Shown here piece by piece: positions 1-64,000 of a stretch of DNA of 64,000 nt. Positions within the stretch are counted from its first letter, which is position 1. The number at the start of each line of letters is the position of its first letter. The stretch spans positions 682,001-746,000 of the forward strand of contig NZ_FMZF01000002.1 in assembly GCF_900102745.1 (NCBI RefSeq). Reading direction: 5' to 3'. A program made the translations under genes and the position numbers. The DNA is from Geodermatophilus telluris. GTDB lineage: Bacteria > Actinomycetota > Actinomycetes > Mycobacteriales > Geodermatophilaceae. The notes beneath the pieces were generated by a model. It saw nothing but the letters and a program-made list of their open reading frames with translations. It ran no database searches and was not told the DNA's origin.

Positions 1-339
1 GTCCTCGCCCAGGCCCGCGGCGAGGATCTCGCGGGCGAAGTCGACGCCGCCCCGGCCGACGAAGCGCTGGGCGTTCATCAGCTGGTGGAACTCGGTGAGC
101 ACGCCGTCGACGTCCTCGGGCTCGATCGACCCGAGCTTCATGATCTCGCGGGTGATCGCCTCGACCTCGCGGGGGCGCAGCATCGACAGCAGGGCGCCGG
201 CCTCCTCCTTGTTCATCTGGGCGAGGAAGACGGCGGCCTTGCGCAGGCCGGGCAGCTCGGGACGCGGCGGCTTGGGGGGCAGCGCGGGCAGGTTGGTCCC
301 GCCCGCACCCACCAGCTGCTCGACGGAGGCGAGCGTCAT
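1..339 (-). CDS. fliG: Flagellar motor switch protein FliG, N-terminal part (cut by window edge)
   Basis: FliG is the rotor protein that links the MS ring to the C ring and contacts the stator. Only the first 113 residues are visible, ending in the FliG N-terminal domain that binds FliF (a helical segment with LRKAAVFLAQM and EAITREIMKLGSIEPEDV). The ATG at 337-339 overlaps the fliF stop as ATGA, which fixes the start and indicates translational coupling. The gene continues beyond base 1, so further flagellar genes are expected to the left. Confidence 0.93.
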   Translation of the reverse strand, partial: MTLASVEQLVGAGGTNLPALPPKPPRPELPGLRKAAVFLAQMNKEEAGALLSMLRPREVEAITREIMKLGSIEPEDVDGVLTEFHQLMNAQRFVGRGGVDFAREILAAGLGED

Positions 340-1937
340 CGCACGTCACTCAGCCAGCCGCGCAGCATCTGCGCCACCTCGTCCGGACGTTCGCTGACCA
401 TGGTCGCGATCTCCCCCCGCACCCGTTGCCGCTCCGCGGCCTCCAGCTCCAGCGCCCGGTTGTCCAGGACGGCGGTGTCGTCCCGTGCGCTGGCCACCCG
501 CAGCCGCTCGAGCTCGGCCATGACGCCCTCGTCCAGCTCGAGCGGGTAGTCCTCCTCGTCCTCCTCGTCCTCGCCGCGGCGGCGCGAGCGCAGCCACACG
601 ACGAGGACCAGCAGGACGATGCCGAGGGCGATGGCCCCGGTCTTGATCAGCGACCACATCTGGGCCTGCTGCTCGGCCTCCCGTGCCGCGGTCATCTCCG
701 CGGCCGCCGCGTCGGCGGCGCTGGTGTCGAAGGCCAGCGAGGCGAGGCTGATGTCGTCGCCGCGTGCGGCGTCGAGGCCGACGGCGTTGCCGACGAGGTC
801 CTCGATCTGCGCCTGGTCGAGGCTGCCGGCCACGGTGTCGTTGAGCACGACGGCCACGGTCAGCCGGTTGACCTCGCCGGGGGCGCCGACGGTGTTGGTG
901 ACGGTCTGGTCGACGGAGTTGTTCGCCGTCGAGGACTCGGTCTCGTAGTTCGCCTGGCCGGTGCCGGTGGTGCCGTCGGCGGCGTCGGCGGTGTTCTCCG
1001 GGCCGAGAACGCCGCCGACCGCGGTGCCGTCGCCGGTGTAGGTCTCCCGGGAGGTCTGCTCCGAGACCGGCGGGGTGCCGTTCGTGTAGCCGTAGGTCGT
1101 CGCGGTGCTGTCGCGCTGGGACATGTCCAGGTCGGCGCGCACCGAGACGCGGGCGTTGCCCGGGCCGAGGAAGGTGTCGAGGATCGACTGGGCGTTGGCC
1201 GCCAGCCGGGTCTCGTAGTCGGTCTCCATCTGCGAGCGGGCGTCGCCGGACGCCGACGTCACGCCCTGGCCGGCCGCCGAGAGCAGCTGGCCGGTCGAGT
1301 CGCTGACCGTCACCTGCTCGGGGTCCATCCCCTCGACGCTGGAGGAGACCAGGTTGGTGATCGACTGGACCTGCTCACCGGCCAGCTCCGTGCCCGGCGT
1401 GAGGTCGAGCAGCACCGACGCGGTGGGCTCGCCCTCGTCGGTGGCGAACACCTCGTCCTCGGGCAGCGCCACGTGCACCACCGCCGTCGAGACCCCGTCC
1501 AGGGCCTCGAGGGTGTTGGCCAGCTCGCCCTCGATGGCGCGCTGGTACTGCACCTGCTGCTGGAACTCGCTGGTGGTGATGCCCTGCTCGTCGAGCAGCG
1601 CGTAGCCGGTGTCGGAGCCGGCGGGCAGGCCCTTGCCGCTCATCTGCAGCCGCAGGTCGTAGACCTGGTCGTTGGCCACCATGATCGTCTGGCCGCCGTC
1701 GGCCAGCTCGTAGGCGACGCCGGAGGCGTTGAGCTCGTCGACGATCGCCGAGGCGTCGGTCGAGGCGAGGTTGGAGAACAGCGGCGCCATCGTGGGCGTC
1801 GTGATCCACCGGTAGAAGAAGAAGCCGCCGAGGGCCAGCCCGACGACCAGCAGGCCGATGACGACCTTCTGGCCCAGGCTGATCGTGGCGAGGGTGCTCT
1901 TCAGCTTCCCCAGCGGACCGGCCAGTGCGGCAGGCAT
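336..1937 (-). CDS. fliF: Flagellar MS-ring protein FliF
   Basis: FliF (533 aa) forms the membrane ring on which the basal body assembles. A membrane segment lies near residues 24-45 (VVIGLLVVGLALGGFFFY), followed by the YscJ/FliF ring-building domain. A long polar, Ser/Thr/Gly-rich periplasmic-type region comes next, then a second membrane segment near 428-448, and a charged tail ending in LRGWLSDVR, the kind of C-terminus that docks FliG. The start joins the fliE stop as TGATG. Length is normal for the family. It lies in the operon flgB-flgC-fliE-fliF-fliG. Confidence 0.95.
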   Translation of the reverse strand: MPAALAGPLGKLKSTLATISLGQKVVIGLLVVGLALGGFFFYRWITTPTMAPLFSNLASTDASAIVDELNASGVAYELADGGQTIMVANDQVYDLRLQMSGKGLPAGSDTGYALLDEQGITTSEFQQQVQYQRAIEGELANTLEALDGVSTAVVHVALPEDEVFATDEGEPTASVLLDLTPGTELAGEQVQSITNLVSSSVEGMDPEQVTVSDSTGQLLSAAGQGVTSASGDARSQMETDYETRLAANAQSILDTFLGPGNARVSVRADLDMSQRDSTATTYGYTNGTPPVSEQTSRETYTGDGTAVGGVLGPENTADAADGTTGTGQANYETESSTANNSVDQTVTNTVGAPGEVNRLTVAVVLNDTVAGSLDQAQIEDLVGNAVGLDAARGDDISLASLAFDTSAADAAAAEMTAAREAEQQAQMWSLIKTGAIALGIVLLVLVVWLRSRRRGEDEEDEEDYPLELDEGVMAELERLRVASARDDTAVLDNRALELEAAERQRVRGEIATMVSERPDEVAQMLRGWLSDVR

Positions 1938-2287
1938 CAGATCGGCATCCTCATGATCTCGGTGAAGGCCTCGACCGCCTTGTTCTTGAGGGTCACGACG
2001 ACCTCGGTGGCCACGGAGGCCTCCTGGGCGGCGATCATGTAGTCGTGCACGTCGCGCAGGTCGCCGGTGGCGCCCTGGACGGCGAGGGTGTCCTTGGCCG
2101 ACTGCAGGCTGCCGAGCTGGTCGAGCGCGCCGGTCAGCGCCGCGGCGAAGCCCTCGCCGGAGCCGGCCGCCGGGGCCGCCGCCGCGGTGCCGGCGACGTC
2201 GGCGACGCCGGCCATCGCGCCGATGCCGCCGATGCCGCCGACGGTGGGGAAGCTGGGCAGCGAGACGCCGCCGATCGGAGAGGTCAC
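1937..2287 (-). CDS. fliE: Flagellar hook-basal body protein FliE
   Basis: FliE (116 aa, GTG start at 2287) is the adaptor between the MS ring and the proximal rod. The N-terminal half is low-complexity Gly/Ala/Pro. The C-terminal half carries the conserved helical part, with VHDYMIAAQEASVATEVVVTLKNKAVEAFTEIMRM split around the typical A-E-x-A-x-x-x-x-V-x-x-K-x-x-x-A-Y/F-x-E-I pattern. It is placed between flgC (2 bases upstream) and fliF (1-base overlap), the standard flgBC-fliEFG order. Confidence 0.93.
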   Translation of the reverse strand: MTSPIGGVSLPSFPTVGGIGGIGAMAGVADVAGTAAAAPAAGSGEGFAAALTGALDQLGSLQSAKDTLAVQGATGDLRDVHDYMIAAQEASVATEVVVTLKNKAVEAFTEIMRMPI

Positions 2288-2289
2288 GG

Positions 2290-2688
2290 TCAGCCCTTCC
2301 CGAGCTGCAGGGCGGCCTGGTAGGCGTCGGTCGCCCGCTCCATGGACGCGATGTTGGCCTGGTAGCCGCGCTGGGCCATGATCAGCTGGGTCATCTGCTC
2401 CCCCAGGTCGATGTCGGGGTAGCGCACGTAGCCCTCGCTGTCGGCCAGCGGGTGGTCGGGCTCGTGGACCAGCCGGCCCTCGCCGCTGCCGAACTCGGCG
2501 CGGGCGACGCGCACCCCGCCCTCGCCGGAGCCGTAGTCGACGGCCTGGGCGACGACCATGCGCTCCTTGAAGGCCTCGCCGTCGGTCGAGCTGACCGTGT
2601 TGATGTTGGCGATGTTGTCGGAGACGGCGTCCATCCAGCGGCGGTGCACCGAGAGGGCGGAGCCGGAGATGTCGAGGCTGTCGAACAC
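2290..2688 (-). CDS. flgC: Flagellar proximal rod protein FlgC
   Basis: FlgC (132 aa, GTG start) is a rod subunit exported by the flagellar type III system. The N-terminus LDISGSALSVHRRWMDAVSDN followed by IANINT is the flagellar rod-domain signature. The C-terminus MAQRGYQANIASMERATDAY is the matching C-terminal rod/hook helix. Only one base separates it from the flgB stop, so the two genes are co-translated. Confidence 0.95.
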   Translation of the reverse strand: MFDSLDISGSALSVHRRWMDAVSDNIANINTVSSTDGEAFKERMVVAQAVDYGSGEGGVRVARAEFGSGEGRLVHEPDHPLADSEGYVRYPDIDLGEQMTQLIMAQRGYQANIASMERATDAYQAALQLGKG

Positions 2689-2689
2689 G

Positions 2690-3037
2690 TCATGCCGTCC
2701 GGAGGGCCGTGCGCAGACCGCTGTACTTGCCGTCGAGCGCGGAGAGGGCGAACTGGTAGCGCAGGCCGGTCTCGGTCGCGATGACCGTCTCGGCGTCGAG
2801 GTTGACGTTGTTGCCGTCCTCGCGGGTCGGCTCGAGCGAGCGGGCCATCGAGCCGCCGGAGACGGTCGGGGTGCGGCCCTGGTGCAGCTGGGTGCGCAGC
2901 GAGGACTCGAAGTCCGTGCGGCCGGCGAGGAAGCCCGGCGTCTGGACGTTGGCGATGTTGTCCGCGGTGACCCGGGAGCGCTGGGCGAGGCCGCTGAGGG
3001 CCGCGTGCAGCGTCGTCATGGTGACGTCGCTGATCAT
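2690..3037 (-). CDS. flgB: Flagellar proximal rod protein FlgB
   Basis: FlgB, 115 aa from the ATG at 3037 (a second ATG at 3019 is also possible). The open frame extends further upstream, but that part has no family resemblance and would exceed the usual FlgB length. The segment LHAALSGLAQRSRVTADNIA followed by NVQTPGF is the rod-domain signature. It is the first gene of the minus-strand operon flgB-flgC-fliE-fliF-fliG and follows a flagellar-sigma-type promoter at 3171-3198. Confidence 0.93.
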   Translation of the reverse strand: MISDVTMTTLHAALSGLAQRSRVTADNIANVQTPGFLAGRTDFESSLRTQLHQGRTPTVSGGSMARSLEPTREDGNNVNLDAETVIATETGLRYQFALSALDGKYSGLRTALRTA

Positions 3038-3170
3038 CGGGCGGACCGCCGGTGGGCAGGACGGCAGGACACGAGGGCCTCCGGGTACGTCGGGACACCC
3101 CTCGCGCGTGCGCGCAGGAGGGGAGGGGCCGCCGATCCGTGGCGAGAGTGGTGCTGTCCGTGCGGGGTCG

Positions 3171-3198
3171 TCATCGGCACCCGCGTCCCGGTGGTTGA
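3171..3198 (-). promoter_or_regulatory. Candidate flagellar sigma (FliA-type) promoter for flgB
   Basis: Read on the minus strand: TCAAC (3198-3194), 15 bases, then GCCGATGA (3178-3171). This matches the family pattern for FliA/SigD/WhiG promoters (TAAA-type -35 and GCCGATAA-type -10) with the same spacing as the candidates upstream of flagellin and flgN in this window. It would drive flgB-flgC-fliE-fliF-fliG. Not tested experimentally here. Confidence 0.55.
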
Positions 3199-3390
3199 CC
3201 GCCGTCCGCCACATGGGTGACGGGGGTTCCGCCCGGGACCGGTGTGACGCGCGGGGTCTGCCGACCGCGCCGGGCGGTGCCCGGCCTCAGCCCGCACCGC
3301 GAGGTCGGGCACCACGGCGCGCGGCCGGGTCGACGTCCCCGGCGCCGGCCGGCCGCTGCCCCGGGGGCGGGAGGACCCGCGGACGACGAC

Positions 3391-3422
3391 GGCCGGGCCG
3401 CCACGCGTGTGGCGACCCGGCC
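3391..3422 (-). terminator. Hairpin after the fliS/fliT-like genes
   Basis: Inverted repeat with arms GGCCGGG/CCCGGCC and GCCAC/GTGGC and a GCGT loop, 22 bases past the stop of the minus-strand fliT-like gene. It has no U-run, as is common in actinobacteria. It probably ends the fliD-fliS-fliT transcript. Confidence 0.6.
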
Positions 3423-3443
3423 GGAGGTCGGGGGAGGGGAGGG

Positions 3444-3803
3444 CTAGAGGGCGCGGTCGACGAAGGCGGCGACCGGGCGGGGGCGGTAGGCCATCCGGGC
3501 GGCGAGGTCGCGCTGGCGCTGCGACTGGGTGATCCGCTCGACGAGCTCCTCGGCGACGGCGAGCTGGTGCTGCAGCAGCCGGGCGGCCCGCTCGCGCAGG
3601 TCCATCGGCAGGGGGCCCAGGGCGCTGGGCGGCACCCAGTCCTCCATGCGCCGGCCCCAGGCGGCGATCTCCTCGGCGCGGTTGCCCCGGATGGAGCGCT
3701 CCGCGTCGATGACCTCGCCCTCCATCTCCTCGAGGACGAGGGTCCACTCGGCGCGGCGCTCGTCCTCCGGCGCGCCGGGGGAGACGCGCTGCAGGGCGGT
3801 CAT
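3444..3803 (-). CDS. FliT-like small protein downstream of fliS
   Basis: Helical, charged 119-aa protein starting at ATG 3803, which overlaps the fliS stop as ATGA. Size, helical character and position directly after fliS match the FliT-type chaperone slot of flagellar operons, where FliT binds the filament cap FliD. The sequence itself (WTLVLEEMEGEVIDAERSI, then a long helix with LLQHQLAVAEELVERITQSQ) is not diagnostic, so the FliT role is inferred from position. A general flagellar accessory protein is the alternative. Confidence 0.7.
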   Translation of the reverse strand: MTALQRVSPGAPEDERRAEWTLVLEEMEGEVIDAERSIRGNRAEEIAAWGRRMEDWVPPSALGPLPMDLRERAARLLQHQLAVAEELVERITQSQRQRDLAARMAYRPRPVAAFVDRAL

Positions 3804-4183
3804 GCGGTGGCCGCCAGGCTCGCGGCCGCCTGCCGCCACGCGTCGCGCAGCGGCTCGACCACCTGCAGGCAGGACCCGACGCGGTTGCGGTCCTGCTTCA
3901 GCGAGGCCTGGGTGATCTCGGCGAGCAGCCAGTTGTAGAGCGCGGCGAGGCGGGGACCGCCCTCCCACGCCTCGACCCGCAGGCTGCCCAGCAGCTCGAA
4001 GACGATGTCCTGCGCGTGCCGCAGCTCGGGCTCGGCGTCGGCCGGCCGGCCCTGGCCGAGGGCGAGCTGGGCGCGCTCGAGGTCGAGGGCGAGGCGGTCG
4101 TACAGCATGACCAGCACCTGCTGCGGCGAGGCGGTGGTCACGGCGTCGCCGAGGTAACGGGCGCGGAGGGACGCGGCACTCAT
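3800..4183 (-). CDS. fliS: Flagellar export chaperone FliS
   Basis: FliS (127 aa) binds the C-terminus of flagellin in the cytosol and prevents early polymerisation. The N-terminal RARYLGDAVTTASPQQVLVM with LYDRL is the classic FliS signature (Y-x-x-x-x-V-x-T-A-S-P-x-x-L-x-x-x-L-Y-D). The rest is the expected four-helix bundle, with LYNWLLAEI in the third or fourth helix. An AGGAG motif stands 8 bases before the ATG. In FliW-CsrA systems FliS and FliW compete for flagellin, and both are present here. Confidence 0.94.
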   Translation of the reverse strand: MSAASLRARYLGDAVTTASPQQVLVMLYDRLALDLERAQLALGQGRPADAEPELRHAQDIVFELLGSLRVEAWEGGPRLAALYNWLLAEITQASLKQDRNRVGSCLQVVEPLRDAWRQAAASLAATA

Positions 4184-4235
4184 CGAGCTGACTCCTGGGG
4201 AAGCGGTGGTACGGACAGGATCGGCCGGTCGGGCG

Positions 4236-5648
4236 TCAGCTTGAGCTGGGGAGCGAGGCGAGCTGGCCGGCCAGCCAGCTCGACTGGGACTTCAGGGAGC
4301 TCAGCGCCGTCTCCATGGCGGTGAACTGGCGGGTGAGCGTGTCCCTGCGCACCTTCAGCCGGGTGTCCCAGTCGGCGATGCGGTCCTTGATGTCCGCGGC
4401 CAGGGTGTCGCGGCCCTTGGCCAGGCTGGTCAGCGTCCCGGTCGTGGTGTCGGAGGCCTGTTTGGCCAGCGTCTGCACGCGCTGGGCGAGGCCCTCGACC
4501 GCGGTGGTGCCGGCGACGGTGTCCGCGGGCCTGCCGCCCAGCAGGGCCTGCACCTTCGCCGGCTCCTCCTCGAGGGCGGCGAGGAGGGTCTCCTTCTTGA
4601 AGGCGATCGTGCCGTCCTTGTTGAGCTGGATGCCCAGGGTGACGGCGGAGGAGGTGCCGATGCGGGTGCCGAACGCGCTCAGGATCGAGCCGGTGAGGCC
4701 GGTGAGGGTGCTGTCGCCCTTGAGGACGGCGGTGCTGCCCGGGGCCGAGGAGCTCTGCGCCTTGATCTCCTTGAGCGCCGCGTTGGCGGCGTCCACGAAG
4801 GCCTGCACCTTGGCGGCGACGCCCTCGGAGTCGCTGGCCACCCGCACGGTGGTGGTCGCGGTCGGGTCGACCTTCGACACGGTGACCGAGACGCCCGAGA
4901 GCAGCTCGGCGAAGGTGTTGGTGGCCGAGGTGGCGGTCAGGCCGTTGCTGAGCCGCAGCTCGGCGTCGCGGCCCGGCGGCTCGGCGACGAAGGCGCTGCC
5001 CGCGGTCTCGGTGGTCTCGTTCCCGCCGCGCAGCCAGAACTGCGACGCCGCGCCGGTGGTCGTGCTGGTCACCTGGAGCCGGACCTGGCCCGGGGCCAGC
5101 TGGACCACCGTGGCACGCAGGCCGTACTCGCCCTCGTTGATGGCGGCGGCGACGTCGGCGAGGGTGGGCGGGTTCTTGTCCGGCAGGGGGATCTCGGCGA
5201 CCAGCGCGCCGTCGGCACTCCCGTCGGGCTTGCGGATCTGCAGCGGCCAGCCGGGGTCGCTGCCGCCGGCGCTGGGGGTGCGGACGTCGGTGGCGGCCGA
5301 GCTCCACACCAGGTTGCTGGTGACGGTGTGCGCGCTGGACAGCGCGACCACCGAGAAGCTCAGGGCGCTGCCGTTGACCGCCGAGGACGTGGCGCTGGCG
5401 GTGACGTCGGCACTGCTGCTGGTGGCCGTCCGCGCGGCGGCGAGGTTCGTCGCAGTGAGCGCCTCGGCCGCGCTGCGCAGGGACTCCATCCGGCTGTTGA
5501 CCGTGCGGTAGGCGGTGGCGGCGGCGGTGGTGGCGCTCAGCCGGGTCTTCAGCGCCGTCTGCGGCGCGGCCTCGGCCGAGACCAGCTGGTTGATCAGCGT
5601 CGTGGTGTCCAGCCCGGACACGAGGCCGTCGACGGCCATCCCTGCCAT
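4236..5648 (-). CDS. fliD: Flagellar filament cap protein FliD (HAP2)
   Basis: FliD (470 aa) caps the growing filament and folds new flagellin subunits. The start is ATG 5648 with GGAGG before it; the frame extends further upstream but without FliD similarity. MAVDGLVSGLDTTTLINQLV is the FliD N-terminal signature, which pairs with the helical C-terminus (RRDTLTRQFTAMETALSSLK). The central region is Thr/Ser-rich and variable, as in other FliD proteins. A 52-base gap separates it from fliS, so the two are probably co-transcribed. Confidence 0.94.
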   Translation of the reverse strand: MAGMAVDGLVSGLDTTTLINQLVSAEAAPQTALKTRLSATTAAATAYRTVNSRMESLRSAAEALTATNLAAARTATSSSADVTASATSSAVNGSALSFSVVALSSAHTVTSNLVWSSAATDVRTPSAGGSDPGWPLQIRKPDGSADGALVAEIPLPDKNPPTLADVAAAINEGEYGLRATVVQLAPGQVRLQVTSTTTGAASQFWLRGGNETTETAGSAFVAEPPGRDAELRLSNGLTATSATNTFAELLSGVSVTVSKVDPTATTTVRVASDSEGVAAKVQAFVDAANAALKEIKAQSSSAPGSTAVLKGDSTLTGLTGSILSAFGTRIGTSSAVTLGIQLNKDGTIAFKKETLLAALEEEPAKVQALLGGRPADTVAGTTAVEGLAQRVQTLAKQASDTTTGTLTSLAKGRDTLAADIKDRIADWDTRLKVRRDTLTRQFTAMETALSSLKSQSSWLAGQLASLPSSS

Positions 5649-5683
5649 GTCGGCTCCTCCTGTGTCGGGCGGGTGCGGATGTG

Positions 5684-5718
5684 GGTGAGGGGGGAGGCGC
5701 GGGGCCTCCCCCCTCACC
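5684..5718 (-). terminator. Strong hairpin after the flagellin gene
   Basis: Perfect 15-base inverted repeat (GGTGAGGGGGGAGGC and its complement) around a 5-base loop, 28 bases after the flagellin stop and before fliD. It would end or attenuate the abundant flagellin transcript before fliD, giving more flagellin than cap protein. Confidence 0.7.
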
Positions 5719-5745
5719 GGGGTGGTGCGGTGTTACCGGGTGGGA

Positions 5746-6915
5746 TCAGCCACGCAGCAGCTGCAGGACGCCCTGCGAGCTGGAGTTGGCCTGGGCGAGC
5801 ATCGCGGTGCCGGCCTGGGACAGGATCTGCGAGCGGGTGAAGCTCACCATCTCCTGCGCCATGTCCGTGTCGCGGATCCGCGACTCCGAGGCCGACAGGT
5901 TCTCCACCGCGACGTTCAGGTTGTTGATGGTGTGCTCGAACCGGTTCTGCACGGCACCGAGGTCGGCGCGGACCGTCGAGACGGTCTTGATGGCGTTCTC
6001 GATGGCCGTGATCGCGGTGTCGGCACCGGTCGACTGGGCGAAGACCACCGCCCGGTCGGCCGCCGCCCGCGCCGTCTCGCCCGAGGCGCCGGTGGCACCC
6101 GTGATCACGAGGTCGACCGCGCCAGTGCCGCCCGCGGCGGTGGCGGAGGAACCGAAGACGGCGTTGATCTTCGTGACCAGGTCGGCCCGCTGGTCGTCGA
6201 CGGTGGCACCGGTCAGCTTGACCGTGGCCAGGTCGAGGCTCTTGTTGCCGACGGTGATGGTGCCGTTGAGCTGCTTGAGGTCGTCGAGCGTGTCGAGCTG
6301 GGCCGACGAGATGGTCACCGTGCCGGCCGCACCGGCGGTCACCGGCTGGACGGTGACGGCCGTCTTCGCGGTCCCGGCGGTCACGGAGACCCCGGAGACG
6401 CCCAGGCCCGTGGTGGTCATCGCGGTGGCCACCCCGACGGAGATCGTCTCACCCTGGTTGGCGCCCACCTGGAAGGTCTTCCCGGTGTAGGTGCCGTCCA
6501 GCAGCTTGTTGCCGTTGAACTGGGTGGTGTCGGCGATCCGGTTCAGCTCCGACTTGAGCTGGCCGATCTCCGACTGGATGGCCTTCTTGGCGTCGTCGTT
6601 CAGCCCACCGTCGGACGAGGCCTGGACGGCCAGGTCGCGCATGCGCTGCAGGATGCTGTGGGTCTCGGTGAGAGCGCCCTCAGCGGTCTGGACGACCGAG
6701 ATGCCGTCCTGGGTGTTGCGGACGGCGACCTTCAGACCACCGATCTGCGAGCGCAGACCCTCGGAGATCGCCAGGCCGGCCGCGTCGTCGGCGGCCCGGT
6801 TGATGCGCAGACCGCTCGAGAGCTTCTCGAGCGACTTGCCCATCTGCGTGTCGGTGGCCGACAGGTTGCGGTACGAGTTGAGCGCCGCGATGTTGGTGTT
6901 GACGCGCAGACCCAT
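5746..6915 (-). CDS. fliC: Flagellin
   Basis: Filament subunit, 389 aa. The N-terminal D0/D1 region (LRVNTNIAALNSYRNLSATD, SSGLRINRAADDAAGLAISE) and the C-terminal helix (SQILSQAGTAMLAQANSSSQ, GVLQLLRG) are textbook flagellin. The middle, about residues 150-300, is the variable surface-exposed part. It is preceded by a strong AAGGAGGAA ribosome site, a GGA-containing hairpin and a FliA-type promoter. Only one flagellin gene is visible in the window. Confidence 0.97.
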   Translation of the reverse strand: MGLRVNTNIAALNSYRNLSATDTQMGKSLEKLSSGLRINRAADDAAGLAISEGLRSQIGGLKVAVRNTQDGISVVQTAEGALTETHSILQRMRDLAVQASSDGGLNDDAKKAIQSEIGQLKSELNRIADTTQFNGNKLLDGTYTGKTFQVGANQGETISVGVATAMTTTGLGVSGVSVTAGTAKTAVTVQPVTAGAAGTVTISSAQLDTLDDLKQLNGTITVGNKSLDLATVKLTGATVDDQRADLVTKINAVFGSSATAAGGTGAVDLVITGATGASGETARAAADRAVVFAQSTGADTAITAIENAIKTVSTVRADLGAVQNRFEHTINNLNVAVENLSASESRIRDTDMAQEMVSFTRSQILSQAGTAMLAQANSSSQGVLQLLRG

Positions 6916-6919
6916 GGTG

Positions 6920-6964
6920 TTCCTCCTTGGAATCAGGTCTTCGGGTTTCCCGCTGCATCCGTGC
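6920..6964 (-). promoter_or_regulatory. Candidate CsrA-binding sites in the flagellin leader
   Basis: In the predicted flagellin mRNA leader, GGA lies in a small hairpin loop, GCA-CGGA-TGC (6964-6955), and again in the ribosome site AAGGAGGAA (6928-6920), about 34 bases apart. CsrA binds GGA in loops, and blocking the ribosome site represses translation. The two-site arrangement resembles the known hag leader of Bacillus subtilis. Both csrA and fliW are encoded nearby. Binding is inferred. Confidence 0.45.
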
Positions 6965-6983
6965 TGCGGGGCGTGCAGGTGGT

Positions 6984-7011
6984 GTTACGGCCGGGACGGG
7001 ACGGGACTTGA
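6984..7011 (-). promoter_or_regulatory. Candidate FliA-type promoter for flagellin
   Basis: Minus strand: TCAAG (7011-7007), 15 bases, GCCGTAAC (6991-6984). The transcript would start near 6977 and have a leader of about 60 bases ending in AAGGAGGAA and the ATG. The -10 differs from GCCGATAA only slightly. The spacing is identical to the candidates before flgB and flgN. Confidence 0.6.
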
Positions 7012-7044
7012 GGCGAATCCCGGACTTCTTGCCGGAGTTCTCAC

Positions 7045-8034
7045 TCAGGCGGGTCGGGAGACGCCGTAGGAGCGGGCCGCCGCCGCCCACGCCGCGCGCG
7101 GTGCGGGGAGCGGGGGCACGGCCGCGGGCGGGGCGTTGCGGTCGCCGGCGTGCCGGCCGGCCACCCGCTCGACGTAGAGGCGCTGCTGGTTGCGGGCCCG
7201 CACGCCGCCGTCGGCCGGCACCGTCCGGCCGTCCCACACCTCGCTCATCGCCGCGTGCAGCAGCGTCAGTGCGCGGGCGCGCATCTGCGAGACGCGGGAG
7301 AGCGTGACGCCGAGGTCCGCGGCGATGTCGGTGAGCGACTCGCCCCCGAAGAAGTTGCGCTCGACGACCTCGTCGAGGCGGTCGGGCAGCGCCCGGACGG
7401 CGTCGTGCAGGTAGCGCGAGCGCTCCCCCCGCAGCACCGCCCGCTCGGGGGACTCCCCGGGGTCGGGCAGGTCCAGCGAGCCGCCCTCGGCACCGCTCTC
7501 GGCGTCGATGCTCACCATGACCGCCCGGTGCACGTCGACCTGCAGCGCGTCGAGCTCGTCGCGGCGCACGCCGAGCTCCCCGGCGAGCTCCTCGCGCGTC
7601 GGCGGCCGGCCCAGCCGGATGGTCAGCGCGTCGGCCGCGGCGTCGGTCCGCCGCGCCGCGGCCCGCACCGAGCGGCTGGCCCAGTCGCCCGAGCGCAGCT
7701 CGTCGAGGACGGCGCCCTGCAGGCGGGGGAGGGCGTAGGTGGCGAAGGTGGCGCCGGCCGACGGGTCGAAGCGGCGGGCGACCTCCACCAGCGCCAGGCG
7801 CGCGCAGGAGAGCAGGTCGTCGCGGCTGACGTGGCCGGGCAGCGAGATCCGCGAGGCCACCGCGTTGACCGCGAACGAGCACAGCGGCAGGTGCTCGGTG
7901 ACCATCGCCTCCACCTCGGCGGCCGACCGCGACACGGCCGGCGGCGGCGCGCCACCGGGGGGCGGCGCGCTGCGCGGGGTGGCGGGGCGCAGGGCGGGTG
8001 GGCGCTCGGTCACCGGGAGGCGGGCTGCTGGCAC
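7045..8034 (-). CDS. fliA: Flagellar sigma factor, FliA/WhiG/SigD family
   Basis: Alternative sigma-70 factor that should recognise late flagellar promoters. Region 2 is clear (LPGHVSRDDLLSCARLALVE, then RRFDPSAGATFATYALPRLQ and DELRSGDWASRSVR), region 3 has RLGRPPTREELAGELGV, and region 4 has LPDRLDEVVERNFF with LTDIAADLGVTLSRVSQMRA. The GTG at 8034 has GAGGAGGGAGG just before it and gives 329 aa; GTG 8013 or ATG 7905 are alternatives, but region 1/2 conservation begins near 7905, favouring a start upstream. The C-terminal 70 residues are extra and rich in Arg/Ala/Pro. Divergent from flgN. Confidence 0.88.
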   Translation of the reverse strand: MPAARLPVTERPPALRPATPRSAPPPGGAPPPAVSRSAAEVEAMVTEHLPLCSFAVNAVASRISLPGHVSRDDLLSCARLALVEVARRFDPSAGATFATYALPRLQGAVLDELRSGDWASRSVRAAARRTDAAADALTIRLGRPPTREELAGELGVRRDELDALQVDVHRAVMVSIDAESGAEGGSLDLPDPGESPERAVLRGERSRYLHDAVRALPDRLDEVVERNFFGGESLTDIAADLGVTLSRVSQMRARALTLLHAAMSEVWDGRTVPADGGVRARNQQRLYVERVAGRHAGDRNAPPAAVPPLPAPRAAWAAAARSYGVSRPA

Positions 8035-8111
8035 GCCTCCCTCCTCGGCTGCCCGCACGGGCGACCGCACCACCCGGACCGGGCAACATCTGCCGATCCT
8101 GGGATCTCGGC

Positions 8112-8139
8112 TTGAGGGTCCTTCGCCCGGTGCCGATGG
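8112..8139 (+). promoter_or_regulatory. Candidate FliA-type promoter for flgN-flgK-flgL-fliW-csrA
   Basis: TTGAG at 8112-8116, 15 bases, GCCGATGG at 8132-8139, followed 56 bases later by the flgN start. It has the same spacing as the candidates before flgB and flagellin. A second GCCGAT at 8092-8097 lacks a matching -35. Confidence 0.5.
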
Positions 8140-8194
8140 CCTGACCGCTGACGACGCCGGACGGGACCGCCCGCCCGGCAGGACGAGGGAGGCG

Positions 8195-8689
8195 GTGGCG
8201 GACGTGGACTTCCAGCACCTGTCGACGCTGCTGTGGCGGGAGCAGGAGCTGCTCGACCTGCTGCTGTTCAAGGCGGAGGAGAAGCAGTACCTCATCCTGT
8301 CGGGCAAGACCCGCTGGCTGGCGCGCATCGCCCACGAGATCGAGGTCGTGCTCGACCAGCTGCGCACGCTCGAGGTGGAGCGCGCCGCGGTGACCGAGTC
8401 CCTGGCCACCCGGCTCGGCGTCGGCGTCAACCCGTCGCTGCGCCAGCTCGCCGAGGTGGCCCCCGCGCCGTGGAACGACCTGCTGGGCCGCCACCACGAG
8501 GCGTTGCTCGTGCTCGTCACCGACCTGCGCAGCCTCTCCGACGCCAACCGCGAGCTGATCGAGGGTGGCCTGGCCGCCCTCGGCGACGCCCTGGTCTCGG
8601 TGCGCCAGCCCTCGGCCGGCACCTACGGCGCCAGCGGCCGCTCCGAGGCCGGCAGCTCCCGCGCGGTCACCCTGGACGGTGCCCTGTGA
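8195..8689 (+). CDS. flgN: FlgN-type flagellar export chaperone
   Basis: Helical 164-aa protein; GTG 8195 is preceded by GAGGGAGG. It has the FlgN pattern: early LSTLLWREQELLDLLLFKAE, then KQYLIL, a long amphipathic helix, and LLVLVTDLRSLSDANRELIE near the end. FlgN keeps the hook-filament junction proteins FlgK and FlgL soluble before export, and those two genes follow directly. The stop overlaps the flgK GTG by 3 bases (GTGA), so translation is coupled. Confidence 0.88.
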   Translation: MADVDFQHLSTLLWREQELLDLLLFKAEEKQYLILSGKTRWLARIAHEIEVVLDQLRTLEVERAAVTESLATRLGVGVNPSLRQLAEVAPAPWNDLLGRHHEALLVLVTDLRSLSDANRELIEGGLAALGDALVSVRQPSAGTYGASGRSEAGSSRAVTLDGAL

Positions 8690-10119
8690 GTGCCTTCTCC
8701 GCCCTGAACACCGCGACGACGGCGCTGTGGGCCGCCCAGCGCGGCCTCGACGTCACCGGCCAGAACGTTGCCAACGTCAACACCGAGGGCTACTCGCGGC
8801 AGCGGGTCGACCTGCAGGCCATGGGCGGCACCGCCCTCCCCGCGATCCACTCGGTGAGCAGCGCCGTCGACGGCGGCGTGGACGCCGAGAAGGTCCGGCG
8901 GGTGCGCGACGCCCTCCTGGAGGCGCGCGCCCACCTCGAGACGGCCGACACCGCCCGGCTCACCGCGGAGAGCGCGGCGCTGTCCCAGGTCGAGGAGGCG
9001 TTCCGCGAGCCCGGCGACAAGGGCCTGCAGAGCATGCTGACCGCGGTCTGGGCCGGCTTCTCCGACCTGGCCAACTCGCCGCTGACGCTGGCCTCGCGCA
9101 GCCAGGTGCTCGAGCGCCTGGACACCCTCGCCGACGGCCTGCGCACCTCCCGCGCCGCGCTGGACCAGCAGTGGGACCAGACCCGCGACGGCCTGGCCGC
9201 CCTCGTCGCCGACGTCGACACCAGCACCCGGGCCATCGCCGACCTGAACGCCAGCATCCGGCAGGCGACGCTGGCCGGCCTGCCGGTCAACGAGCTCGCC
9301 GACCGGCGGGACGGCCTGGTGATGCAGCTGGCGCAGCAGATCGGCGCCACCGCGGTGCCGCGCGCCGACGGCGTCGTCGACGTCACCGTCGGCGGGACCA
9401 GCCTGGTCTCCGGCGGCACCTCCGTCGGCCTCGCGCTGGCCGGCACCGCCAAGCCCGACGACGCCACCACCGACCCGCCCCGCCTGGTCACCGTCCCCGG
9501 CGGCACGGTGCTGCGCCCCGGCGGCACGGCCGCCGGCCAGCTCACCGCGCTGACCGCCACCGTCCCGGCCTACCGCACCCAGCTCGACGAGTTCGCCCGG
9601 TCGCTGGCCGGCACGCTCAACACCGCGCACGCCCAGGGCTTCGACCTCGAGGGCCAGCGGGGCGGCCCCCTGTTCGACGACGGCTCGGGCGCGGCCACCG
9701 TCGACCTCACCAAGGTCACCGCCGCCACCATCACCCTGCGGTCGCTGCGGCCCGAGCAGGTGGCCGCGGCCGCGACCGACCCCGCCGCGCTCGGCGGCAG
9801 GACGTCGGCCGACGGCCGCAACGCCGACGCCCTGTTCCGGCTCAGCCTCGACACCGCCGGCCTGGACGCCACCTACCGCACGTTCGTGGTGGGACTGGGC
9901 GTGGAGTCCTCGGTGGCCGCCCGCAACCTGGAGGTGCAGTCGGTGATCTCCACCCAGGTGGACGCCGCCCGCGAGTCGGTCTCCGGGGTCAACCTCGACG
10001 AGGAGATGACCAACATGCTGTCCTTCCAGCACGCCTACAACGCCGCGGCCCGCATGGTGAGCGCGATCGACGAGGCGCTGGACACCCTGATCAACCGCAC
10101 CGGCGTCGTGGGGCGGTGA
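8686..10119 (+). CDS. flgK: Flagellar hook-associated protein FlgK (HAP1)
   Basis: First hook-filament junction protein, 477 aa from GTG 8686. The N-terminal signature (ALNTATTALWAAQRGLDVTG, QNVANVNTEGYSRQRVDLQ) and the C-terminal signature (GVNLDEEMTNMLSFQHAYNA, AARMVSAIDEALDTLINRTG) are both intact. It is at the short end for FlgK because the middle region is compact. Overlaps flgN and is followed 5 bases later by flgL. Confidence 0.95.
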   Translation: MSAFSALNTATTALWAAQRGLDVTGQNVANVNTEGYSRQRVDLQAMGGTALPAIHSVSSAVDGGVDAEKVRRVRDALLEARAHLETADTARLTAESAALSQVEEAFREPGDKGLQSMLTAVWAGFSDLANSPLTLASRSQVLERLDTLADGLRTSRAALDQQWDQTRDGLAALVADVDTSTRAIADLNASIRQATLAGLPVNELADRRDGLVMQLAQQIGATAVPRADGVVDVTVGGTSLVSGGTSVGLALAGTAKPDDATTDPPRLVTVPGGTVLRPGGTAAGQLTALTATVPAYRTQLDEFARSLAGTLNTAHAQGFDLEGQRGGPLFDDGSGAATVDLTKVTAATITLRSLRPEQVAAAATDPAALGGRTSADGRNADALFRLSLDTAGLDATYRTFVVGLGVESSVAARNLEVQSVISTQVDAARESVSGVNLDEEMTNMLSFQHAYNAAARMVSAIDEALDTLINRTGVVGR

Positions 10120-10124
10120 CCTGA

Positions 10125-11027
10125 GTGCGCATCACCCAGAAGGCCGTGGCGCAGACCGCGCTGCTCGGCCTCAACCGCAACCTCACCGAGCTGGGCAAGC
10201 TGCAGCAGCAGCTCACCTCCGGCAAGGTCGTCAGCAAGCCCTCGGACTCGCCGACCGGCGTCAACCGCGCCATGCAGATCCGGCAGGACCAGGCGGCGGT
10301 CACCCAGCAGGCCCGCAACATCTCCGACGCGCAGGGCTGGCTGGACACCACCGACACGACGCTGCGGACCATGTCCGCGCAGGTGCAGCGGGTCCGCGAC
10401 CTCACCGTGCAGGCGTCCAACGAGGGTGCGCTCTCCGAGTCCGGCCGCAGTGCCGTCACCACCGAGCTGCGGGAGATCCGCAAGAGCCTGATCGGCCTGG
10501 CCAACACCTCGGTCGACGGCCGGCCGCTGTTCGGCGGGGTCACCACCGGTGACCGGGCCTACGCCGACGACGGGAGCTACGTCGGGGTCGGCGGCGCCGA
10601 CGGCATCCCGGTCGTGCCGACCACCCGGCGGATCGCCGACGGCGAGGACGTGCGCATCGACGTCACCGGGTCCGAGGCGTTCGGCGACCCGGCCGGCGTC
10701 GACCTGTTCGCCCTCGTGGGGAAGATCGCCGACGACGTCGACGGCGACCCGGCCGCGCTCGGCGGGGACCTCGAGGCGCTCGACGCCTCGCTCAAGCGGC
10801 TGCTCACCGGCCTGTCGACGATCGGCGCCCGCGCGGCGCGGGTGGAGTCCGCCGCGCAGACCAACAGCGACGTGCAGCTCTCGCTGAGCCGGCAGCTGGC
10901 CGACGTCGAGGACGTCGACCTGCCCAAGACGATCATGCAGCTGCAGTTCCAGCAGACCGGCTACCAGGCGGCGCTGTCGGCCACCTCGCAGGTCATCCAG
11001 CCCTCGCTCGTGGACTTCCTCCGGTGA
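10125..11027 (+). CDS. flgL: Flagellar hook-associated protein FlgL (HAP3)
   Basis: Second junction protein, 300 aa, GTG start. The N-terminus (RITQKAVAQTALLGLNRNLT, ELGKLQQQLTSGKVVSKPSD) and C-terminus (PKTIMQLQFQQTGYQAALSA) are flagellin-like D0/D1 helices typical of FlgL. TSVDGRPLFGG is the conserved turn after the second helix. Its stop overlaps the fliW GTG (GTGA). Confidence 0.94.
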   Translation: MRITQKAVAQTALLGLNRNLTELGKLQQQLTSGKVVSKPSDSPTGVNRAMQIRQDQAAVTQQARNISDAQGWLDTTDTTLRTMSAQVQRVRDLTVQASNEGALSESGRSAVTTELREIRKSLIGLANTSVDGRPLFGGVTTGDRAYADDGSYVGVGGADGIPVVPTTRRIADGEDVRIDVTGSEAFGDPAGVDLFALVGKIADDVDGDPAALGGDLEALDASLKRLLTGLSTIGARAARVESAAQTNSDVQLSLSRQLADVEDVDLPKTIMQLQFQQTGYQAALSATSQVIQPSLVDFLR

Positions 11028-11428
11028 CGCTCGCCCCCGTCGCCACGCTGCCCCTGCTGGGCATGGTCACGCCGCTGCCCGGGTTCCCCGAGTTCCGCGA
11101 CTACGTGCTCGTCACCGCCGACGGGGACGGGCTGCTGTTCTGGCTGCAGTCCCTCGACGTCGGCGGCCCGCGGTTCCTGGTCATCCCCCCGGCCCGGTAC
11201 TTCGCCGACTACGACCCCGTCCTCCCCGCCGCCCTGCTCGACGAGCTCGGCCTCGACGACCCCGCCGACGCGCAGGTCTACGTGCTGGTGACCGTGCCGG
11301 CCGGCGGGCCGTCCGCCGCCACGGCCAACCTCCGCGCCCCGGTGGTGGTCAACCCGGCCAACTGGCGGGCCGCCCAGGTCGTGCTGCCTGATGGACGTCA
11401 TCCGATCCGGCGGCGCCTCTGCCGATGA
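11024..11428 (+). CDS. fliW: Flagellar assembly factor FliW (CsrA antagonist)
   Basis: FliW (134 aa, GTG 11024) binds CsrA when flagellin is low and flagellin when it is abundant, so it links secretion to flagellin translation. Family features are GMVTPLPGFPEFRDYVLV at the start, FWLQSLDVGGPRFLVIPP in the middle, and NLRAPVVVNPANWRAAQVVL at the end. It is translationally coupled to flgL and followed by csrA, the usual order in FliW systems. Confidence 0.92.
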   Translation: MTLAPVATLPLLGMVTPLPGFPEFRDYVLVTADGDGLLFWLQSLDVGGPRFLVIPPARYFADYDPVLPAALLDELGLDDPADAQVYVLVTVPAGGPSAATANLRAPVVVNPANWRAAQVVLPDGRHPIRRRLCR

Positions 11429-11514
11429 AGGAGGGGACGGCGCACCCGCCGTCCGGGCCCGCCCCGGCGGGCACCGCCACGGAAGGCCGAACACACACCC
11501 ATGGAGGGGTACCC

Positions 11515-11832
11515 GTGCTCACACTGACCCGCAGCGTCGGCGAGACCATCCGCATCGGCGACGACATCGAGGTGCACGTCGTCGAGGTGCGCGGCGGCAC
11601 CGTCCGCCTCGGCTTCAAGGCGCCCCGCGAGGTGGCCATCCACCGCGAGGAGGTCTACCGGCAGATCGCCGAGGCCAACCTGCTCGCCGCGCAGGTCACC
11701 GCCGACACGCTGGGCGCGCTCGCCGCCTTCGCCCCGCCCGCCGACGGCGGTCCCGGTGCCGCGGCGGCCCCCGCAGCCGCTCCCCGGCCGGCCGTGCCGG
11801 GCGCCGCCTCGCCGGGACCGGCCACCCGCTGA
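11515..11832 (+). CDS. csrA: Carbon storage/translation regulator CsrA, with C-terminal extension
   Basis: RNA-binding dimer that represses translation by covering GGA motifs. GTG 11515 with GGAGG before it gives 105 aa. Residues 1-60 are canonical (LTLTRSVGETIRIGDDIEVH, GGTVRLGFKAPREVAIHREE, VYRQI). About 45 Ala/Pro-rich residues follow, making it longer than the usual 60-75 aa. CsrA is uncommon in actinobacteria. Its likely target here is the flagellin leader. Confidence 0.93.
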   Translation: MLTLTRSVGETIRIGDDIEVHVVEVRGGTVRLGFKAPREVAIHREEVYRQIAEANLLAAQVTADTLGALAAFAPPADGGPGAAAAPAAAPRPAVPGAASPGPATR

Positions 11833-11850
11833 CGACTCGCCACGGACGCG

Positions 11851-11889
11851 GGGCCGGCGCCTCGGCAACTTCCGCCGTGGCGCCGGCCC
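11851..11889 (+). terminator. Hairpin after csrA
   Basis: Perfect 11-base inverted repeat (GGGCCGGCGCC and complement) with a 17-base loop, 18 bases after the csrA stop. It probably ends the flgN-flgK-flgL-fliW-csrA transcript. Confidence 0.6.
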
Positions 11890-12025
11890 GCCCGAGCCCC
11901 ACGGGCGCCGGCGTCAGCAAGAACTGACGAAGGTGCCCCCGCAGATTGCGTAGGGCACGGCGAGTTGTGTGCCCGTCACCGTCCGCTCATGCGCCAGAGT
12001 TGCCCCGAGCACGTCACAGGGGGCG

Positions 12026-12484
12026 ATGAAGATGCGACACAGCGTTGCAGCAGTGCAGGGTGCCGACGTCGAGGCCGGCACCGGTCCGGCGGCCGACACC
12101 GTCGTCGTGCACGTCCAGCTCCGCCCGCGGCGCGGGTCCACCCGCCGCTGCCTCGCCGAGCTGGCCGCGCTGGCCGCGGCCCACCCCGCCGTCGGCTTCG
12201 GCGTCAGCGGCCTGGGCAAGGACGAGCGCGTCGTCCGCGTGACCGTCGGCGTCGAGCTCGGCCCCCGCGAGGCCATCGCACGCTTCTCGCCGCAGGCCCA
12301 GGCCGCCTACGCCTTCGTCAGCGACCTGTTCACGGTCCTCTACGACCACATGCCGGTGTACGCCACCGAGCCCGGCCCCGCCGAGCGCGCCGCCGCGGAG
12401 GCCCTCCTCGGCGCGGCCGACCCCGAGGTCGTCGCCGTCCCCGGCCCCCGCTCCCCGCTGCCGGGCGAGCGCGTCCCCGCCTAG
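12026..12484 (+). CDS. Hypothetical protein in the flagellar locus
   Basis: 152 aa from ATG 12026, which has CAGGGGG a few bases upstream; an earlier in-frame start at 11969 is less likely. The visible pattern is beta-alpha-beta: TVVVHVQLRPRRGSTRRCLA, a helix LAELAALAAAHPAVGFGV, then VVRVTVGVELGPREAIARFS and a helical end. It has no signal peptide or membrane segment. I do not recognise the family; a small ligand-binding or dimerisation fold is possible but unproven. Located between csrA and the second sigma-like gene. Confidence 0.65.
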   Translation: MKMRHSVAAVQGADVEAGTGPAADTVVVHVQLRPRRGSTRRCLAELAALAAAHPAVGFGVSGLGKDERVVRVTVGVELGPREAIARFSPQAQAAYAFVSDLFTVLYDHMPVYATEPGPAERAAAEALLGAADPEVVAVPGPRSPLPGERVPA

Positions 12485-12546
12485 ACCCCTCTCGAGGGGC
12501 CGCCGCCCCTCAGCCGTCGCCTTCCCCGCGATCGCCAGGAGCACCG

Positions 12547-13629
12547 GTGACCCACCCCGCCCCCGCCCCGTCCACCGACACCCGCGCGCCGCTCGTCTTC
12601 GGCGGCCTCCCCGAGGCCGAGGGCTTCGCCCGGGTGCCCATCACGCCGCGCGACCGGGTGCACTTCCGCGCCGACCGCGAGATCCCGCTGGCACGGCTGC
12701 GGGCCGACCTCCCCGACGGCGTGACCGTCAGTCACGACGAGGGGGAGGGGCTCTACCGGGTCGACGGGCCCTGCGGCCAGGGCGGGGTGCTCGCCGACTG
12801 GCTCCGCGCCTGGTGCGCCACGCACGGCGCGACCACGGTCGGCCTGCGCGCCGAGGCCGACGTCCGCCGGCGCGCGCCGCGCGACCTGCCGCCGGCCTTC
12901 CTCGAGGACCTCTGCCGGCACTACATGCCGGTGAGCCTCAAGCGGCTGCAGCGCAACATGAGCACGATCCGGCTGCACCTGCCCGACCCCGACGACCTCA
13001 CCCAGCAGGTCGCCGAGTGGATCCTCAAGGCCGTCGGCCAGTACGACGAGACCAAGGGCGTCCCGTTCGGGGCCTTCCTCGCCACCCAGCTGTCGAAGTG
13101 GGTGCACGACCTGGGCCGCAACGCCCACGGCCGGACGGCGGCCGACACCGAGAACCGGCAGCAGAAGGCGATCGCCGCCTTCCAGGCCGAGCACCAGCGG
13201 CGGCCCACGGAGCGCGAGCTGGCCGCCTACATGGGGCAGAGCGTGGCCACCCTGCGCCGCAACTCGCAGACCGTCGCCACCCTCAACGGGCTGCGCAACC
13301 TGCAGTCGCTGGACGGCACGCCGGACGCGACCGAGGTGCTGCTGCCCGACTCCGACGAGGCGCCCGACCAGATCATGGACGAGGCCGAGCAGACGCTGCT
13401 CTCGCACGCGCTGACCGCCGCCTGCGCGCCCGACCCCACCGCCGCGCGGGGCCAGCGCGCCGCCCAGCCCAACGTGCTGGGCTGGGCGACCTGGTACCTG
13501 ACCACCTGGGGCGGGCAGACCAAGACGCAGGTCTCGGCCGACCTGGGCACCTCGGTGCGCAACATGAACGTGCACGCCGACCGCGTCGAGCGGGCGCTCA
13601 AGGACCGGCTGGCCGAGCTCAGCGAGTAG
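12547..13629 (+). CDS. Divergent sigma-70-like protein
   Basis: 360 aa from GTG 12547, with AGGAG 6 bases before it. The N-terminal 110 residues are of unknown type. Residues about 140-190 resemble sigma region 2 (PDPDDLTQQVAEWILKAVGQ, YDETKGVPFGAFLATQLSKW, VHDLGR). Residues about 210-250 resemble region 3 (RRPTERELAAYMGQSVATLR). The end (TKTQVSADLGTSVRNMNVHA, DRVERALKDRLAEL) resembles a region-4 helix-turn-helix. The promoter-contacting residues are unlike standard sigma factors. It may be a late-flagellar or development sigma, or an anti-terminator-like relative. Confidence 0.7.
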   Translation: MTHPAPAPSTDTRAPLVFGGLPEAEGFARVPITPRDRVHFRADREIPLARLRADLPDGVTVSHDEGEGLYRVDGPCGQGGVLADWLRAWCATHGATTVGLRAEADVRRRAPRDLPPAFLEDLCRHYMPVSLKRLQRNMSTIRLHLPDPDDLTQQVAEWILKAVGQYDETKGVPFGAFLATQLSKWVHDLGRNAHGRTAADTENRQQKAIAAFQAEHQRRPTERELAAYMGQSVATLRRNSQTVATLNGLRNLQSLDGTPDATEVLLPDSDEAPDQIMDEAEQTLLSHALTAACAPDPTAARGQRAAQPNVLGWATWYLTTWGGQTKTQVSADLGTSVRNMNVHADRVERALKDRLAELSE

Positions 13630-13780
13630 CCGGCGAAACGGATCCGATCGGTCCGGCGCACCCGGGTCCATCCGGGTCCGGACCTGCCGATACCGAGAGC
13701 GTGACCACGAGTCCTGCCCGATCCCGCGCCGCCGGCGCCGGAGGGGCGGACCCGCACAGCCGTCCGGGGGGAGGTGCACG

Positions 13781-14125
13781 GTGAGCGTCCTGCCCGCCGG
13801 CGACCACGCCGCCGCGGCGCTGCTCCCGCACTGGCTGTCGGAGCAGGACCGCGGCGACCTGGCCACCGTCGTCCGCGACGCGCTGGCCGAGCCGGGGGTG
13901 CACCCGGTCGCCGCGGTGCACCTGGCCGACGTGCTCACCGAGCTGCACGTGGCCGCCGCCCGCGACGCCGTCTGGCCCGGGCCGGCCGCCCGCGTGCGCC
14001 GGGTGACCGGCTGGGCCGACGACGTGCTGCCGGTGCGCCTCTCGGCCGCCGAGCTCGACAGCGTCCTGGACCTGGCGGACCTGCCGCCGGCCCTGCAGGG
14101 CGTCCTCGGCGGTCGCCGCCCGTGA
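13781..14125 (+). CDS. Hypothetical protein, first of a coupled pair
   Basis: 114 aa from GTG 13781, with GGGGGGAGG upstream. Helical and soluble, with WLSEQDRGDLATVVRDALAE and LADVLTELHVAAARDAVW. No recognised domain. Its stop overlaps the GTG of the next gene as GTGA, so the two proteins are probably made together. Same strand as csrA and the sigma-like gene; a role in motility is only a guess from position. Confidence 0.6.
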   Translation: MSVLPAGDHAAAALLPHWLSEQDRGDLATVVRDALAEPGVHPVAAVHLADVLTELHVAAARDAVWPGPAARVRRVTGWADDVLPVRLSAAELDSVLDLADLPPALQGVLGGRRP

Positions 14126-14880
14126 GCTCCCTGCACCCCCGGTCCCGCGCCGGCCTGCTGCAGCGGCTGCGGCCCGGGCCGGTCGACGTCGACCTCCTCC
14201 GGGAGACCGCCACCGCCGTGCTCCCCGGCCTGGCCACCGGCGGCCTGCGCGCCGCCGTGTCGGCCGACCCCGTGCGCGGTCCCGTGCTGGTCCTCGCCGA
14301 GGACGAGCGCCGGGTGCGCACCCCGCTGCGCGACCTCGCCGAGGACATGACCGACGCCGGCGTGCCCCCGACCGCCGCCGCGGTCGCCGCCGCGCTCACC
14401 GACCTCGTCGCCGCCCGCCCGGTGACCGACGCCGCGGCCGCCGCGACCGGGGTGGCCGTCCTCGACTGGACCGACCGGGCCCGCGCCGCCGTCGGCTGGC
14501 GGGTCGTCGTCCGCCGCGGGGAGCGCACCGTCGGCTGGGCGCCGTCGGACCGCGCCGACGCCGCGGTCGTGGGCCGCACCCGGGCCGCCGCGCTCGGGCG
14601 CGCCGCCGACGCCGGGGGCGTGCTGCGCGTCGAGGGGCCGGTCGCGCTGTGGTCGCACCCCGGCGCGCCGATGCTCGCGTCCGCGGCCCTCGCCGACCCC
14701 GCCCGGCTGCTCGCCCGCATCGCCGACGCCGGGCTGCACCTGACCGAGCCGCACGTCGTCGTCACGCCGGTGCGTCCGGTGGCGTGCGCCTCGGCCGCCG
14801 TCGCCGCCCGGTTGGGCGAGACCGGCGAGGCCTGCGTCCGCCTGCCCTGGTCGCGCCTGCCCGACCTCCGCTGGCTCTAG
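14122..14880 (+). CDS. Hypothetical protein, second of a coupled pair
   Basis: 252 aa from GTG 14122, overlapping the preceding gene by 4 bases. Ala-rich and soluble, with a strand-rich middle (VAVLDWTDRARAAVGWRVVV, RRGERTVGWAPSDRADAAVV). I recognise no family. A hairpin repeat begins at its last stop base (14880), so the repeat may act as its terminator. Confidence 0.6.
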   Translation: MSSLHPRSRAGLLQRLRPGPVDVDLLRETATAVLPGLATGGLRAAVSADPVRGPVLVLAEDERRVRTPLRDLAEDMTDAGVPPTAAAVAAALTDLVAARPVTDAAAAATGVAVLDWTDRARAAVGWRVVVRRGERTVGWAPSDRADAAVVGRTRAAALGRAADAGGVLRVEGPVALWSHPGAPMLASAALADPARLLARIADAGLHLTEPHVVVTPVRPVACASAAVAARLGETGEACVRLPWSRLPDLRWL

Positions 14881-14943
14881 AAGGACCCCGTCGCCCCCCA
14901 CGCCTCGCGAGCTCGGCGCGGGCCCCTGCGACGGGGCCGTTCC
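14880..14943 (-). repeat. Dispersed hairpin repeat, copy 1
   Basis: Member of a dispersed structured repeat. In minus orientation: outer stem CCCCGTCGC/GCGACGGGG, conserved AGGGGCCCG joint, inner stem GCGCC/GGCGT, loop GAGCTCGCGA, tail GGGGTCCTTC. It lies between a plus gene end and a minus gene end, touching the stop codon of the former. Confidence 0.75.
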
Positions 14944-14958
14944 AGTACGTCACCGCGG

Positions 14959-16863
14959 CTACGCCAGGTCGCCGTACTCCCAGTGCCAGGGCTCGGGCTT
15001 CTCGCCGCCGGGCCGGGCCCAGTCGGGGTTGACGAAGCCGAACGCGCCGGCGTGCTGGGTCATCCAGGTCCACTGCGGGGTGCCGGCGACGTTGATCCCG
15101 CCGCAGAGGTCCACCGCCAGCGCCCAGCCGTGGTTCGACGTCCCCGGCACCGCGGCCAGCGCCGGCTTGCGGCGGAACGCGTCGACCTGCGCGCCCATCG
15201 ACCGGTAGGAGTCGGTGATGCACAGCGGGGTGCCGAAGGCCGCCTGGTAGGCCTGCGCCAGGGCCGCGTAGCCGGCCGCCGCGTCGCAGCGCAGCGCGTG
15301 GCCGCGGGCGACCGGGCACAGCGCCGCGGTCGGGATCCGGCCGTTGGACCAGCCACCCCACGCGGGGCTGACCGGACCGGCCGGCGCGGGGACGGCACCG
15401 CAGGCGCCCCGCCCCGACGTCGACACCGGCAGCGGCGCGTTGGGCTCGGCGGGCGCCGGCAGGGTCACCCGGACCGCGCGGGCGTCGGAAGGCACCGAGC
15501 GCACGCCCACCTGGTAGCTCGCCGCCGAGGCGCCGAGCACGTCGTCCCCGCCGAGGTAGATGCCGACGTCGAGGCCGCCGTCGGAGACCAGCAGGTCGCC
15601 GACCTGCAGCTGCGACGCGGGCACCACGGGCGCGGCGGCCCACTGTCCGGCCGCGGTGGTGGGCAGCGCGTACCCGCCGAGCAGGTAGGAGGCGGCCACC
15701 AGACCGCCGCAGTCGTAGGTGTCCGGCCCGGCGGCGCCGGCCACGTAGGGGCGGCCGGCCTGCGACAGCGCGCTGCTCACCGCGGCCACGGTCTCGGCGG
15801 GCAGCACGGTCACCGGCCGGTTGCCGGCCACCGCCCACGCCACGCCGGGCACGGCCTGCCCCGCGGCGTCGAGGGCGGGGGAGAAGCCCTCGGGCAGCGC
15901 GGCCGGGTCGGCCAGCTCGGCCGCCGACGGCGGCTCGACGCCGGCGGCGGCCAGCTCGGTGAGGTAGCCCTGCCAGCGCTGCAGGGCGGCGGCGTTGCGG
16001 GCCTGCTGCTCCCCGGCGGCGGGCACGGTGCCCAAGGCGGCCAGCTGCACCGAGACGTCGAGCCCCAGGTCGCCGGCGGTCTCCCGGATGCCGCCCAGCA
16101 GCGAGCGGGCCTGCGCGGTGGCCGCGTCGACGGCGGACTGCGCGGCGGCCACCCGGGCGGCGGCGGTCCGGACGGCGGCCTCGGCGCGCTCGGCGCGGGC
16201 GACGGCGGCCTCGCGGTCGCCGGCGGCGCGGTCGGCCAGCGCCTGCCGGTAGAGGACGTCGGGGGTGCCGGCCGGTGCGGTGGCGTCGAGGCCGAGCACC
16301 GGCATCCGGGTGAGGGCGGTGGCGCGGTAGAGGTCGGCCGCGGCGGCCCCCACGGTGGCCTGCTCGGCGGCGACGGCGGCGCGGGCGCCCTGCTCGGCGG
16401 CGACGGCCTGCTCCACCGCGGTCCGGCGGGCGGCGATCTCGGTCTGCAGCCGGCGGTAGGTGTCGGCGTCCTGCAGCAGGGTGCTGCGGGCGGCCAGCGC
16501 CAGGCCGGCCGGGTCGCCGGGCACGGTGGCCGCGCCGGGGGCGGACGTGGTCGGCGCGAGCAGCACGGTGAGCACGGGGACGAGCAGGGTGGCCAGGCCG
16601 ACGACGAGCAGCCGGGCCCGCCAGGGGCCGCGCGCGCGAGCGGTCCGGGGGGCGCGGCGGGCGGCCGGGCGGCGGCGGGTGGCCGAGCGCTGGCGGGCGG
16701 CGGCGGGCCGGGCAGGGCGCGGGCGGGCCCCGGCGGGGGCGCTGCCGGCGGTGCGGGCGGCGAGCAGGGCCTGCAGCGCCTGGGCCTCGCGGGCGGTCAG
16801 CGGGCGGCGGGGAGCGGGGACGCCGGCGGTCCGCGGGGAGGCGGTGGTGCGTGGTGCGGGCAC
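14959..16863 (-). CDS. Cell-wall hydrolase fusion: NlpC/P60-like plus VanY-type D-Ala-D-Ala carboxypeptidase
   Basis: 634 aa. The Arg-rich N-terminus is followed by a membrane anchor near 81-103 (LLVVGLATLLVPVLTVLL). A long Ala-rich coiled coil follows at about 125-250, then an NlpC/P60-like domain (DCGGLVAASYLLGG near 383, GDLLVSDG), then an M15 VanY domain with SYRSMGAQVDAF, SNHGWALAVDL near 577 and PEPWHWEY at the end. The VanY zinc/catalytic residues are intact. In the NlpC part the His normally preceding VGIYLG is replaced (LDVGIYLGG), so that domain may be inactive. Acts outside the membrane on peptidoglycan. Confidence 0.85.
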   Translation of the reverse strand: MPAPRTTASPRTAGVPAPRRPLTAREAQALQALLAARTAGSAPAGARPRPARPAAARQRSATRRRPAARRAPRTARARGPWRARLLVVGLATLLVPVLTVLLAPTTSAPGAATVPGDPAGLALAARSTLLQDADTYRRLQTEIAARRTAVEQAVAAEQGARAAVAAEQATVGAAAADLYRATALTRMPVLGLDATAPAGTPDVLYRQALADRAAGDREAAVARAERAEAAVRTAAARVAAAQSAVDAATAQARSLLGGIRETAGDLGLDVSVQLAALGTVPAAGEQQARNAAALQRWQGYLTELAAAGVEPPSAAELADPAALPEGFSPALDAAGQAVPGVAWAVAGNRPVTVLPAETVAAVSSALSQAGRPYVAGAAGPDTYDCGGLVAASYLLGGYALPTTAAGQWAAAPVVPASQLQVGDLLVSDGGLDVGIYLGGDDVLGASAASYQVGVRSVPSDARAVRVTLPAPAEPNAPLPVSTSGRGACGAVPAPAGPVSPAWGGWSNGRIPTAALCPVARGHALRCDAAAGYAALAQAYQAAFGTPLCITDSYRSMGAQVDAFRRKPALAAVPGTSNHGWALAVDLCGGINVAGTPQWTWMTQHAGAFGFVNPDWARPGGEKPEPWHWEYGDLA

Positions 16864-17093
16864 TGCGGGTCCCCCGGGCGTCTCGACGGGCGTGGCCGGC
16901 TCCGCGGCAGGGGTGCCGTGGAGCGCTCGCCGTCAGATCGACGCGGTGGGGGACCCGGAGGAGGGAGGGGGGAGTCGGTCTCACCCCAGGGGGTGAGGGA
17001 GGCCGCCCGGACGGGGGGGCCCGCGCGGAGGTCGGGTGTGCACCTCCCCCGGACGTGCGCGGGGCACGTCCGCGGGAGTGCGCGGGGGTGCGG

Positions 17094-17291
17094 TCAGCGG
17101 TCGGGCGGCCACCAGGCGCCGTGGCGGGGCACCAGCGCGATGCGGTGCTCCGCCCCGTCCTCGGTGGACACGACGAGCTCGACGGCGGTGACCGCCACCG
17201 AGTGCTCGTCGTCGAGGCGCAGCAGCCGCCCGGTCGCCAGCGGCACCGGTGGCAGGACGAGGGCGTCCTCGCCGGGCGGCTCGCTGCCCAT
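17094..17291 (-). CDS. Small hypothetical protein downstream of gltA
   Basis: 65 aa from ATG 17291, directly after the citrate synthase stop (11 bases). Predicted beta-rich, with RLLRLDDEHSVAVTAVELVV, EHRIALVPRHGAWWPP. No membrane segment or known domain. Probably co-transcribed with gltA. The 230 bases between it and the next gene upstream of 16863 show no other feature. Confidence 0.55.
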   Translation of the reverse strand: MGSEPPGEDALVLPPVPLATGRLLRLDDEHSVAVTAVELVVSTEDGAEHRIALVPRHGAWWPPDR

Positions 17292-17302
17292 GCCCGCCCG
17301 GG

Positions 17303-18619
<1,317 letters not shown>

Positions 18620-18673
18620 CGCACCGCGACGCTACTGGCGTCGGGCCCCGCCGACGACAGGTAGTCGTCCGCG

Positions 18674-18706
18674 GGGGTGGGCCCGGCACCCCGCCGGGCC
18701 CACCCC
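18674..18706 (-). terminator. Strong hairpin between fumC and gltA
   Basis: Perfect 14-base inverted repeat (GGGGTGGGCCCGGC and complement) with a 5-base loop, 7 bases after the fumC stop. It separates the fumC transcript from gltA. Confidence 0.7.
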
Positions 18707-18712
18707 GGGCCG

Positions 18713-20107
18713 TCAGGGGTGGGTCATGGACAGGACGTCGAGGGCCTCGTCGAGCTGCTGCTCGGTCAGCTTCCCCTGCTCCACGTAGCCGCGTTCCACG
18801 ACGACCTCGCGGATCGTCCTGCGCTCGGCCAGCGACTGCTTGGCGACCTTCGCCGCCTCCTCGTAGCCGATGTACTTGTTCAGCGGCGTGACGATCGACG
18901 GCGAGGACTCGGCGTAGGTGCGGCACTGCTCGACGTCGGCGACGATCCCGTCGACGCAGCGGTCGGCGAGCAGCCGGCTGACGTTGGCCAGCAGCCGGAT
19001 CGACTCCAGCACGTTGCGGGCCATCAGCGGCAGCGTCACGTTGAGCTCGAAGACGCCGGTGGTGCCGGCGTAGGTGACCGCCGCGTCGTTGCCGATCACC
19101 TGGGCGCCCACCTGGATGACCGCCTCGGGGATCACCGGGTTCACCTTGCCCGGCATGATCGAGCTGCCCGGCTGCAGGTCGGGCAGCTGGATCTCGCCGA
19201 GGCCGGTGCGCGGGCCCGAGCCCATCCACCGCAGGTCGTTGGCGATCTTCACCAGGCCCACGGCGATCGTCTTGAGCTGACCGCTGCCCTCGACCAGGGC
19301 GTCGCGGGAGCTCTGCGCCTCGAAGTGGTCGCGCGCCTCGGTGAGCGGGAGGTCGAGCTCGGCGGCGAGCTTCTCGATGATCGCGGCGGCGAACCCGGGC
19401 GGGGTGTTGATGCCGGTGCCGACGGCGGTGCCGCCCAGCGGCAGCTCGCCGATGCGCGGCAGCGAGGCGTGCAGCCGCTCCACGCCGTAGCGCACCGCTG
19501 CGGCGTAGCCGCCGAACTCCTGGCCGAGGGTGACCGGGGTGGCGTCCATCAGGTGGGTGCGGCCACTCTTGACGACCTCGCGGAACTCCTCGGCCTTGCG
19601 CGACAGCGCGGCCTCGAGGTGCTGCAGCGCCGGGACGAGGTCGCGCACGATCGCCCGGGTGGCGGCCACGTGGATGGCCGAGGGGAAGACGTCGTTGGAC
19701 GACTGCGAGGCGTTGACGTGGTCATTGGGGTGCACCGGCGTGCCCGTGGCCTCGGTGGCCAGGGTCGCGACGACCTCGTTGGTGTTCATGTTGCTCGACG
19801 TCCCCGAGCCGGTCTGGAAGACGTCGATGGGGAAGTGCTCGTCCCAGGTGCCGGAGGCGACGTCGGCGGCCGCGGCGGCGATCGCGTCGGCGACGCCGCG
19901 GTCGAGCACGCCGAGGTCGGCGTTGACCCGCGCGGCGGCGCCCTTGATGGCGGCCAGGGCGGCGATGAGCTCGCGCTCGATGGGCGTGCCGGAGATGGGG
20001 AAGTTCTCGACGGCGCGCTGGGTCTGCGCCCGCCACTTGGCCCAGGCGGGGACGCGGACCTCCCCCATGGAGTCGTGTTCGATGCGGTGGTCCTGCTCGG
20101 TGGCCAC
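18713..20107 (-). CDS. fumC: Fumarate hydratase class II
   Basis: Interconverts fumarate and malate. From GTG 20107 (GGGAG upstream) the protein is 464 aa, the standard class II length; the frame extends 19 residues further without similarity. The superfamily signature [11 protein letters not shown] is present, as are [25 protein letters not shown] and the substrate-site segment [20 protein letters not shown]. Acts in the cytosol in the TCA cycle, next to citrate synthase. Confidence 0.95.
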
Positions 20108-20154
20108 GCTGGCTCCCGTGTGGTGTCGGTGGGATCGCTGCTGCACGCGTGACC

Positions 20155-20213
20155 CTAGAAGCACCCCGTCGTCCCTCCTGCCCGCAGGCCCGGAGCGGGA
20201 CCCGGGAGGGGGC
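20155..20213 (-). repeat. Dispersed hairpin repeat, degenerate copy 2
   Basis: Weak member of the hairpin repeat family upstream of fumC. The minus-strand tail ACGGGGTGCTTC matches the family tail with one change, and CTCCCGGG/GGAGGG arms remain partly complementary. The stems are less perfect than in other copies. Confidence 0.4.
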
Positions 20214-20263
20214 CGATCGGGGACCTACGGTTCCCCGGACGTCCCCAGCCCCGAGGAGGGCCC

Positions 20264-20833
20264 GTGTCCCACCCGCCGTCCGTCGACCCGTCCTGGGAGC
20301 CGCCGGCCTGGACCCCGCCGCCGGCACCCACCCCCGCGGGCGCGTGGACGCCGTGGGGGACCTGGGACCCCGCCGCCGGCCGCCCCGTCCCGCCCCCGCC
20401 GCTGCCCGCGCCGCCGGCGTCCCCCGGCCGGCCGGGGCGCACCGTGCTCGCCGCGACCGCCCTGGGTGCCGCCGGCCTGGTCACCGCCACCGTCCTCGGC
20501 GCGCTGGTGCTGAGCTCGGCCGCCGACGAGCTCGGCCGCGGGATCGGTGCGGGCGTGGCCGAGGCCGTGGGCGCCGGTGGCGTCTACGCCGACCCGTCCT
20601 GGACCGGCGGGGCGCTCGGCCCGGTCGAGCAGTCCGACCCGGTGGAGCCCGACGAGCTCGGCCCCGACCCGGTGCTCGACGCCTACGCGCAGAGCTGCTT
20701 CGACGGCGACCTGCAGGCCTGCGACGACCTGTTCTACGAGTCGCCGCCGCTGTCGGGCTACGAGGAGTACGGCTCGACCTGCGGGGGCCGGGTGCGGCAG
20801 TACGAGGTCCCCGCCTGCACCGACCTGGACTGA
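20264..20833 (+). CDS. Membrane-anchored protein with one Cys-rich CDDLF domain
   Basis: 189 aa. Pro-rich cytosolic start (about 1-62), a membrane segment near 66-90 (VLAATALGAAGLVTATVLGA), and an exported C-terminus. The end carries the motif C-F-D-G-D-L-Q-A-C-D-D-L-F-x-x-S ... YEEYGSTCGGR, probably disulphide-bonded. The neighbouring gene at 21018 has two copies of the same motif, so these are paralogs. Function unknown; a surface or envelope protein is likely. Confidence 0.75.
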   Translation: MSHPPSVDPSWEPPAWTPPPAPTPAGAWTPWGTWDPAAGRPVPPPPLPAPPASPGRPGRTVLAATALGAAGLVTATVLGALVLSSAADELGRGIGAGVAEAVGAGGVYADPSWTGGALGPVEQSDPVEPDELGPDPVLDAYAQSCFDGDLQACDDLFYESPPLSGYEEYGSTCGGRVRQYEVPACTDLD

Positions 20834-21017
20834 GCGCCGCTGCCAGTCGTCCGCCAGCGACCCGCAAGCGCGTCCGGCCAGGCTGTCCGTGACCCCAGGT
20901 GCCGCCGGGGACCGTGGGACGGGGCGCCGCCGTCCCGTGACCGCGTTCCGCTCCCGGCCCACCCGGGGCCGACCGAGACTGTCGGGCGCACCCGACCCGA
21001 AGCGAGGAGTCCCCACC

Positions 21018-22148
21018 ATGTCCCAGCCTCCCCACCCTCCGCCGGGCGGCACCGACCCCGGGGCGCCGCAGCCGGGGCAGCAGGGCTGGGGCGCGTCCGA
21101 CGACCCGACCGCGCAGGCCGGTCACCCGGCGCCCCCCACGTCGCAGTTCCCGTCGGGGCAGTACGGCCAGCAGGGGCAGTACGGGCAGCCCGGCCAGTAC
21201 GGCGAGCGTGACCGGACCACCCCCCTCGGCCCGCCGGGCCAGGACCCGCACCAGGCCCCGTACGGCCAGCAGTACGGCGAGCAGTACGGCCAGCAGCCCC
21301 CCGGCGGGTACGACCCGAACCAGGCGCAGTACGGCCAGCAGTACGGGCAGCAGCCCTACGGCCAGCAGCCCTACGGCGCGTACGACCCGAACCAGGCCCA
21401 GTACGGCCAGCAGTACGGGCAGCAGTACGGGCAGCAGTACGGCCAGCAGCCCTACGGCCAGCCGCAGCGGCCGGCGAGCAGGCGGAACCTGGTCGTCGCG
21501 CTGACCGTCGGTGGGGTGCTGCTGCTCGCGGGGCTCGCCGTCGGGCTGTTCTTCCTGCTCCGCGGGGACGACGGCGGCACCACGGTCGCCGACCCGACCG
21601 GCACGAGCACGAGCACGAGCTCGTCGTCCGCGGGCTCGTCGTCCCCGAGCTCCTCCGTGGGCTCGTCGTCGCCCGCGGGCGCGTGCGAGGAGCCGTCGGG
21701 GAGCGGAACGGCGGGCGTGCCCGACCCGGCGTCGCCCTGCTCGATCACCGAGCCCGACCCCGACGGGGAGTTCCTCCCGCTGGCCGAGCAGTGCGCGGCC
21801 GAGGACTGGACGGCGTGCGACGACCTCTTCTTCGCCACCTCGATCGGGTCGGACTGGGAGGAGTACGGCTCCACCTGCGGCGGTCGCAACGACCCGCAGG
21901 GCGGCGGCTGCGAGGAGCTCTACGCCGGTGGCGGCGTCCCGCCGGCCACGATCCCGCCCACCGGGCTCGGCTCGGACCCTGCGCTGAACGCCCAGGCGCA
22001 GAGCTGCTACGACGGCGACATGGCCGCGTGCGACGACCTGTTCTTCGCCTCCGACGCCGACTCGGCCTACGAGCGCTACGCCGACACCTGCGCCGGCCGG
22101 CAGCCGGAGGGCACCGGCGAGCTGTGCACGGTCAGCTTCCCGGAGTGA
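21018..22148 (+). CDS. Membrane protein with QYGQ repeats and two CDDLF Cys domains
   Basis: 376 aa from ATG 21018. Residues about 45-150 are low-complexity repeats of QYGQQ, QPYG and YDPNQA (the DNA at 21160-21460 is correspondingly repetitive). A membrane segment follows near 158-180 (LVVALTVGGVLLLAGLAVGL, FFLL), then a Ser/Thr linker. Two extracellular modules come last (C-x-x-x-D-W-T-A-C-D-D-L-F-F ... YGSTCGGR, and C-Y-D-G-D-M-A-A-C-D-D-L-F-F ... YADTCAGR). It is a paralog of the upstream gene, from which 184 bases separate it. Confidence 0.8.
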   Translation: MSQPPHPPPGGTDPGAPQPGQQGWGASDDPTAQAGHPAPPTSQFPSGQYGQQGQYGQPGQYGERDRTTPLGPPGQDPHQAPYGQQYGEQYGQQPPGGYDPNQAQYGQQYGQQPYGQQPYGAYDPNQAQYGQQYGQQYGQQYGQQPYGQPQRPASRRNLVVALTVGGVLLLAGLAVGLFFLLRGDDGGTTVADPTGTSTSTSSSSAGSSSPSSSVGSSSPAGACEEPSGSGTAGVPDPASPCSITEPDPDGEFLPLAEQCAAEDWTACDDLFFATSIGSDWEEYGSTCGGRNDPQGGGCEELYAGGGVPPATIPPTGLGSDPALNAQAQSCYDGDMAACDDLFFASDADSAYERYADTCAGRQPEGTGELCTVSFPE

Positions 22149-22180
22149 CGGTGCACTGACCGGCGGAGGCCGGCGCACGG

Positions 22181-22212
22181 CGGGCCCGGCCCCCCTCGGG
22201 GTGCCGGGCCCG
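22181..22212. terminator. Bidirectional hairpin between convergent genes
   Basis: Arms CGGGCCCGGC/GCCGGGCCCG with a loop that can extend the stem by CCCC/GGGG. Located between the plus-strand gene ending at 22148 and glpX ending at 22225, so it can serve both. Confidence 0.7.
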
Positions 22213-22224
22213 CTGCATCGGGGG

Positions 22225-23289
22225 TCAGTCCTCGGTGTCGTGCCGGTCGAAGGGCACCGCGGAGTAGGCGCGCAGCTTCTCCAGCGCGTGCAGGCTGTCG
22301 ATCGAGCGGATCGTGCCCGACCGCGACCGCATGACCAGCGACTGCGTCGTGCAGCCGCCGGCGCGGTACTGCACGCCGCGCAGCAGCTCGCCGTCGGTGA
22401 TGCCGGTGGCCACGAAGAAGACGTCGCCGCGCACGAGGTCGTCGATCTGCAGCACCCGGTCGAGGTCGTGGCCGGCGTCGAGGGCCTTCTGCCGTTCCTC
22501 GTCGTCCTTGGGCCACAGCCGGCCCTGCAGCGCGCCGCCCATGCACTTGAGCGCGCAGGCGGCGATGATCCCCTCCGGGGTGCCGCCGATGCCCATGAGC
22601 AGGTCGACGCCGGTGCCCTCGCGGGCGGCGGCGATCGCGCCGGCGACGTCGCCGTCGGTGATGAACTTGATCCGCGCGCCGGCCTCGCGGACCTCGTGCA
22701 CCAGCTGCTCGTGCCGCGGCCGGTCGAGGATGCACACGGTGACGTCGGCGACCGAGCCGCGCTTGGCCTTCGCGACCCGGCGGATGTTCTCCGCCACCGG
22801 GGCGGTGATGTCGACGACGTCGGCGGCGGCCGGTCCGGTGGCGATCTTCTCCATGTAGAAGACCGCCGACGGGTCGTACATGGCACCCCGGTCGGCGACG
22901 GCCATGACCGCGATGGCGTTCGGCATGCCCTTGGCCATCAGCGTGGTGCCGTCGATGGGGTCGACGGCGACGTCGCACTCGGGGCCGTACCCGTCACCGA
23001 CCTGCTCACCGTTGTAGAGCATCGGCGCCTGGTCCTTCTCACCCTCGCCGATGACGACGACGCCCCGCATGCTCACCGTGCCGATGAGCGCGCGCATCGC
23101 GTCGACCGCCGCGCCGTCGCCGCCGTTCTTGTCGCCCCGCCCCACCCAGCGGCCCGCGGCCATCGCGGCGGCCTCGGTGACCCGGACCAGCTCGAGGGCG
23201 AGGTTGCGGTCGGGCGCCGGACGGTCGGTGCGGAAGGTGCTCACCCGCTGAGCCGGGGGTACGGGGCCGTCGGGGACGGGAAGGATCAC
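22225..23289 (-). CDS. glpX: Fructose-1,6-bisphosphatase class II
   Basis: Gluconeogenic phosphatase, 354 aa from GTG 23289 with GGAGG 6 bases before it (the longer frame has no support). GlpX motifs: [35 protein letters not shown] with metal ligands, [17 protein letters not shown] (the lithium-sensitive phosphatase D-P-I-D-G-T motif), and [20 protein letters not shown]. Class II is the main FBPase type in actinobacteria. The leader lies just before a hairpin repeat at 23303. Confidence 0.95.
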
Positions 23290-23302
23290 GGGGACCTCCA
23301 GA

Positions 23303-23358
23303 GGAAGGACCCCGTCCTCCCCACCCTCGCCTGCTCGGAGGGTGCGCTGGACGGGGCC
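23303..23358 (-). repeat. Dispersed hairpin repeat, copy 3
   Basis: Minus orientation: GGCCCCGTCC / GGACGGGGTCC outer stem, CACCCTC/GAGGGTG inner stem, loop CGAGCAGGC, tail GGTCCTTCC. It sits in the short divergent gap between glpX and the DUF4245 gene, 14 bases upstream of glpX. Confidence 0.7.
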
Positions 23359-23407
23359 GCGGTCGTGGGGCGGCGGGGTGGGTCGGCGGTGCTGCGATCC
23401 TAGGGGA

Positions 23408-24040
23408 ATGAGCACTCCCGGCCCGTCGGGCGAGCAGGCCGCCCAGCAGGGCACAGCACCGCCGACCGACGAGCAGCCGCCCCCGCCGCCGTCCGCGGTG
23501 GAGCGGGCCAACCGGATGAGCGCGGCCAACATGATCCGGTCGCTGCTGCCGCTGGTGGTCGTCTCCCTGCTCGCCGTCGGCTGGATCGCCTTCCGGCAGG
23601 GCGACCCCGACCCGGTGCGCCCGATCGACCCCACCAGCACCGTCCAGCTGGCCGCGGCCCGCGCCGGCTACGCCGTCCAGGTGCCCTCCGAGCTGCCCGA
23701 CGGCTACCGGCCCACCAGCGCGCGCACCGACGCCGGGGACGCCGTCGACGGGGCGCCGGTGACCCTGCAGATCGGCTACGTGACGCCGTCGACGGAGTAC
23801 GCGGGCTACGTGACCAGCGACGACCCGGGCGCCGACCCGCTCACCGACGTGCTCGACGGCGCCGAGCAGGAGGGCACCGTGCAGGTGGCGGGGGAGGAGT
23901 GGACCCGCTCGACCACCGGCCGCGGCGAGACCGCGCTCTCCCGCGAGGAGGACGGCGTGACGCTGCTGGTGACCGGCTCGGCGCCCGACGCGGAGCTGGA
24001 GACGGTGGCCGCCGCGATCGCGCCGGTGGCGGCGCGCTGA
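23408..24040 (+). CDS. DUF4245 membrane protein
   Basis: 210 aa from ATG 23408. Pro-rich cytosolic start, one membrane segment near 46-64 ([17 protein letters not shown]), then a beta-rich exported domain with [19 protein letters not shown] and TLQIGYVTP, matching the actinobacterial DUF4245 pattern. The gene commonly neighbours glpX and xseA/B in actinobacteria, as here. Function unknown. Confidence 0.85.
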
Positions 24041-24047
24041 GCCCGGC

Positions 24048-24266
24048 TCAGTCCGGCTGGTCGCCCGGGGTGGCCGCGGCCAGCCGCTCGCGCGCCCGGT
24101 CCAGCCAGTGCTGGCACAGCCGGGCCAGCTCCTCGCCGCGCTCCCACAGGGCGAGGGACTCCTCCAGCGTCAGCCCGCCGGCCTCGAGCCGGCGGACCAC
24201 CTCGGCCAGCTCCTCGCGGGCCTGCTCGTAGGTCTGGGTCGGCTGCTCGGGGGTCGGTGCGCTCAC
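24048..24266 (-). CDS. xseB: Exodeoxyribonuclease VII small subunit
   Basis: 72-aa helical subunit with the family pattern [40 protein letters not shown]. Forms the ExoVII nuclease with XseA. The ATG overlaps the xseA stop by 4 bases. Convergent with the DUF4245 gene 7 bases away. Confidence 0.94.
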
Positions 24267-25483
24267 GACCGCCCATCCTGCCGGTCGACCCGGACGGGCA
24301 GCCGCCCACCGGCCACCCGCACCGCGAGCCGCTCGTCGTCGCCGACCTCGGCCGGGTCGCGGACCAGCGCGCCGTCGGCCCGCTGCACCAGCGCGTAGCC
24401 CCGCTCGAGCGTGGCCTGCGGCGAGAGCGCCGCGACGCGGGCGCGGGCGTGCTCCAGGTCGCGCTCGGCGGTCTCGACGCGGTGGGTGAGCGTGCGCCGG
24501 GCGCGGTCGCGCAGGGCGGAGACGTCGTCGGCGCGGCCGTGCAGCAGCCGCTCGGGGGCGGCCAGCGCCGGCCGGCTGCGCACCCCCTCCAGCCAGCGCA
24601 CCTGCTGCTCGAGCCGCAGCGCGAGCAGGTGCCGGGCGCGGGCGCGCAGCCCGTCGACCAGCCGCCGCTGCTCACCGATCTCGGGCACCACCCGGTGCGC
24701 GGCGTCGGTGGGGGTGGCCGCCCGGACGTCGGCCACGTGGTCGACCAGGGTGGTGTCGGTCTCGTGCCCGACGGCGGTGACCACCGGGGTGCGGCAGGCG
24801 GCGATCGCGCGGACCAGGCCCTCGTCGGAGAAGGGCAGCAGGTCCTCGACCGAGCCGCCGCCGCGGGCGAGGACGATGACCTCGACCTCCGGGTCGCGGT
24901 CGAGCCGCTGCAGGCCGTCGATGACCGACGCGGCGGCGTTCACGCCCTGCACCAGGCTGTGGTGGACGGCGAAGCGCACCGCGGGCCAGCGCCGCCGGGC
25001 GGTGACCAGCACGTCGCGCTCGGCGGCGGAGTCCTTCCCGGTGACCAGCCCGACGACGGCCGGCGCGAAGGGCAGCGGCCGCTTGCGGGCGGCGTCGAAG
25101 AGGCCCTCGGCGGCCAGCAGCCGGCGGATGCGCTCGATGCGGGCCAGCAGCTCACCGAGGCCGACGGCGCGGATCTCGGTGGCGCGCAGCGAGAACGACC
25201 CGCGGGCGATGTAGTAGTCGGGCCGGGCGCGGACGATGACGCGCGCGCCCTCGGTGAGCTCCAGGCCGGGGCGGTCGGCGACGTCGCGGGCGCAGGTGAC
25301 CGGCACCGAGAGGTCGGCGGCCGGGTCGCGCAGGGTGAGGAACACCGTCGCCGCCCCGCGGCGGGACAGCTGGGCGACCTGGCCCTCGACCCACACCTCG
25401 CCCAGCCGGCCGATCCACTCGGCGACCTTGCGGGCCACCGTGCGCACCGGCCACGGCGCCTCGGGGGAGGAGGGCGCGGTCAT
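24263..25483 (-). CDS. xseA: Exodeoxyribonuclease VII large subunit
   Basis: Degrades single-stranded DNA to oligonucleotides in the cytosol. 406 aa. N-terminal OB-fold ([20 protein letters not shown]), central catalytic domain ([68 protein letters not shown]) and a C-terminal coiled coil. It is at the compact end of the family. Coupled to xseB. Confidence 0.95.
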
Positions 25484-25488
25484 GCACC

Positions 25489-25531
25489 CGAGGGTGCCAG
25501 GCGGGACCGACCGTCCCGCCCGGCACCCTCG
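25489..25531 (-). terminator. Long hairpin after the lipid-droplet protein gene
   Basis: Inverted repeat of 18 paired bases with one mismatch: CGAGGGTGCC ... GGCACCCTCG outside and GGCGGGAC/GTCCCGCC inside, loop CGACC. It lies 10 bases past the stop of the minus gene ending at 25541 and just upstream of xseA. Confidence 0.75.
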
Positions 25532-25540
25532 CCGGGGTCG

Positions 25541-27079
25541 CTAGCCGCGGGGCTGCAGGGGGCTGGCGTCGACGGCCTGCTGCTCGAGCTTCTCCAGCCG
25601 GTTGCGCAGCATGGTGACGAACTGCGGCCGGTTGCTGCCGGCCTCCTCGTAGGCGAGCAGGTCCTGCACCGTGGCGAGCTGGTACCCGCGCAGCCGGCCG
25701 CGCAGCTGGGCGATGCTGAAGCTGTCGTAGCCCTCGATCGGGGCCGCGGCCTGCTCGGCGCCGCTCGCCGTGTCGTCGGAGGACGTGTCGGGCTGCTCGT
25801 CGACCGCGCCCACCGCGGCCACGGGCGTGCCGCCCTCGTCGGTGGCGGTCGCGGCGGCGGAGTCGGTGCCGGTGCCGGTGCCGGTGTCGGGCTCCTCGGC
25901 CGGGCCGGCCTCGGCGCCCACCTCCTCGTCGACGCGGGCGTGCTCCTCGGTGACGACGTCGCTGCCCGCGCCGGTGGCGGTCCCGGTCCCGGCCGCCGCC
26001 TCGTCGCCCTCCGGGGCGACGACGCCCTCGTGGGTGACGGTGCCCTCGACGGTGGCGACCTCGCCGTCGGGCGTGACGACGTCGACCTCGGACGGCGCCT
26101 CACCGCCCGCGTCGGGCTGCGCGTCCCCGGCCAGCACGCCGGCGTCGCCGGTCGCCCCGTCGCCGGCCGCCTCGCCGGTGGTCGCCTCGTCCGTCGTCGC
26201 CTCGTCGGCCAGGCCGATGTCGGTGTCGGGCACGCCGGAGTCGGCGGCGTCGGGCAGAACGGTGTCGTCGCTGCCCACGTCGGGGGCGCCGGCCAGCTCA
26301 CCGACCGGGGAGCCTCCGGGGTCGCTGGCGGCGGGCGCGTCGTCGGGGGTGGTGGTGTCGGTAGCGGCGCCGGACTCCGGGCCGGTGCCCTCCGCCTCGA
26401 GCAGCGCCGACTCCAGCGCGTCCTCGGCGGTGAGCGTGGAGTCGGCCGCGTCGAGGGCGGCCCCGGCCTCCTCGGCGCCCTGCACCTGGTCGGTGATGCC
26501 CTCCAGGGCGGCCACGACCTCGGCCGGCGCCGGGTCCGGCGGCAGCCCGGCGGTCTCGTCGTCGACCAGGCCGGCCGCGTCGGTGTCGACGTCGACCTCC
26601 ATGACGTCGACCTGGGTGAGCCCCACCCGCGCGTCGGTCTCGTCGAGGGCGGAGGCGGTGTCCTCCACGGCGGCGACGACCGCGTCGGCGGCCGGGTCGT
26701 CGGGGAGGGCCGCGACCTCCTCGTCGGTGATGGTGCCGGCGGTGGTGTCGACGTCGGGTGCGCGGTCGAAGGCGGAGTCGCGCCGGACGTCGATCGGCTG
26801 GGCCACCAGCGGGCCGCCGTCCGCGGACCGGTCCTCGTCGTCGTCGTCGAAGGTGGCCAGCCCCGGCTCGCTCTCGCCCCGGATTCCGGTGAGCACCTCG
26901 TCGCCGCGGGCCACCAGGCCCGACCACTGCTGCTGCAGCTTCATCGCGGCCTGCAGGGCGATGCCGATGAGGCGCACCGGCAGTCCCGGCAGGGTCCGGG
27001 GGAGGCTGCGGACGTCGTCGAGGACGGTGGCGGCCAGACCGACACTCGCCCGGATCGGCTCGGGGATCTCACGGGACAT
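25541..27079 (-). CDS. Lipid-droplet-associated-type protein with long acidic tail
   Basis: 512 aa from ATG 27079; the open frame runs on upstream but without similarity. The first 75 residues ([55 protein letters not shown]) match the actinobacterial lipid-droplet-associated protein family, an amphipathic surface-binding region. Residues about 80-440 are very acidic and Ala/Asp/Glu/Thr-rich. The last 60 residues form a compact helical domain ([40 protein letters not shown]) often seen at the C-terminus of such proteins. The acidic part is far longer than the core family needs. Confidence 0.75.
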
Positions 27080-27176
27080 GGCCCCAGCCTGCCCCAGTGC
27101 CCGCGGAACGGCATCGTGTGCCCCGCCCCGGCCACCCGGTCGAGCAGGCCGCACGGTGTGACGTTGGCGACGTTCC

Positions 27177-27243
27177 GGGACGGCCTCCCTGCAGGGGCCC
27201 GCCGCGAGCCGGCGAGTGGCGGGGAGCAGGGAGGTCCTTTCTC
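27177..27243 (+). repeat. Dispersed hairpin repeat, copy 4, directly upstream of ispH
   Basis: ACGGCCTCCCTGC ... GCAGGGAGGTCC outer stem, CCCGCC/GGCGGG inner stem, loop GCGAGCCGGCGAGT, tail GGTCCTTTCTCT. It ends 5 bases before the first possible ispH start, and its GGGAGG is the nearest ribosome-site-like motif. Confidence 0.8.
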
Positions 27244-27256
27244 TACCATGGGGGCC

Positions 27257-28207
27257 ATGGCTGATCAGCGCGGACGCGTCCTGCTGGCCGATCCCCGGGG
27301 CTACTGCGCCGGCGTCGACCGGGCGGTGATCGCCGTCGAGCGGGCGCTGGAGATCCACGGCGCGCCGGTCTACGTCCGCAAGCAGATCGTCCACAACAAG
27401 CACGTCGTGGCCACCCTCGAGCGGCGCGGCGCGGTCTTCGTCGACGAGACCGACGAGGTGCCCGAGGGGTCGGTCGTCGTCTTCAGCGCCCACGGCGTCT
27501 CGCCGGCGGTGCACCAGGAGGCCGCGGCCCGGCAGCTGCGGACCATCGACGCCACCTGCCCGCTGGTCACCAAGGTGCACCAGGAGGCCAAGCGGTTCGC
27601 CCGCGACGACTACGACATCCTGCTCATCGGCCACCGTGGCCACGAGGAGGTCGAGGGCACCTCCGGTGAGGCGCCGTCGCACATCCAGCTCGTCGACGGT
27701 CCCGAGGACGTCGCGGCCGTGCAGGTGCGCGACCCCGAGAAGGTCGTCTGGCTGTCGCAGACGACGCTGTCGGTCGACGAGACGCTGGCGACGGTCGACC
27801 AGCTGCGCACCCGCTTCCCCGGCCTGCAGTCCCCGCCCAGCGACGACATCTGCTACGCCACCCAGAACCGCCAGCAGGCGGTCAAGCAGATGGCCGCCGA
27901 GTGCGACCTGGTGGTCGTCGTCGGCTCGACCAACTCGTCGAACTCGGTGCGGCTGGTGGAGGTCGCGCTGGAGGCCGGCGCCCGGGCCGCGCACCTGGTC
28001 GACTACGCCGCGGAGATCGACGAGGCCTGGCTCGAGGGCGTGGGCACCGTCGGCGTGACCAGCGGTGCCTCGGTGCCCGAGGTGCTGGTCAGCGAGGTGC
28101 TCGACTGGCTGGCCGCGCGCGGCTACCCCGACGTCGGGACGGTCAAGGCCGCCGAGGAGCGGCTGGTCTTCGCGCTGCCCCACGAGCTGCGGCCCAAGCG
28201 CGGCTGA
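27257..28207 (+). CDS. ispH: 4-hydroxy-3-methylbut-2-enyl diphosphate reductase
   Basis: Last enzyme of the MEP isoprenoid pathway, an iron-sulphur protein making IPP and DMAPP. 316 aa from ATG 27257 (ATG 27248 gives three more residues). The three cluster cysteines are in [21 protein letters not shown] and [10 protein letters not shown]. The conserved [16 protein letters not shown] and GSTNSSNS substrate loops are intact. The upstream region carries a hairpin repeat. Followed by a strong terminator. Confidence 0.95.
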
Positions 28208-28223
28208 CCCGCCCGGAACGCAG

Positions 28224-28257
28224 CAGGGCCCCCCTCCCGACCGGGAGGGGGGCCCTG
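28224..28257 (+). terminator. Terminator of ispH
   Basis: Perfect 15-base stem (CAGGGCCCCCCTCCC and complement) with loop GACC, 16 bases after the ispH stop. Confidence 0.8.
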
Positions 28258-28265
28258 GTACGTGC

Positions 28266-28357
28266 GTGGAACGGCCTCCCTGCAGGGGCCCGCCGCAGGC
28301 CCCGTCCAGAGGCTCGTCCCGAGCTCGCGAGGGATGAGGAGGACGGGGTCCTTCCAC
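28266..28357 (+). repeat. Composite hairpin repeat, copies 5a and 5b
   Basis: A truncated left half (GGAACGGCCTCCCTGCAGGG, then GCCCGCCGC, to 28296) is followed without gap by a complete copy (28297-28357) with stems GCCCCGTCC/GGACGGGGT and CTCGTCCC/GGGATGAG, loop GAGCTCGCGA and tail GGTCCTTCC. The ends form GTGGAA/TTCCAC. Located between the ispH terminator and the end of the DUF6542 gene. Confidence 0.75.
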
Positions 28358-28374
28358 GGTGGGAGGTCCTCCCG

Positions 28375-29067
28375 TCAGCGGCGGGCGGCCCAGCGGACGA
28401 TCGCGACCACCAGGGCGGCGACGGTGGCGACGGCCATGGTCGGGAAGCCGCGGACGAGCACGGTGGCGATCGTCGGCAGGTTGAGGCTGGCCGAGGGGGC
28501 CAGGCCCACGTTCACCGCGGCGACGGCGACGAACACCAGCGGCGGGGCGACGGCGGGGGTGAGCAGGTCGCGCCGTCGGACCAGCAGCGTCGCGACGGCC
28601 GAGCCGGCGACCAGCGTGACCAGGGTCAGCGTGCCGAGGCCCACGCCGAAGAAGGAGTCGACGGCGCCGCCGGCCAGGGTGAGCACGAAGACCCCGAGGA
28701 CGGCGACGGCGCCGCGCAGCCGGCTGCCGGACCCCGCCTCGGAGGGCCCGCGTCGGGCGGCGGGGCGCCCGGGGGCGCGGCCGCCGCGGCGGGCACCGGC
28801 GTCGTCGCGGTCGGGGAGCGGCGGCACCGCGGCCGAGGGGGTGCGCTGCGAGGGGCGCGCGCCGCCCGCGGCGGGACGGCCGGTCCCACCCGCCCGGCTG
28901 GGGGCGGGCACCGCGGGACGGCCGCGCGGCGGGGGCGGCGGGACCGGCGGACGGGCCATGCGCACCGGGCGGTCGGGGCCGGTCAGGTCGGGACGGAGGC
29001 TGCCGTGGTGGCGCTCCGGGCGCACTCCGCTGTCCCGCCAGGTGTCGGCTGCACGCACCGAGGCCAT
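28375..29067 (-). CDS. DUF6542-type membrane protein
   Basis: 230 aa from ATG 29067 (GGGGAGGTGCC upstream). The N-terminal half is Arg/Pro/Gly-rich and disordered. The C-terminal half has four predicted membrane segments (AVAVLGVFVLTLAGGAVDSF, LGTLTLVTLVAGSAVATLLV, LVFVAVAAVNVGL, AVATVAALVVAIVRW), the pattern of actinobacterial DUF6542. Function unknown. Confidence 0.75.
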   Translation of the reverse strand: MASVRAADTWRDSGVRPERHHGSLRPDLTGPDRPVRMARPPVPPPPPRGRPAVPAPSRAGGTGRPAAGGARPSQRTPSAAVPPLPDRDDAGARRGGRAPGRPAARRGPSEAGSGSRLRGAVAVLGVFVLTLAGGAVDSFFGVGLGTLTLVTLVAGSAVATLLVRRRDLLTPAVAPPLVFVAVAAVNVGLAPSASLNLPTIATVLVRGFPTMAVATVAALVVAIVRWAARR

Positions 29068-29268
29068 GGCACCTCCCCGTCCGGACCGGTGGGCCCCGGG
29101 CGGGGCCGCTGTCGGCACTCACGGTAGCGACGGGACCGGGATCGACGGGCCGTTTGCCGGTGTCGCACCTCGACACATCTGCGTGTCGATTTGGCAAGTC
29201 TCGGTGAGGGGCGTGCGTGGTGTGACGGACGGGCCGTCCGGGGCGGAGGGGGTGCCGGCCCCGGCGGG

Positions 29269-30498
29269 TCAGCCGTCCCGGGTCCAGCGCAGGGGGCGCA
29301 CCTCGTCGTCGGCGGGGTCGCGCTCGGTCAGCAGGGTCCGCTCGGGCAGCGCGGGACGGCCGACCGCCAGGACGGGGTGGTGCCCGGCCCCGATGTCGTC
29401 ACCGTCGTCGTCACGCTCGTCGGCCGCGTCGTCGGTGCGGTCGTCGGCGGGGCGGAGGGCGCGGACCACGGCCTCGACCGCCGGGGGCGTGGGCACCGGG
29501 GTCTCGGCGACGCCGAGGTCGTCGAAGCGGCGGGCGGCGGCCAGCACCGAGCGCTCGTAGGAGCCGACCGTCTCGTTGTAGCGGGCGAGCGTGGCACCCA
29601 GCGCCGACCCGAGCCGGGTGAGGTGGCCCGACAGCGTGGTCAGGCGGGCGTGCAGCCGGCGGCCGACCTCGATGACCTGGTCGGCGTCGCGGGCCAGCCG
29701 CTCCTGCCGCCAGGAGTGGGCCACCGTGCGCAGCAGCGCCAGCAGGGTGCTCGGCGTCGCGATGACGACGTCGCGGCCGAAGCCGTACTCGAGCAGCCCG
29801 GGCTCGGCCTCCAGCGCGGTCGTGAGGAACCCGTCGGAGGGCACGAACAGCACGGTGAACGGCGCCGCCGGCCGGAAGGCGGTGGGGTAGCGGCGCGCGG
29901 CGAGCTGGTCGACGTGGGTGCGCAGCTGGCGGGCGTGCGCGGCGAGCCGCTGGTCCCGCACGGCCTGGTCGGTGGCCTGGACCGCCTCGATGTAGCCGGT
30001 GAAGGGCACCTTCGCGTCGACGACCACCTGCCGCCCGTCGGACAGGGTGACGACCAGGTCGGGGCGGACGCCGGCGCCCTCGTCGTTGGTCGACGACGGC
30101 TGCTCGACGAAGTCGCAGTGCTCGAGCAGGCCCGCGACCTCGACCACCCGGCGCAGCTGCACCTCGCCCCACCGGCCGCGCACGTGCGGCGTCCGCAGCG
30201 CGGTGACCAGCGCCGCGGTCTCCTGGCGCAGCATCGCGCTGGTCTGCCCGACGGTGCCCATCTGCTCGCGCAGCTCGCCGTGGGCGGTGGCCCGGGCCTG
30301 CTCCATGCCGGCGAGCAGCCGGTGCAGGTGGTCGATCGACTCGTGCAGCGGGTCGAGCCCGGTGTCGGCCGGCCGGCGGCGGGCCAGCAGCGCGACGACC
30401 CCGAGCGTGACGGCCGCCCCCAGCAGCACCCCGAGGAGCAGGCCGAGCAGCAGGGAGGCGGCGTCCACGGACAGCAGCGTGCAACACCGCACCGACAA
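29269..30498 (-). CDS. rmuC: DNA recombination protein RmuC
   Basis: RmuC family, thought to limit DNA inversion events; it carries a nuclease-like fold. 409 aa as drawn from a TTG; GTG 30468 is an equally plausible start. N-terminal membrane anchor (LLLGLLLGVLLGAAVTLGVV), coiled coil, then the core with VRGRWGEVQLRRVVEVAGLL, RPDLVVTLSDGRQVVVDAKV, FVPSDGFLTTALEAEPGLLE and RDVVIATPSTLLALLRTVAH. The Asp/Glu-rich C-terminal tail is variable. A hairpin repeat begins just upstream. Confidence 0.93.
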   Translation of the reverse strand: MSVRCCTLLSVDAASLLLGLLLGVLLGAAVTLGVVALLARRRPADTGLDPLHESIDHLHRLLAGMEQARATAHGELREQMGTVGQTSAMLRQETAALVTALRTPHVRGRWGEVQLRRVVEVAGLLEHCDFVEQPSSTNDEGAGVRPDLVVTLSDGRQVVVDAKVPFTGYIEAVQATDQAVRDQRLAAHARQLRTHVDQLAARRYPTAFRPAAPFTVLFVPSDGFLTTALEAEPGLLEYGFGRDVVIATPSTLLALLRTVAHSWRQERLARDADQVIEVGRRLHARLTTLSGHLTRLGSALGATLARYNETVGSYERSVLAAARRFDDLGVAETPVPTPPAVEAVVRALRPADDRTDDAADERDDDGDDIGAGHHPVLAVGRPALPERTLLTERDPADDEVRPLRWTRDG

Positions 30499-30504
30499 CT
30501 CCCG

Positions 30505-30588
30505 GGAGGCGGCCCCGTCCCACTGCCGTGGCCCCCCTGCCGGGTCCCGCCGCGAGCGGAGGGAGTGGCGGGGGCAGGGGGGTCCTCC
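30505..30588 (+). repeat. Composite hairpin repeat, copies 6a and 6b
   Basis: A truncated left end (GGCCCCGTCCCACTGCC to 30527) is followed by a complete copy (30528-30588): outer stem CCCCCCTGCC/GGCAGGGGGG, inner CCGCC/GGCGG with loop GCGAGCGGAGGGAGT, tail GGTCCTCC. It fills the gap between rmuC and ogt, starting 7 bases upstream of the TTG drawn as the rmuC start and ending 2 bases before the ogt stop codon. Confidence 0.7.
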
Positions 30589-30589
30589 G

Positions 30590-31126
30590 TCAGGCGTCGA
30601 CGGGGACGGGGGCGTGCTCCGCCTCGTGGTCGAGCAGCCAGCGCTTGACCGGCGTGCCCCACCGGAAGCCGCCGAGGCCGCCGTCGGAGCCGAGCACGCG
30701 GTGGCAGGGCACGAACAGCGCCGCGGCGTTGCGGGCGCAGGCGTTGGCCGCGGCCCGCACCGCCGACGGCCGGCCGCAGCGCGCGGCGAAGGCGGCGTAG
30801 GTGTCGGGCTGCCCGGCGGGCACCGTGCGCAGCACCTCCCACGCGTCCTCGAGGAAGGGGCCGGAGCGCTGCCGCACCGGGACGGCGTCGATCGCGGTGA
30901 CGTCGCCGTCGACGAAGGCCGCCACGGTGTCGAGCACCGGCAGGGTGTCGGCGCGCTCGACCCAGGTGGGCCGCAGCGCGCGGTGGACGACCGGCAGCAG
31001 CTCGGCGACGTCGGCGGTCCAGCCGGCGGCCAGGACGACGTCCTCCCCGTCGACCCCGGTGGTGACGACGACGGTGAACGGTCCGGGCGGGGTGGCCACG
31101 GTGGCGTGGCGCGCGGGCGGGGTCAT
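30590..31126 (-). CDS. ogt: Methylated-DNA--protein-cysteine methyltransferase
   Basis: Suicide repair enzyme that removes alkyl groups from O6-guanine. 178 aa from ATG 31126, which overlaps the stop of the ada-alkA gene by 4 bases. The active site is PCHRVLGSDGGLGGFRWGTP with the acceptor Cys; the Arg-finger region is RAAANACARNAAALFV. The N-terminal part is the usual poorly conserved domain. Co-translated with the Ada/AlkA fusion, so it forms an alkylation-repair operon. Confidence 0.94.
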   Translation of the reverse strand: MTPPARHATVATPPGPFTVVVTTGVDGEDVVLAAGWTADVAELLPVVHRALRPTWVERADTLPVLDTVAAFVDGDVTAIDAVPVRQRSGPFLEDAWEVLRTVPAGQPDTYAAFAARCGRPSAVRAAANACARNAAALFVPCHRVLGSDGGLGGFRWGTPVKRWLLDHEAEHAPVPVDA

Positions 31127-32643
31127 GACGCACTCCGATCGGGGGCGGGGGAGCGGGGGGCGGGGAGGGACGGGCGGGTGAAGAGTGTGGGCGCCGCGAG
31201 GGCCCACAGGTGCACCGCGGCGTACGAGCGCCACGGCCGCCAGCGTGTCGCGGCGTCGGTGTCGGAGCTGCCGACGGCGGCCAGGGCGCGGCGCAGCGCG
31301 AGGTCACCGGGCAGCCACACGTCGGGGTCGCCGAGCCCGCGCATCACGACCAGCGCCGCGGTCCACGGGCCGATGCCCGGCAGCGCCAGCAGGTCGCGGG
31401 CGGCCTCCTCGCGGTCGCAGCCGGGGTCGAGGGCCACCCGCCCCTCGGCGAGCGCGGCGGCCAGGCCGGTCAGCGTGCGGCGGCGGGCGCCGGTGAGGCC
31501 GACGGCCGACAGGTCGGCCCCCGCCAGCGCCTCGGGCCGCGGGAAGGCGGCGGTCAGCGTGCCGACCGGCTCGGCCAGCGGCGTCCCGGCGAGCGCGACG
31601 ACGCGGGCGGTGAGCGTGCGGGCGCCGGCCACCGACACCTGCTGGCCCAGGACGGCGCGCGCCGCGGCCTCCGGGCCGTCCGGCGACGCGGGCACCCGGC
31701 GGCCGGGCGCGCCGGCGACCAGCGGGGCCAGTGCCGGGTCGGCGGCGAGGACCTCGTCGACAACGAGCGGGTCGGCGTCGAGGTCGAGCAGCCGCCGGCA
31801 GCGGGGGACGGCGGCGCGCAGGTCGCGCAGGTCGGTGAGCAGCAGCCGCGCGGTCACCGCCGGGCCGCCGTCGGCCGCGGGGGAGAGCCGGACGACGCCG
31901 GGGCCGGCGGGCAGGTCCAGCACGCGGGAGAACGTCGTGCCGTCCCACTCCTCCAGGCCCGGGACGGCGTGCGCGCCCAGGAAGTGCAGCACCTCCGCGG
32001 CGTCGAACGGGGCGCGGGCGGCCAGCCGCAGGGTCAGCCAGCCCGGCGTCCCGCCGTCGCCGCCCGGCCGCCGGAGGCGCAGCTCGGACGGGGTGCAGGC
32101 GAACACCTCGCGCACGGTGTCGTTGAACTGCCGGACGCTGGCGAACCCGGCCGCGAAGGCGACGTCGGTCATCGGCAGGTCGGTGGTCTCGACGAGCACC
32201 CGCGCGGTCTGCGCGCGCTGGGCGCGGGCGACGGCGAGCGGGCCGACGCCGAGCTCGCCGACCAGCAGCCGGTGCACCTGCCGCTCGGAGTAGCCCAGCC
32301 GCGCGGCCAGGCCGGGCACGCCGGTGCGCTCGACCTCGCCGTCGGCGATCAGCCGCATGGCCCGGGCGACGACGTCGGCGCGCACGTCCCACTCCGGCGA
32401 CCCGGGGACGGCGTCGGGGCGGCAGCGGCGGCAGGCGCGGAAGCCGGCGGCCTGCGCACCGGCGGCGGTGCCGAAGAAGCAGACGTTGGCCGCGGCGGGG
32501 GTGCGCGCCGGGCAGGAGGGTCGGCAGTAGATGCCCGTGGTGCGGACGGCGGTGACGAACCAGCCGTCGAAGCGGGCGTCCCGGCTGGCGACCGCGCGGT
32601 AGCAGCGCTCGGCGTCCAGGGAGGCGGTCACGGGATCGAGCAT
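31123..32643 (-). CDS. Ada-type regulator fused to AlkA DNA-3-methyladenine glycosylase
   Basis: 506 aa from ATG 32643. The order is: Ada zinc/methyl-acceptor domain (TTGIYCRPSCPARTPAAANV, CRRCRP), AraC-type helix-turn-helix (GLAARLGYSERQVHRLLVGE, DVAFAAGFASVRQFNDTVRE), then the AlkA N-domain and HhH-GPD glycosylase (LLALPGIGPWTAALVVMRGL, catalytic Asp in LPGDLAL). The Cys cluster needed for methyl-phosphotriester sensing is intact, so it may activate its own operon on alkylation damage. The fusion is common in actinobacteria. Confidence 0.92.
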   Translation of the reverse strand: MLDPVTASLDAERCYRAVASRDARFDGWFVTAVRTTGIYCRPSCPARTPAAANVCFFGTAAGAQAAGFRACRRCRPDAVPGSPEWDVRADVVARAMRLIADGEVERTGVPGLAARLGYSERQVHRLLVGELGVGPLAVARAQRAQTARVLVETTDLPMTDVAFAAGFASVRQFNDTVREVFACTPSELRLRRPGGDGGTPGWLTLRLAARAPFDAAEVLHFLGAHAVPGLEEWDGTTFSRVLDLPAGPGVVRLSPAADGGPAVTARLLLTDLRDLRAAVPRCRRLLDLDADPLVVDEVLAADPALAPLVAGAPGRRVPASPDGPEAAARAVLGQQVSVAGARTLTARVVALAGTPLAEPVGTLTAAFPRPEALAGADLSAVGLTGARRRTLTGLAAALAEGRVALDPGCDREEAARDLLALPGIGPWTAALVVMRGLGDPDVWLPGDLALRRALAAVGSSDTDAATRWRPWRSYAAVHLWALAAPTLFTRPSLPAPRSPAPDRSAS

Positions 32644-32778
32644 GACAGCACGCAGGAGCGGTGACTGGCGGTTTCCGGACGTCGCCGTCGCCGCCGTCCG
32701 GGTGCGCGCTGTCACCTCCTCCCGACAGACTGCCGACCATCCGCCGGTGCTCCGGCCGGCGGGGACGAGGGGGACACC

Positions 32779-34074
32779 GTGATCGATCCACCGACCCGCC
32801 GCGGCCCGGGCCCGAGGCCGCCCGTCCGGACCACCGGGCGCCAGGTCGTCGTCTTCGCCGACCGCGACGACCTGCAGGTCGACTGGTCGGCGGCCGGCAT
32901 CACCGACGTGGCCGACTCCCGCGACTTCGCCGCCGGGCGGGTGCCGGCGCAGACGCTGCGCGAGGCCGGCGCCACCGTGTTCGCGCGGCTGGGCATCGCG
33001 GTCGTCGCCGCCGGCCCCGACCAGGTCGGCGCGCTGCGCGCCGCGGCGCGGCCGGTGCTGTCGGTGTCGCCGGAGCTGGTGCACCGGGTGCTGCCGGAGG
33101 ACACCGCCGGGTACGTGCGGGGCTACCGCGACGGCGTCGCCGACCTCGCCGGGCGGGTGCTCGGCGGCGCGGGCGAGGACGGCACCGCGGCCCCGCCGCT
33201 GTTCCAGGACACCGCGACCGCGACCTGGGGCGTGCAGGCCGTGCGGGCGACGACGTCCCCGTACACCGGCAGCGGCATCCGGGTCGCCGTCCTCGACACC
33301 GGGCTGGACCTCGAGCACCCCGACTTCGCCGGCCGCACGATCACCGCGGAGTCCTTCGTGCCCGGGGAGACCGCGCAGGACGGGCACGGTCACGGCACCC
33401 ACTGCGTGGGCACCTCCTGCGGGCCGCGCACGCCCCCGGGCGGCCCGCGCTACGGGATCGCCTCGGAGGCCGAGGTGTACGTGGGCAAGGTGCTCGGCGA
33501 CGAGGGCAGCGGGGACGACGGCGGCATCCTGGCCGGCATCGACTGGGCGGTGGCCAACGGCTGCGCGGTGATCTCGATGTCGCTGGGCGCCGACGTGGCC
33601 GAGGCCCACCCGCCCTACTCCGCGGCCGGGCGGCGGGCGCTGCAGCAGGGCTCGCTGATCGTGGCCGCGGCCGGCAACAACGCCGACCGCCGGTCGGGCG
33701 AGTTCGGCTTCGTCGGCGCGCCGGCCAACAGCGTGGAGGTCCTCGCGGTGGGCGCGCTCGACCCGGCGCTGACGGTGGCCTGGTTCTCCGCGCGGAGCCT
33801 GCCCTCACCCGGCGGCGAGGTCGACGTCGCCGCGCCCGGCGTGGACGTGCTCTCCACCTGGCCGATGCCCGAGCGCTACAACACGATCAGCGGCACCAGC
33901 ATGGCCACCCCGCACGTCGCGGGGGTCGCCGCGCTGTGGGCCGAGGCCACCGGGCGGCGCGGCTACGAGCTGTGGGCCACGCTCACCCAGGCGGCGCAGC
34001 GGCTGGGCGAGCCGTCGGTCGACGTGGGCAGCGGGCTGGCGCTGGCGCCCCAGGAGGGGGCCGGCGGGGCGTAG
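32779..34074 (+). CDS. Subtilisin-family serine protease (S8), without obvious signal peptide
   Basis: 431 aa from GTG 32779. The N-terminal 140 residues are not a standard signal or prodomain. The catalytic triad is intact: VAVLDTGLDLEHPDF (Asp), GHGHGTHCVGT (His), ISGTSMATPHVAGVAALW (Ser), with the oxyanion Asn in AAAGNN. No membrane segment is visible, so it may act inside the cell or leave by another route. The 81-aa gene 9 bases downstream may be its partner. Confidence 0.9.
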   Translation: MIDPPTRRGPGPRPPVRTTGRQVVVFADRDDLQVDWSAAGITDVADSRDFAAGRVPAQTLREAGATVFARLGIAVVAAGPDQVGALRAAARPVLSVSPELVHRVLPEDTAGYVRGYRDGVADLAGRVLGGAGEDGTAAPPLFQDTATATWGVQAVRATTSPYTGSGIRVAVLDTGLDLEHPDFAGRTITAESFVPGETAQDGHGHGTHCVGTSCGPRTPPGGPRYGIASEAEVYVGKVLGDEGSGDDGGILAGIDWAVANGCAVISMSLGADVAEAHPPYSAAGRRALQQGSLIVAAAGNNADRRSGEFGFVGAPANSVEVLAVGALDPALTVAWFSARSLPSPGGEVDVAAPGVDVLSTWPMPERYNTISGTSMATPHVAGVAALWAEATGRRGYELWATLTQAAQRLGEPSVDVGSGLALAPQEGAGGA

Positions 34075-34083
34075 CCTCCCGCC

Positions 34084-34329
34084 ATGGCCCTCCCGCTGAC
34101 GCCGGTCAGCGTCACCGTCGACGACGGCCACCTGGCCCAGGTCGAGACGGTGGCGCAGGCGCTGCGCGACTCCGGCATGGAGGTCGAGCGGGTGCTCGGC
34201 TCGGTCGGCGTCATCACCGGCCGCGCCCCGGCCGACGCCCGCCGGAGCCTGCTGGCCGTCGAGGGCGTGACGTCGGTCGACGGGCAGCTGCAGGTCTCGC
34301 TGCCCCCGCCCGACGCCCCCGTCCAGTAG
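34084..34329 (+). CDS. Small protein next to the subtilase, possible I9-like inhibitor/chaperone
   Basis: 81 aa; the predicted beta-alpha-beta-beta-alpha-beta layout (VSVTVDDGHLAQVETVAQAL, GSVGVITGRAPADARRSLLA, VEGVTSVDGQLQVSL) resembles subtilisin propeptide/inhibitor I9 folds. Its position 9 bases after a subtilase that lacks a recognisable propeptide supports the idea of a separate inhibitor or folding helper. Homologs are sometimes labelled as aldolases, which the length and sequence do not support. Function is inferred. Confidence 0.6.
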   Translation: MALPLTPVSVTVDDGHLAQVETVAQALRDSGMEVERVLGSVGVITGRAPADARRSLLAVEGVTSVDGQLQVSLPPPDAPVQ

Positions 34330-34370
34330 CCGGTGGGGACCCTCGCGCGCCGCCGTCCGTTGGACGGGTC

Positions 34371-34967
34371 GTGCAGGTGCCCCGGCAGGTCGCGTCCCGG
34401 CAGCGGAGGGTCGTCGCGCTGGTCGCCGGCGTCCTGGTGCTGCTCGCGGCCGTGCTGGTGGTCCGCTCGGTGACCGCCGAGCCGCCGCGGTCGGCCGAGT
34501 GCGCCGCCGCCGGGCCCGCCGTGCGGGTCGACCCCGCCGCGGTCCCGGACGGACCGGTCGCCGGGTACGGCGCCGAGCAGCTGGCCAACGCCGCGGCGAT
34601 CGTCAACGCCGCCGAGGCGCTCGGGCTGGACACCTGCGCGCAGGTCGTCGGCGTGATGACCGCGATGGGGGAGTCCTCCCTGCGGGTGCTCGACCGCGGC
34701 GACGCCGCCGGCCCGGACTCCCGCGGGCTGTTCCAGCAGCGGGACAACGGCGCCTGGGGCTCCTACGCCGACCGGATGGACCCCACCACCAGCGCGACCA
34801 ACTTCTTCCGGGCGCTGCTGGAGGTGCCCGGCTGGGCGTCGCTGGAGCCGACCATCGCCGCGCACCGCACCCAGCGCAACGCCGACCCGTACCACTACGC
34901 GCGCTACTGGGAGCCCGCCGTGGCGGTCGTCTCGGCGCTGGCCGGCCGGCCGGTGCTCGGCGGCTGA
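34371..34967 (+). CDS. Membrane-anchored lysozyme/transglycosylase-like protein
   Basis: 198 aa from GTG 34371. N-terminal anchor near residues 13-31 (VVALVAGVLVLLAAVLVV), then an exported domain with GVMTAMGESSLRVLDRGDAA, GPDSRGLFQQRDNGAWGSYA and TSATNFFRALLEVPGWASLE. The Glu in MGESSL followed by GLFQQ resembles the catalytic region of lytic transglycosylase/lysozyme-like proteins found with phage and actinobacterial wall hydrolases. Start is uncertain. Substrate is probably peptidoglycan. Confidence 0.65.
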   Translation: MQVPRQVASRQRRVVALVAGVLVLLAAVLVVRSVTAEPPRSAECAAAGPAVRVDPAAVPDGPVAGYGAEQLANAAAIVNAAEALGLDTCAQVVGVMTAMGESSLRVLDRGDAAGPDSRGLFQQRDNGAWGSYADRMDPTTSATNFFRALLEVPGWASLEPTIAAHRTQRNADPYHYARYWEPAVAVVSALAGRPVLGG

Positions 34968-34974
34968 CCGGCAG

Positions 34975-34994
34975 CGTCCACCGACCGGTGGACG
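34975..34994 (+). terminator. Hairpin after the lysozyme-like gene
   Basis: Perfect 8-base stem CGTCCACC/GGTGGACG with loop GACC, 8 bases after the stop. Confidence 0.55.
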
Positions 34995-35049
34995 GCGGAC
35001 CCACGGAACGGGCGTCCCGGTGGACGCCGCGACCGGCCAGGCTGGGGCC

Positions 35050-35952
35050 ATGACAGCGATCCAGGTGGCGCCGGTCCCGGTGCCGGTCGGGCAGGACCCG
35101 GCGGTCCGCGTGCGCGGGCTGGTCAAGCGGTACGGCGGCCGCGCCGTGGTCGACGGCGTGGACCTCGACGTCCGCCGCGGCGAGGTCTTCGCCCTGCTCG
35201 GGCCCAACGGGGCGGGCAAGACGACCACCGTCGAGGTGCTCGAGGGCGTGCGCCGGCGCGACGGCGGCGAGGTCACCGTCCTCGGCGAGGACCCGGCGAC
35301 GGCGGGGCGGGGCTGGCGCGACCGGATCGGCGTGGTCGCGCAGAGCACCGGCGTCGGCGACGCGCTCACCGTGCGCGAGACGCTCGACCACTTCGCCCGC
35401 TACCACGGCACCGCCCGGCCCACCGCCGAGCTGCTCGCCGCGGTGGGCCTTCCCGAGGCCGCGGGCACCCGGGTGGCGCGGCTCTCCGGCGGCCAGCGGC
35501 GCCGGCTGGAGGTGGCGCTCGGCGTGCAGGGCCGCCCGGAGCTGCTGTTCCTCGACGAGCCCACCACCGGCATGGACCCGGTGGCCCGCCGGCGGTTCTG
35601 GGACCTCGTCCGCGGCCTGCGGGCCGGCGGGACGACCGTGGTGCTCACCACGCACTACCTCGACGAGGCCGCCGAGCTCGCCGACCGGGTCGGCGTCCTG
35701 GCCGACGGGCGGCTGGTCGACGTCGCTCCGCCCGGCGAGCTCGGTGCGCAGCTGCGGCGGGTGGCCACCGTGCGCTGGACCGAGGACGGCGCGACCCGCG
35801 AGGTGCGCACCCCCGAGCCGGCCGCCGTGCTCCGCGACCTGCTCGCCGCGCACCCGGCCGGCGAGGTGCCCGGCCTGACCGTCACCCGCCCCGGCCTGGA
35901 GGACGTGTACCTGTCCCTGGTCGGCGCCACCCCCGAGGGAGAGACCCGATGA
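35050..35952 (+). CDS. ABC exporter ATP-binding protein
   Basis: 300 aa from ATG 35050. Walker A LLGPNGAGKTTTVEVLEG, signature LSGGQRRRLEVALG, Walker B LLFLDEPTTGMDP, H-loop LTTHYLDEAAEL. The fold and C-terminal extension fit the drug/antibiotic exporter (DrrA/YadG-like) class. The stop overlaps the permease ATG by 4 bases. A histidine kinase and response regulator follow, so the transporter may be controlled by that pair. Confidence 0.93.
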   Translation: MTAIQVAPVPVPVGQDPAVRVRGLVKRYGGRAVVDGVDLDVRRGEVFALLGPNGAGKTTTVEVLEGVRRRDGGEVTVLGEDPATAGRGWRDRIGVVAQSTGVGDALTVRETLDHFARYHGTARPTAELLAAVGLPEAAGTRVARLSGGQRRRLEVALGVQGRPELLFLDEPTTGMDPVARRRFWDLVRGLRAGGTTVVLTTHYLDEAAELADRVGVLADGRLVDVAPPGELGAQLRRVATVRWTEDGATREVRTPEPAAVLRDLLAAHPAGEVPGLTVTRPGLEDVYLSLVGATPEGETR

Positions 35953-36776
35953 CCGCCGTCCTGACCCCCGCGACGACCCGCCCGGCGCCGCCGTCGGCAC
36001 TGGCCATCGGCCTGGCCCGCACCGGCCTGGAGCTGCGGTTGTTCGTCCGCGACCCGGCGCAGGTGGTGTTCTCCTTCGCCTACCCGATCGTGATGCTGGT
36101 GATCTTCGCGTCGGTGTTCGCCGGCGAGGACCGGCCCGGCGGCGTGCCGTTCGCGCAGTACTTCCTCGCCGGGATCGCCGCCACCGGGATCATGCTGACC
36201 AGCTTCCAGGCGGTGGGCACGGCGCTGGCCGAGGAGCGCGAGCGCGGCGACCTGGCCCGCCTGCAGGTCATCGGCACCCCGCCGCTGGGCTACTTCCTCG
36301 GCAAGGCCGGCCAGGTGCTGGTGACGACGGTGCTGCAGCTGGCGGTGCTGCTCACCGTGGCCGCCACCGTCTACGACGTGTCGCTGCCCACCGGCGTCGG
36401 CCGCTGGCTGACCTTCGCCTGGGTGGTGCTGCTCGGGGCGGTGGCCGGCACGGTGCTCGGCACCGCGGTGGCGTCGGCGGGCAGCAGCCGCGCGGTGGGC
36501 AACGGGATCAGCGCGTTCGCCGTCGTCCTGCAGTTCTTCTCCGGGGTGTTCTTCGTCTTCTCCGAGCTGCCCTCGTGGATGCAGGAGGTGGCCGCGGTCT
36601 TCCCGCTGAAGTGGCTGGTGCAGGGCATGCGGTCGGTGTTCCTGCCCGACGCCGCGGCCGCGGCCGAGCCCGCGGGCAGCTGGGAGCACGGGACCACCGC
36701 CCTCGTGCTGGCCGCGTGGGTGGTCGTCGGTCTCGTGGTCTGCGCCCGCACGTTCCGCTGGCGCCGGACGGCGTGA
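35949..36776 (+). CDS. ABC exporter permease (ABC-2 type)
   Basis: 275 aa with six predicted membrane segments (VVFSFAYPIVMLVIFASVFA, GIAATGIMLTSFQAVGTALA, VLVTTVLQLAVLLTVAATVY, WVVLLGAVAGTVLGTAVASA, GISAFAVVLQFFSGVFFVFS, LVLAAWVVVGLVVCARTFRW). EERERGDLARLQVIGTPPLG is the conserved cytosolic coupling region. Forms the exporter with the upstream ATPase; overlaps the kinase gene. Confidence 0.9.
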   Translation: MTAVLTPATTRPAPPSALAIGLARTGLELRLFVRDPAQVVFSFAYPIVMLVIFASVFAGEDRPGGVPFAQYFLAGIAATGIMLTSFQAVGTALAEERERGDLARLQVIGTPPLGYFLGKAGQVLVTTVLQLAVLLTVAATVYDVSLPTGVGRWLTFAWVVLLGAVAGTVLGTAVASAGSSRAVGNGISAFAVVLQFFSGVFFVFSELPSWMQEVAAVFPLKWLVQGMRSVFLPDAAAAAEPAGSWEHGTTALVLAAWVVVGLVVCARTFRWRRTA

Positions 36777-38014
36777 GCACCGCCCGCCGCCGGCTGGCCG
36801 CCGTCCTCGTCCCCGCCGCCGGGGACGAGGGCGGCGAGCCGCTGTCCGCCCGAGGGTGGCGCGCCACCGTCGTCGGGATGCACGTCATCTCGGCGGCGGT
36901 CTGGACGCTGGCGGTGGCCAGCGTGCTCTCCGGCGAGGTGACCGCGCCCGTGGAGCAGGGGCCGGTGCTCGCCGTCCTGGCGGTGCTGGCGCTGTCCTAC
37001 GTCCTCGCCGGCGGGCCGGCGGTGGCGGGCGGGCACCCGCGGCGGGCGCTGGTCCACCTCGTCGTCGTGGTGGTCGCCTTCGGGCTGCTGGGCCGGCTGG
37101 CGCCGGGGCTGCTGTTCCTGCTCTTCCTGGCCTACCCGCAGGTCTGGTTCGTGGTGCAGGGCCGGCTGACCGGAGTGGCCTGGACGGTGCTGCTGGCCGT
37201 GGCCAGCGCGGTCGGCCCGGTCTCCGGGGCGGTGGCCGGCGGTACCACGCTGGAGGTCCTGCGCGAGTCGGTGGTCAGCCTGGCGTTCAGCCTGGCGCTC
37301 GGGCTGTGGATCAGCCACGTGCTGCGGCAGAGCGCGGAGCGGGCCGACCTCATCGAGCAGCTCCGGCGCACCCGCTCGGAGCTGGCCACCGCCGAGCGCG
37401 AGCGCGGGGTGCTCGCCGAGCGGGAGCGGCTGGCGGGGGAGGTGCACGACACGCTGGCGCAGGGCTACACCTCGATCGTGGTGCAGGCGCAGACCGCCGC
37501 CGCGCTGCTCGCCGCCGACCCCGACGCCGCCCGCGAGCGGCTGTCGGTGATCGAGGAGGTCGCGCGCGACAACCTGGCGGAGGCCCGGGCGGTGGTGGCG
37601 GCGTTCCGGCCGGTGGCCCTCGACGGGTCGACGCTGGTCGAGGCGCTGCAGCGGCTGGCGTCCCGCTTCGCGCGGGAGACGGGGCTGGCGGTGCGGGTGG
37701 ACACCGGCGCGCTCGACGGCGTGCCGGCGCTGCGCACCGACGAGGAGGTGGTCCTGCTGCGCGGGGCGCAGGAGGCGCTGACCAACGTCCGCCGGCACGC
37801 GGGGGCCACGGCCGTGGTGCTGCGGCTGGCGCGGGTGGGCCCGCAGGTGTCGGTGCACGTGGAGGACGACGGCGTGGGCTTCGACCCGTCGGCGGTGGCC
37901 GCGTCGGGTCTGGAGGGGCTGCGCGGTCGGGTGGCGCAGGTGGGTGGCGAGGTCGACGTCGCCTCGGCGCCGGGCGCGGGCACCCGGGTGACCGTGCGGG
38001 TGCCGGGGTCGTGA
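36773..38014 (+). CDS. Sensor histidine kinase, NarL/DesK-type
   Basis: 413 aa from GTG 36773, overlapping the permease by 4 bases. Five to six membrane segments in the first 190 residues, then the HisKA_3 dimerisation box (ERERLAGEVHDTLAQGYTSI with the phospho-His near 222) and an HATPase_c domain (AQEALTNVRRHAGATAVVLR, VEDDGVGFDPSAVAASGLEG). No large outer sensor domain, so the signal is probably sensed in the membrane. Partner is the next gene. Confidence 0.92.
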   Translation: MSTARRRLAAVLVPAAGDEGGEPLSARGWRATVVGMHVISAAVWTLAVASVLSGEVTAPVEQGPVLAVLAVLALSYVLAGGPAVAGGHPRRALVHLVVVVVAFGLLGRLAPGLLFLLFLAYPQVWFVVQGRLTGVAWTVLLAVASAVGPVSGAVAGGTTLEVLRESVVSLAFSLALGLWISHVLRQSAERADLIEQLRRTRSELATAERERGVLAERERLAGEVHDTLAQGYTSIVVQAQTAAALLAADPDAARERLSVIEEVARDNLAEARAVVAAFRPVALDGSTLVEALQRLASRFARETGLAVRVDTGALDGVPALRTDEEVVLLRGAQEALTNVRRHAGATAVVLRLARVGPQVSVHVEDDGVGFDPSAVAASGLEGLRGRVAQVGGEVDVASAPGAGTRVTVRVPGS

Positions 38015-38649
38015 GCATCCGGGTGCTGGTGGTCGACGACCACCCGGTGGTGCGCGGCGGGCTGGTCGGCTGGCTGGCGGCGCAGCCCGACCTCGACGTC
38101 GTCGGGGAGGCCGGCGACGGGCAGGAGGCGCTGGCGCTGGTGGCGTCCACCGCGCCGGACGTCGTCCTCATGGACCTGCGGATGCCGCGGGTGGACGGCG
38201 TCACCGCGACCGAGCGGCTCGCCGCCACGCACCCCGACGTGCGGGTGCTGGTGCTCACCACCTACGACACCGACGCCGACATCCTGCGCGCCGTCGCGGC
38301 GGGGGCCACCGGCTACCTGCTCAAGGACGCGCCGCTGCCGCAGCTGGCCGACGCCGTCCGTGCCGCCGCCCGGGGGGAGACCGTGCTCGCGCCCCCGGTG
38401 GCCGCCCGGCTGGTGTCCCGCATGCGCGCACCGGCCCCCGAGGAGCCCACCCCGCGGGAGCTGGAGGTGCTGGCCGGGGTGGCGCGCGGGCTGACCAACG
38501 CCGAGATCGGCCGGGAGCTGTTCATCGGCGAGGCCACGGTGAAGACCCACCTGCTGCGGGTGTTCGCCAAGCTCGGCGTGGACGACCGCACCCGGGCGGT
38601 GATGGTCGCGGTCGAGCGCGGCCTGCTGCCCGGCCCCGGCTCGCGCTAG
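38011..38649 (+). CDS. Response regulator, NarL/LuxR-type
   Basis: 212 aa from GTG 38011 (GTGA overlap with the kinase). Receiver domain with VLVVDDHPVVRGGLVGWLAA, phospho-Asp in PDVVLMDLRMPRVDG near 53 and LLKDAPL. LuxR-type helix-turn-helix at the end (TPRELEVLAGVARGLTNAEI, GRELFIGEATVKTHLLRVFA, KLGVDDRTRAVMVAVERGLL). Likely regulates the linked ABC exporter. Confidence 0.94.
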   Translation: MSIRVLVVDDHPVVRGGLVGWLAAQPDLDVVGEAGDGQEALALVASTAPDVVLMDLRMPRVDGVTATERLAATHPDVRVLVLTTYDTDADILRAVAAGATGYLLKDAPLPQLADAVRAAARGETVLAPPVAARLVSRMRAPAPEEPTPRELEVLAGVARGLTNAEIGRELFIGEATVKTHLLRVFAKLGVDDRTRAVMVAVERGLLPGPGSR

Positions 38650-38690
38650 GAACCCTGGTCGCCCGCCCCGGCGGCCGACAGGGTGACCGC

Positions 38691-39725
38691 ATGGCCCGGC
38701 TGATCAGCCCCCGCGCGCTGCTCGAGCTGCTGCGGACCGGCGACGCCCGTGCGCGGTGGCGTGCCGCGCAGGACGGGCAGGCCGCCCTGCGCCTGCAGGT
38801 CGTCAGCGCCGCGCTCGACACCGGGGTGCTCGACGAGCTGGCCCGGGCGCCCGCGGGCACCGCCGAGCTCGCCCGTCGCACCGGTGTCACCGAGCCCGCG
38901 CTGCTGGAGGCCTTCCTGCGCGTGGCGGCCGTGGTCCGGCTCGTCGACGGGGACGGCGCCGGGTGGCGGCTGGGCCGGGCCGGGCGCGCCGTCGTCGGGG
39001 ACGACCTCGTCCGGGCCTCCTACCAGGGCTTCGGCGGCTTCCACACCGACCTCTACCGCGGGCTGCGCGCGGTGCTCGCCGGCGGGACGCGGCGGCGGGA
39101 CGTCGCCGAGCGGGGCGAGGTCATCGCCCGGATGAGCGCCGGCTTCGACGTGTTCGTGCACGACCTGCTCGTGCGGACCGTCGCCGAGCGGCGCCCGCGC
39201 CGGGTGCTCGACGTCGGCTGCGGTGCCGGGCTGCAGCTCGCCGGCATGCTGGAGGCGGCGCCCGCGGCCTCGGGGGTCGGGGTGGACGTCGACGCCGAGG
39301 CCGCCGCCCTGGCCGCCCGGACCCTGCGGGAGCGCGGGCTCGCCGACCGGGCGACCGTCGAGGCGGTCGACGTCCGGACCGCGCTCGCGACGGGACCGGC
39401 CGGCGCGCTCGCCGAGCCCTTCGACCTCGCCCTGCTGGCCAACGTCGTCTACTACCTGCCTCCGGCCGAGCGGGTGCCGCTGCTGCGGGCGGTCGCCGGC
39501 CTCCTGGCCCCCGGCGGCACGCTGCTCGTGGTCACCACCGCCGCCGCCCCGCAGCTGTTCAGCCGGCACATGGACCTGCTGCTCCGCGCCCAGGACGGCG
39601 ACATGCAGCTGCCCGACGCCGACTCCCTGGTCCGGCAGCTGGCCGAGGCCGGCCTCGACCCGCAGCCGCCGCGCAGCCTCGTGCCGGGGACGCCGCTGAT
39701 CGCGGTGTCGGCCACCCGCGGGTGA
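38691..39725 (+). CDS. SAM-dependent methyltransferase
   Basis: 344 aa. N-terminal winged-helix/dimerisation part (LQVVSAALDTGVLDELARAP, GTAELARRTGVTEPALLEAF) and a Rossmann methyltransferase domain with RVLDVGCGAGLQLAGMLEAA (SAM site), VGVDVDAEAAALAARTL and LALLANVVYYLP. The layout resembles O-methyltransferases of secondary metabolism. Substrate unknown. The upstream 40 bases show no strong promoter motif. Confidence 0.82.
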   Translation: MARLISPRALLELLRTGDARARWRAAQDGQAALRLQVVSAALDTGVLDELARAPAGTAELARRTGVTEPALLEAFLRVAAVVRLVDGDGAGWRLGRAGRAVVGDDLVRASYQGFGGFHTDLYRGLRAVLAGGTRRRDVAERGEVIARMSAGFDVFVHDLLVRTVAERRPRRVLDVGCGAGLQLAGMLEAAPAASGVGVDVDAEAAALAARTLRERGLADRATVEAVDVRTALATGPAGALAEPFDLALLANVVYYLPPAERVPLLRAVAGLLAPGGTLLVVTTAAAPQLFSRHMDLLLRAQDGDMQLPDADSLVRQLAEAGLDPQPPRSLVPGTPLIAVSATRG

Positions 39726-39782
39726 CCCGGGTCACCCGCCGCTACGCTCGCGCAGCACCCGGACCGCACCCGGAGGTGCTCC

Positions 39783-41180
39783 ATGGACGCTGGTGTCGAC
39801 ACCCTGCAGAAGGCCCTGCAGGTCAACCTGGACCTGCGCTGGTACGGCACCATCGCCGAGATCGGGGCCGGCCAGGAGGTGGCCCGCTGGTTCTTCCGGG
39901 CCGGGGGCGCGGCGGGCACGGTGGCCAAGTCGATGTCGGCCTACGACATGGCGGTGAGCGACGCCGTCTACGGCAAGGCCGACCGCTACGTCTCCCAGGG
40001 CCGGCTGCAGGCGATGCTCGACCGCGAGCTGCAGCTCAACATCGACCGGCTCGGCGACCAGCGCGGCGACGACACCTCCTTCTTCGCCTTCGCCGACACC
40101 GTCGTGGCCCGCAGCTACCGCGGGGGCAACGAGTGCCACGGCTGGATGGGCGTGAAGTTCCAGGCGCACCCGCGCGACGAACCCAGCCAGGTCGTCATCC
40201 ACGTGCGGATGCTCGACGACGAGGCGCCGCAGCAGCAGGAGGCACTCGGCATCGTCGGCGTGAACCTCCTGCACGCCGCCTTCTTCCAGCACCACGAACC
40301 CGACCGGCTCGTGGAGAGCCTGCTCGACCGGCTGACCCCCGGCCGCATCGAGATCGACCTGCTGGAGATGAGCGGCATCGAGTTCCGGATGGTCGACAAC
40401 CGGCTGATGGCGCTCAAGCTCGTGCAGGTCGGGCTCTCCGGTGCGGCGATGTTCGGTCCCGACCGGCGGGTGCTGCAGCCCAGCGAGGCGCTGCGGAAGA
40501 AGGCGATCCTGGTCGAGCGCGGCAGCTTCCGCCCGCCGACCGTGGTCAACATCGACATGCTCGAGGCGGCCCGGACGGCGTTCGAGCAGGACCCGGCGGT
40601 CGCCGAGCGCGAGGTGCTCGTGCTCACCGAGCTCACCATGGCCAACCTCCGCGCCGGCGGGGACGTCGTCGACCGGCGGGACTTCCTCGCCCGCGCCGAC
40701 CTGCTGGCCGCCTGTGGCCTGCCGGTGCTGATCTCGGACTACCTGGCCTACCACCGGCTGGCCGCCTACCTCGCCTGGCGCACCGACGGCCGGCTGGGGA
40801 TGGTCATGGGGGTGCCCAGCCTGCTCGAGCTGTTCGACGAGGCCGCGCACGCCGACCTGCCCGGCGGGATCCTGGAGAGCTTCGGGCGCCTGTTCAAGAA
40901 CGACCTGCGGCTGTTCGTCTACCCGATGCTGCGCGACAGCCGGGTGGTCACGGTCGAGACGGCCGAGGTGGCCGAGCAGCTGCGGCCGCTGTTCGACTAC
41001 CTCCACCGGCGCGGCAGCTTCGTCGGCCTCGACCACCAGGCGGACTACCTGCCGATCCTCAGCCGGGACGTGCTCCGGCGGATCCCCACCGACGACACCG
41101 GCTGGGAGGCGATGGTGCCGGCGCAGGTGGCGACACTGATCAAGAAGCGCGGCTTCTTCGGCTACGACCGGTCGCGCTGA
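39783..41180 (+). CDS. Conserved protein of unknown function (family often mislabelled)
   Basis: 465 aa, soluble, no signal peptide. Distinctive blocks are LDLRWYGTIAEIGAGQEVAR, AYDMAVSDAVYG, RSYRGGNECHGWMGVKFQAH, PSQVVIHVRMLDDEAPQQQE, LGIVGVNLL and AILVERGSFRPPTVVNIDML. I recall homologs across bacteria with annotations such as TonB-dependent receptor or nicotinate-nucleotide adenylyltransferase; neither fits, since there is no signal, barrel or nucleotide motif. Function is unknown. It stands alone. Confidence 0.7.
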   Translation: MDAGVDTLQKALQVNLDLRWYGTIAEIGAGQEVARWFFRAGGAAGTVAKSMSAYDMAVSDAVYGKADRYVSQGRLQAMLDRELQLNIDRLGDQRGDDTSFFAFADTVVARSYRGGNECHGWMGVKFQAHPRDEPSQVVIHVRMLDDEAPQQQEALGIVGVNLLHAAFFQHHEPDRLVESLLDRLTPGRIEIDLLEMSGIEFRMVDNRLMALKLVQVGLSGAAMFGPDRRVLQPSEALRKKAILVERGSFRPPTVVNIDMLEAARTAFEQDPAVAEREVLVLTELTMANLRAGGDVVDRRDFLARADLLAACGLPVLISDYLAYHRLAAYLAWRTDGRLGMVMGVPSLLELFDEAAHADLPGGILESFGRLFKNDLRLFVYPMLRDSRVVTVETAEVAEQLRPLFDYLHRRGSFVGLDHQADYLPILSRDVLRRIPTDDTGWEAMVPAQVATLIKKRGFFGYDRSR

Positions 41181-41281
41181 CCCCTGGTCGCGGCTGGCGC
41201 ACGGTGGCGCGGATCTGTGGACGAGCCGCTGACCTGCGGATTCGTCCTGCAGCCGCCCGTCGGATCGGCTGGACTTCGTAC

Positions 41282-42101
41282 GTGTGTTCGGGTGACGGGT
41301 CGACCGGTGACGTGCTGGACGACGTCGCCGCGCTGGTCGCCGAGCGCAACCGGATCGACGCGTTGTTGGCCCGCCGGGTGCGGGCCGCCGAGCTGTCCCA
41401 GGCGGCCGAGCGCGACGGACTGAGGTCGATGCGGTCGTGGCTGGCCGGGCACTGCCGGCTCTCGCCTGCCGCGGCCGCCCGCATCGTGGGCAACGGGCGG
41501 GTGCTGGCGCACTTGCCGGCGCTGGCCGAGGCCCACGAGGCCGGCCTGGTCACCGCCGAGCAGGTCGCCGTGGCGGCCACCGCGCTGACACCCGGCTGTG
41601 CGACACCACGCTGGCCGCCGGCGGTCTGCCGGTGCTGCGCACGGTCAAGCCGCACATCGCCGCGGTGATCGACCTCGACGACCTCGCCGGCACCGCCACC
41701 GGCCCGGAGGCCGCCCGGATGGGGTTCGGCGCGGTCGTCTCCGCCGCGAGAGCCCGCTGGCTGGCCTGCGACAGCACCGTCTCCCGCGTGGTCTTCGGCC
41801 CCGACGGCGCACCGCTCGACCTCGGCCGCGAACACCGCCTGGCCAACCGGTGTGGCCCCTCCGCAGGGGCCCACCGCGAGCTTGCGAGCGGTGAGGGGGC
41901 GGAGGGGTCCTTTCTCTGGTGCACTGGCTCGACGGCGGCGAGACCAACCTGCAGAACTCGGCGCTGCTGTGCGAGCGGCACCACACCAAGGTCCACCACG
42001 GCTTCCGCGTCGAGCGACAACCGGACGGGCGGTGGCGGACCTGGCGACCCGACGGCACCGAGATCGGCGTGCCGCCACCGCTGCTGCAACCCGCCGCCTG
42101 A
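41282..42101 (+). pseudogene. Broken DUF222/HNH endonuclease gene (13E12-type), interrupted by a hairpin repeat
   Basis: Remnant of a DUF222-HNH gene of a kind repeated in actinobacteria. The N-terminal part is readable (VAERNRIDALLARRVRAAEL ... EQVAVAATALTP). The frame then shifts near 41590 and much of the middle is missing. A second piece (TVKPHIAAVIDLDDLAGTAT ... VFGPDGAPLDLGREHRLA) follows, then hairpin repeat copy 7. The last piece (HWLDGGETNLQNSALLCERH, HTKVHHGFRV) is at 41921-42101. The HNH segment with C-x-x-C/H-H ligands that normally joins the last two pieces is absent. Confidence 0.85.
41850..41920 (+). repeat. Dispersed hairpin repeat, copy 7, inside a coding sequence
   Basis: Outer stem GGCCCCTCCGC/GCGGAGGGGTCC, joint AGGGGCCC, inner stem CACCGC/GCGGTG with loop GAGCTTGCGA, tail GGTCCTTTCTCT. 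It lies between two fragments of a former HNH endonuclease gene. Its flanks are coding remnants, so it arrived or expanded here by replacing coding DNA. Confidence 0.8.
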
Positions 42102-42143
42102 GCACCGACCGAGACGCCCGCGCGACCACCCCGACCGGGTCGC

Positions 42144-43181
42144 TCAGGCTGTGTGCTCCGCAGGGACCGGCGCCCCGGGCGCGGCGAGGGCCCGCTCGAC
42201 GAGCGCGAGCAGCTGGCGGCTGACCTCGGGACGGCGTTCCAGCTGGACCATGTGCCCGGCGCCAGGGTAGACGGCGAGCTCGGCGGTGGGGAGCGCCTCG
42301 GCCAGCGCGCGGCTGTGCTCGACGGGGCAGAGCCGGTCGGCGTCCCCGACGGCGATCAGCACCGGCACGTCGGTGAGGGCGCTCAGTGCGGTCAGCCGGT
42401 CGTGGTCGGAGAAGGTGGGCAGGAAGGCGGCCACCGTCTCGGCCGTGGTGCCGCGGTGCACCTCGATGGTGGTCCGCACGTCGGCGGGGTCGGCGGCGCC
42501 GCCGAAGACGAGCCACATGTCGGCCTTCCCGACCGCCCGCTTCCTCCCCGCCAGCTCCGCCGTCACCGCGCGCTCGTTGAGCACCGGCAGCGCCTTCTTG
42601 ACCACGCGGGCCAGCGGCGCCGGCAGCCCGTAGGTGACCGCGTCGAGCCCGCCGGAGCTGGTGCCGACGAAGGCGACGCCGGCCACCCGGTCGCCGAACA
42701 GCTCGGGGCGCTGCTCGGCCAGGGCCATGAGTGTCATGCCGCCCATGGAGTGGCCACCGAGGACCACCGGCCCGTCGGGCACGACCTGCTCGAGGACCTG
42801 TGCCAGGTCGCGGCCGAGCTGCTCGATGGTGGCGCGGTCCCGCGTCGTCGACCCGGACGCCCCGTGGCCGCGGTGGTCGTAGGTGACCACGGCGAGGTCC
42901 GGCCGGGCGTCGAGCAGGTCGTGGACCTGCCCGGCCCACAGGCGGGAGGACTGCACGTAGCCGTGCGCGAGGACGACGGTCGCCGTCGGCTGCTCGCTCC
43001 CGGACACCTCGACGTGCAGGTCGACGCCGTCCTCGGTGGTCACGGTCCGGACGCGCCCCCGCGGCAGCGGGGCCGGCGGCGGGACGGGGCTGCGTTCGCG
43101 GCCGGCGGCGCGGCGGCGGGCGACGAGGGCGCCGGCCGCGACGGTGAGGGCGCCGGCGGCGGCGAGGGAACGGGTGCGCAT
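42144..43181 (-). CDS. Alpha/beta hydrolase, probably membrane-anchored
   Basis: 345 aa. The N-terminal 30 residues form a hydrophobic/Arg stretch (LAAAGALTVAAGALVARRR), an anchor or signal. Catalytic residues: nucleophile in LGGHSMGGMTLM, Asp in VGDADRLCP, His in PGAGHMVQLE, oxyanion HGYVQSSRLW. It is 24 bases downstream of a Baeyer-Villiger-type monooxygenase and may hydrolyse the ester that enzyme would form. Confidence 0.88.
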   Translation of the reverse strand: MRTRSLAAAGALTVAAGALVARRRAAGRERSPVPPPAPLPRGRVRTVTTEDGVDLHVEVSGSEQPTATVVLAHGYVQSSRLWAGQVHDLLDARPDLAVVTYDHRGHGASGSTTRDRATIEQLGRDLAQVLEQVVPDGPVVLGGHSMGGMTLMALAEQRPELFGDRVAGVAFVGTSSGGLDAVTYGLPAPLARVVKKALPVLNERAVTAELAGRKRAVGKADMWLVFGGAADPADVRTTIEVHRGTTAETVAAFLPTFSDHDRLTALSALTDVPVLIAVGDADRLCPVEHSRALAEALPTAELAVYPGAGHMVQLERRPEVSRQLLALVERALAAPGAPVPAEHTA

Positions 43182-43205
43182 GGGGGAGGGCTCTCCAGGG
43201 GTGGG

Positions 43206-44747
43206 TCAGGCGGGGACGGCGACGGGGACGGGGACGCGGCGCGGGCTGCGCAGCTCGTAGGAGTCCGCGTCGAAGCGCCGCATCAGCCGCAGGAACACCG
43301 AGGTGCGGGTCGGCCAGAGGGTGAAGTTGCGACCCTGCTCGTCGCGGTACCAGGAGCGGCAGCCGCCGGCGTTCCACACGGTGCCGGTGAGCTCCTCCTG
43401 CAGGCGCGCGTTGTAGGCGTCCTGTGCCGACCGGCGCACCTCGATCGCGCCGGCGCCGGCCTCCTCCACCCGCCGCAGCGCCTCGACGACGTAGCCGATC
43501 TGCGCCTCGATCATGATCACCACGGAGGTGTGCCCGAGCGCGGTGTTCGGCCCGAGCAGCAGGAACAGGTTCGGGAAGCCCGCGACGGTGGTGCCACGGT
43601 GCGCCTGGACGCCGGAGCGGTCCCACTCCTCGCGCAGCGTCCGGCCCTCGCGGCCGACCAGCCGGTGTCCCAGCGGGATGTCCATGACGCGGAACCCGGT
43701 GCCCCAGACGATCACGTCGACCTCGTGCTCGGTGCCGTCGGCGGCGACCACGGCGTGCGGTCGGACCGCGGTGACCGGCGCGGCGACCACCTCGACGTTC
43801 GGCTGCGCGAGCGAGGCCAGGTAGTCGTCGCTGACGACCACCCGCTTGCAGCCCAGGGCGTAGTCGGGCGTGAGCCGGGCGCGCAGCTCCGGGTCGGGGA
43901 CCTGCTGCTCCAGGAACCCGAGCGCCTGCCCCTCGAAGAGCCGCCGCAACCGGCCGGCGCCGGTCCACACGCCGAGGCGGGCCTCGCGGACGACGTACTG
44001 GCCGCCGCGCGCCAGCCGCAGGAGACCCGGCACCCGGGCCTGCAGCCGGTGCTCGCGCTCGGAGTAGGCGCGGTCCCGGCGCGGGAGCACCCACGGCGGC
44101 GTGCGCTGGAAGACGACCACCTCCGCCGCCGTCCTCTGCAGCTCCGGCACAAACTGCGCGGCCGAGGCGCCGGTGCCCACGACGGCGACCCGCTTGCCGG
44201 CGAGGTCGACGGAGTGGTCCCAGCGGGCCGAGTGGAACGACGGGCCCTGGAAGGTCTCGGTGCCGGGCACGTCGGGGAGGTGCGGCTCGACGAGTCCGCC
44301 GGCACCGCTGACGACGACGTCTACGGTGAGGTCGCCGCGCGAGGTCTGCAGACGCCAGACCAGCGCGTCGTCGTCCCACCGGCCGGACACGACGTCGGTG
44401 TCGCAGTACAGGTGGGGGAGGACGCCGTGGTCGGCGGCGACCTGCTCCAGGTACCGCTGGATCTCCGGCTGCCGGGAGTAGACGTGCGACCAGTCCCGCT
44501 TCAGCGCGAAGGAGAAGGAGTAGAGGTGGCTCGGCACGTCGACGGCCGCGCCCGGGTAGTCGTTGTCCCGCCACGTGCCACCGAGGCCCGCGGCCCGCTC
44601 GAGGACGACGAAGTCGTCCACGCCGGCCCGCAGCAGGGCCACGGCGGTGCCGATGCCGGAGAAGCCGCTGCCCACGACCGCGACGCGGACGTGCTCGGGG
44701 AGCGGGCCGGTGGCGGTGGCGTGCCGCGGCGTCGTCGTCAGGGTCAC
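43206..44747 (-). CDS. Flavin monooxygenase, Baeyer-Villiger type
   Basis: 513 aa from GTG 44747 with GGAGGTCC upstream. FAD site VAVVGSGFSGIGTAVALLRA, NADPH site RVAVVGTGASAAQFVPELQR, and the BVMO fingerprint F-x-G-x-x-x-H-x-x-x-W in TFQGPSFHSARWD. WRDNDYPGAAVDVPSHLYSF is also typical. It inserts oxygen next to a ketone; substrate unknown. Upstream of an alpha/beta hydrolase on the same strand and divergent from ychF. Confidence 0.9.
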   Translation of the reverse strand: MTLTTTPRHATATGPLPEHVRVAVVGSGFSGIGTAVALLRAGVDDFVVLERAAGLGGTWRDNDYPGAAVDVPSHLYSFSFALKRDWSHVYSRQPEIQRYLEQVAADHGVLPHLYCDTDVVSGRWDDDALVWRLQTSRGDLTVDVVVSGAGGLVEPHLPDVPGTETFQGPSFHSARWDHSVDLAGKRVAVVGTGASAAQFVPELQRTAAEVVVFQRTPPWVLPRRDRAYSEREHRLQARVPGLLRLARGGQYVVREARLGVWTGAGRLRRLFEGQALGFLEQQVPDPELRARLTPDYALGCKRVVVSDDYLASLAQPNVEVVAAPVTAVRPHAVVAADGTEHEVDVIVWGTGFRVMDIPLGHRLVGREGRTLREEWDRSGVQAHRGTTVAGFPNLFLLLGPNTALGHTSVVIMIEAQIGYVVEALRRVEEAGAGAIEVRRSAQDAYNARLQEELTGTVWNAGGCRSWYRDEQGRNFTLWPTRTSVFLRLMRRFDADSYELRSPRRVPVPVAVPA

Positions 44748-44858
44748 GGGACCTCCTCGTCTCGGTGGTGTGACGAGCGTCGCACGTGTTTCATCCCCGC
44801 CGGCAGGCGCCCACCGTTCGTCGTCCGCCCGCGCGGGCGACCCGTAGGCTGGACTCCC

Positions 44859-45932
44859 GTGAGTCTCACCATCGGGATCGTCGGGCTGCCCAACGTCGGC
44901 AAGTCGACGCTGTTCAACGCGCTGACCAAGAACGACGTCCTGGCGGCCAACTACCCCTTCGCCACGATCGAGCCGAACGTCGGCGTCGTCGGTGTGCCCG
45001 ACGAGCGGCTGGGCCGGCTGGCCGAGCTGTTCAGCTCGCAGAAGGTGGTGCCCGCGACGGTGTCGTTCGTGGACATCGCCGGCATCGTGCGCGGCGCCAG
45101 CGAGGGGCAGGGACTGGGCAACAAGTTCCTCGCCAACATCCGCGAGAGCGACGCGATCTGCCAGGTGATCCGCGTGTTCACCGATCCCGATGTCGTGCAC
45201 GTGGAGGGCAAGGTCTCGCCCCGCGACGACATCGAGACGATCAACACCGAGCTCGTCCTCGCCGACCTCCAGACGCTGGAGAAGGCCATCCCGCGGCTGG
45301 AGAAGGAGTCGCGGAAGGACAAGGAGCGCGCCGCGCTGCTGTCGGCCGCGCAGGCCGCCGTCGAGGTGCTCAACACCGGGCAGACGCTGTTCGCCGCCGG
45401 CGTGGACCCCGCGCCGCTGCGCGAGCTGACGCTGCTGACCACCAAGCCGTTCCTCTACGTCTTCAACGTCGACGCCGACGAGCTGGCCAACGAGGAGCTC
45501 ATCGCGGAGCTGCGCGAGCTGGTCGCGCCGGCCGAGGCGATCCTGCTCGACGCCAAGACCGAGGCCGAGCTCACCGAGCTGCCCGCCGAGGAGGCCGCCG
45601 AGCTGCTCGAGTCGATCGGGCAGAGCGAGCCGGGCCTCGACCAGCTGGCCCGCGTCGGCTTCCGCACCCTCGGCCTGCAGACCTACCTGACGGCGGGCCC
45701 CAAGGAGGCGCGCGCCTGGACCATCCCGGTCGGCGCCACCGCGCCCCAGGCCGCCGGTGTCATCCACACCGACTTCCAGCGCGGCTTCATCAAGGCCGAG
45801 GTCGTCTCCTACGACCAGCTGGTGGAGGCCGGCTCGATGACCGAGGCCAAGTCCCGCGGCTGGGTGCGCATCGAGGGCAAGGACTACGTCATGGCCGACG
45901 GCGACGTCGTGGAGTTCCGCTTCAACGTGTGA
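44859..45932 (+). CDS. ychF: Redox-regulated GTPase/ATPase YchF
   Basis: Ribosome-associated OBG-family protein, 357 aa from GTG 44859. G1 motif GLPNVGKSTLFNALT, G3 VDIAGIVRGASEGQGLGNKF, YVFNVDAD in the G4 position (typical non-GTP variant with ATP preference), TGS domain at the end (ARAWTIPVGATAPQAAGVIH, DYVMADGDVVEFRFNV). Its last 14 bases are the left attachment repeat of the island. The gene stays intact because the repeat contains the complete end of the gene. Confidence 0.95.
   Translation: MSLTIGIVGLPNVGKSTLFNALTKNDVLAANYPFATIEPNVGVVGVPDERLGRLAELFSSQKVVPATVSFVDIAGIVRGASEGQGLGNKFLANIRESDAICQVIRVFTDPDVVHVEGKVSPRDDIETINTELVLADLQTLEKAIPRLEKESRKDKERAALLSAAQAAVEVLNTGQTLFAAGVDPAPLRELTLLTTKPFLYVFNVDADELANEELIAELRELVAPAEAILLDAKTEAELTELPAEEAAELLESIGQSEPGLDQLARVGFRTLGLQTYLTAGPKEARAWTIPVGATAPQAAGVIHTDFQRGFIKAEVVSYDQLVEAGSMTEAKSRGWVRIEGKDYVMADGDVVEFRFNV
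45919..45932 (+). repeat. Left attachment repeat (end of ychF)
   Basis: GCTTCAACGTGTGA, containing the last codons and TGA of ychF. Matches 57234-57247 exactly; including the three preceding bases the match is 16 of 17. Confidence 0.7.
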
Positions 45933-45973
45933 TCTGGCCTGTTTCCGCAGCTCAGCGGCTGGTGAGGGTCCGC

Positions 45974-45993
45974 CAGTCAACACCCAGTCAACA
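45974..45993 (+). repeat. Paired CAGTCAACA repeats, left end of island
   Basis: CAGTCAACA at 45974-45982 and 45985-45993, 11 bases apart (one helical turn). The same pair with the same spacing is found near the right end at 57104-57123. Possible integrase arm sites. Confidence 0.5.
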
Positions 45994-46113
45994 GGATTTT
46001 GACTTCCAGGCCTCCGCGGCCCCGGCGACAGCCGCTGGGAACCCCTGAGAGCAGGCGCACTCCGTCGGTTGGGGGCGCGGCAGACGGGTGCTGGAGGTCG
46101 AGCGCCTCATCCG

Positions 46114-47145
46114 TCAGCGATCTTCGGTACGGCTCCGGTCAGCCTCCGGGCCGCGTGACTCGGCGAGCAGCGCCTGGGCGGCGGCGCGCGTCCGGTCCTC
46201 GGCGCTCGGCCACAGGTGCGAGTAGGTCGACAGGGTGGTCGTCGCGGAGGAGTGGCCGAGGGCGCGCTGCACCGTGACGATGTCGCAGCCGGCGGCGATC
46301 GGCCCCGAGGCGTAGAAGTGCCGGAGGTCGTGCAGCCGCAGACCGGAGACCCCGGCGGCCGCGGTGGCGGTGCGCCAGCGGTGGCCGACGGTGTTCTGGT
46401 GCGGCGGCTGATCACCTTCTCCGGTGAACATCCAGCCGCCGCCCCGGTCCTGCCCGGCGACGTGCGCGGCCAGCATCTCGACCAATCCGGGTGCCAGGAA
46501 CACGACCCGCTCGCTGCCGTACTTGGGCGGCCGGACCTCGACCTGGCCGCGGCTGGCCCGCTGCACCTGGCGGGTGACGGTGACGGTGCGGCGCAGGAAG
46601 TCGACGTCCTCCACCCGCAGCCCGGCGGCCTCACCGAGCCGGAGCCCGGCGAACGCGCACAGCGCGACGAACGGGCGGAAGGCCGGGTCGGCAGCGTCGA
46701 GGATGGCGCCCACCTGCGCCGCCGTGGGCAGCGTCATGGCCGCCTGAGGACGACGGCGGCGGGGAAGCGCCACCCCGATGCTGGGATCGGTCGGGATGAG
46801 CTTGTCCGCGACGGCGCCACGTAGGACGGCGCGGACGTTGTTCATCCGGGTGTGCACCGTTCCGGCGGCGAGCCTGCGGTTGACCATGCCCTTGGCCCAG
46901 CCCTCGATGTGCGAGCGGCGGAGTGATCGCAGCGGCACGTCACCGAAGGGCACGGAGCGGGCGGCGAGCCGCATTGCGAGGACCGTCCCCGGGGCCCACA
47001 CCTGCCGTTCGGACCAGTCGGCGTAAGACTTGGCGAAGGTGACCCGGCCCGCGCCGGGATCGACATAGCGCCCGAGCACCAATGCTGCGCTCAGGCCGGC
47101 CGCGCCGCCGCCGACCACCACCAGGTCGTGAACCTTCGCCTCCAT
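46114..47145 (-). CDS. int: Tyrosine integrase with an oxidoreductase-derived N-terminus
   Basis: 343 aa from ATG 47145 with a perfect GGAGGTGAT ribosome site. Residues 1-26 (KVHDLVVVGGGAAGLSAALV, LGR) are the FAD-binding start of a thioredoxin-reductase-like enzyme. From about residue 26 the sequence is integrase: YVDPGAGRVTF, a SAM-like core-binding domain, and the catalytic domain with Arg in FAGLRLGEA, HDLRHFYAS, LGHSSATTTLSTYSHL (His and Tyr nucleophile). The AP2-like arm-binding domain usually before YVDPGAGRVTF is missing. All core catalytic residues are present, but activity may be altered. Confidence 0.85.
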   Translation of the reverse strand: MEAKVHDLVVVGGGAAGLSAALVLGRYVDPGAGRVTFAKSYADWSERQVWAPGTVLAMRLAARSVPFGDVPLRSLRRSHIEGWAKGMVNRRLAAGTVHTRMNNVRAVLRGAVADKLIPTDPSIGVALPRRRRPQAAMTLPTAAQVGAILDAADPAFRPFVALCAFAGLRLGEAAGLRVEDVDFLRRTVTVTRQVQRASRGQVEVRPPKYGSERVVFLAPGLVEMLAAHVAGQDRGGGWMFTGEGDQPPHQNTVGHRWRTATAAAGVSGLRLHDLRHFYASGPIAAGCDIVTVQRALGHSSATTTLSTYSHLWPSAEDRTRAAAQALLAESRGPEADRSRTEDR

Positions 47146-47191
47146 GACGATCACCTCCGCGGCGAAGGTTCGCGGGGCCGCCCGATCCCGA

Positions 47192-47203
47192 CAACGATCG
47201 TTG
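47192..47203. promoter_or_regulatory. Palindromic operator candidate between the integrase and XRE-cupin genes
   Basis: CAACGATCGTTG, a perfect 12-base palindrome in the 77-91-base gap between the divergent genes. XRE regulators usually bind such palindromes near their own gene, so this may control both directions. Confidence 0.45.
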
Positions 47204-47222
47204 CCATTTCCGGGAAGCGCTG

Positions 47223-47831
47223 GTGGGCTGGCCGGCATGCGGCACTCGGCGGCGATCGCGGCGGCGCTGGCCGAGGTGGGGGCCACGGCTGAAGCGGGTG
47301 CGCACCCAGCGCGACATCACCCTGACCCAGCTGGCCGCCGCCACCGGCATCTCCAAGAGCACGCTGTCCCGGCTGGAGGCCGGGCAGCGCAAGCCCAGCC
47401 TGGAGCTGCTGCTGCCGATCGCGCAGGCGCACCGGATCCCGCTGGAGGAGCTGATCGGCGCCCGCGAGGTCGGCGATCCCCGGGTGCGCTTCATCCCGCG
47501 GCGGCGCAACGGCCGCATCGTCGTGCCGCTGACCCGCAACCCCGGCGGGCTGCAGGCGTGGAAGACGATCATCCCGCCCGAGCTCGGCGAGCCCGAGCTG
47601 CGCACCCATGAGGGCTACGAATGGCTCTACGTGCTGGCCGGACGGGTGCGACTGATCCTTGGCGACCACGACCTCACCCTGGGCCCCGGCGAGGTCGCCG
47701 AGTTCGACACCCGGCTGCCGCACTGGTTCGGTCCGGCCGACGACCAGCCAGTGGAGACTCTCAGCCTCCTCGGCCGCCAGGGGGAACGCATCCACGTCCG
47801 CGCCGCCCCCCGCCGAACCGACCACGACTGA
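47223..47831 (+). CDS. XRE-family regulator with cupin domain, probable N-terminal frameshift
   Basis: Helix-turn-helix (TLTQLAAATGISKSTLSRLE, AGQRKPSLELLLPIAQAHRI) followed by a cupin effector domain (THEGYEWLYVLAGRVRLILG, DHDLTLGPGEVAEFDTRLPH). Drawn from GTG 47223 it is 202 aa, but the first 20 residues are atypical. ATG 47237 in another frame gives MRHSAAIAAALAEVG, and removal of one G from GGGGG at 47278-47282 would join it to PRLKRVRTQRD, the normal family start. It may be a sequencing error, a real mutation, or start at internal GTG 47299. Such regulators usually control a divergent FAD oxidoreductase, of which only the start remains here. Confidence 0.75.
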   Translation: MGWPACGTRRRSRRRWPRWGPRLKRVRTQRDITLTQLAAATGISKSTLSRLEAGQRKPSLELLLPIAQAHRIPLEELIGAREVGDPRVRFIPRRRNGRIVVPLTRNPGGLQAWKTIIPPELGEPELRTHEGYEWLYVLAGRVRLILGDHDLTLGPGEVAEFDTRLPHWFGPADDQPVETLSLLGRQGERIHVRAAPRRTDHD

Positions 47832-47965
47832 TCCGGTTGCGGCGGGGCGAAGGGCATCGACACCATTCGTCTCCGACTGCCACGATGCGTCTCCGGAGCC
47901 GACGGTGTGGCCGGTGACCAGAGTCGTCGACGCCGGGGCTTGGCCCCTCCAGGGAGGCGGTCGCG

Positions 47966-50659
47966 GTGGGGCCCCTGCTCACGACCAAACTGCACGTTCC
48001 GCGGCGGCGGCGTGGCCTGGTGGTGGCCCGACCCCGGCTCAGCGAGCGGCTCGACCGGGGCGGCGACGCGGCGCTGACCCTCGTGTCCGCGCCGGCCGGG
48101 TTCGGCAAGACCACCTTGCTCACCGAGTGGCTGGCCACCGCCGACCGGCGATCGACAGCATGGCTGTCCCTCGACGACCGGGACAACGACCCGAACACGT
48201 TCTGGACCTACCTCATCGCCGCGCTGCAGACGGCGGTACCCGGCGTAGGGGCCGGCGCATTCGCGCTGCTGCGGGAGCCGCACGCGTCGCTCGACGAAGT
48301 GCTCGCCACCCTGGTCAACGAGCTCGACGCGGTCCCCGACGACCTGGTCCTGGTGCTGGACGACTACCACGCCATCGCCACGCCGGAGATCCACGAGCGG
48401 ATGGCCTTCCTCGTGGAGCACCTGCCCCCGCACGTGCACCTGGTGATCGCCACCCGCGCCGACCCGGCCCTGCCCGTGGCCCGGTGGCGGGCGCGCGGCG
48501 AGCTCGTCGAGATCCGCGCCGACGAGCTGCGCTTCACCCCCGAGGAGGCCGCGGCCTACCTCAACGAGGCGATGGGGCTGGCCCTGACCGCCGAACACAT
48601 TGCGGCGCTGGAGGCGCGCACCGAGGGCTGGATCGCCGCGCTGCAGTTGGCCGCGTTGTCCATGCAGGGCCGCGACGACCCCGCCGGCTTCATCGCTGGC
48701 TTCGCCGGCGACGCCCGCTACATCGTCGACTACCTGGTCGAGGAGGTCCTGCAGCGCCAGCCCGATGACGTCCGCCACTTCTTGCTGCGGACCTCCATCC
48801 TCAACCGGCTGACCGGCCCGCTCTGCGACGCCGTGGTCGGCCGGGACGGCGGCCGGCCGATGCTCGAGGGCCTCGAGCGGGCGAACCTGTTCCTGGTCCC
48901 GCTGGACGACCGCCGCACCTGGTACCGCTACCACCACTTGTTCGCCGACGTCCTTCAGGCGCACCTGCTCGACGAGCAACCCGGCACCGTCCCGGACCTG
49001 CACCGGCGGGCAGCGGAGTGGTTCGAGCGCAGCGGCGAGCGGGCCGAGGCGATCGAGCACGCGCTGGCGGCGGCGGACCTGGACCGGGCGGCGGACCTCC
49101 TCGAGCGCGTGATCCCAGATATGAACCGGCACCGGGGGGAGGCCACGCTGCGCCGCTGGCTGGAGTCCCTGCCCGACGAGGTGCTCCGCGCCCGGCCGCT
49201 CCTGAGCGCCGGCTACGTGGGGGCCTTGATGTCCACCGGAGAGGTACGCGGAGCGGAGGCGCGCCTGGAGGAGGTCGAGCGGTGGCTGGCCGGCCCACCG
49301 GGCGGGGCGGACGGCGGCGTCGTGGACGAGGCACGTCGGCGCTTGCCCGGCCAGATCGCCATGTTCCGGTCCGCGCAGGCTCTGGTCTCCGGTGACGTGG
49401 ACGCCAGCATGCGGCACGCCCGGCGAGCGCTCGATCTCGCGGCGCCGGGAGATCTCGCCACGCGGGGCGGACCGGAGGCGCTGATCGGGCTGGCCTTCTG
49501 GACGACGGGCGACCTCGACGAGGGCTACCGCTGGTACGCCCAGGGGATGGCGAGCCTCGACGAGGCGGGCTACGCCACCGACGTGGTCGGCGGCGCCGTC
49601 ACCCTGGCCGAGATCCGGATCGCCCAGGGCCGTCTCCGCGACGCCATGTCCATCTACCGGCGCGGACTACGCCGCGCCGAGCAGACCGTGCCGGCGCTCA
49701 AGGGCGCGGCCGACATGCACGTGGGGATGAGCGAGCTGTTCCGGGAGCGCGATGACCTCGAGGCGGCCCGGGGGCACCTCGTCCGCAGCCAGGAGCTGGG
49801 CCCGTCGTCGGATCTGCCCAAGAACGCGTACCGGCGGCGTCTCGCCATGGCGCGTCTCTGCGAGGTGGAGGGTGACCTGGACGGGGCGTTCGAGCTGCTG
49901 GACGAGGCCGAGCGCTGCTTCAACAACGACTACTCACCCGACGTCCGACCGATCCCCGCGCTCCGAGCGCGGATGGAGGCTGCGCACGGCCGGCTGGGGG
50001 ACGCCCTGGACTGGGTCGGCGAACGGGGCCTGTCCGCCGACGACGACCTGAGCTACGTGCGCGAGTACGAGCACGTCACCCTGGCGCGCGTGCTGCTCGC
50101 CCGGCACGCCGTGGAAGACGGCGCCGGGGCCTCGCTCCGTGCAGCGACCGGGCTGCTCGACCGGCTGCTGTCCGCGGCGGAGGCCGGGCGCCGGGCGGGC
50201 AGCGTCATCGAGATTCTGGTGCTGCAGGCGCTCGCCGCGCAGGCCTGCGGCGACATGCCTGCGGCGCTCGCGGCGTTGCGGCGGGCCCTGTCCCTGGCCG
50301 AGGCGGAGGACTACGTCCGGACCTTCGCCGACGAGGGGGCGCCGATGACCGCGCTGCTGCGGTCCGCCGGAGCGTCGGGATCGATCTCGGGTTACGTCCG
50401 CCGGCTCATAATCGCCTGCGGTGTCCACGACGACGAGCCCGTCGCCCAGCGTCTGGTGGAGCCGCTGAGCGCCCGGGAGCTCGACGTCCTCCGGCTGCTG
50501 GCCACCGACCTCGACGGCCCACGGATCGCCAGCGAGCTGTTCGTGTCCCTGAACACCGTCCGGACCCACACCAAGAACATCTACGCCAAGCTCGGCGTGA
50601 CCAACCGGCGTGCGGCCGTCCGCCGGGGGCAGGAGCTGGATCTCGTGCGGGGCCGGTGA
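47966..50659 (+). CDS. MalT-like LuxR-family ATP-dependent transcription regulator
   Basis: 897 aa from GTG 47966. STAND-type ATPase: Walker A SAPAGFGKTTLLTEWL near 40-55, Walker B DDLVLVLDDYHAIATPEIHE near 125-145, and the MalT-like sensor block RTWYRYHHLFADVL. TPR-rich middle (about 330-800), then a C-terminal LuxR helix-turn-helix (LSARELDVLRLLATDLDGPR, IASELFVSLNTVRTHTKNIY, AKLGVTNRRAAVRRG). An inducer is expected to open the ATPase and allow oligomerisation. It probably controls the MFS/DUF4386/QOR/ABC genes that follow. Confidence 0.9.
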   Translation: MGPLLTTKLHVPRRRRGLVVARPRLSERLDRGGDAALTLVSAPAGFGKTTLLTEWLATADRRSTAWLSLDDRDNDPNTFWTYLIAALQTAVPGVGAGAFALLREPHASLDEVLATLVNELDAVPDDLVLVLDDYHAIATPEIHERMAFLVEHLPPHVHLVIATRADPALPVARWRARGELVEIRADELRFTPEEAAAYLNEAMGLALTAEHIAALEARTEGWIAALQLAALSMQGRDDPAGFIAGFAGDARYIVDYLVEEVLQRQPDDVRHFLLRTSILNRLTGPLCDAVVGRDGGRPMLEGLERANLFLVPLDDRRTWYRYHHLFADVLQAHLLDEQPGTVPDLHRRAAEWFERSGERAEAIEHALAAADLDRAADLLERVIPDMNRHRGEATLRRWLESLPDEVLRARPLLSAGYVGALMSTGEVRGAEARLEEVERWLAGPPGGADGGVVDEARRRLPGQIAMFRSAQALVSGDVDASMRHARRALDLAAPGDLATRGGPEALIGLAFWTTGDLDEGYRWYAQGMASLDEAGYATDVVGGAVTLAEIRIAQGRLRDAMSIYRRGLRRAEQTVPALKGAADMHVGMSELFRERDDLEAARGHLVRSQELGPSSDLPKNAYRRRLAMARLCEVEGDLDGAFELLDEAERCFNNDYSPDVRPIPALRARMEAAHGRLGDALDWVGERGLSADDDLSYVREYEHVTLARVLLARHAVEDGAGASLRAATGLLDRLLSAAEAGRRAGSVIEILVLQALAAQACGDMPAALAALRRALSLAEAEDYVRTFADEGAPMTALLRSAGASGSISGYVRRLIIACGVHDDEPVAQRLVEPLSARELDVLRLLATDLDGPRIASELFVSLNTVRTHTKNIYAKLGVTNRRAAVRRGQELDLVRGR

Positions 50660-50666
50660 GGCGGCG

Positions 50667-51971
50667 TCAGCGCACCCGCCGGACACGGAGGATCGCCGCG
50701 CCCGCCAGCGCGGCGCAGGTGCCGGCGACACCGAACAGCACCCCGTAGTCGCCGTCGGCGACCGACAGGACGAACGGAGCCAGCGCGGGCGCGACCGAGA
50801 AGGGCAGGGCGCCGGCGATGTTGAGGACGCCGAGGTCCTTGGCGTTGTCGTGGCTCGTCAGCACATCGGCGACGAGCGCGAGGTCGACGGCGGTGTAGAG
50901 GCCGAAGCCCAGGCCGCCGACGGCCATGCCGACGAGGTAGCCGTCGAAGCCGGAGGCAATCGCGAGCAGGAACAGCGCCGAGCCGTATACCAGCGCCGCG
51001 ACGCAGACGAAGGCCTTGCGCCGGCCGGTGCGGTCGGACAGCCGCCCGCCCACCACGGAGGCGACGGCGACGAGTGCGGACTGCGCGAGCGTGCCCAGGA
51101 AGATCTGCCGGGGGACGTCGGCCTCGGCGCTGCCCACCTCCTGCAGCAGGTAGTACGCCTGGTAGGTGGTCAGGAACGCGTAGGCCAGGACGAACAGGAA
51201 TCGGCTGACGAAGGCCCACGCGAAGTCCGGGTTCCGCCGGGGGCTGACGTAGAACGTGCCGGCCAGTTCCCGCAGCGACCACGCCGGCTTCTCCGCCCGG
51301 GCGAGCCTGCGGTCGTCGAGCGTGAGGGCGAAGAGCAGGACGAAGAACCCACCGACCGCGCAGGGCACGAGGAACATCGCGAGCTGGTTGCCGGTGACGA
51401 GCTGGACCAGGTAGGTGCCGCCCACGGAGGCGACCGGAAGGCACACGCCGAGCACGCCGGACACCAGGCCGCGCTGCGCGGTCGGCACCTGGTCCGGCAG
51501 CACCGCCACCATGGCGGCGAGCAGGGCGTTGTTGAGCATCTGGGCCAGGCACCAGCCGGCGAGGACCACCGGGATGCTCGGCGCCAGCGCGACCACGAGG
51601 ACGCCGAGGGAGCCGCCCAGCAGGCCGATCACCATCCACGGCCGCCGCATGCCCAGCGGTGAAGGGGTTCGGTCGCTGAGCTTGCCGAAGAACGGGTTGG
51701 CCACCATGGCCACCAGGCCGCCGACCCCGGTGACCAGCGCCAGGCCCTCCGGCGCCCGTTCGGCGCCGACGAGTGAGTTGATCTTCAGTGCCAGGGTGAC
51801 CAGGAGGGGCGCCACCAGCACCAGGCACGTGCTCGTGAACCCGGCCGCGTACAGCCAGACGAAGCGCGGGCCGACCCGCTGGGTCGGAGCCGAGCGCACC
51901 CCGGGCTCCGCCGCAGGCAGCGGTGGCGGCAGCGGCTCCGGCCCGGCTCCGGCAGCAACGGTGCGGGACAC
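50667..51971 (-). CDS. MFS transporter
   Basis: 434 aa from GTG 51971 (GAGGGAG upstream). Twelve predicted membrane segments. The loop GKLSDRTPSPLGMRRPWMVI between segments 2 and 3 and GGRLSDRTGRRKAFVCVAAL in the second half are the MFS motif A in both halves. Closest in style to sugar/GPH-like actinobacterial transporters. Convergent with the MalT-like regulator (7 bases apart) and divergent from the DUF4386 operon. Confidence 0.88.
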   Translation of the reverse strand: MSRTVAAGAGPEPLPPPLPAAEPGVRSAPTQRVGPRFVWLYAAGFTSTCLVLVAPLLVTLALKINSLVGAERAPEGLALVTGVGGLVAMVANPFFGKLSDRTPSPLGMRRPWMVIGLLGGSLGVLVVALAPSIPVVLAGWCLAQMLNNALLAAMVAVLPDQVPTAQRGLVSGVLGVCLPVASVGGTYLVQLVTGNQLAMFLVPCAVGGFFVLLFALTLDDRRLARAEKPAWSLRELAGTFYVSPRRNPDFAWAFVSRFLFVLAYAFLTTYQAYYLLQEVGSAEADVPRQIFLGTLAQSALVAVASVVGGRLSDRTGRRKAFVCVAALVYGSALFLLAIASGFDGYLVGMAVGGLGFGLYTAVDLALVADVLTSHDNAKDLGVLNIAGALPFSVAPALAPFVLSVADGDYGVLFGVAGTCAALAGAAILRVRRVR

Positions 51972-52075
51972 GGGCCGCTCCCTCGACGTGCTGGTCGGTG
52001 GTGTCCCCGTGCTGCTGCGGTCCGCGCACCGTAGCCGAGACGGGAGTCGGGCCAACCACGTTCGCGCGTGACGGA

Positions 52076-52105
52076 ATCACCACCTCACTCACATCACGTG
52101 GTGAT
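52076..52105. promoter_or_regulatory. Inverted repeat between MFS and DUF4386 operon
   Basis: ATCACCAC-14 bases-GTGGTGAT, centred in the 194-base divergent gap. Likely binding site for a regulator, with the MalT-like protein the obvious candidate. Confidence 0.45.
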
Positions 52106-52165
52106 CCCCGCTCCCCACGCCGGCTCCTAGCTTTCGCACATCGACGAGAGAGCGAGCAGCACGTG

Positions 52166-52426
52166 ATGACCACCAACCCGGCCGGCCCGGCGGCCGACTC
52201 CCCGCGCTACGAGATCCGGCTACGCGGCCGCCTCGACCCGCGGTGGGCCACCTGGTTCGACGGGATGACCCTCACCACCGCCGACGACGGCACCACCGCC
52301 CTGCGCGGCCCGGTGACCGACCAGGCAGCGCTGCACGGCCTGCTGCAGAAGGTGCGCGACCTCGGGGTGCCGCTGCTCTCGGTCACCCCGCTCGACGCGG
52401 AGCACCCGCGCACCGCCACCACCTGA
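52166..52426 (+). CDS. Small conserved protein preceding DUF4386
   Basis: 86 aa from ATG 52166 (GTG 52163 overlaps it). Sequence blocks YEIRLRGRLDPRWATWFDGM, TLTTADDGTTALRGPVTDQA, ALHGLLQKVRDLGVPLLSVT recur as a stand-alone small protein in actinobacteria, often next to LuxR regulators and transporters. No membrane segment. Function unknown. First gene of the plus-strand operon. Confidence 0.75.
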   Translation: MTTNPAGPAADSPRYEIRLRGRLDPRWATWFDGMTLTTADDGTTALRGPVTDQAALHGLLQKVRDLGVPLLSVTPLDAEHPRTATT

Positions 52427-52454
52427 CCCGCCACCACACCCGAAGGACTCCGCC

Positions 52455-53222
52455 ATGAGCATCAGCGCACCGCCCGCCGCGGCGACCCGACCCGCGAGGA
52501 CCCGACCCGCGACGGACCCGATGCGACAGACCGCATTCCTCGGCGGCCTGCTGTACGTCATCACCTTCGCCGCCTCGATCCCGGCCGCCTTCTACTTCCT
52601 TGCCCCCGTCCTCGACAACCCCGACTACGTCCTGGGCGCAGGGTCCGACGGGCGCGTCATCACCGGCGGCCTGCTCGAGGTGGTCACCGCCATCGCCGGC
52701 GCCGGCGCCGCGGTCGTGTTGTTCCCCGTGGTGAGGCGGCAGAACAGCACTCTGGCGCTCGGCTTCGTCGCCTCCCGCCTGCTCGAAGGCGCGATCATCA
52801 TCATCGGTGTCGTCAGCGTCCTTGCGATCGTGACGCTGCGACAGGACGTCGCCGGAGCGCCCGACGCCGACACGGCCTCGCTGACCACCACCGCCGCAGC
52901 ACTCGTCGCGGTCCGCGACTTCACGTTCCACATCGGTCCGGGCTTCATGGCGGCCGTGAACGCGTTGCTGCTGGGCAGCCTGATGTACCGGTCCGGACTC
53001 GTGCCACGGGTGATCCCGCTGATGGGCCTCATCGGAGCCCCGCTGCTCCTCGTGGCCAAGATCGCGACGGTCTACGGCGTCAACGACGACGCCACCCTGT
53101 GGTCGGTGATCGCCCTGGCGCCGATCTTCTTCTGGGAGCTGTCGCTGGGCATCTACCTGGCCGTCCGGGGCTTCCGGCCCGCCGCCGTCGCCGCCCTGCC
53201 GACCGCGCAGGCCGTGCGATGA
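52455..53222 (+). CDS. DUF4386 membrane protein
   Basis: 255 aa with about six membrane segments (AFLGGLLYVITFAASIPAAF, GGLLEVVTAIAGAGAAVVLF, LALGFVASRLLEGAIIIIGV, FMAAVNALLLGSLMYRSGLV, VIPLMGLIGAPLLLVAKIAT, WSVIALAPIFFWELSLGIYL). Family features RFSLALGFVASR-like and SGLVPR are present. Its stop overlaps the QOR-like gene by 4 bases. Function unknown. Confidence 0.85.
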   Translation: MSISAPPAAATRPARTRPATDPMRQTAFLGGLLYVITFAASIPAAFYFLAPVLDNPDYVLGAGSDGRVITGGLLEVVTAIAGAGAAVVLFPVVRRQNSTLALGFVASRLLEGAIIIIGVVSVLAIVTLRQDVAGAPDADTASLTTTAAALVAVRDFTFHIGPGFMAAVNALLLGSLMYRSGLVPRVIPLMGLIGAPLLLVAKIATVYGVNDDATLWSVIALAPIFFWELSLGIYLAVRGFRPAAVAALPTAQAVR

Positions 53223-54244
53223 GGGCCGCGGTCTACCGCCGGTTCGGTGGGCCGGACACCGTCCACGTGGCGGATGTGCGGCGGCCGACGGTCGCCCCCC
53301 ACGACGTCCTCGTCCGGGTGCATGCCAGCACCGTCAGCGTCGCCGACCACCGCGCCCGCAGCCGCGAGGTGCCCCGCGGGCTCGGCCTGCTGGCCGCCGC
53401 TGGGATCGGCCTGTTCCGGCCGAAGCACCCGGTGCTCGGCTTCGACGTCGCCGGCGTCGTCGCGGACGTCGGCGCGAACGTCACCACGTTCGGCCCCGGC
53501 GACGAGGTGATCGCGATGACCGGCGGGCAGTTCGGCGGGCACGCCGAGTACGCCCGGGTGCCGCAGACCGCCGCGATCGCGCACAAGCCGCGGAACATGA
53601 CGTTCGAGGACGCCGTCACGCTGGTCTTCGGCGGGCTGACCGCCCGGGGCTTCCTGGGCCAGGCGTTCCTCGGCCCGGGCGCGACGGTCCTGGTGAACGG
53701 GGCGTCGGGCGCGGTGGGCACCGCGGCGGTGCAGCTGGCGGCGCACGCCGGGGCGTACGTGACCGGCGTGTGCAGCGGCGCGAACCGCGAGCTCGTCATG
53801 TCGCTGGGCGCCGAGCGGGTGATCGACTACACCGCCGAGGACTTCACCGCCGGGCCGGCCGCCTACGACGTGATCGTCGACTGCGTCGGCACCGCCCCGT
53901 TCGAGCGAGTCCGGCATCTGCTCAAGCCCGGTGGCGCGCTGCTGCTGGTGATCACCGACCTACCGGGGCTGCTGCGGGCACCGCTGCGCAGCCGGCGGAC
54001 CGGGCACCTGGTGACCGCCGACGTCGGCACGCCCACCGCCGAGGACCTGGCGTTCCTCGTCGGCCTCGCCGAGGCCGGCTCCTTCCGGGCCGTCCGCGAC
54101 CGCACCTACGACCTCGGCGACGTCGCCGAGGCGCACCGTTACGTCGACACCGGCCGCAAGCGCGGCAACGTCGTCCTTCGCCTCCGCGGCGAAGAGTCGG
54201 CGCCGAAGTCCACCGCCCAGCAGACCGAGGAGGCCTCGTCATGA
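53219..54244 (+). CDS. Zinc-free quinone oxidoreductase-like (MDR) enzyme
   Basis: 341 aa from ATG 53219. MDR fold: N-terminal substrate domain (AAVYRRFGGPDTVHVADVRR, VLGFDVAGVVADVGANVTTF, GPGDEVIAM) and a NADPH-binding domain (VLVNGASGAVGTAAVQLAAH). Catalytic-zinc Cys/His ligands are absent, so it is quinone-reductase/enoyl-reductase-like. Overlaps DUF4386 upstream and the ABC ATPase downstream (4 bases each), a tightly coupled set. Confidence 0.88.
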   Translation: MRAAVYRRFGGPDTVHVADVRRPTVAPHDVLVRVHASTVSVADHRARSREVPRGLGLLAAAGIGLFRPKHPVLGFDVAGVVADVGANVTTFGPGDEVIAMTGGQFGGHAEYARVPQTAAIAHKPRNMTFEDAVTLVFGGLTARGFLGQAFLGPGATVLVNGASGAVGTAAVQLAAHAGAYVTGVCSGANRELVMSLGAERVIDYTAEDFTAGPAAYDVIVDCVGTAPFERVRHLLKPGGALLLVITDLPGLLRAPLRSRRTGHLVTADVGTPTAEDLAFLVGLAEAGSFRAVRDRTYDLGDVAEAHRYVDTGRKRGNVVLRLRGEESAPKSTAQQTEEASS

Positions 54245-55215
54245 TCGAGGCGCACGAGCTGACCAAGCGCTACGGCGAGAAGACCGCCGTCGACGGGATC
54301 AGCTTCACCATCGCCCCCGGGTCGGTCACCGGCTTCCTCGGACCCAACGGCGCCGGCAAGTCGACCACCATGCGGATGATCATGGGGCTGGACCGGCCCA
54401 CCTCCGGGACGGTCACCGTCAACGGCAGGCCCTACGCCGAGCACCGCTCGCCGCTGAGCGAGGTGGGTGCCCTGCTCGACGCCAAGGCCGTGCACCCGGG
54501 CCGCAGCGCCCGGTCGCACCTGCGCACGATGGCCGCCACCCACAACATCCCGTCGTCGCGGGTGGACGAGGTCATCGAGATGACCGGCCTGGCGGCCGTC
54601 GCCGGAAAGCGGGTCGGCGGTTTCTCCCTCGGCATGGGCCAACGGCTCGGCATCGCCTCGGCGATGCTCGCCGACCCGCGGACGCTGATCCTGGACGAGC
54701 CGGTCAACGGCCTCGATCCCGAGGGCGTGCAGTGGGTGCGCCGGCTCGTGCGCACCCTGGCCGACGAGGGACGGACGGTGTTCCTCTCCTCGCACCTGAT
54801 GAGCGAGATGGCGCAGACCGCCGACCAGCTCCTCGTCATCGGCCGCGGCCGGATCATCGCCGCGGGCCCGGTGCAGGAGGTCATCGACTCCGTCTCCGCC
54901 GCCGCCGTCCGCGTGCGCACTCCACGCGCCGGCGAGCTGGCCGACCTGCTGCAGGCCGACGGCGTCACGATCAGCTCCCCGGAGCCCGGGACGCTCGACC
55001 TGCGGGGCATCGACGCCGCCGACGTCGGCGAACTCGCCTGCGCCGCCGGCATCGCGCTGCACGAGCTCTGCCCCCGTAGCGCCACCCTCGAGGAGGCCTA
55101 CATGAGCCTCACCCAGGACGCGGTCGAGTACCGGTCCGACCTCGCCGCCACGACCTCGGCCGCCACGACCTCGGCCGCCACGACGTCGGCCGTCCCGGAG
55201 GAGGGATCCCGATGA
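54241..55215 (+). CDS. ABC exporter ATP-binding protein (island)
   Basis: 324 aa from ATG 54241. Walker A FLGPNGAGKSTTMRMIMGLD, signature FSLGMGQRLGIASAML (degenerate LSGGQ), Walker B TLILDEPVNGLDPEGVQWVR, H-loop SSHLMSEMAQTADQ. The C-terminal TTSAATTSAATTSA comes from a short tandem repeat at 55147-55193. Overlaps the permease gene by 4 bases. Confidence 0.9.
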   Translation: MIEAHELTKRYGEKTAVDGISFTIAPGSVTGFLGPNGAGKSTTMRMIMGLDRPTSGTVTVNGRPYAEHRSPLSEVGALLDAKAVHPGRSARSHLRTMAATHNIPSSRVDEVIEMTGLAAVAGKRVGGFSLGMGQRLGIASAMLADPRTLILDEPVNGLDPEGVQWVRRLVRTLADEGRTVFLSSHLMSEMAQTADQLLVIGRGRIIAAGPVQEVIDSVSAAAVRVRTPRAGELADLLQADGVTISSPEPGTLDLRGIDAADVGELACAAGIALHELCPRSATLEEAYMSLTQDAVEYRSDLAATTSAATTSAATTSAVPEEGSR

Positions 55216-56069
55216 GCACGACCGCCGTCGCCGCACCCGTCCCCACGCCGCTTCCGCGTGCCGTGGTCGCGGCCCGCCCCACCTTCGGTGGGGTCGTCCG
55301 CGGCGAGCTGACCAAGCTGCTGTCGCTGCGGTCCACCTGGTGGACGCTGGCCACCACCGTGCTGCTGATGACCGGCGTCTCACTGGCCGTGGCCGGCTCG
55401 CTGGACTCCATGGCCGCCGACCCCTCGACGGCAGCCGAGCTCGCCGCACTGACCGGCCCGGTGGTCGTCTCCGGCGGCTTCCAGCTGGGCATGCTCGCCA
55501 TCGCGGTGCTGGGCGCGCTGGTGATGACCGGGGAGTACTCCACCGGCATGATCCGCTCGACCCTGGCCGCGGTACCCACCCGGGTGCCCGTGCTCGCCGC
55601 GAAGGCCACGGTGCTGGCCGTGGCCACCGCGGTCGTCGCCACCCTGGGTATCGCCCTGTCCTACCTCGCGACCATGCCCCTGCTGGCCGACCACGACCTC
55701 GTCCCGCGTCTCGCCGAGGCCGACACCTGGCGGGTCTTCGGCGGCACCGTCTTCTTCATGGTCGCCGCGGCCCTGTTCGCCCTGGGCGTGGGCACGCTCC
55801 TGCGCTCCAGCGCCGGCGCCATCACCGTGGCGTTGTCGGTGCTCCTCCTGCTGCCGACCCTGCTGGTGTTCATCACCCTGGACTGGGTCGAGACGGTCGT
55901 CGACTACCTGCCGCTCCCGGCATCGGGCGCCTTCCTCGGTGGCGGCGAGGACTCGCTGTCGGCCGTCGGAGACGAGCTGGCTCCCAGCGCCGGCGTCCTG
56001 GTCGTCGCCGCCTACGCGATCGTGCCCCTGATCGCCGGGGCGCTGGCGCTACGTCGACGCGACGCCTGA
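55212..56069 (+). CDS. ABC exporter permease (island)
   Basis: 285 aa with six membrane segments (WWTLATTVLLMTGVSLAVAG, GFQLGMLAIAVLGALVMTGE, VLAVATAVVATLGIALSYLA, VFFMVAAALFALGVGTLLRS, ITVALSVLLLLPTLLVFITL, GVLVVAAYAIVPLIAGALAL). EYSTGMIRSTLAAVPTRVPV is the cytosolic coupling loop of ABC-2 permeases. Pairs with the ATPase upstream. Export substrate unknown. Confidence 0.87.
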   Translation: MSTTAVAAPVPTPLPRAVVAARPTFGGVVRGELTKLLSLRSTWWTLATTVLLMTGVSLAVAGSLDSMAADPSTAAELAALTGPVVVSGGFQLGMLAIAVLGALVMTGEYSTGMIRSTLAAVPTRVPVLAAKATVLAVATAVVATLGIALSYLATMPLLADHDLVPRLAEADTWRVFGGTVFFMVAAALFALGVGTLLRSSAGAITVALSVLLLLPTLLVFITLDWVETVVDYLPLPASGAFLGGGEDSLSAVGDELAPSAGVLVVAAYAIVPLIAGALALRRRDA

Positions 56070-56177
56070 CCCGTCAGATCCCGACACCCGAGCGACTGGG
56101 CCGGCGCATGGCCAGCGATTCGGACCCTGCACATCTCGCAAGGCCTCTCCATGACATCGCACACCGAGGAGGACACC

Positions 56178-56909
56178 ATGGACCTGCAACGAACCGGCCG
56201 GATCTTCGGGTGGTTGTTCATCGGGACGTTCCTGACGAGCATCCCGGCGCGCCTGCTGTTCATAGACGGGGCGGGCGCGAGTTGGACCGACATGCGGCTC
56301 GTCCCGGGAGACGCCTCCACAGCGAGTCTGAAGTGGGGCGCGCTTCTCGAGTTCGGTCTGATCGTCACCCAACTCGGAACCGCTGTCGTGCTGTACCCGA
56401 TCGCTCGCAGGTACAGCCACACGATCGCGCTCGGCTACGTGAGCGCCCGGACCATGGAGTCCGTCTTCGCCGCCATCGGCCTGATCAGCATGCTGTCGCT
56501 GGTGTCGGTGATCAGCGCGATGGACGGGGCGAGCGGCGGCGAGGCGGTCGCACTCCAGGTCCAGGGTGACGGCCTGGCGCACACCTACGAGTGGGCGTTC
56601 GAATGGGGGCCGGGACTGGTGGCCGGCATCGGTAACGGGCTGCTGCTCGGCTACCTCATGTACACGTCGGGCCTCGTGCCCCGGCGGCTGGCGCTGCTGG
56701 GTCTGGTCGGCGGATCCGTCCTGATCGTCTCAGCCATGCTGATCCTGGCGGGCGTGTACAAGAACGGCGAGGGGCCATCGGGCGTCCTGACGCTCCCAGA
56801 GGCCGCGTGGGAGCTCTCGCTCGGGATCTACTGCGCCGCGAAGGGCTTCCGATACTCGAGCGCAGCGGTTACCCAGGCCCACGACCGAGAGCCGCTACCG
56901 GCTGCCTGA
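56178..56909 (+). CDS. DUF4386-type membrane protein, second copy
   Basis: 243 aa from ATG 56178 with GAGGAGG 5 bases before it. Six membrane segments (RIFGWLFIGTFLTSIPARLL, LEFGLIVTQLGTAVVLYPIA, LGYVSARTMESVFAAIGLIS, LVAGIGNGLLLGYLMYTSGL, LALLGLVGGSVLIVSAMLIL). Resembles the protein at 52455 in layout and in the SGLVPR motif but is diverged. A DUF4386-like pair in one island is notable. A hairpin follows at 56948. Confidence 0.8.
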   Translation: MDLQRTGRIFGWLFIGTFLTSIPARLLFIDGAGASWTDMRLVPGDASTASLKWGALLEFGLIVTQLGTAVVLYPIARRYSHTIALGYVSARTMESVFAAIGLISMLSLVSVISAMDGASGGEAVALQVQGDGLAHTYEWAFEWGPGLVAGIGNGLLLGYLMYTSGLVPRRLALLGLVGGSVLIVSAMLILAGVYKNGEGPSGVLTLPEAAWELSLGIYCAAKGFRYSSAAVTQAHDREPLPAA

Positions 56910-56947
56910 GAGCCGAGCGAGCTCGAGGTCGGGGCCCTCAGCGCCAC

Positions 56948-56984
56948 GCCGTCCGGCTTGTCCAGTTGGGAGAAGCCGGACGGC
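56948..56984 (+). terminator. Hairpin after the second DUF4386 gene
   Basis: 12-base perfect stem GCCGTCCGGCTT/AAGCCGGACGGC with a 13-base loop; an outer GCGCC/GGCGC pair extends it to 56941-56991. Located 38 bases after the stop. Confidence 0.65.
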
Positions 56985-57103
56985 ATGGCGCTGTCTTGGA
57001 CAGAGCCGGCAGAACGGCTCGAGACCTCGGACGGCGGGATAGGGACCTCCGCCACTGGCGACCCATGGCTGGAGACGAACGCCACGCCCGACCGCGTGGG
57101 CGT

Positions 57104-57123
57104 CAGTCAACAGCCAGTCAACA
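57104..57123 (+). repeat. Paired CAGTCAACA repeats, right end of island
   Basis: CAGTCAACA at 57104-57112 and 57115-57123, identical spacing and orientation to the pair at 45974-45993. Confidence 0.5.
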
Positions 57124-57233
57124 AGACTTCCGATCCAGACCACTGCGCACCAATGCCGACCAACAGCGAGACCGCAGGTCAAGGACGACTTTCCAAAGCG
57201 TCCAACGAGGATCGTCCACGCTGGACACATTCT

Positions 57234-57247
57234 GCTTCAACGTGTGA
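57234..57247 (+). repeat. Right attachment repeat
   Basis: GCTTCAACGTGTGA, identical to the end of ychF at 45919-45932, in noncoding DNA. It marks the right boundary of the island. Confidence 0.7.
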
Positions 57248-57422
57248 GCCGGGCCCGGACCGTCGACGGCGGTCCAGGGTGGGGCCGCGGGAGCAGCGGA
57301 CCCGCGAGGGACCCTGCACGTCGCCGTCCCGGTGGAGTCCCGCCACGCGGACCCCACGTCATGCAGCGCACGCGAACGCGTCGTCATCTGCGCACGGGAC
57401 GACGAGGGATGCGAGGCGCGCG

Positions 57423-57704
57423 ATGGGCACGGGTCAACAGGCAGGGGTCGGGTCCGTCGAGACCGCGGACGAGGCGCCGCACGGGCAGGAGCAGGTCCGC
57501 CGGTTGCTGCGGGTGCGGTGCGCGGCCGAGCAGCTGGCGACGGCGCGCCTGCTGGAGCGCTGTGCCGACTCCGCCGCCACGCCGGCACTGGCCGTCCTGC
57601 TGCGGGAGCGTGCCGGTGAGCGACGGCGTCGCGGGGAGCGACTCCTGGCAGGGCCGCCGGAAGCCGGTCCCGTGCCCGCGCGGCGGGCGGCGGCGAACAC
57701 CTAG
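57423..57704 (+). CDS. Small hypothetical helical protein
   Basis: 93 aa from ATG 57423 with GCGAGG a few bases upstream. Helical and Arg/Ala-rich (EQVRRLLRVRCAAEQLATAR, LLERCADSAATPALAVLLRE). No known domain. The frame is open well upstream, so the start is uncertain. Probably a native chromosomal gene right of the island. Confidence 0.4.
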   Translation: MGTGQQAGVGSVETADEAPHGQEQVRRLLRVRCAAEQLATARLLERCADSAATPALAVLLRERAGERRRRGERLLAGPPEAGPVPARRAAANT

Positions 57705-57790
57705 CCGGTTCCCGGGTCTAGGGGACACGCTCGGGCACCGGCCGTCGCACGTCGGCCCCATCCGGTCCCGACGGAGGGAAGGCACAAGCG

Positions 57791-58903
57791 ATGGCCACGA
57801 CCCCGACCCGGCCCACCGACCCCGCCGCACTCAACGCCGCCCGCGCCACCGTCGCGTCCCTCATGGCCGGTCACCACGTGCCCGGCCTGTCTGTCGCGGT
57901 GACCGACGCCGACCGGCTGCTGTTCGCCGAGGGCTTCGGCGCCGCGGACCTCGCGACAGCCCGGCCGGCCACGCCCGACACGCGCTACCTCTGGTTCTCC
58001 ATGTCCAAGATCGCCACCGCGACCGTGGCGGTGCGGCTGGCCGACGAGGGCCGGCTCGACCTCGACGCCCCCGTCCGCGACCTCGTCCCCGGCTACGCGG
58101 CTCGCTCGGGTGAGCAGCCTCGGGTGCGCCAGCTGCTCGACCACACCGCCGGTGCCGCCAACCCCCTGCCGGTGCGCTGGGTGCTGCCTGCCGCGGCCGG
58201 CGACGCCGACGTCTCGGCCGCCACCCGGCGGGTCCTCGACCGGCACGGCCACCCGAAGCGGTCCGCCGGCGGCCCGGCCCGCTACTCCAACCTGGGCTAC
58301 CTGGTCCTCGCCGAGGTCGTCAGCCACGCCGCCGGCGAGCCGTTCGAGCAGCACGTCGAGCGGAGCCTCCTGCAACCGGCCGGTATGACCGCCACCGGCT
58401 ACCGCCACCGGGACGGTGCCGACCACGCCACGGGCTACGTGCGCCTGCCCCGACCGGCCACCCCGCTGCTGCGGGCCGCGCTGCCGGCCGGCACCGTCGG
58501 CGACCGCCACGGGGCCCAGGTGGCGTTGCGGCCCTTCCGGGTGGCGGGCGCCGGTTACGGCGGGCTGATCGGCCCGGTTCCCGACGCCGCCCGGCTGCTC
58601 CGGCTGCACCTGGCCGACGGCGTGGTCGACGGCCGGCGCCTGCTGGCGCCGGAGACCGCCCGCGCCATGCGCACCATCGCGACCCCGGGCCGGCCGTTCG
58701 ACCTGGGCCTCGGCTGGTTCCGCCGCCCCGCCGACCGGTCCGCCAGGCCGGAGTTCGTCGAGCACTGGGGGACCGGTGGGGGCTTCTGGAACGCCATGCG
58801 GCTCTACCCGGGGCTGGGCCTGGGCGTGGTCGTCATGGCGAACACGACCCGCGCCTACGACCACTCCGCGCTGATGAGCGCCCTGCTCCCGGCGTTCACG
58901 TGA
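57791..58903 (+). CDS. Serine hydrolase of the beta-lactamase (class C/esterase) family
   Basis: 370 aa. SxxK motif in WFSMSKIATATVAV near 70-73 (nucleophile Ser and Lys), YSN motif in PARYSNLGYLVLAEVVS near 165, and a third motif HWGTGGGFWNAM near 325 in place of KTG. No signal peptide, so an esterase/peptidase role is more likely than antibiotic resistance. It stands alone between a hypothetical gene and the hydrolase at 59156. The 250 bases after it show nothing clear. Confidence 0.88.
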   Translation: MATTPTRPTDPAALNAARATVASLMAGHHVPGLSVAVTDADRLLFAEGFGAADLATARPATPDTRYLWFSMSKIATATVAVRLADEGRLDLDAPVRDLVPGYAARSGEQPRVRQLLDHTAGAANPLPVRWVLPAAAGDADVSAATRRVLDRHGHPKRSAGGPARYSNLGYLVLAEVVSHAAGEPFEQHVERSLLQPAGMTATGYRHRDGADHATGYVRLPRPATPLLRAALPAGTVGDRHGAQVALRPFRVAGAGYGGLIGPVPDAARLLRLHLADGVVDGRRLLAPETARAMRTIATPGRPFDLGLGWFRRPADRSARPEFVEHWGTGGGFWNAMRLYPGLGLGVVVMANTTRAYDHSALMSALLPAFT

Positions 58904-59155
58904 TGAGCGCCCGCGGCCTCCGGTCCCACCGGCGGTCGCGGACGCTCGTCGGGCACGCCGTCCGGAGCCGCGCCTCAGCGCACGGCAGGTGAGGACGGCA
59001 GCGCGGCGAGCGCGCGGTGCGGGCGTCGCCGGCGACCAGGCGACGCGTCGGGGCCGGCCGCCACCGGGACCCGACACCGCGCCCTTCCGGAACGGCTCGT
59101 CCCTGTGGTGTGCTCCGCTCTCATCCTTCCGCCCCCTACCAGCGACGGAGACGCC

Positions 59156-59992
59156 ATGACCGCCACGCCCACCACGCACGCCCCGCGGACCGTCCAGGTC
59201 GGCGACACCGCCGTCGCCGTCCAGGAGTACGGCGAGGGCGAGCCGCTGCTGATCGTCAACGGGACCACCCAGTCGCTGGGCTGGTGGGCCGAGATGGCGC
59301 CGGTCCTGGCCGGCCGGCACCGGGTGGTCACCTACGACCTGCGCGGCATGGGCGGGTCCGAGCGCGGCTCGGGGGAGATCAGCGTCGCCTCGCTGGCCGC
59401 GGACGCCCTGGGGCTGCTGGACGCCCTCGGCATCGAGCGGGCGCACGTCCTGGGCTACTCCCTCGGCAGCGCCATCGCCCAGGAGCTCGCGCTGGCCGCG
59501 CCCGAGCGGGTGGCCTCGCTCGTCCTCTACTGCACCTGGGCCCGCACCGACGGCTTCCAGCGGGCGGTCATCACCGGGCTGGCCCACCCGTGGCGCACCG
59601 GCGACATCGAGGCCGCGCTCGGGGCGCTCGGCATCGCGTTCTCCCCGCAGCTGCTCGACGACCCGCAGTTCGGCGAGATGATCGGGCAGATGCTGCCGCT
59701 GTTCCCGAGCACCGAGCAGCAGATCCGGACCACCGTCGAGCAGTGGGACGCCGACCTCGCCCACGACACGCTCGACCGGCTCGGTGGCATCACCGCGCCC
59801 ACCCTCGTCGTCGCCGGGGAGCAGGACCTGCTCACCCCGCCGTGGCACGGCCGGCAGGTGGCCGAGGCCATCCCCGGCGCCGAGCTCGAGCTGTTCACCG
59901 GCCCGGGTTCCAGCCACGCGCTCGGCGTCGAGCGGGCCGAGGAGTTCCTCCCCCGCGTGCTCGCGTTCCTCGCCGAGCACCCGCTCGGCTGA
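59156..59992 (+). CDS. Alpha/beta hydrolase
   Basis: 278 aa from ATG 59156. Nucleophile in VLGYSLGSAIAQELAL, Asp in VVAGEQDLLTPPW, His in GPGSSHALGVERA, oxyanion LLIVNGTTQSLGWW. Compact, cytosolic. It lies 100 bases before a Baeyer-Villiger-type monooxygenase on the same strand, so it may cleave that enzyme's ester product. Confidence 0.88.
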   Translation: MTATPTTHAPRTVQVGDTAVAVQEYGEGEPLLIVNGTTQSLGWWAEMAPVLAGRHRVVTYDLRGMGGSERGSGEISVASLAADALGLLDALGIERAHVLGYSLGSAIAQELALAAPERVASLVLYCTWARTDGFQRAVITGLAHPWRTGDIEAALGALGIAFSPQLLDDPQFGEMIGQMLPLFPSTEQQIRTTVEQWDADLAHDTLDRLGGITAPTLVVAGEQDLLTPPWHGRQVAEAIPGAELELFTGPGSSHALGVERAEEFLPRVLAFLAEHPLG

Positions 59993-60043
59993 GCAGGGGG
60001 CGGGCGGCCGGGATCGCCCGCGCCCCTTCTGAGGGGGCCTCCC

Positions 60044-60053
60044 GTATCGATAC
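60044..60053. promoter_or_regulatory. Palindrome in the promoter of the BVMO gene
   Basis: GTATCGATAC, a perfect 10-base palindrome about 40 bases before the start of the monooxygenase gene. It may be an operator; the TetR encoded at 62219-62839 is one possible binder, though its own site looks different. Confidence 0.3.
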
Positions 60054-60092
60054 TGTGACGTGTACCACTCCACTCGCACGGGAGGTCCCCTC

Positions 60093-61613
60093 ATGACGAC
60101 GACTGCCGAACGGGCACCCGCCCCGGAGATCCGCAGCAGCGAGGAGGGCACACCCGAGCACGTCGACGTCCTCATCGTCGGTGCCGGGGTGTCCGGGATC
60201 GGTGCCGCGCACCACCTGCAGGAGCGGTTCCCCGACCGGTCGTTCGTCCTCCTCGACGCGCAGGACAACCGCGGCGGCACCTGGTGGACCCACCGGTACC
60301 CGGGCGTGCGCTCCGACAGCGACCTGTTCACCTACGGCTACCGGTTCAAGCCCTGGCGGGGCCCCTCGATCGCCGCGGGGGAGGAGATCCTGAACTACCT
60401 CGACGAGGTCATCGAGGAGGACGACCTCGCCGGGCACATCCGCTACCACCACAAGGTCACCGCGGCGCGCTGGTCGACCGAGGAGCGCCGGTGGACCGTG
60501 GACGTCACCCGCGGCGACACCGGCGAGCAGCTGCGCCTCACCACCGACTTCCTGTGGATGTGCCAGGGCTACTACAACCACGCCGAGCCCTACCGGCCGG
60601 AGTGGGAGGGGTTCGACCGCTTCCAGGGCGAGGTCATCCACCCACAGCAGTGGCCCCAGGACCTCGACCTCACCGGCAAGCGCGTCGTCGTCATCGGGTC
60701 CGGGTCCACGGCCGCCACGCTCATCCCGGCGATCGCCCAGGACGCCGAGCACGTGACGATGCTGCAGCGCTCGCCGTCCTACTGGCTCGCCCCGCCGCTG
60801 ACCCACGAGCTCGCCGTCACCCTGCGCCAGCTCGACATCCCCGAGGACTGGACGCACGAGATCCTCCGGCGCGCCTACGCCGCCCAGTTCAACGAGCTGG
60901 CGCGGCTGTCGCACGAGGCGCCCGACGAGCTGCACGCCTTCCTCATGGACTCGATCACGCCGCTGCTCCCGGAGGGCTTCGACGTCGAGAAGCACTTCAC
61001 ACCCCGCTACCGGCCGTGGCAGCAGCGCATCGCGATCGTCCCGGAGGGCGACCTGTTCGCCGCGCTGCGGGAGGGCAAGGCCTCGATCGTCACCGACACC
61101 ATCGAGACGTTCACCGAGAAGGGCATCCGGGTCGGCTCGGGCGAGGAGATCCCGGCCGACGTCGTCGTGACCGCCACCGGGTTCAACCTCTCGGCCTTCG
61201 GCGACGTCGACTTCACCGTGGACGGCGAGCCGGTCGAGTTCCCCGAGCGCGTCACCTGGCGCGGGATCATGATCACCGGCGTCCCGAACATGGCCTACGT
61301 GTTCGGCTACTTCCGGCACAGCTGGACGCTGCGCGCCGACCTCGTCAGCGACGTGGTGGTCCGGCTGTTCGAGACCATGCAGGCGAAGGGCGCCTCGATG
61401 GTGGTGCCAACGCTGCGGCCCGAGGACGCCGGCATGCAGATCCGGCCGTGGTCGGACCCGGAGAACTTCAACGCCGGCTACGTCCTGCGCTCGCAGCACG
61501 TGCTGTTCAAGCAGGGCGACCGGGAGCCGTGGACGCACATGCTCGAGCACGCCGAGGAGGCCGAGCTGCTGCCGAAGGCCGACCTGGAGGACGGCACGCT
61601 CGTCTACCGCTGA
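60093..61613 (+). CDS. Flavin monooxygenase, Baeyer-Villiger (EthA-like) type
   Basis: 506 aa from ATG 60093 (GGGAGG upstream). FAD site VLIVGAGVSGIGAAHHLQER, BVMO fingerprint FQGEVIHPQQWP (F-x-G-x-x-x-H-x-x-x-W), NADPH site RVVVIGSGSTAATLIPAIAQ and the EthA-like WWTHRYPGVRSDSDLFTYGY. Oxidises ketones or sulphides; substrate unknown. It differs strongly from the BVMO at 43206, so these are separate acquisitions. A hydrolase precedes it and a strong terminator follows. Confidence 0.92.
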   Translation: MTTTAERAPAPEIRSSEEGTPEHVDVLIVGAGVSGIGAAHHLQERFPDRSFVLLDAQDNRGGTWWTHRYPGVRSDSDLFTYGYRFKPWRGPSIAAGEEILNYLDEVIEEDDLAGHIRYHHKVTAARWSTEERRWTVDVTRGDTGEQLRLTTDFLWMCQGYYNHAEPYRPEWEGFDRFQGEVIHPQQWPQDLDLTGKRVVVIGSGSTAATLIPAIAQDAEHVTMLQRSPSYWLAPPLTHELAVTLRQLDIPEDWTHEILRRAYAAQFNELARLSHEAPDELHAFLMDSITPLLPEGFDVEKHFTPRYRPWQQRIAIVPEGDLFAALREGKASIVTDTIETFTEKGIRVGSGEEIPADVVVTATGFNLSAFGDVDFTVDGEPVEFPERVTWRGIMITGVPNMAYVFGYFRHSWTLRADLVSDVVVRLFETMQAKGASMVVPTLRPEDAGMQIRPWSDPENFNAGYVLRSQHVLFKQGDREPWTHMLEHAEEAELLPKADLEDGTLVYR

Positions 61614-61620
61614 GGCCCGC

Positions 61621-61653
61621 GGGCGCCGGGTGCAGCAGCTGCACCCGGCGCCC
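61621..61653 (+). terminator. Strong hairpin after the BVMO gene
   Basis: Near-continuous palindrome with arms GGGCGCCGGGTGCAG/CTGCACCCGGCGCCC, 8 bases after the stop and between convergent genes, so it can serve both strands. Confidence 0.75.
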
Positions 61654-61684
61654 GGACCCGTGTCGGCGGACGCTCAGTGAGCGG

Positions 61685-62137
61685 TCACGCCTGCCCGGGG
61701 GTGCCGCCCGACTTGGCCGGCGGGACGAGCGGGTCCGGCAGCGGGCCGCCGGCCTGGCTGTGGGCGTCCGTGCTGGTCACCGGCGGGGGCGGGGGCACCA
61801 CGGCCTCGACGTCCCCGAGGAGGGTCGCCTCGCCCTCGATCCTCCCGGTGTCGGCGGTGCCGGTGCCGGTGCCGCTCGTCCCGGACCCCGAGCCCCGGGT
61901 GCCGGAGCCCCGGGTACCGGAGCCCTGCCCGCCGGAGGCCTGCTGGGTGAGCTTGTCGATGCTGCCCTGCAGCGGCGCCGGCGCGGCGGCTCGCGCCTGC
62001 TCCAGGGTCTGCTGCACCTCCGGCCGGCCCAGGAAGCCCTGGGTGGCCTGCACGATCTGCTCGTAGCGCTCGCGCCCGGCGCGCGCACCGAGCACGTAGC
62101 CGATCCCGAGCCCGAGTCCCAACGTCAGCTTGCCCAC
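61685..62137 (-). CDS. Small YtxH-like hypothetical protein
   Basis: 150 aa. N-terminal glycine-rich hydrophobic stretch (LTLGLGLGIGYVLGARAGRE, RYEQIVQATQGFLGRPEVQQ) typical of small actinobacterial membrane-associated proteins of the YtxH type. The rest is Gly/Ser/Thr-repeat (GSGTRGSGTRGSGSG) and Pro-rich. Function unknown; such proteins are often linked to stress. Preceded by GGAGGAGAG. Confidence 0.7.
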   Translation of the reverse strand: MGKLTLGLGLGIGYVLGARAGRERYEQIVQATQGFLGRPEVQQTLEQARAAAPAPLQGSIDKLTQQASGGQGSGTRGSGTRGSGSGTSGTGTGTADTGRIEGEATLLGDVEAVVPPPPPVTSTDAHSQAGGPLPDPLVPPAKSGGTPGQA

Positions 62138-62218
62138 GGCTCTCCTCCTCCAGTCGTGCCCGTCCGGTCGGGACGGCGTCCTCGGAGGGATAGCGCGCGG
62201 GACCGGTCGGCAAACCGC

Positions 62219-62839
62219 TCAGGGTCGGTGGGCGTCGACCACCGTGCGCACCAGGGAGTCGCCGAGGTCGTCGGCGTCCCCCTCGAGCAGCCCCGCGTGC
62301 CGCAGCGCGGCCACGCCGTGGGTCACCGTCCAGCAGGCCTGCGCGAGGGCGTGCGCGTCGTCCGCCCGGAGCGTCCCGGCGTCCAGGCACTCCCGCGCCG
62401 CCTCGACCACCTGCCCGAGCGAGACCGCCCGGCCGGCCTCGCGGGTGGCCCGGCCGGGGGTGAAGCCGGGGATCGCCGGGCCGAACATGACCGAGAAGAA
62501 CGCCGGTTCGGCGACGGCGAACCGGCGGTAGGCGCGCGCCGCCGTGACCAGCCGCCCCGGGTCGCCGGCCGGTGCCGGATCGGCCGCCAGGGCCGCGCGG
62601 ACGGCATCGCCGAGCCGGCGGAAGCCCTCCCCGTACAGCGCGTCGGCGAGGCCGGGCTTGCCCCCGAACAGCGTGTAGACCAGCTGGGTCGAGCCGCCCG
62701 CGGCCGTCGCCAGCCGCCGCAGCGACAGCCCGTGCGGCCCCTCCTCGGCGAGCAACCGGGCCGCGACCTCGACGACGCGCGTGCGACGGTCCCGGTCGCC
62801 GCCGTGGTCGTCGTCGGCGATGCTGTATGACGCTGTCAT
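62219..62839 (-). CDS. TetR-family transcription regulator
   Basis: 206 aa. N-terminal helix-turn-helix (VVEVAARLLAEEGPHGLSLR, RLATAAGGSTQLVYTLFGGK, PGLADALY), C-terminal helical effector domain. Divergent from the FAD protein at 62863 with only 23 bases between the starts; the palindrome TGTCATGACA overlaps its own start codon, so it likely represses both genes. Confidence 0.88.
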   Translation of the reverse strand: MTASYSIADDDHGGDRDRRTRVVEVAARLLAEEGPHGLSLRRLATAAGGSTQLVYTLFGGKPGLADALYGEGFRRLGDAVRAALAADPAPAGDPGRLVTAARAYRRFAVAEPAFFSVMFGPAIPGFTPGRATREAGRAVSLGQVVEAARECLDAGTLRADDAHALAQACWTVTHGVAALRHAGLLEGDADDLGDSLVRTVVDAHRP

Positions 62840-62843
62840 GACA
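62834..62843. promoter_or_regulatory. TetR operator candidate in overlapping divergent promoters
   Basis: Perfect palindrome TGTCATGACA, covering the TetR start codon and lying between a possible -35 (TATGAC, 62826-62831) and -10 (TATAGC, 62848-62853) of the rightward FAD gene. Repressor binding would block that promoter. Confidence 0.45.
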
Positions 62844-62862
62844 CTGTTATAGCCTGTCCGCC

Positions 62863-64000
62863 ATGCCGTCTGACGTCATCGACACCGACTACCTGGTCAT
62901 CGGCGCGGGCGCCACCGGCCTCGCCTTCGCCGACACGCTGCTCGACGAGAGCGACGCGCACCTCACGATCGTCGACCGGCGCGGCAAGCCCGGCGGGCAC
63001 TGGAACGACGCCTACCCCTTCGTCACGCTGCACCAGCCCTCGGCCTTCTACGGCGTCGACTCGACGGAGCTCGGCAGCGGCCGCAAGGACACCACCGGCC
63101 TCAACGCCGGCCTCTACGAGCTCGCGACCGGCGCGGAGATCTGCGGCTACTACGACCGCGTGGTGAGCACCCGCCTCGTCCCGAGCGGGCGGGTCACCCA
63201 CCTGCCCATGAGCGAGTACGAGGGCGACGGGCGGGTCCGGTCGCTGCTGTCGGGCGCCGTCACGCAGGTGCGGGTGCGCCGCAAGGTCGTCGACGCGACC
63301 TACAACAGCCCGTCGATCCCCTCGACGCACACGCCGTCCTTCGCCGTGGCACCCGGGGTCCGGCTGGTGCCGCCGAACGCCCTGCCGGGACTGGCGGTGC
63401 ACGCGGGACCGCCGCCGCGCCGGTTCACCGTGCTGGGCGGCGGCAAGACGGCCATGGACACCTGCGTGTGGCTCGTCCAGTCCGGCGCCGACCCGGACGC
63501 GATCACCTGGGTCGTCCCGCGCGACTCGTGGCTGATCAACCGGGTGACCACCCAGCCGGCGCCGGAGTTCTTCGACGAGGTCATCGGCGGGCAGGCCGAC
63601 CAGATGGCCGCCTTCGCCGCGGCCACCTCCACCGAGGACCTGTTCCTGCGGCTGGAGGCCTGCGGCGCGGTGACGCGGATCGACCGCAGCCGGACGCCCG
63701 GCATGTTCCACCTCGCCACGGTGGCCCCCGGCGAGGTCGAGGTGCTGCGCCGCATCCGCCACGTCGTCCGGCTCGGACGGGTGCGCGCGCTCGAGCCCGG
63801 CCGCGCGGTCCTCGACCACGGGGAGGTGGCCACCGCACCGGACACGCTGTTCGTCGACTGCACCGCCTCGGCCGTCCGCCGCCGCCCGGTGCAGCCGGTG
63901 TTCCAGGGCGACCGGATCGTGCTGCAGATGCTGCGGCTGCCCCAGCCGGCGTTCAGCGCGGCGCTCACCGCCTGGGTCGAGGCGCACCACGACGACGAGG
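62863..64000 (+). CDS. FAD/NAD(P)-binding monooxygenase-like protein (cut by window edge)
   Basis: At least 379 residues visible from ATG 62863; no stop before 64000. FAD site YLVIGAGATGLAFADTLLDE, NAD(P)-type site FTVLGGGKTAMDTCVWLVQS, and GGHWNDAYPFVTLHQPSAFY near the FAD. Related to flavin monooxygenases but lacking a clear BVMO fingerprint. Controlled, by position, by the divergent TetR. The C-terminus lies beyond the window. Confidence 0.85.
   Translation, partial: MPSDVIDTDYLVIGAGATGLAFADTLLDESDAHLTIVDRRGKPGGHWNDAYPFVTLHQPSAFYGVDSTELGSGRKDTTGLNAGLYELATGAEICGYYDRVVSTRLVPSGRVTHLPMSEYEGDGRVRSLLSGAVTQVRVRRKVVDATYNSPSIPSTHTPSFAVAPGVRLVPPNALPGLAVHAGPPPRRFTVLGGGKTAMDTCVWLVQSGADPDAITWVVPRDSWLINRVTTQPAPEFFDEVIGGQADQMAAFAAATSTEDLFLRLEACGAVTRIDRSRTPGMFHLATVAPGEVEVLRRIRHVVRLGRVRALEPGRAVLDHGEVATAPDTLFVDCTASAVRRRPVQPVFQGDRIVLQMLRLPQPAFSAALTAWVEAHHDDE

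What the first reader, a model, noticed from the sequence alone, without database searches (positions are those of the whole stretch)
14880..41920. Dispersed hairpin repeat with compensatory stem changes at seven loci
Seen directly: repeats at 14880-14943, 20155-20213 (weak), 23303-23358, 27177-27243, 28266-28357, 30505-30588 and 41850-41920. Each has an outer stem that differs in sequence but stays complementary (CCCCGTCGC/GCGACGGGG, CCTCCCTGC/GCAGGGAGG, CCCCTCCGC/GCGGAGGGG, CCCCCCTGCC/GGCAGGGGGG, CCCCGTCC/GGACGGGG). Each also has a variable inner stem, a loop close to GAGCTCGCGA, and a tail GGTCCTTTC or GGTCCTTCC. Covariation suggests selection on folded RNA or single-stranded DNA, as in REP/MITE elements or a terminator-like element. 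I know of no named family that matches.
Basis: partly seen in the sequence, partly recalled or inferred. Interest (0 to 1): 0.74.

Follow-up and report, generated by a model that had tools for sequence, protein, structure and literature searches.

The report
Stop-codon-hugging mobile DNA hairpins
The window holds seven copies of a hairpin repeat for which I found no name, scattered over well over a hundred places in this soil actinobacterium and common in its relatives, usually sitting just behind a gene's stop codon, with no transposase yet found that explains how it moves.

Summary
A covariance model recovers all seven loci (worst E 5e-5), at least 147 matches in the 4.8-Mb genome, and matches in 48 of 57 family genomes (Geodermatophilaceae); outside the family it is nearly absent. 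Covariation survives a tree-based null (3 of 19 pairs significant, none outside the structure).

New facts: (1) It is an insertion: orthologous rpoC and groES 3' ends are empty in some genomes and filled in others, with the native downstream hairpin kept. (2) Its AAGGACC end abuts stop codons: 36 of 59 own-genome copies lie 0-5 nt behind one, 2% expected. (3) The folding strand is antisense to the abutted gene: inner stem G.T 236 versus A.C 9. (4) Copies also nest in each other's loops.

Y1 (IS200/RAYT) transposases occur in 0 of 57 family genomes; Y2, reverse-transcriptase and IS110 genes do not match its distribution. It lacks the GTAG and CGTC tags of known REPs; Rfam has no match.

Best reading: a REP/MITE-like mobile hairpin family, recognised as a folded single strand, mobiliser unknown. 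Main functional rival: a terminator facing antisense transcripts.

The parts
14881..14954 (+). Full-length copy in gene-sense orientation: AAGGACC - hairpin - GGCCGTTCCAGTACGTCACC, directly behind the TAG (14878-14880) of the called + gene 14122-14880; the convergent gene ends at 14959. R1 hit on the model strand: 14873-14942 -
20151..20218 (-). Weak, decayed copy (model strand), between divergently called genes
   Evidence: 30.9 bits, E 4.7e-5
23297..23362 (-). 8-bp outer-stem (CCCCGTCC) copy, not next to a called stop codon; divergent intergenic region
27178..27247 (+). 9-bp outer-stem (CCTCCCTGC) copy; sense 5' flank GGTAGAGAAAGGACC; 132 nt from the nearest called gene on that side
28268..28373 (+). 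Nested pair: an outer copy (ends at 28268 and 28373) whose loop holds a second, complete copy at 28293-28355
   Evidence: same kind of nesting in other genomes
30526..30595 (+). Copy directly behind the TGA of the called - strand gene 30590-31126 (4 nt)
41850..41920 (+). Copy inside the HNH-coding part of a DUF222/HNH gene remnant; the same arrangement is present in three other repeats of that gene in the genome
   Evidence: the gene was named by reading its translation, not by a family search of this copy

Best explanation
The repeats are copies of a non-autonomous mobile hairpin, REP/MITE-like in kind, that has expanded in Geodermatophilaceae. Each is about 60-75 nt: a variable 8-9 bp outer stem, an internal loop, an inner stem of about 8 bp, and a loop of the form GA-G(CYNG)C-GA. 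An unidentified enzyme is inferred to recognise the element as a folded single strand, the one antisense to the gene that the element ends up behind, and to insert it at stop-codon junctions or in the loop of an existing copy; the A/G-rich end of the element can itself complete the stop codon. Shown: sites filled in some genomes and empty in others; stop-codon adjacency on one fixed side; strand-specific pairing; covariation; nesting; family restriction. Inferred: that the folded strand is single-stranded DNA during transposition, that most copies are tolerated rather than needed, and that the enzyme is none of those tested.
For: Filled and empty orthologous sites: rpoC 3' end 8 of 30 filled, rpoB-rpoC 4 of 30, groES 14 of 30 plus one reversed and not at the stop; polymorphic sites among four Geodermatophilus genomes. 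Stop adjacency: 36 of 59 own-genome copies 0-5 nt behind a called stop on the AAGG side, none at 6-20 nt; 2 of 59 at 0-5 nt on the other side; chance 2.0%, p 7e-46. Family-wide 202 of 243 copies have a stop triplet at 0-5 nt, against 6% for random host sequence and 21% for random host sequence joined to the element's real last three bases. At groES 13 of 13 printed filled sites have TAG or TAA and 11 of 12 printed empty ones TGA. At one convergent site the copy in G000 abuts one gene's stop and those in G037 and G004 the other gene's, in opposite orientation (by eye). Strand: inner stem G.T 236 against A.C 9 in 234 cores; the model strand folds better in 93 of 94 (RNA) and 91 of 94 (DNA parameters). 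Copies in the loop of other copies. Closest own copies at separate sites are 90-96% identical, so copying is not ancient for all. Family: 48 of 57. Copy number differs within genera, e.g. g11 from 1 to the cap.
Against: No mobiliser was found: Y1 0 of 57, Y2 1 of 57 and in a genome without the element, reverse transcriptase and IS110 absent from many element-rich genomes. No target-site duplication was seen; filled sites often lack host sequence that empty ones have (by eye). Some 'empty' sites look like collapsed elements, so losses explain part of the patchiness, and similar inner sequences at groES in three genera suggest old retention there. Part of the stop adjacency could arise because the element's A/G-rich end turns a preceding T into a stop.
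Confidence: 0.58

Rival explanations
1. A terminator or roadblock against antisense transcription: RNA made opposite to the gene folds and is released at the T-rich tail just before the coding sequence, shielding the gene's 3' end. Position and strand are then selected, and mobility only supplies the copies.
For: The better-folding strand is the antisense one. The tail on that strand holds 3.26 T per 8 nt, against 1.26 on the sense side and 0.98 background (243 copies). The orientation leaves operons such as rpoB-rpoC and groES-groEL without a sense terminator.
Against: The tail is on average poorer than the 5 T of 8 that the terminator scan asks for, and none of six copies was flagged; but that scan allows loops of 3-8 only, so it could not have found this 10-nt loop and counts for little. 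Stop-adjacent copies show no clear excess at convergent gene pairs (my count: 13 of 36, about 31% expected from the gene pairs). At the three orthologous sites half or more of the genomes lack any copy. Part of the T content is the complement of the stop codon. My comparison hairpins (59 found behind other genes, 1.24 T on either strand) show no strand difference, so they may not be terminators and are a poor yardstick.
Confidence: 0.25
2. A conventional 3'-UTR hairpin of the sense mRNA (terminator or 3'-end stabiliser) selected in place and spread by gene conversion.
For: Position behind genes, between stop codon and native hairpin; similar copies at groES in three genera.
Against: The sense strand pairs worse and has no T-rich tail; most empty sites show no hairpin at that place, the rpoB-rpoC gap being an exception. 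Native hairpins remain at rpoC and groES.
Confidence: 0.09
3. Pairing is kept up mainly by a mutational process: template switching within the hairpin copies one arm from the other, so covariation needs little selection.
For: Two copies are perfect 21-bp palindromes; on the tree 32 outer-stem changes go from one Watson-Crick pair to another on a single branch, against 15 single steps to G.T.
Against: It does not explain the G.T over A.C strand bias, nor why the loop and the AAGGACC end are conserved.
Confidence: 0.08

Closest known systems
GTAG REPs / REPINs mobilised by RAYT (TnpA-REP, IS200/IS605-like)
   Same: Palindromic repeats in high copy, mostly 3' of genes; termini of GTAG REPs often supply a stop codon; a RAYT recognises single-stranded REP DNA (Di Nocera 2013, PMC3733652: abstract, sections 6 and 15, and passages read).
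   Different: No GTAG tag, two-tier 60-75 nt hairpin against 20-40 bp, no Y1 transposase in 57 genomes.
CGTC REPs, including Rickettsia palindromic elements RPE-4 and RPE-6
   Same: Dispersed palindromes apparently without a dedicated transposase, some inside genes (PMC3733652).
   Different: No CGTC tag; single 8-9 bp stems with 4-5 nt loops there, two stems and a 10-nt loop here.
MITEs
   Same: Non-autonomous, polymorphic between genomes, hairpin-forming.
   Different: No target duplication seen and no parent insertion sequence found (no systematic search for one).
TRIT terminators of Mycobacterium (recalled, not tested)
   Same: Sequence-conserved hairpins in high copy in an actinobacterium (recalled).
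   Different: Here the element lies upstream of the native hairpin and folds better on the antisense strand.

Membership tests
RAYT-mobilised GTAG REP | GTAG at one end of the hairpin | tested here: not met
   Consensus ends CTGARGAAGGACC and GGCCGTTCCAGCACGTCACC from 243 copies
RAYT-mobilised GTAG REP | Y1 transposase in the genome | tested here: not met
   PF01797 in 0 of 57 family genomes; 5 of 14 control genomes ring
RAYT-mobilised GTAG REP | High copy, predominantly 3' of genes | tested here: met
CGTC REP | CGTC tag, 8-9 bp stem, 4-5 nt loop | tested here: not met
Intrinsic terminator | GC-rich hairpin followed by a U tract | tested here: inconclusive
   Hairpin yes; T-enriched tail on the antisense strand only; the scan cannot see a 10-nt loop
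Intrinsic terminator | Takes the place of the gene's own 3' hairpin | tested here: not met
   Native hairpin still downstream at rpoC and, in 11 of 13 printed filled sites, at groES; only at rpoB-rpoC does the native hairpin seem lost
MITE | Filled and empty orthologous sites | tested here: met
MITE | Terminal inverted repeats shared with a full insertion sequence, and target duplication | tested here: inconclusive
   No duplication seen by eye; no systematic search for a parent element
Rfam families | Match to a curated RNA family | tested here: not met
   cmscan of the window at E up to 5: two weak hits elsewhere in the window
Element driven by IS91-type (Y2), reverse transcriptase or IS110 enzymes | Enzyme present wherever the element is abundant | tested here: not met
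   for Y2 no control genome rang, but one family genome did

The most novel reading that the evidence does not exclude
A mobile hairpin whose folded antisense strand both directs its insertion at stop codons and hairpin loops, through an enzyme class not yet linked to palindromic repeats, and ends antisense transcripts at the gene's last codon, so that a selfish element became a genome-wide strand insulator.
Probability: 0.15. Interest if true: 0.8.

Novelty: new variant of a known kind. Interest (0 to 1): 0.52.

Why it matters
How palindromic repeats without a RAYT spread is open: Di Nocera et al. (PMC3733652) leave it so for CGTC REPs. This family offers a clean test bed: hundreds of copies, sharp ends, filled and empty orthologous sites in cultured soil and desert bacteria, a stop-codon rule and a named folding strand, with the usual enzymes tested and not fitting. 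It also warns that 3'-end hairpins in GC-rich actinobacteria are not all terminators.

Tried and rejected
Rfam: nothing at the elements. Y1, Y2, reverse-transcriptase and IS110 families: absent or not matching the element's distribution. DUF222: in 57 of 57 genomes, also those without the element, so not explanatory. Viral contigs by one exact pattern, which covers one outer-stem type only, and plasmids and phages by blastn with one 77-nt copy: no match. Integron attC sites: considered for their place behind genes; the recalled GTTRRRY box is not in the consensus. Shared flanks as a sign of a parent transposon: the long repeat found was the DUF222/HNH gene; the filter dropped pairs of 100% identity to skip duplicate loci, so identical pairs were looked for afresh (best 96%).

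Biases and drops. The first covariation run and the 243 copies, which feed, were chosen by demanding paired outer arms; the outer-stem pair counts are therefore inflated, the inner-stem counts are not chosen that way. One search chose copies by sequence anchors alone (147 distinct, 94 after a 95% filter). The 243 copies include orthologous ones and are not independent. Counts are capped near 88 per genome, so copy number could not be correlated finely with enzymes. Searches used stricter filters that lose weak matches. Gene calls come from my own script. In one search four of 30 groES loci were not printed because my text pattern missed them; stop-codon counts use the 26 printed. In one search, 10 of 106 copies without a recognisable loop were dropped. 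The terminator scan cannot detect loops above 8 nt; after noticing this I moved the antisense-terminator odds from 0.22 to 0.25 and the main reading from 0.60 to 0.58.
Full report
Observation. The seven loci are copies of one family. From 19 own-genome copies, five of them from the window, I built model R1. With filters off it finds all seven in the window, E 4.6e-18 to 4.7e-5; the next hit is at 0.049. A strict sequence pattern gave 20 matches in the genome and none for the pattern read backwards. The whole genome holds at least 147 matches at E up to 0.1; only 150 candidates were scored, so this is a lower bound. An unselected 400-kb stretch (C2:1-400000) has 17 at E up to 0.01, three of them one tandem array, which extrapolates to about 200.

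Anatomy. The loop resembles a CUUG tetraloop closed by G-C with tandem G.A pairs (that likeness is recalled). Read in the sense of the neighbouring gene, 243 copies from own and related genomes give CTGARGAAGGACC - hairpin - GGCCGTTCCAGCACGTCACC with a sharp 3' end; the 3' tail is kept within four changes in 56 of 243. Outer-stem types recur (CCTCCCTGC 8, CCCTCCTGC 7, CCCCCTCGC 5 of 59), so subfamilies have been copied. The closest own copies at separate sites are 90-96% identical.

Covariation. On A3, 11 of 20 pairs change on both sides; 0 of 500 shuffles reach that. On the 59-copy alignment, which was fitted to the model and leans towards it, 12 of 20 pairs (1 of 500 shuffles as high) and 145 cells (0 of 500) do. 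The cleanest test used copies chosen by sequence anchors alone, without any demand for pairing (147 distinct; 94 after a 95% filter), and a null that moves substitutions between columns along a tree: 3 of 19 pairs reach E below 0.05, no pair outside the structure does, and the reversed pattern gave 0 hits against 185. It is my own script, not R-scape; a tree built from the same columns makes it conservative. Sixteen of the 19 pairs are not significant, many because they hardly vary.

Which strand folds. In 234 distinct cores the inner stem has 1129 Watson-Crick pairs, 236 G.T and 9 A.C on the model strand; without the one position that is mostly G.T the ratio is still 81 to 9. The outer stem has 2005, 23 and 3, but these copies were picked for paired outer arms. 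In the sequence-anchored set the model strand folds more stably than its complement in 93 of 94 with RNA and 91 of 94 with DNA parameters. The model strand is antisense to the gene that the element abuts.

Stop-codon rule. In 864 kb of the genome with home-made gene calls, 36 of 59 copies have their AAGG side 0-5 nt behind a stop codon and none at 6-20 nt; the other side is at 0-5 nt in 2 of 59 and at 6-20 nt in 7. Random intergenic placement gives 2.0%, p 7e-46. The remaining 23 copies are 21 nt or more from such a stop. In the wider set 202 of 243 copies have a stop triplet within 0-5 nt, with TGA at exactly 4 nt in 108; random host sequence has one in 6%, and in 21% when joined to the element's real last three bases. 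The copies without one often show CAG where the others have CTG(A) (14 of 41), and C at -8 in 35 of 41, which hints at a target preference or a longer element end.

It is an insertion. At the rpoC 3' end in 30 family genomes, 8 carry the element between TGA and the native hairpin; the other 22 have a short spacer there. At groES 14 of 30 carry it behind the stop and one carries it reversed, away from the stop; 13 of 13 printed filled sites have TAG or TAA, 11 of 12 printed empty ones TGA, and the native hairpin before groEL is still visible in 11 of the 13. Between rpoB and rpoC it is present in 4 of 30, and there the native hairpin seems lost. Comparing 320 kb of the own genome with 240-260 kb of three relatives shows many polymorphic sites, one site (groES) occupied in all four with differing stems, and one where genomes carry copies in opposite orientation, each abutting its own stop. 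Some empty sites look like collapsed copies, so losses occur too. One copy lies in frame inside a protein gene, in place of a stretch of nearly equal length in the relatives.

Nesting. A complete copy sits in the loop of another copy in the window (28268-28373) and in L131, L184 and L274; in L188 it sits in an arm instead (judged by eye).

Distribution. Family: 48 of 57 genomes; the nine without are small, fragmented genomes of three genera. Order: of 101 genomes 14 match, 12 of the family and 2 of others (three copies in all); 67 non-matching genomes were not listed, so I cannot say whether family members are among them. Class: besides the own genome one weak hit (E 5.5e-5) among 296. One same-genus contig (G046:C1, 613,265 bp) has the length of a Geodermatophilus tzadiensis record, so the window is most likely from Geodermatophilus.

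Mobiliser. Y1 transposase 0 of 57, Y2 1 of 57, reverse transcriptase 29 of 57 and IS110 36 of 57; the last two are missing from many element-rich genomes. DUF222 is in all 57. So the element is not a RAYT-driven REP, and its enzyme is unknown; other transposase families were not tested.

Function. The antisense-strand tail is T-rich (3.26 of 8 against 1.26 on the sense side), which with the strand bias allows a terminator that faces antisense transcription. Against it, weakly: fewer T than a standard scan asks for (which cannot see this loop size), and no clear excess of stop-adjacent copies at convergent pairs (13 of 36 against about 31%). I place the mobile-element reading first and the antisense terminator second; both can hold.

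Literature. I searched the held library and saw no description of this family in the listings; most subscription papers are not in it. Of Di Nocera 2013 (PMC3733652) I read the abstract, sections 6 and 15 and passages. Other papers were seen only in search listings.

Noticed in passing
L106, L103 and the rpoC flanks in L125, L127 and others: A second hairpin repeat family (GCGTCC..GGACGC with arms such as CTGGCTCAC/GTGAGCCAG or CTCCCTCAC/GTGAGGGAG), often beside GATCAGGTCACCTGATC, also with matching arm changes; it begins with CGTC and may be CGTC-REP-like.
   Followed up: no
window about 41214-42137; L014, L017, L019: Four related DUF222/HNH genes carry the element inside the HNH-coding part, so the insertion was apparently duplicated with the gene; the window copy has a further deletion of about 340 bp.
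   Followed up: partly
L101:5563-5814; L206 near 2916-3045; L218: Tandem amplification of element parts (units of about 63 bp or 37-48 bp), as slippage at hairpins would give.
   Followed up: no
L132 (rpoC of G015), L170 (G004): Two copies that are perfect 21-bp palindromes, as if one arm had been copied from the other.
   Followed up: partly
L081 (G118:C6:461-529): One strong copy, in the usual place behind a TGA, in a genome of another family and near a contig start: transfer or contamination.
   Followed up: no
L123-L152, rpoB-rpoC gap: A native hairpin (often of GCCGGCCGGCC type) between rpoB and rpoC in most of the 30 family genomes, seemingly gone where the element is present.
   Followed up: no
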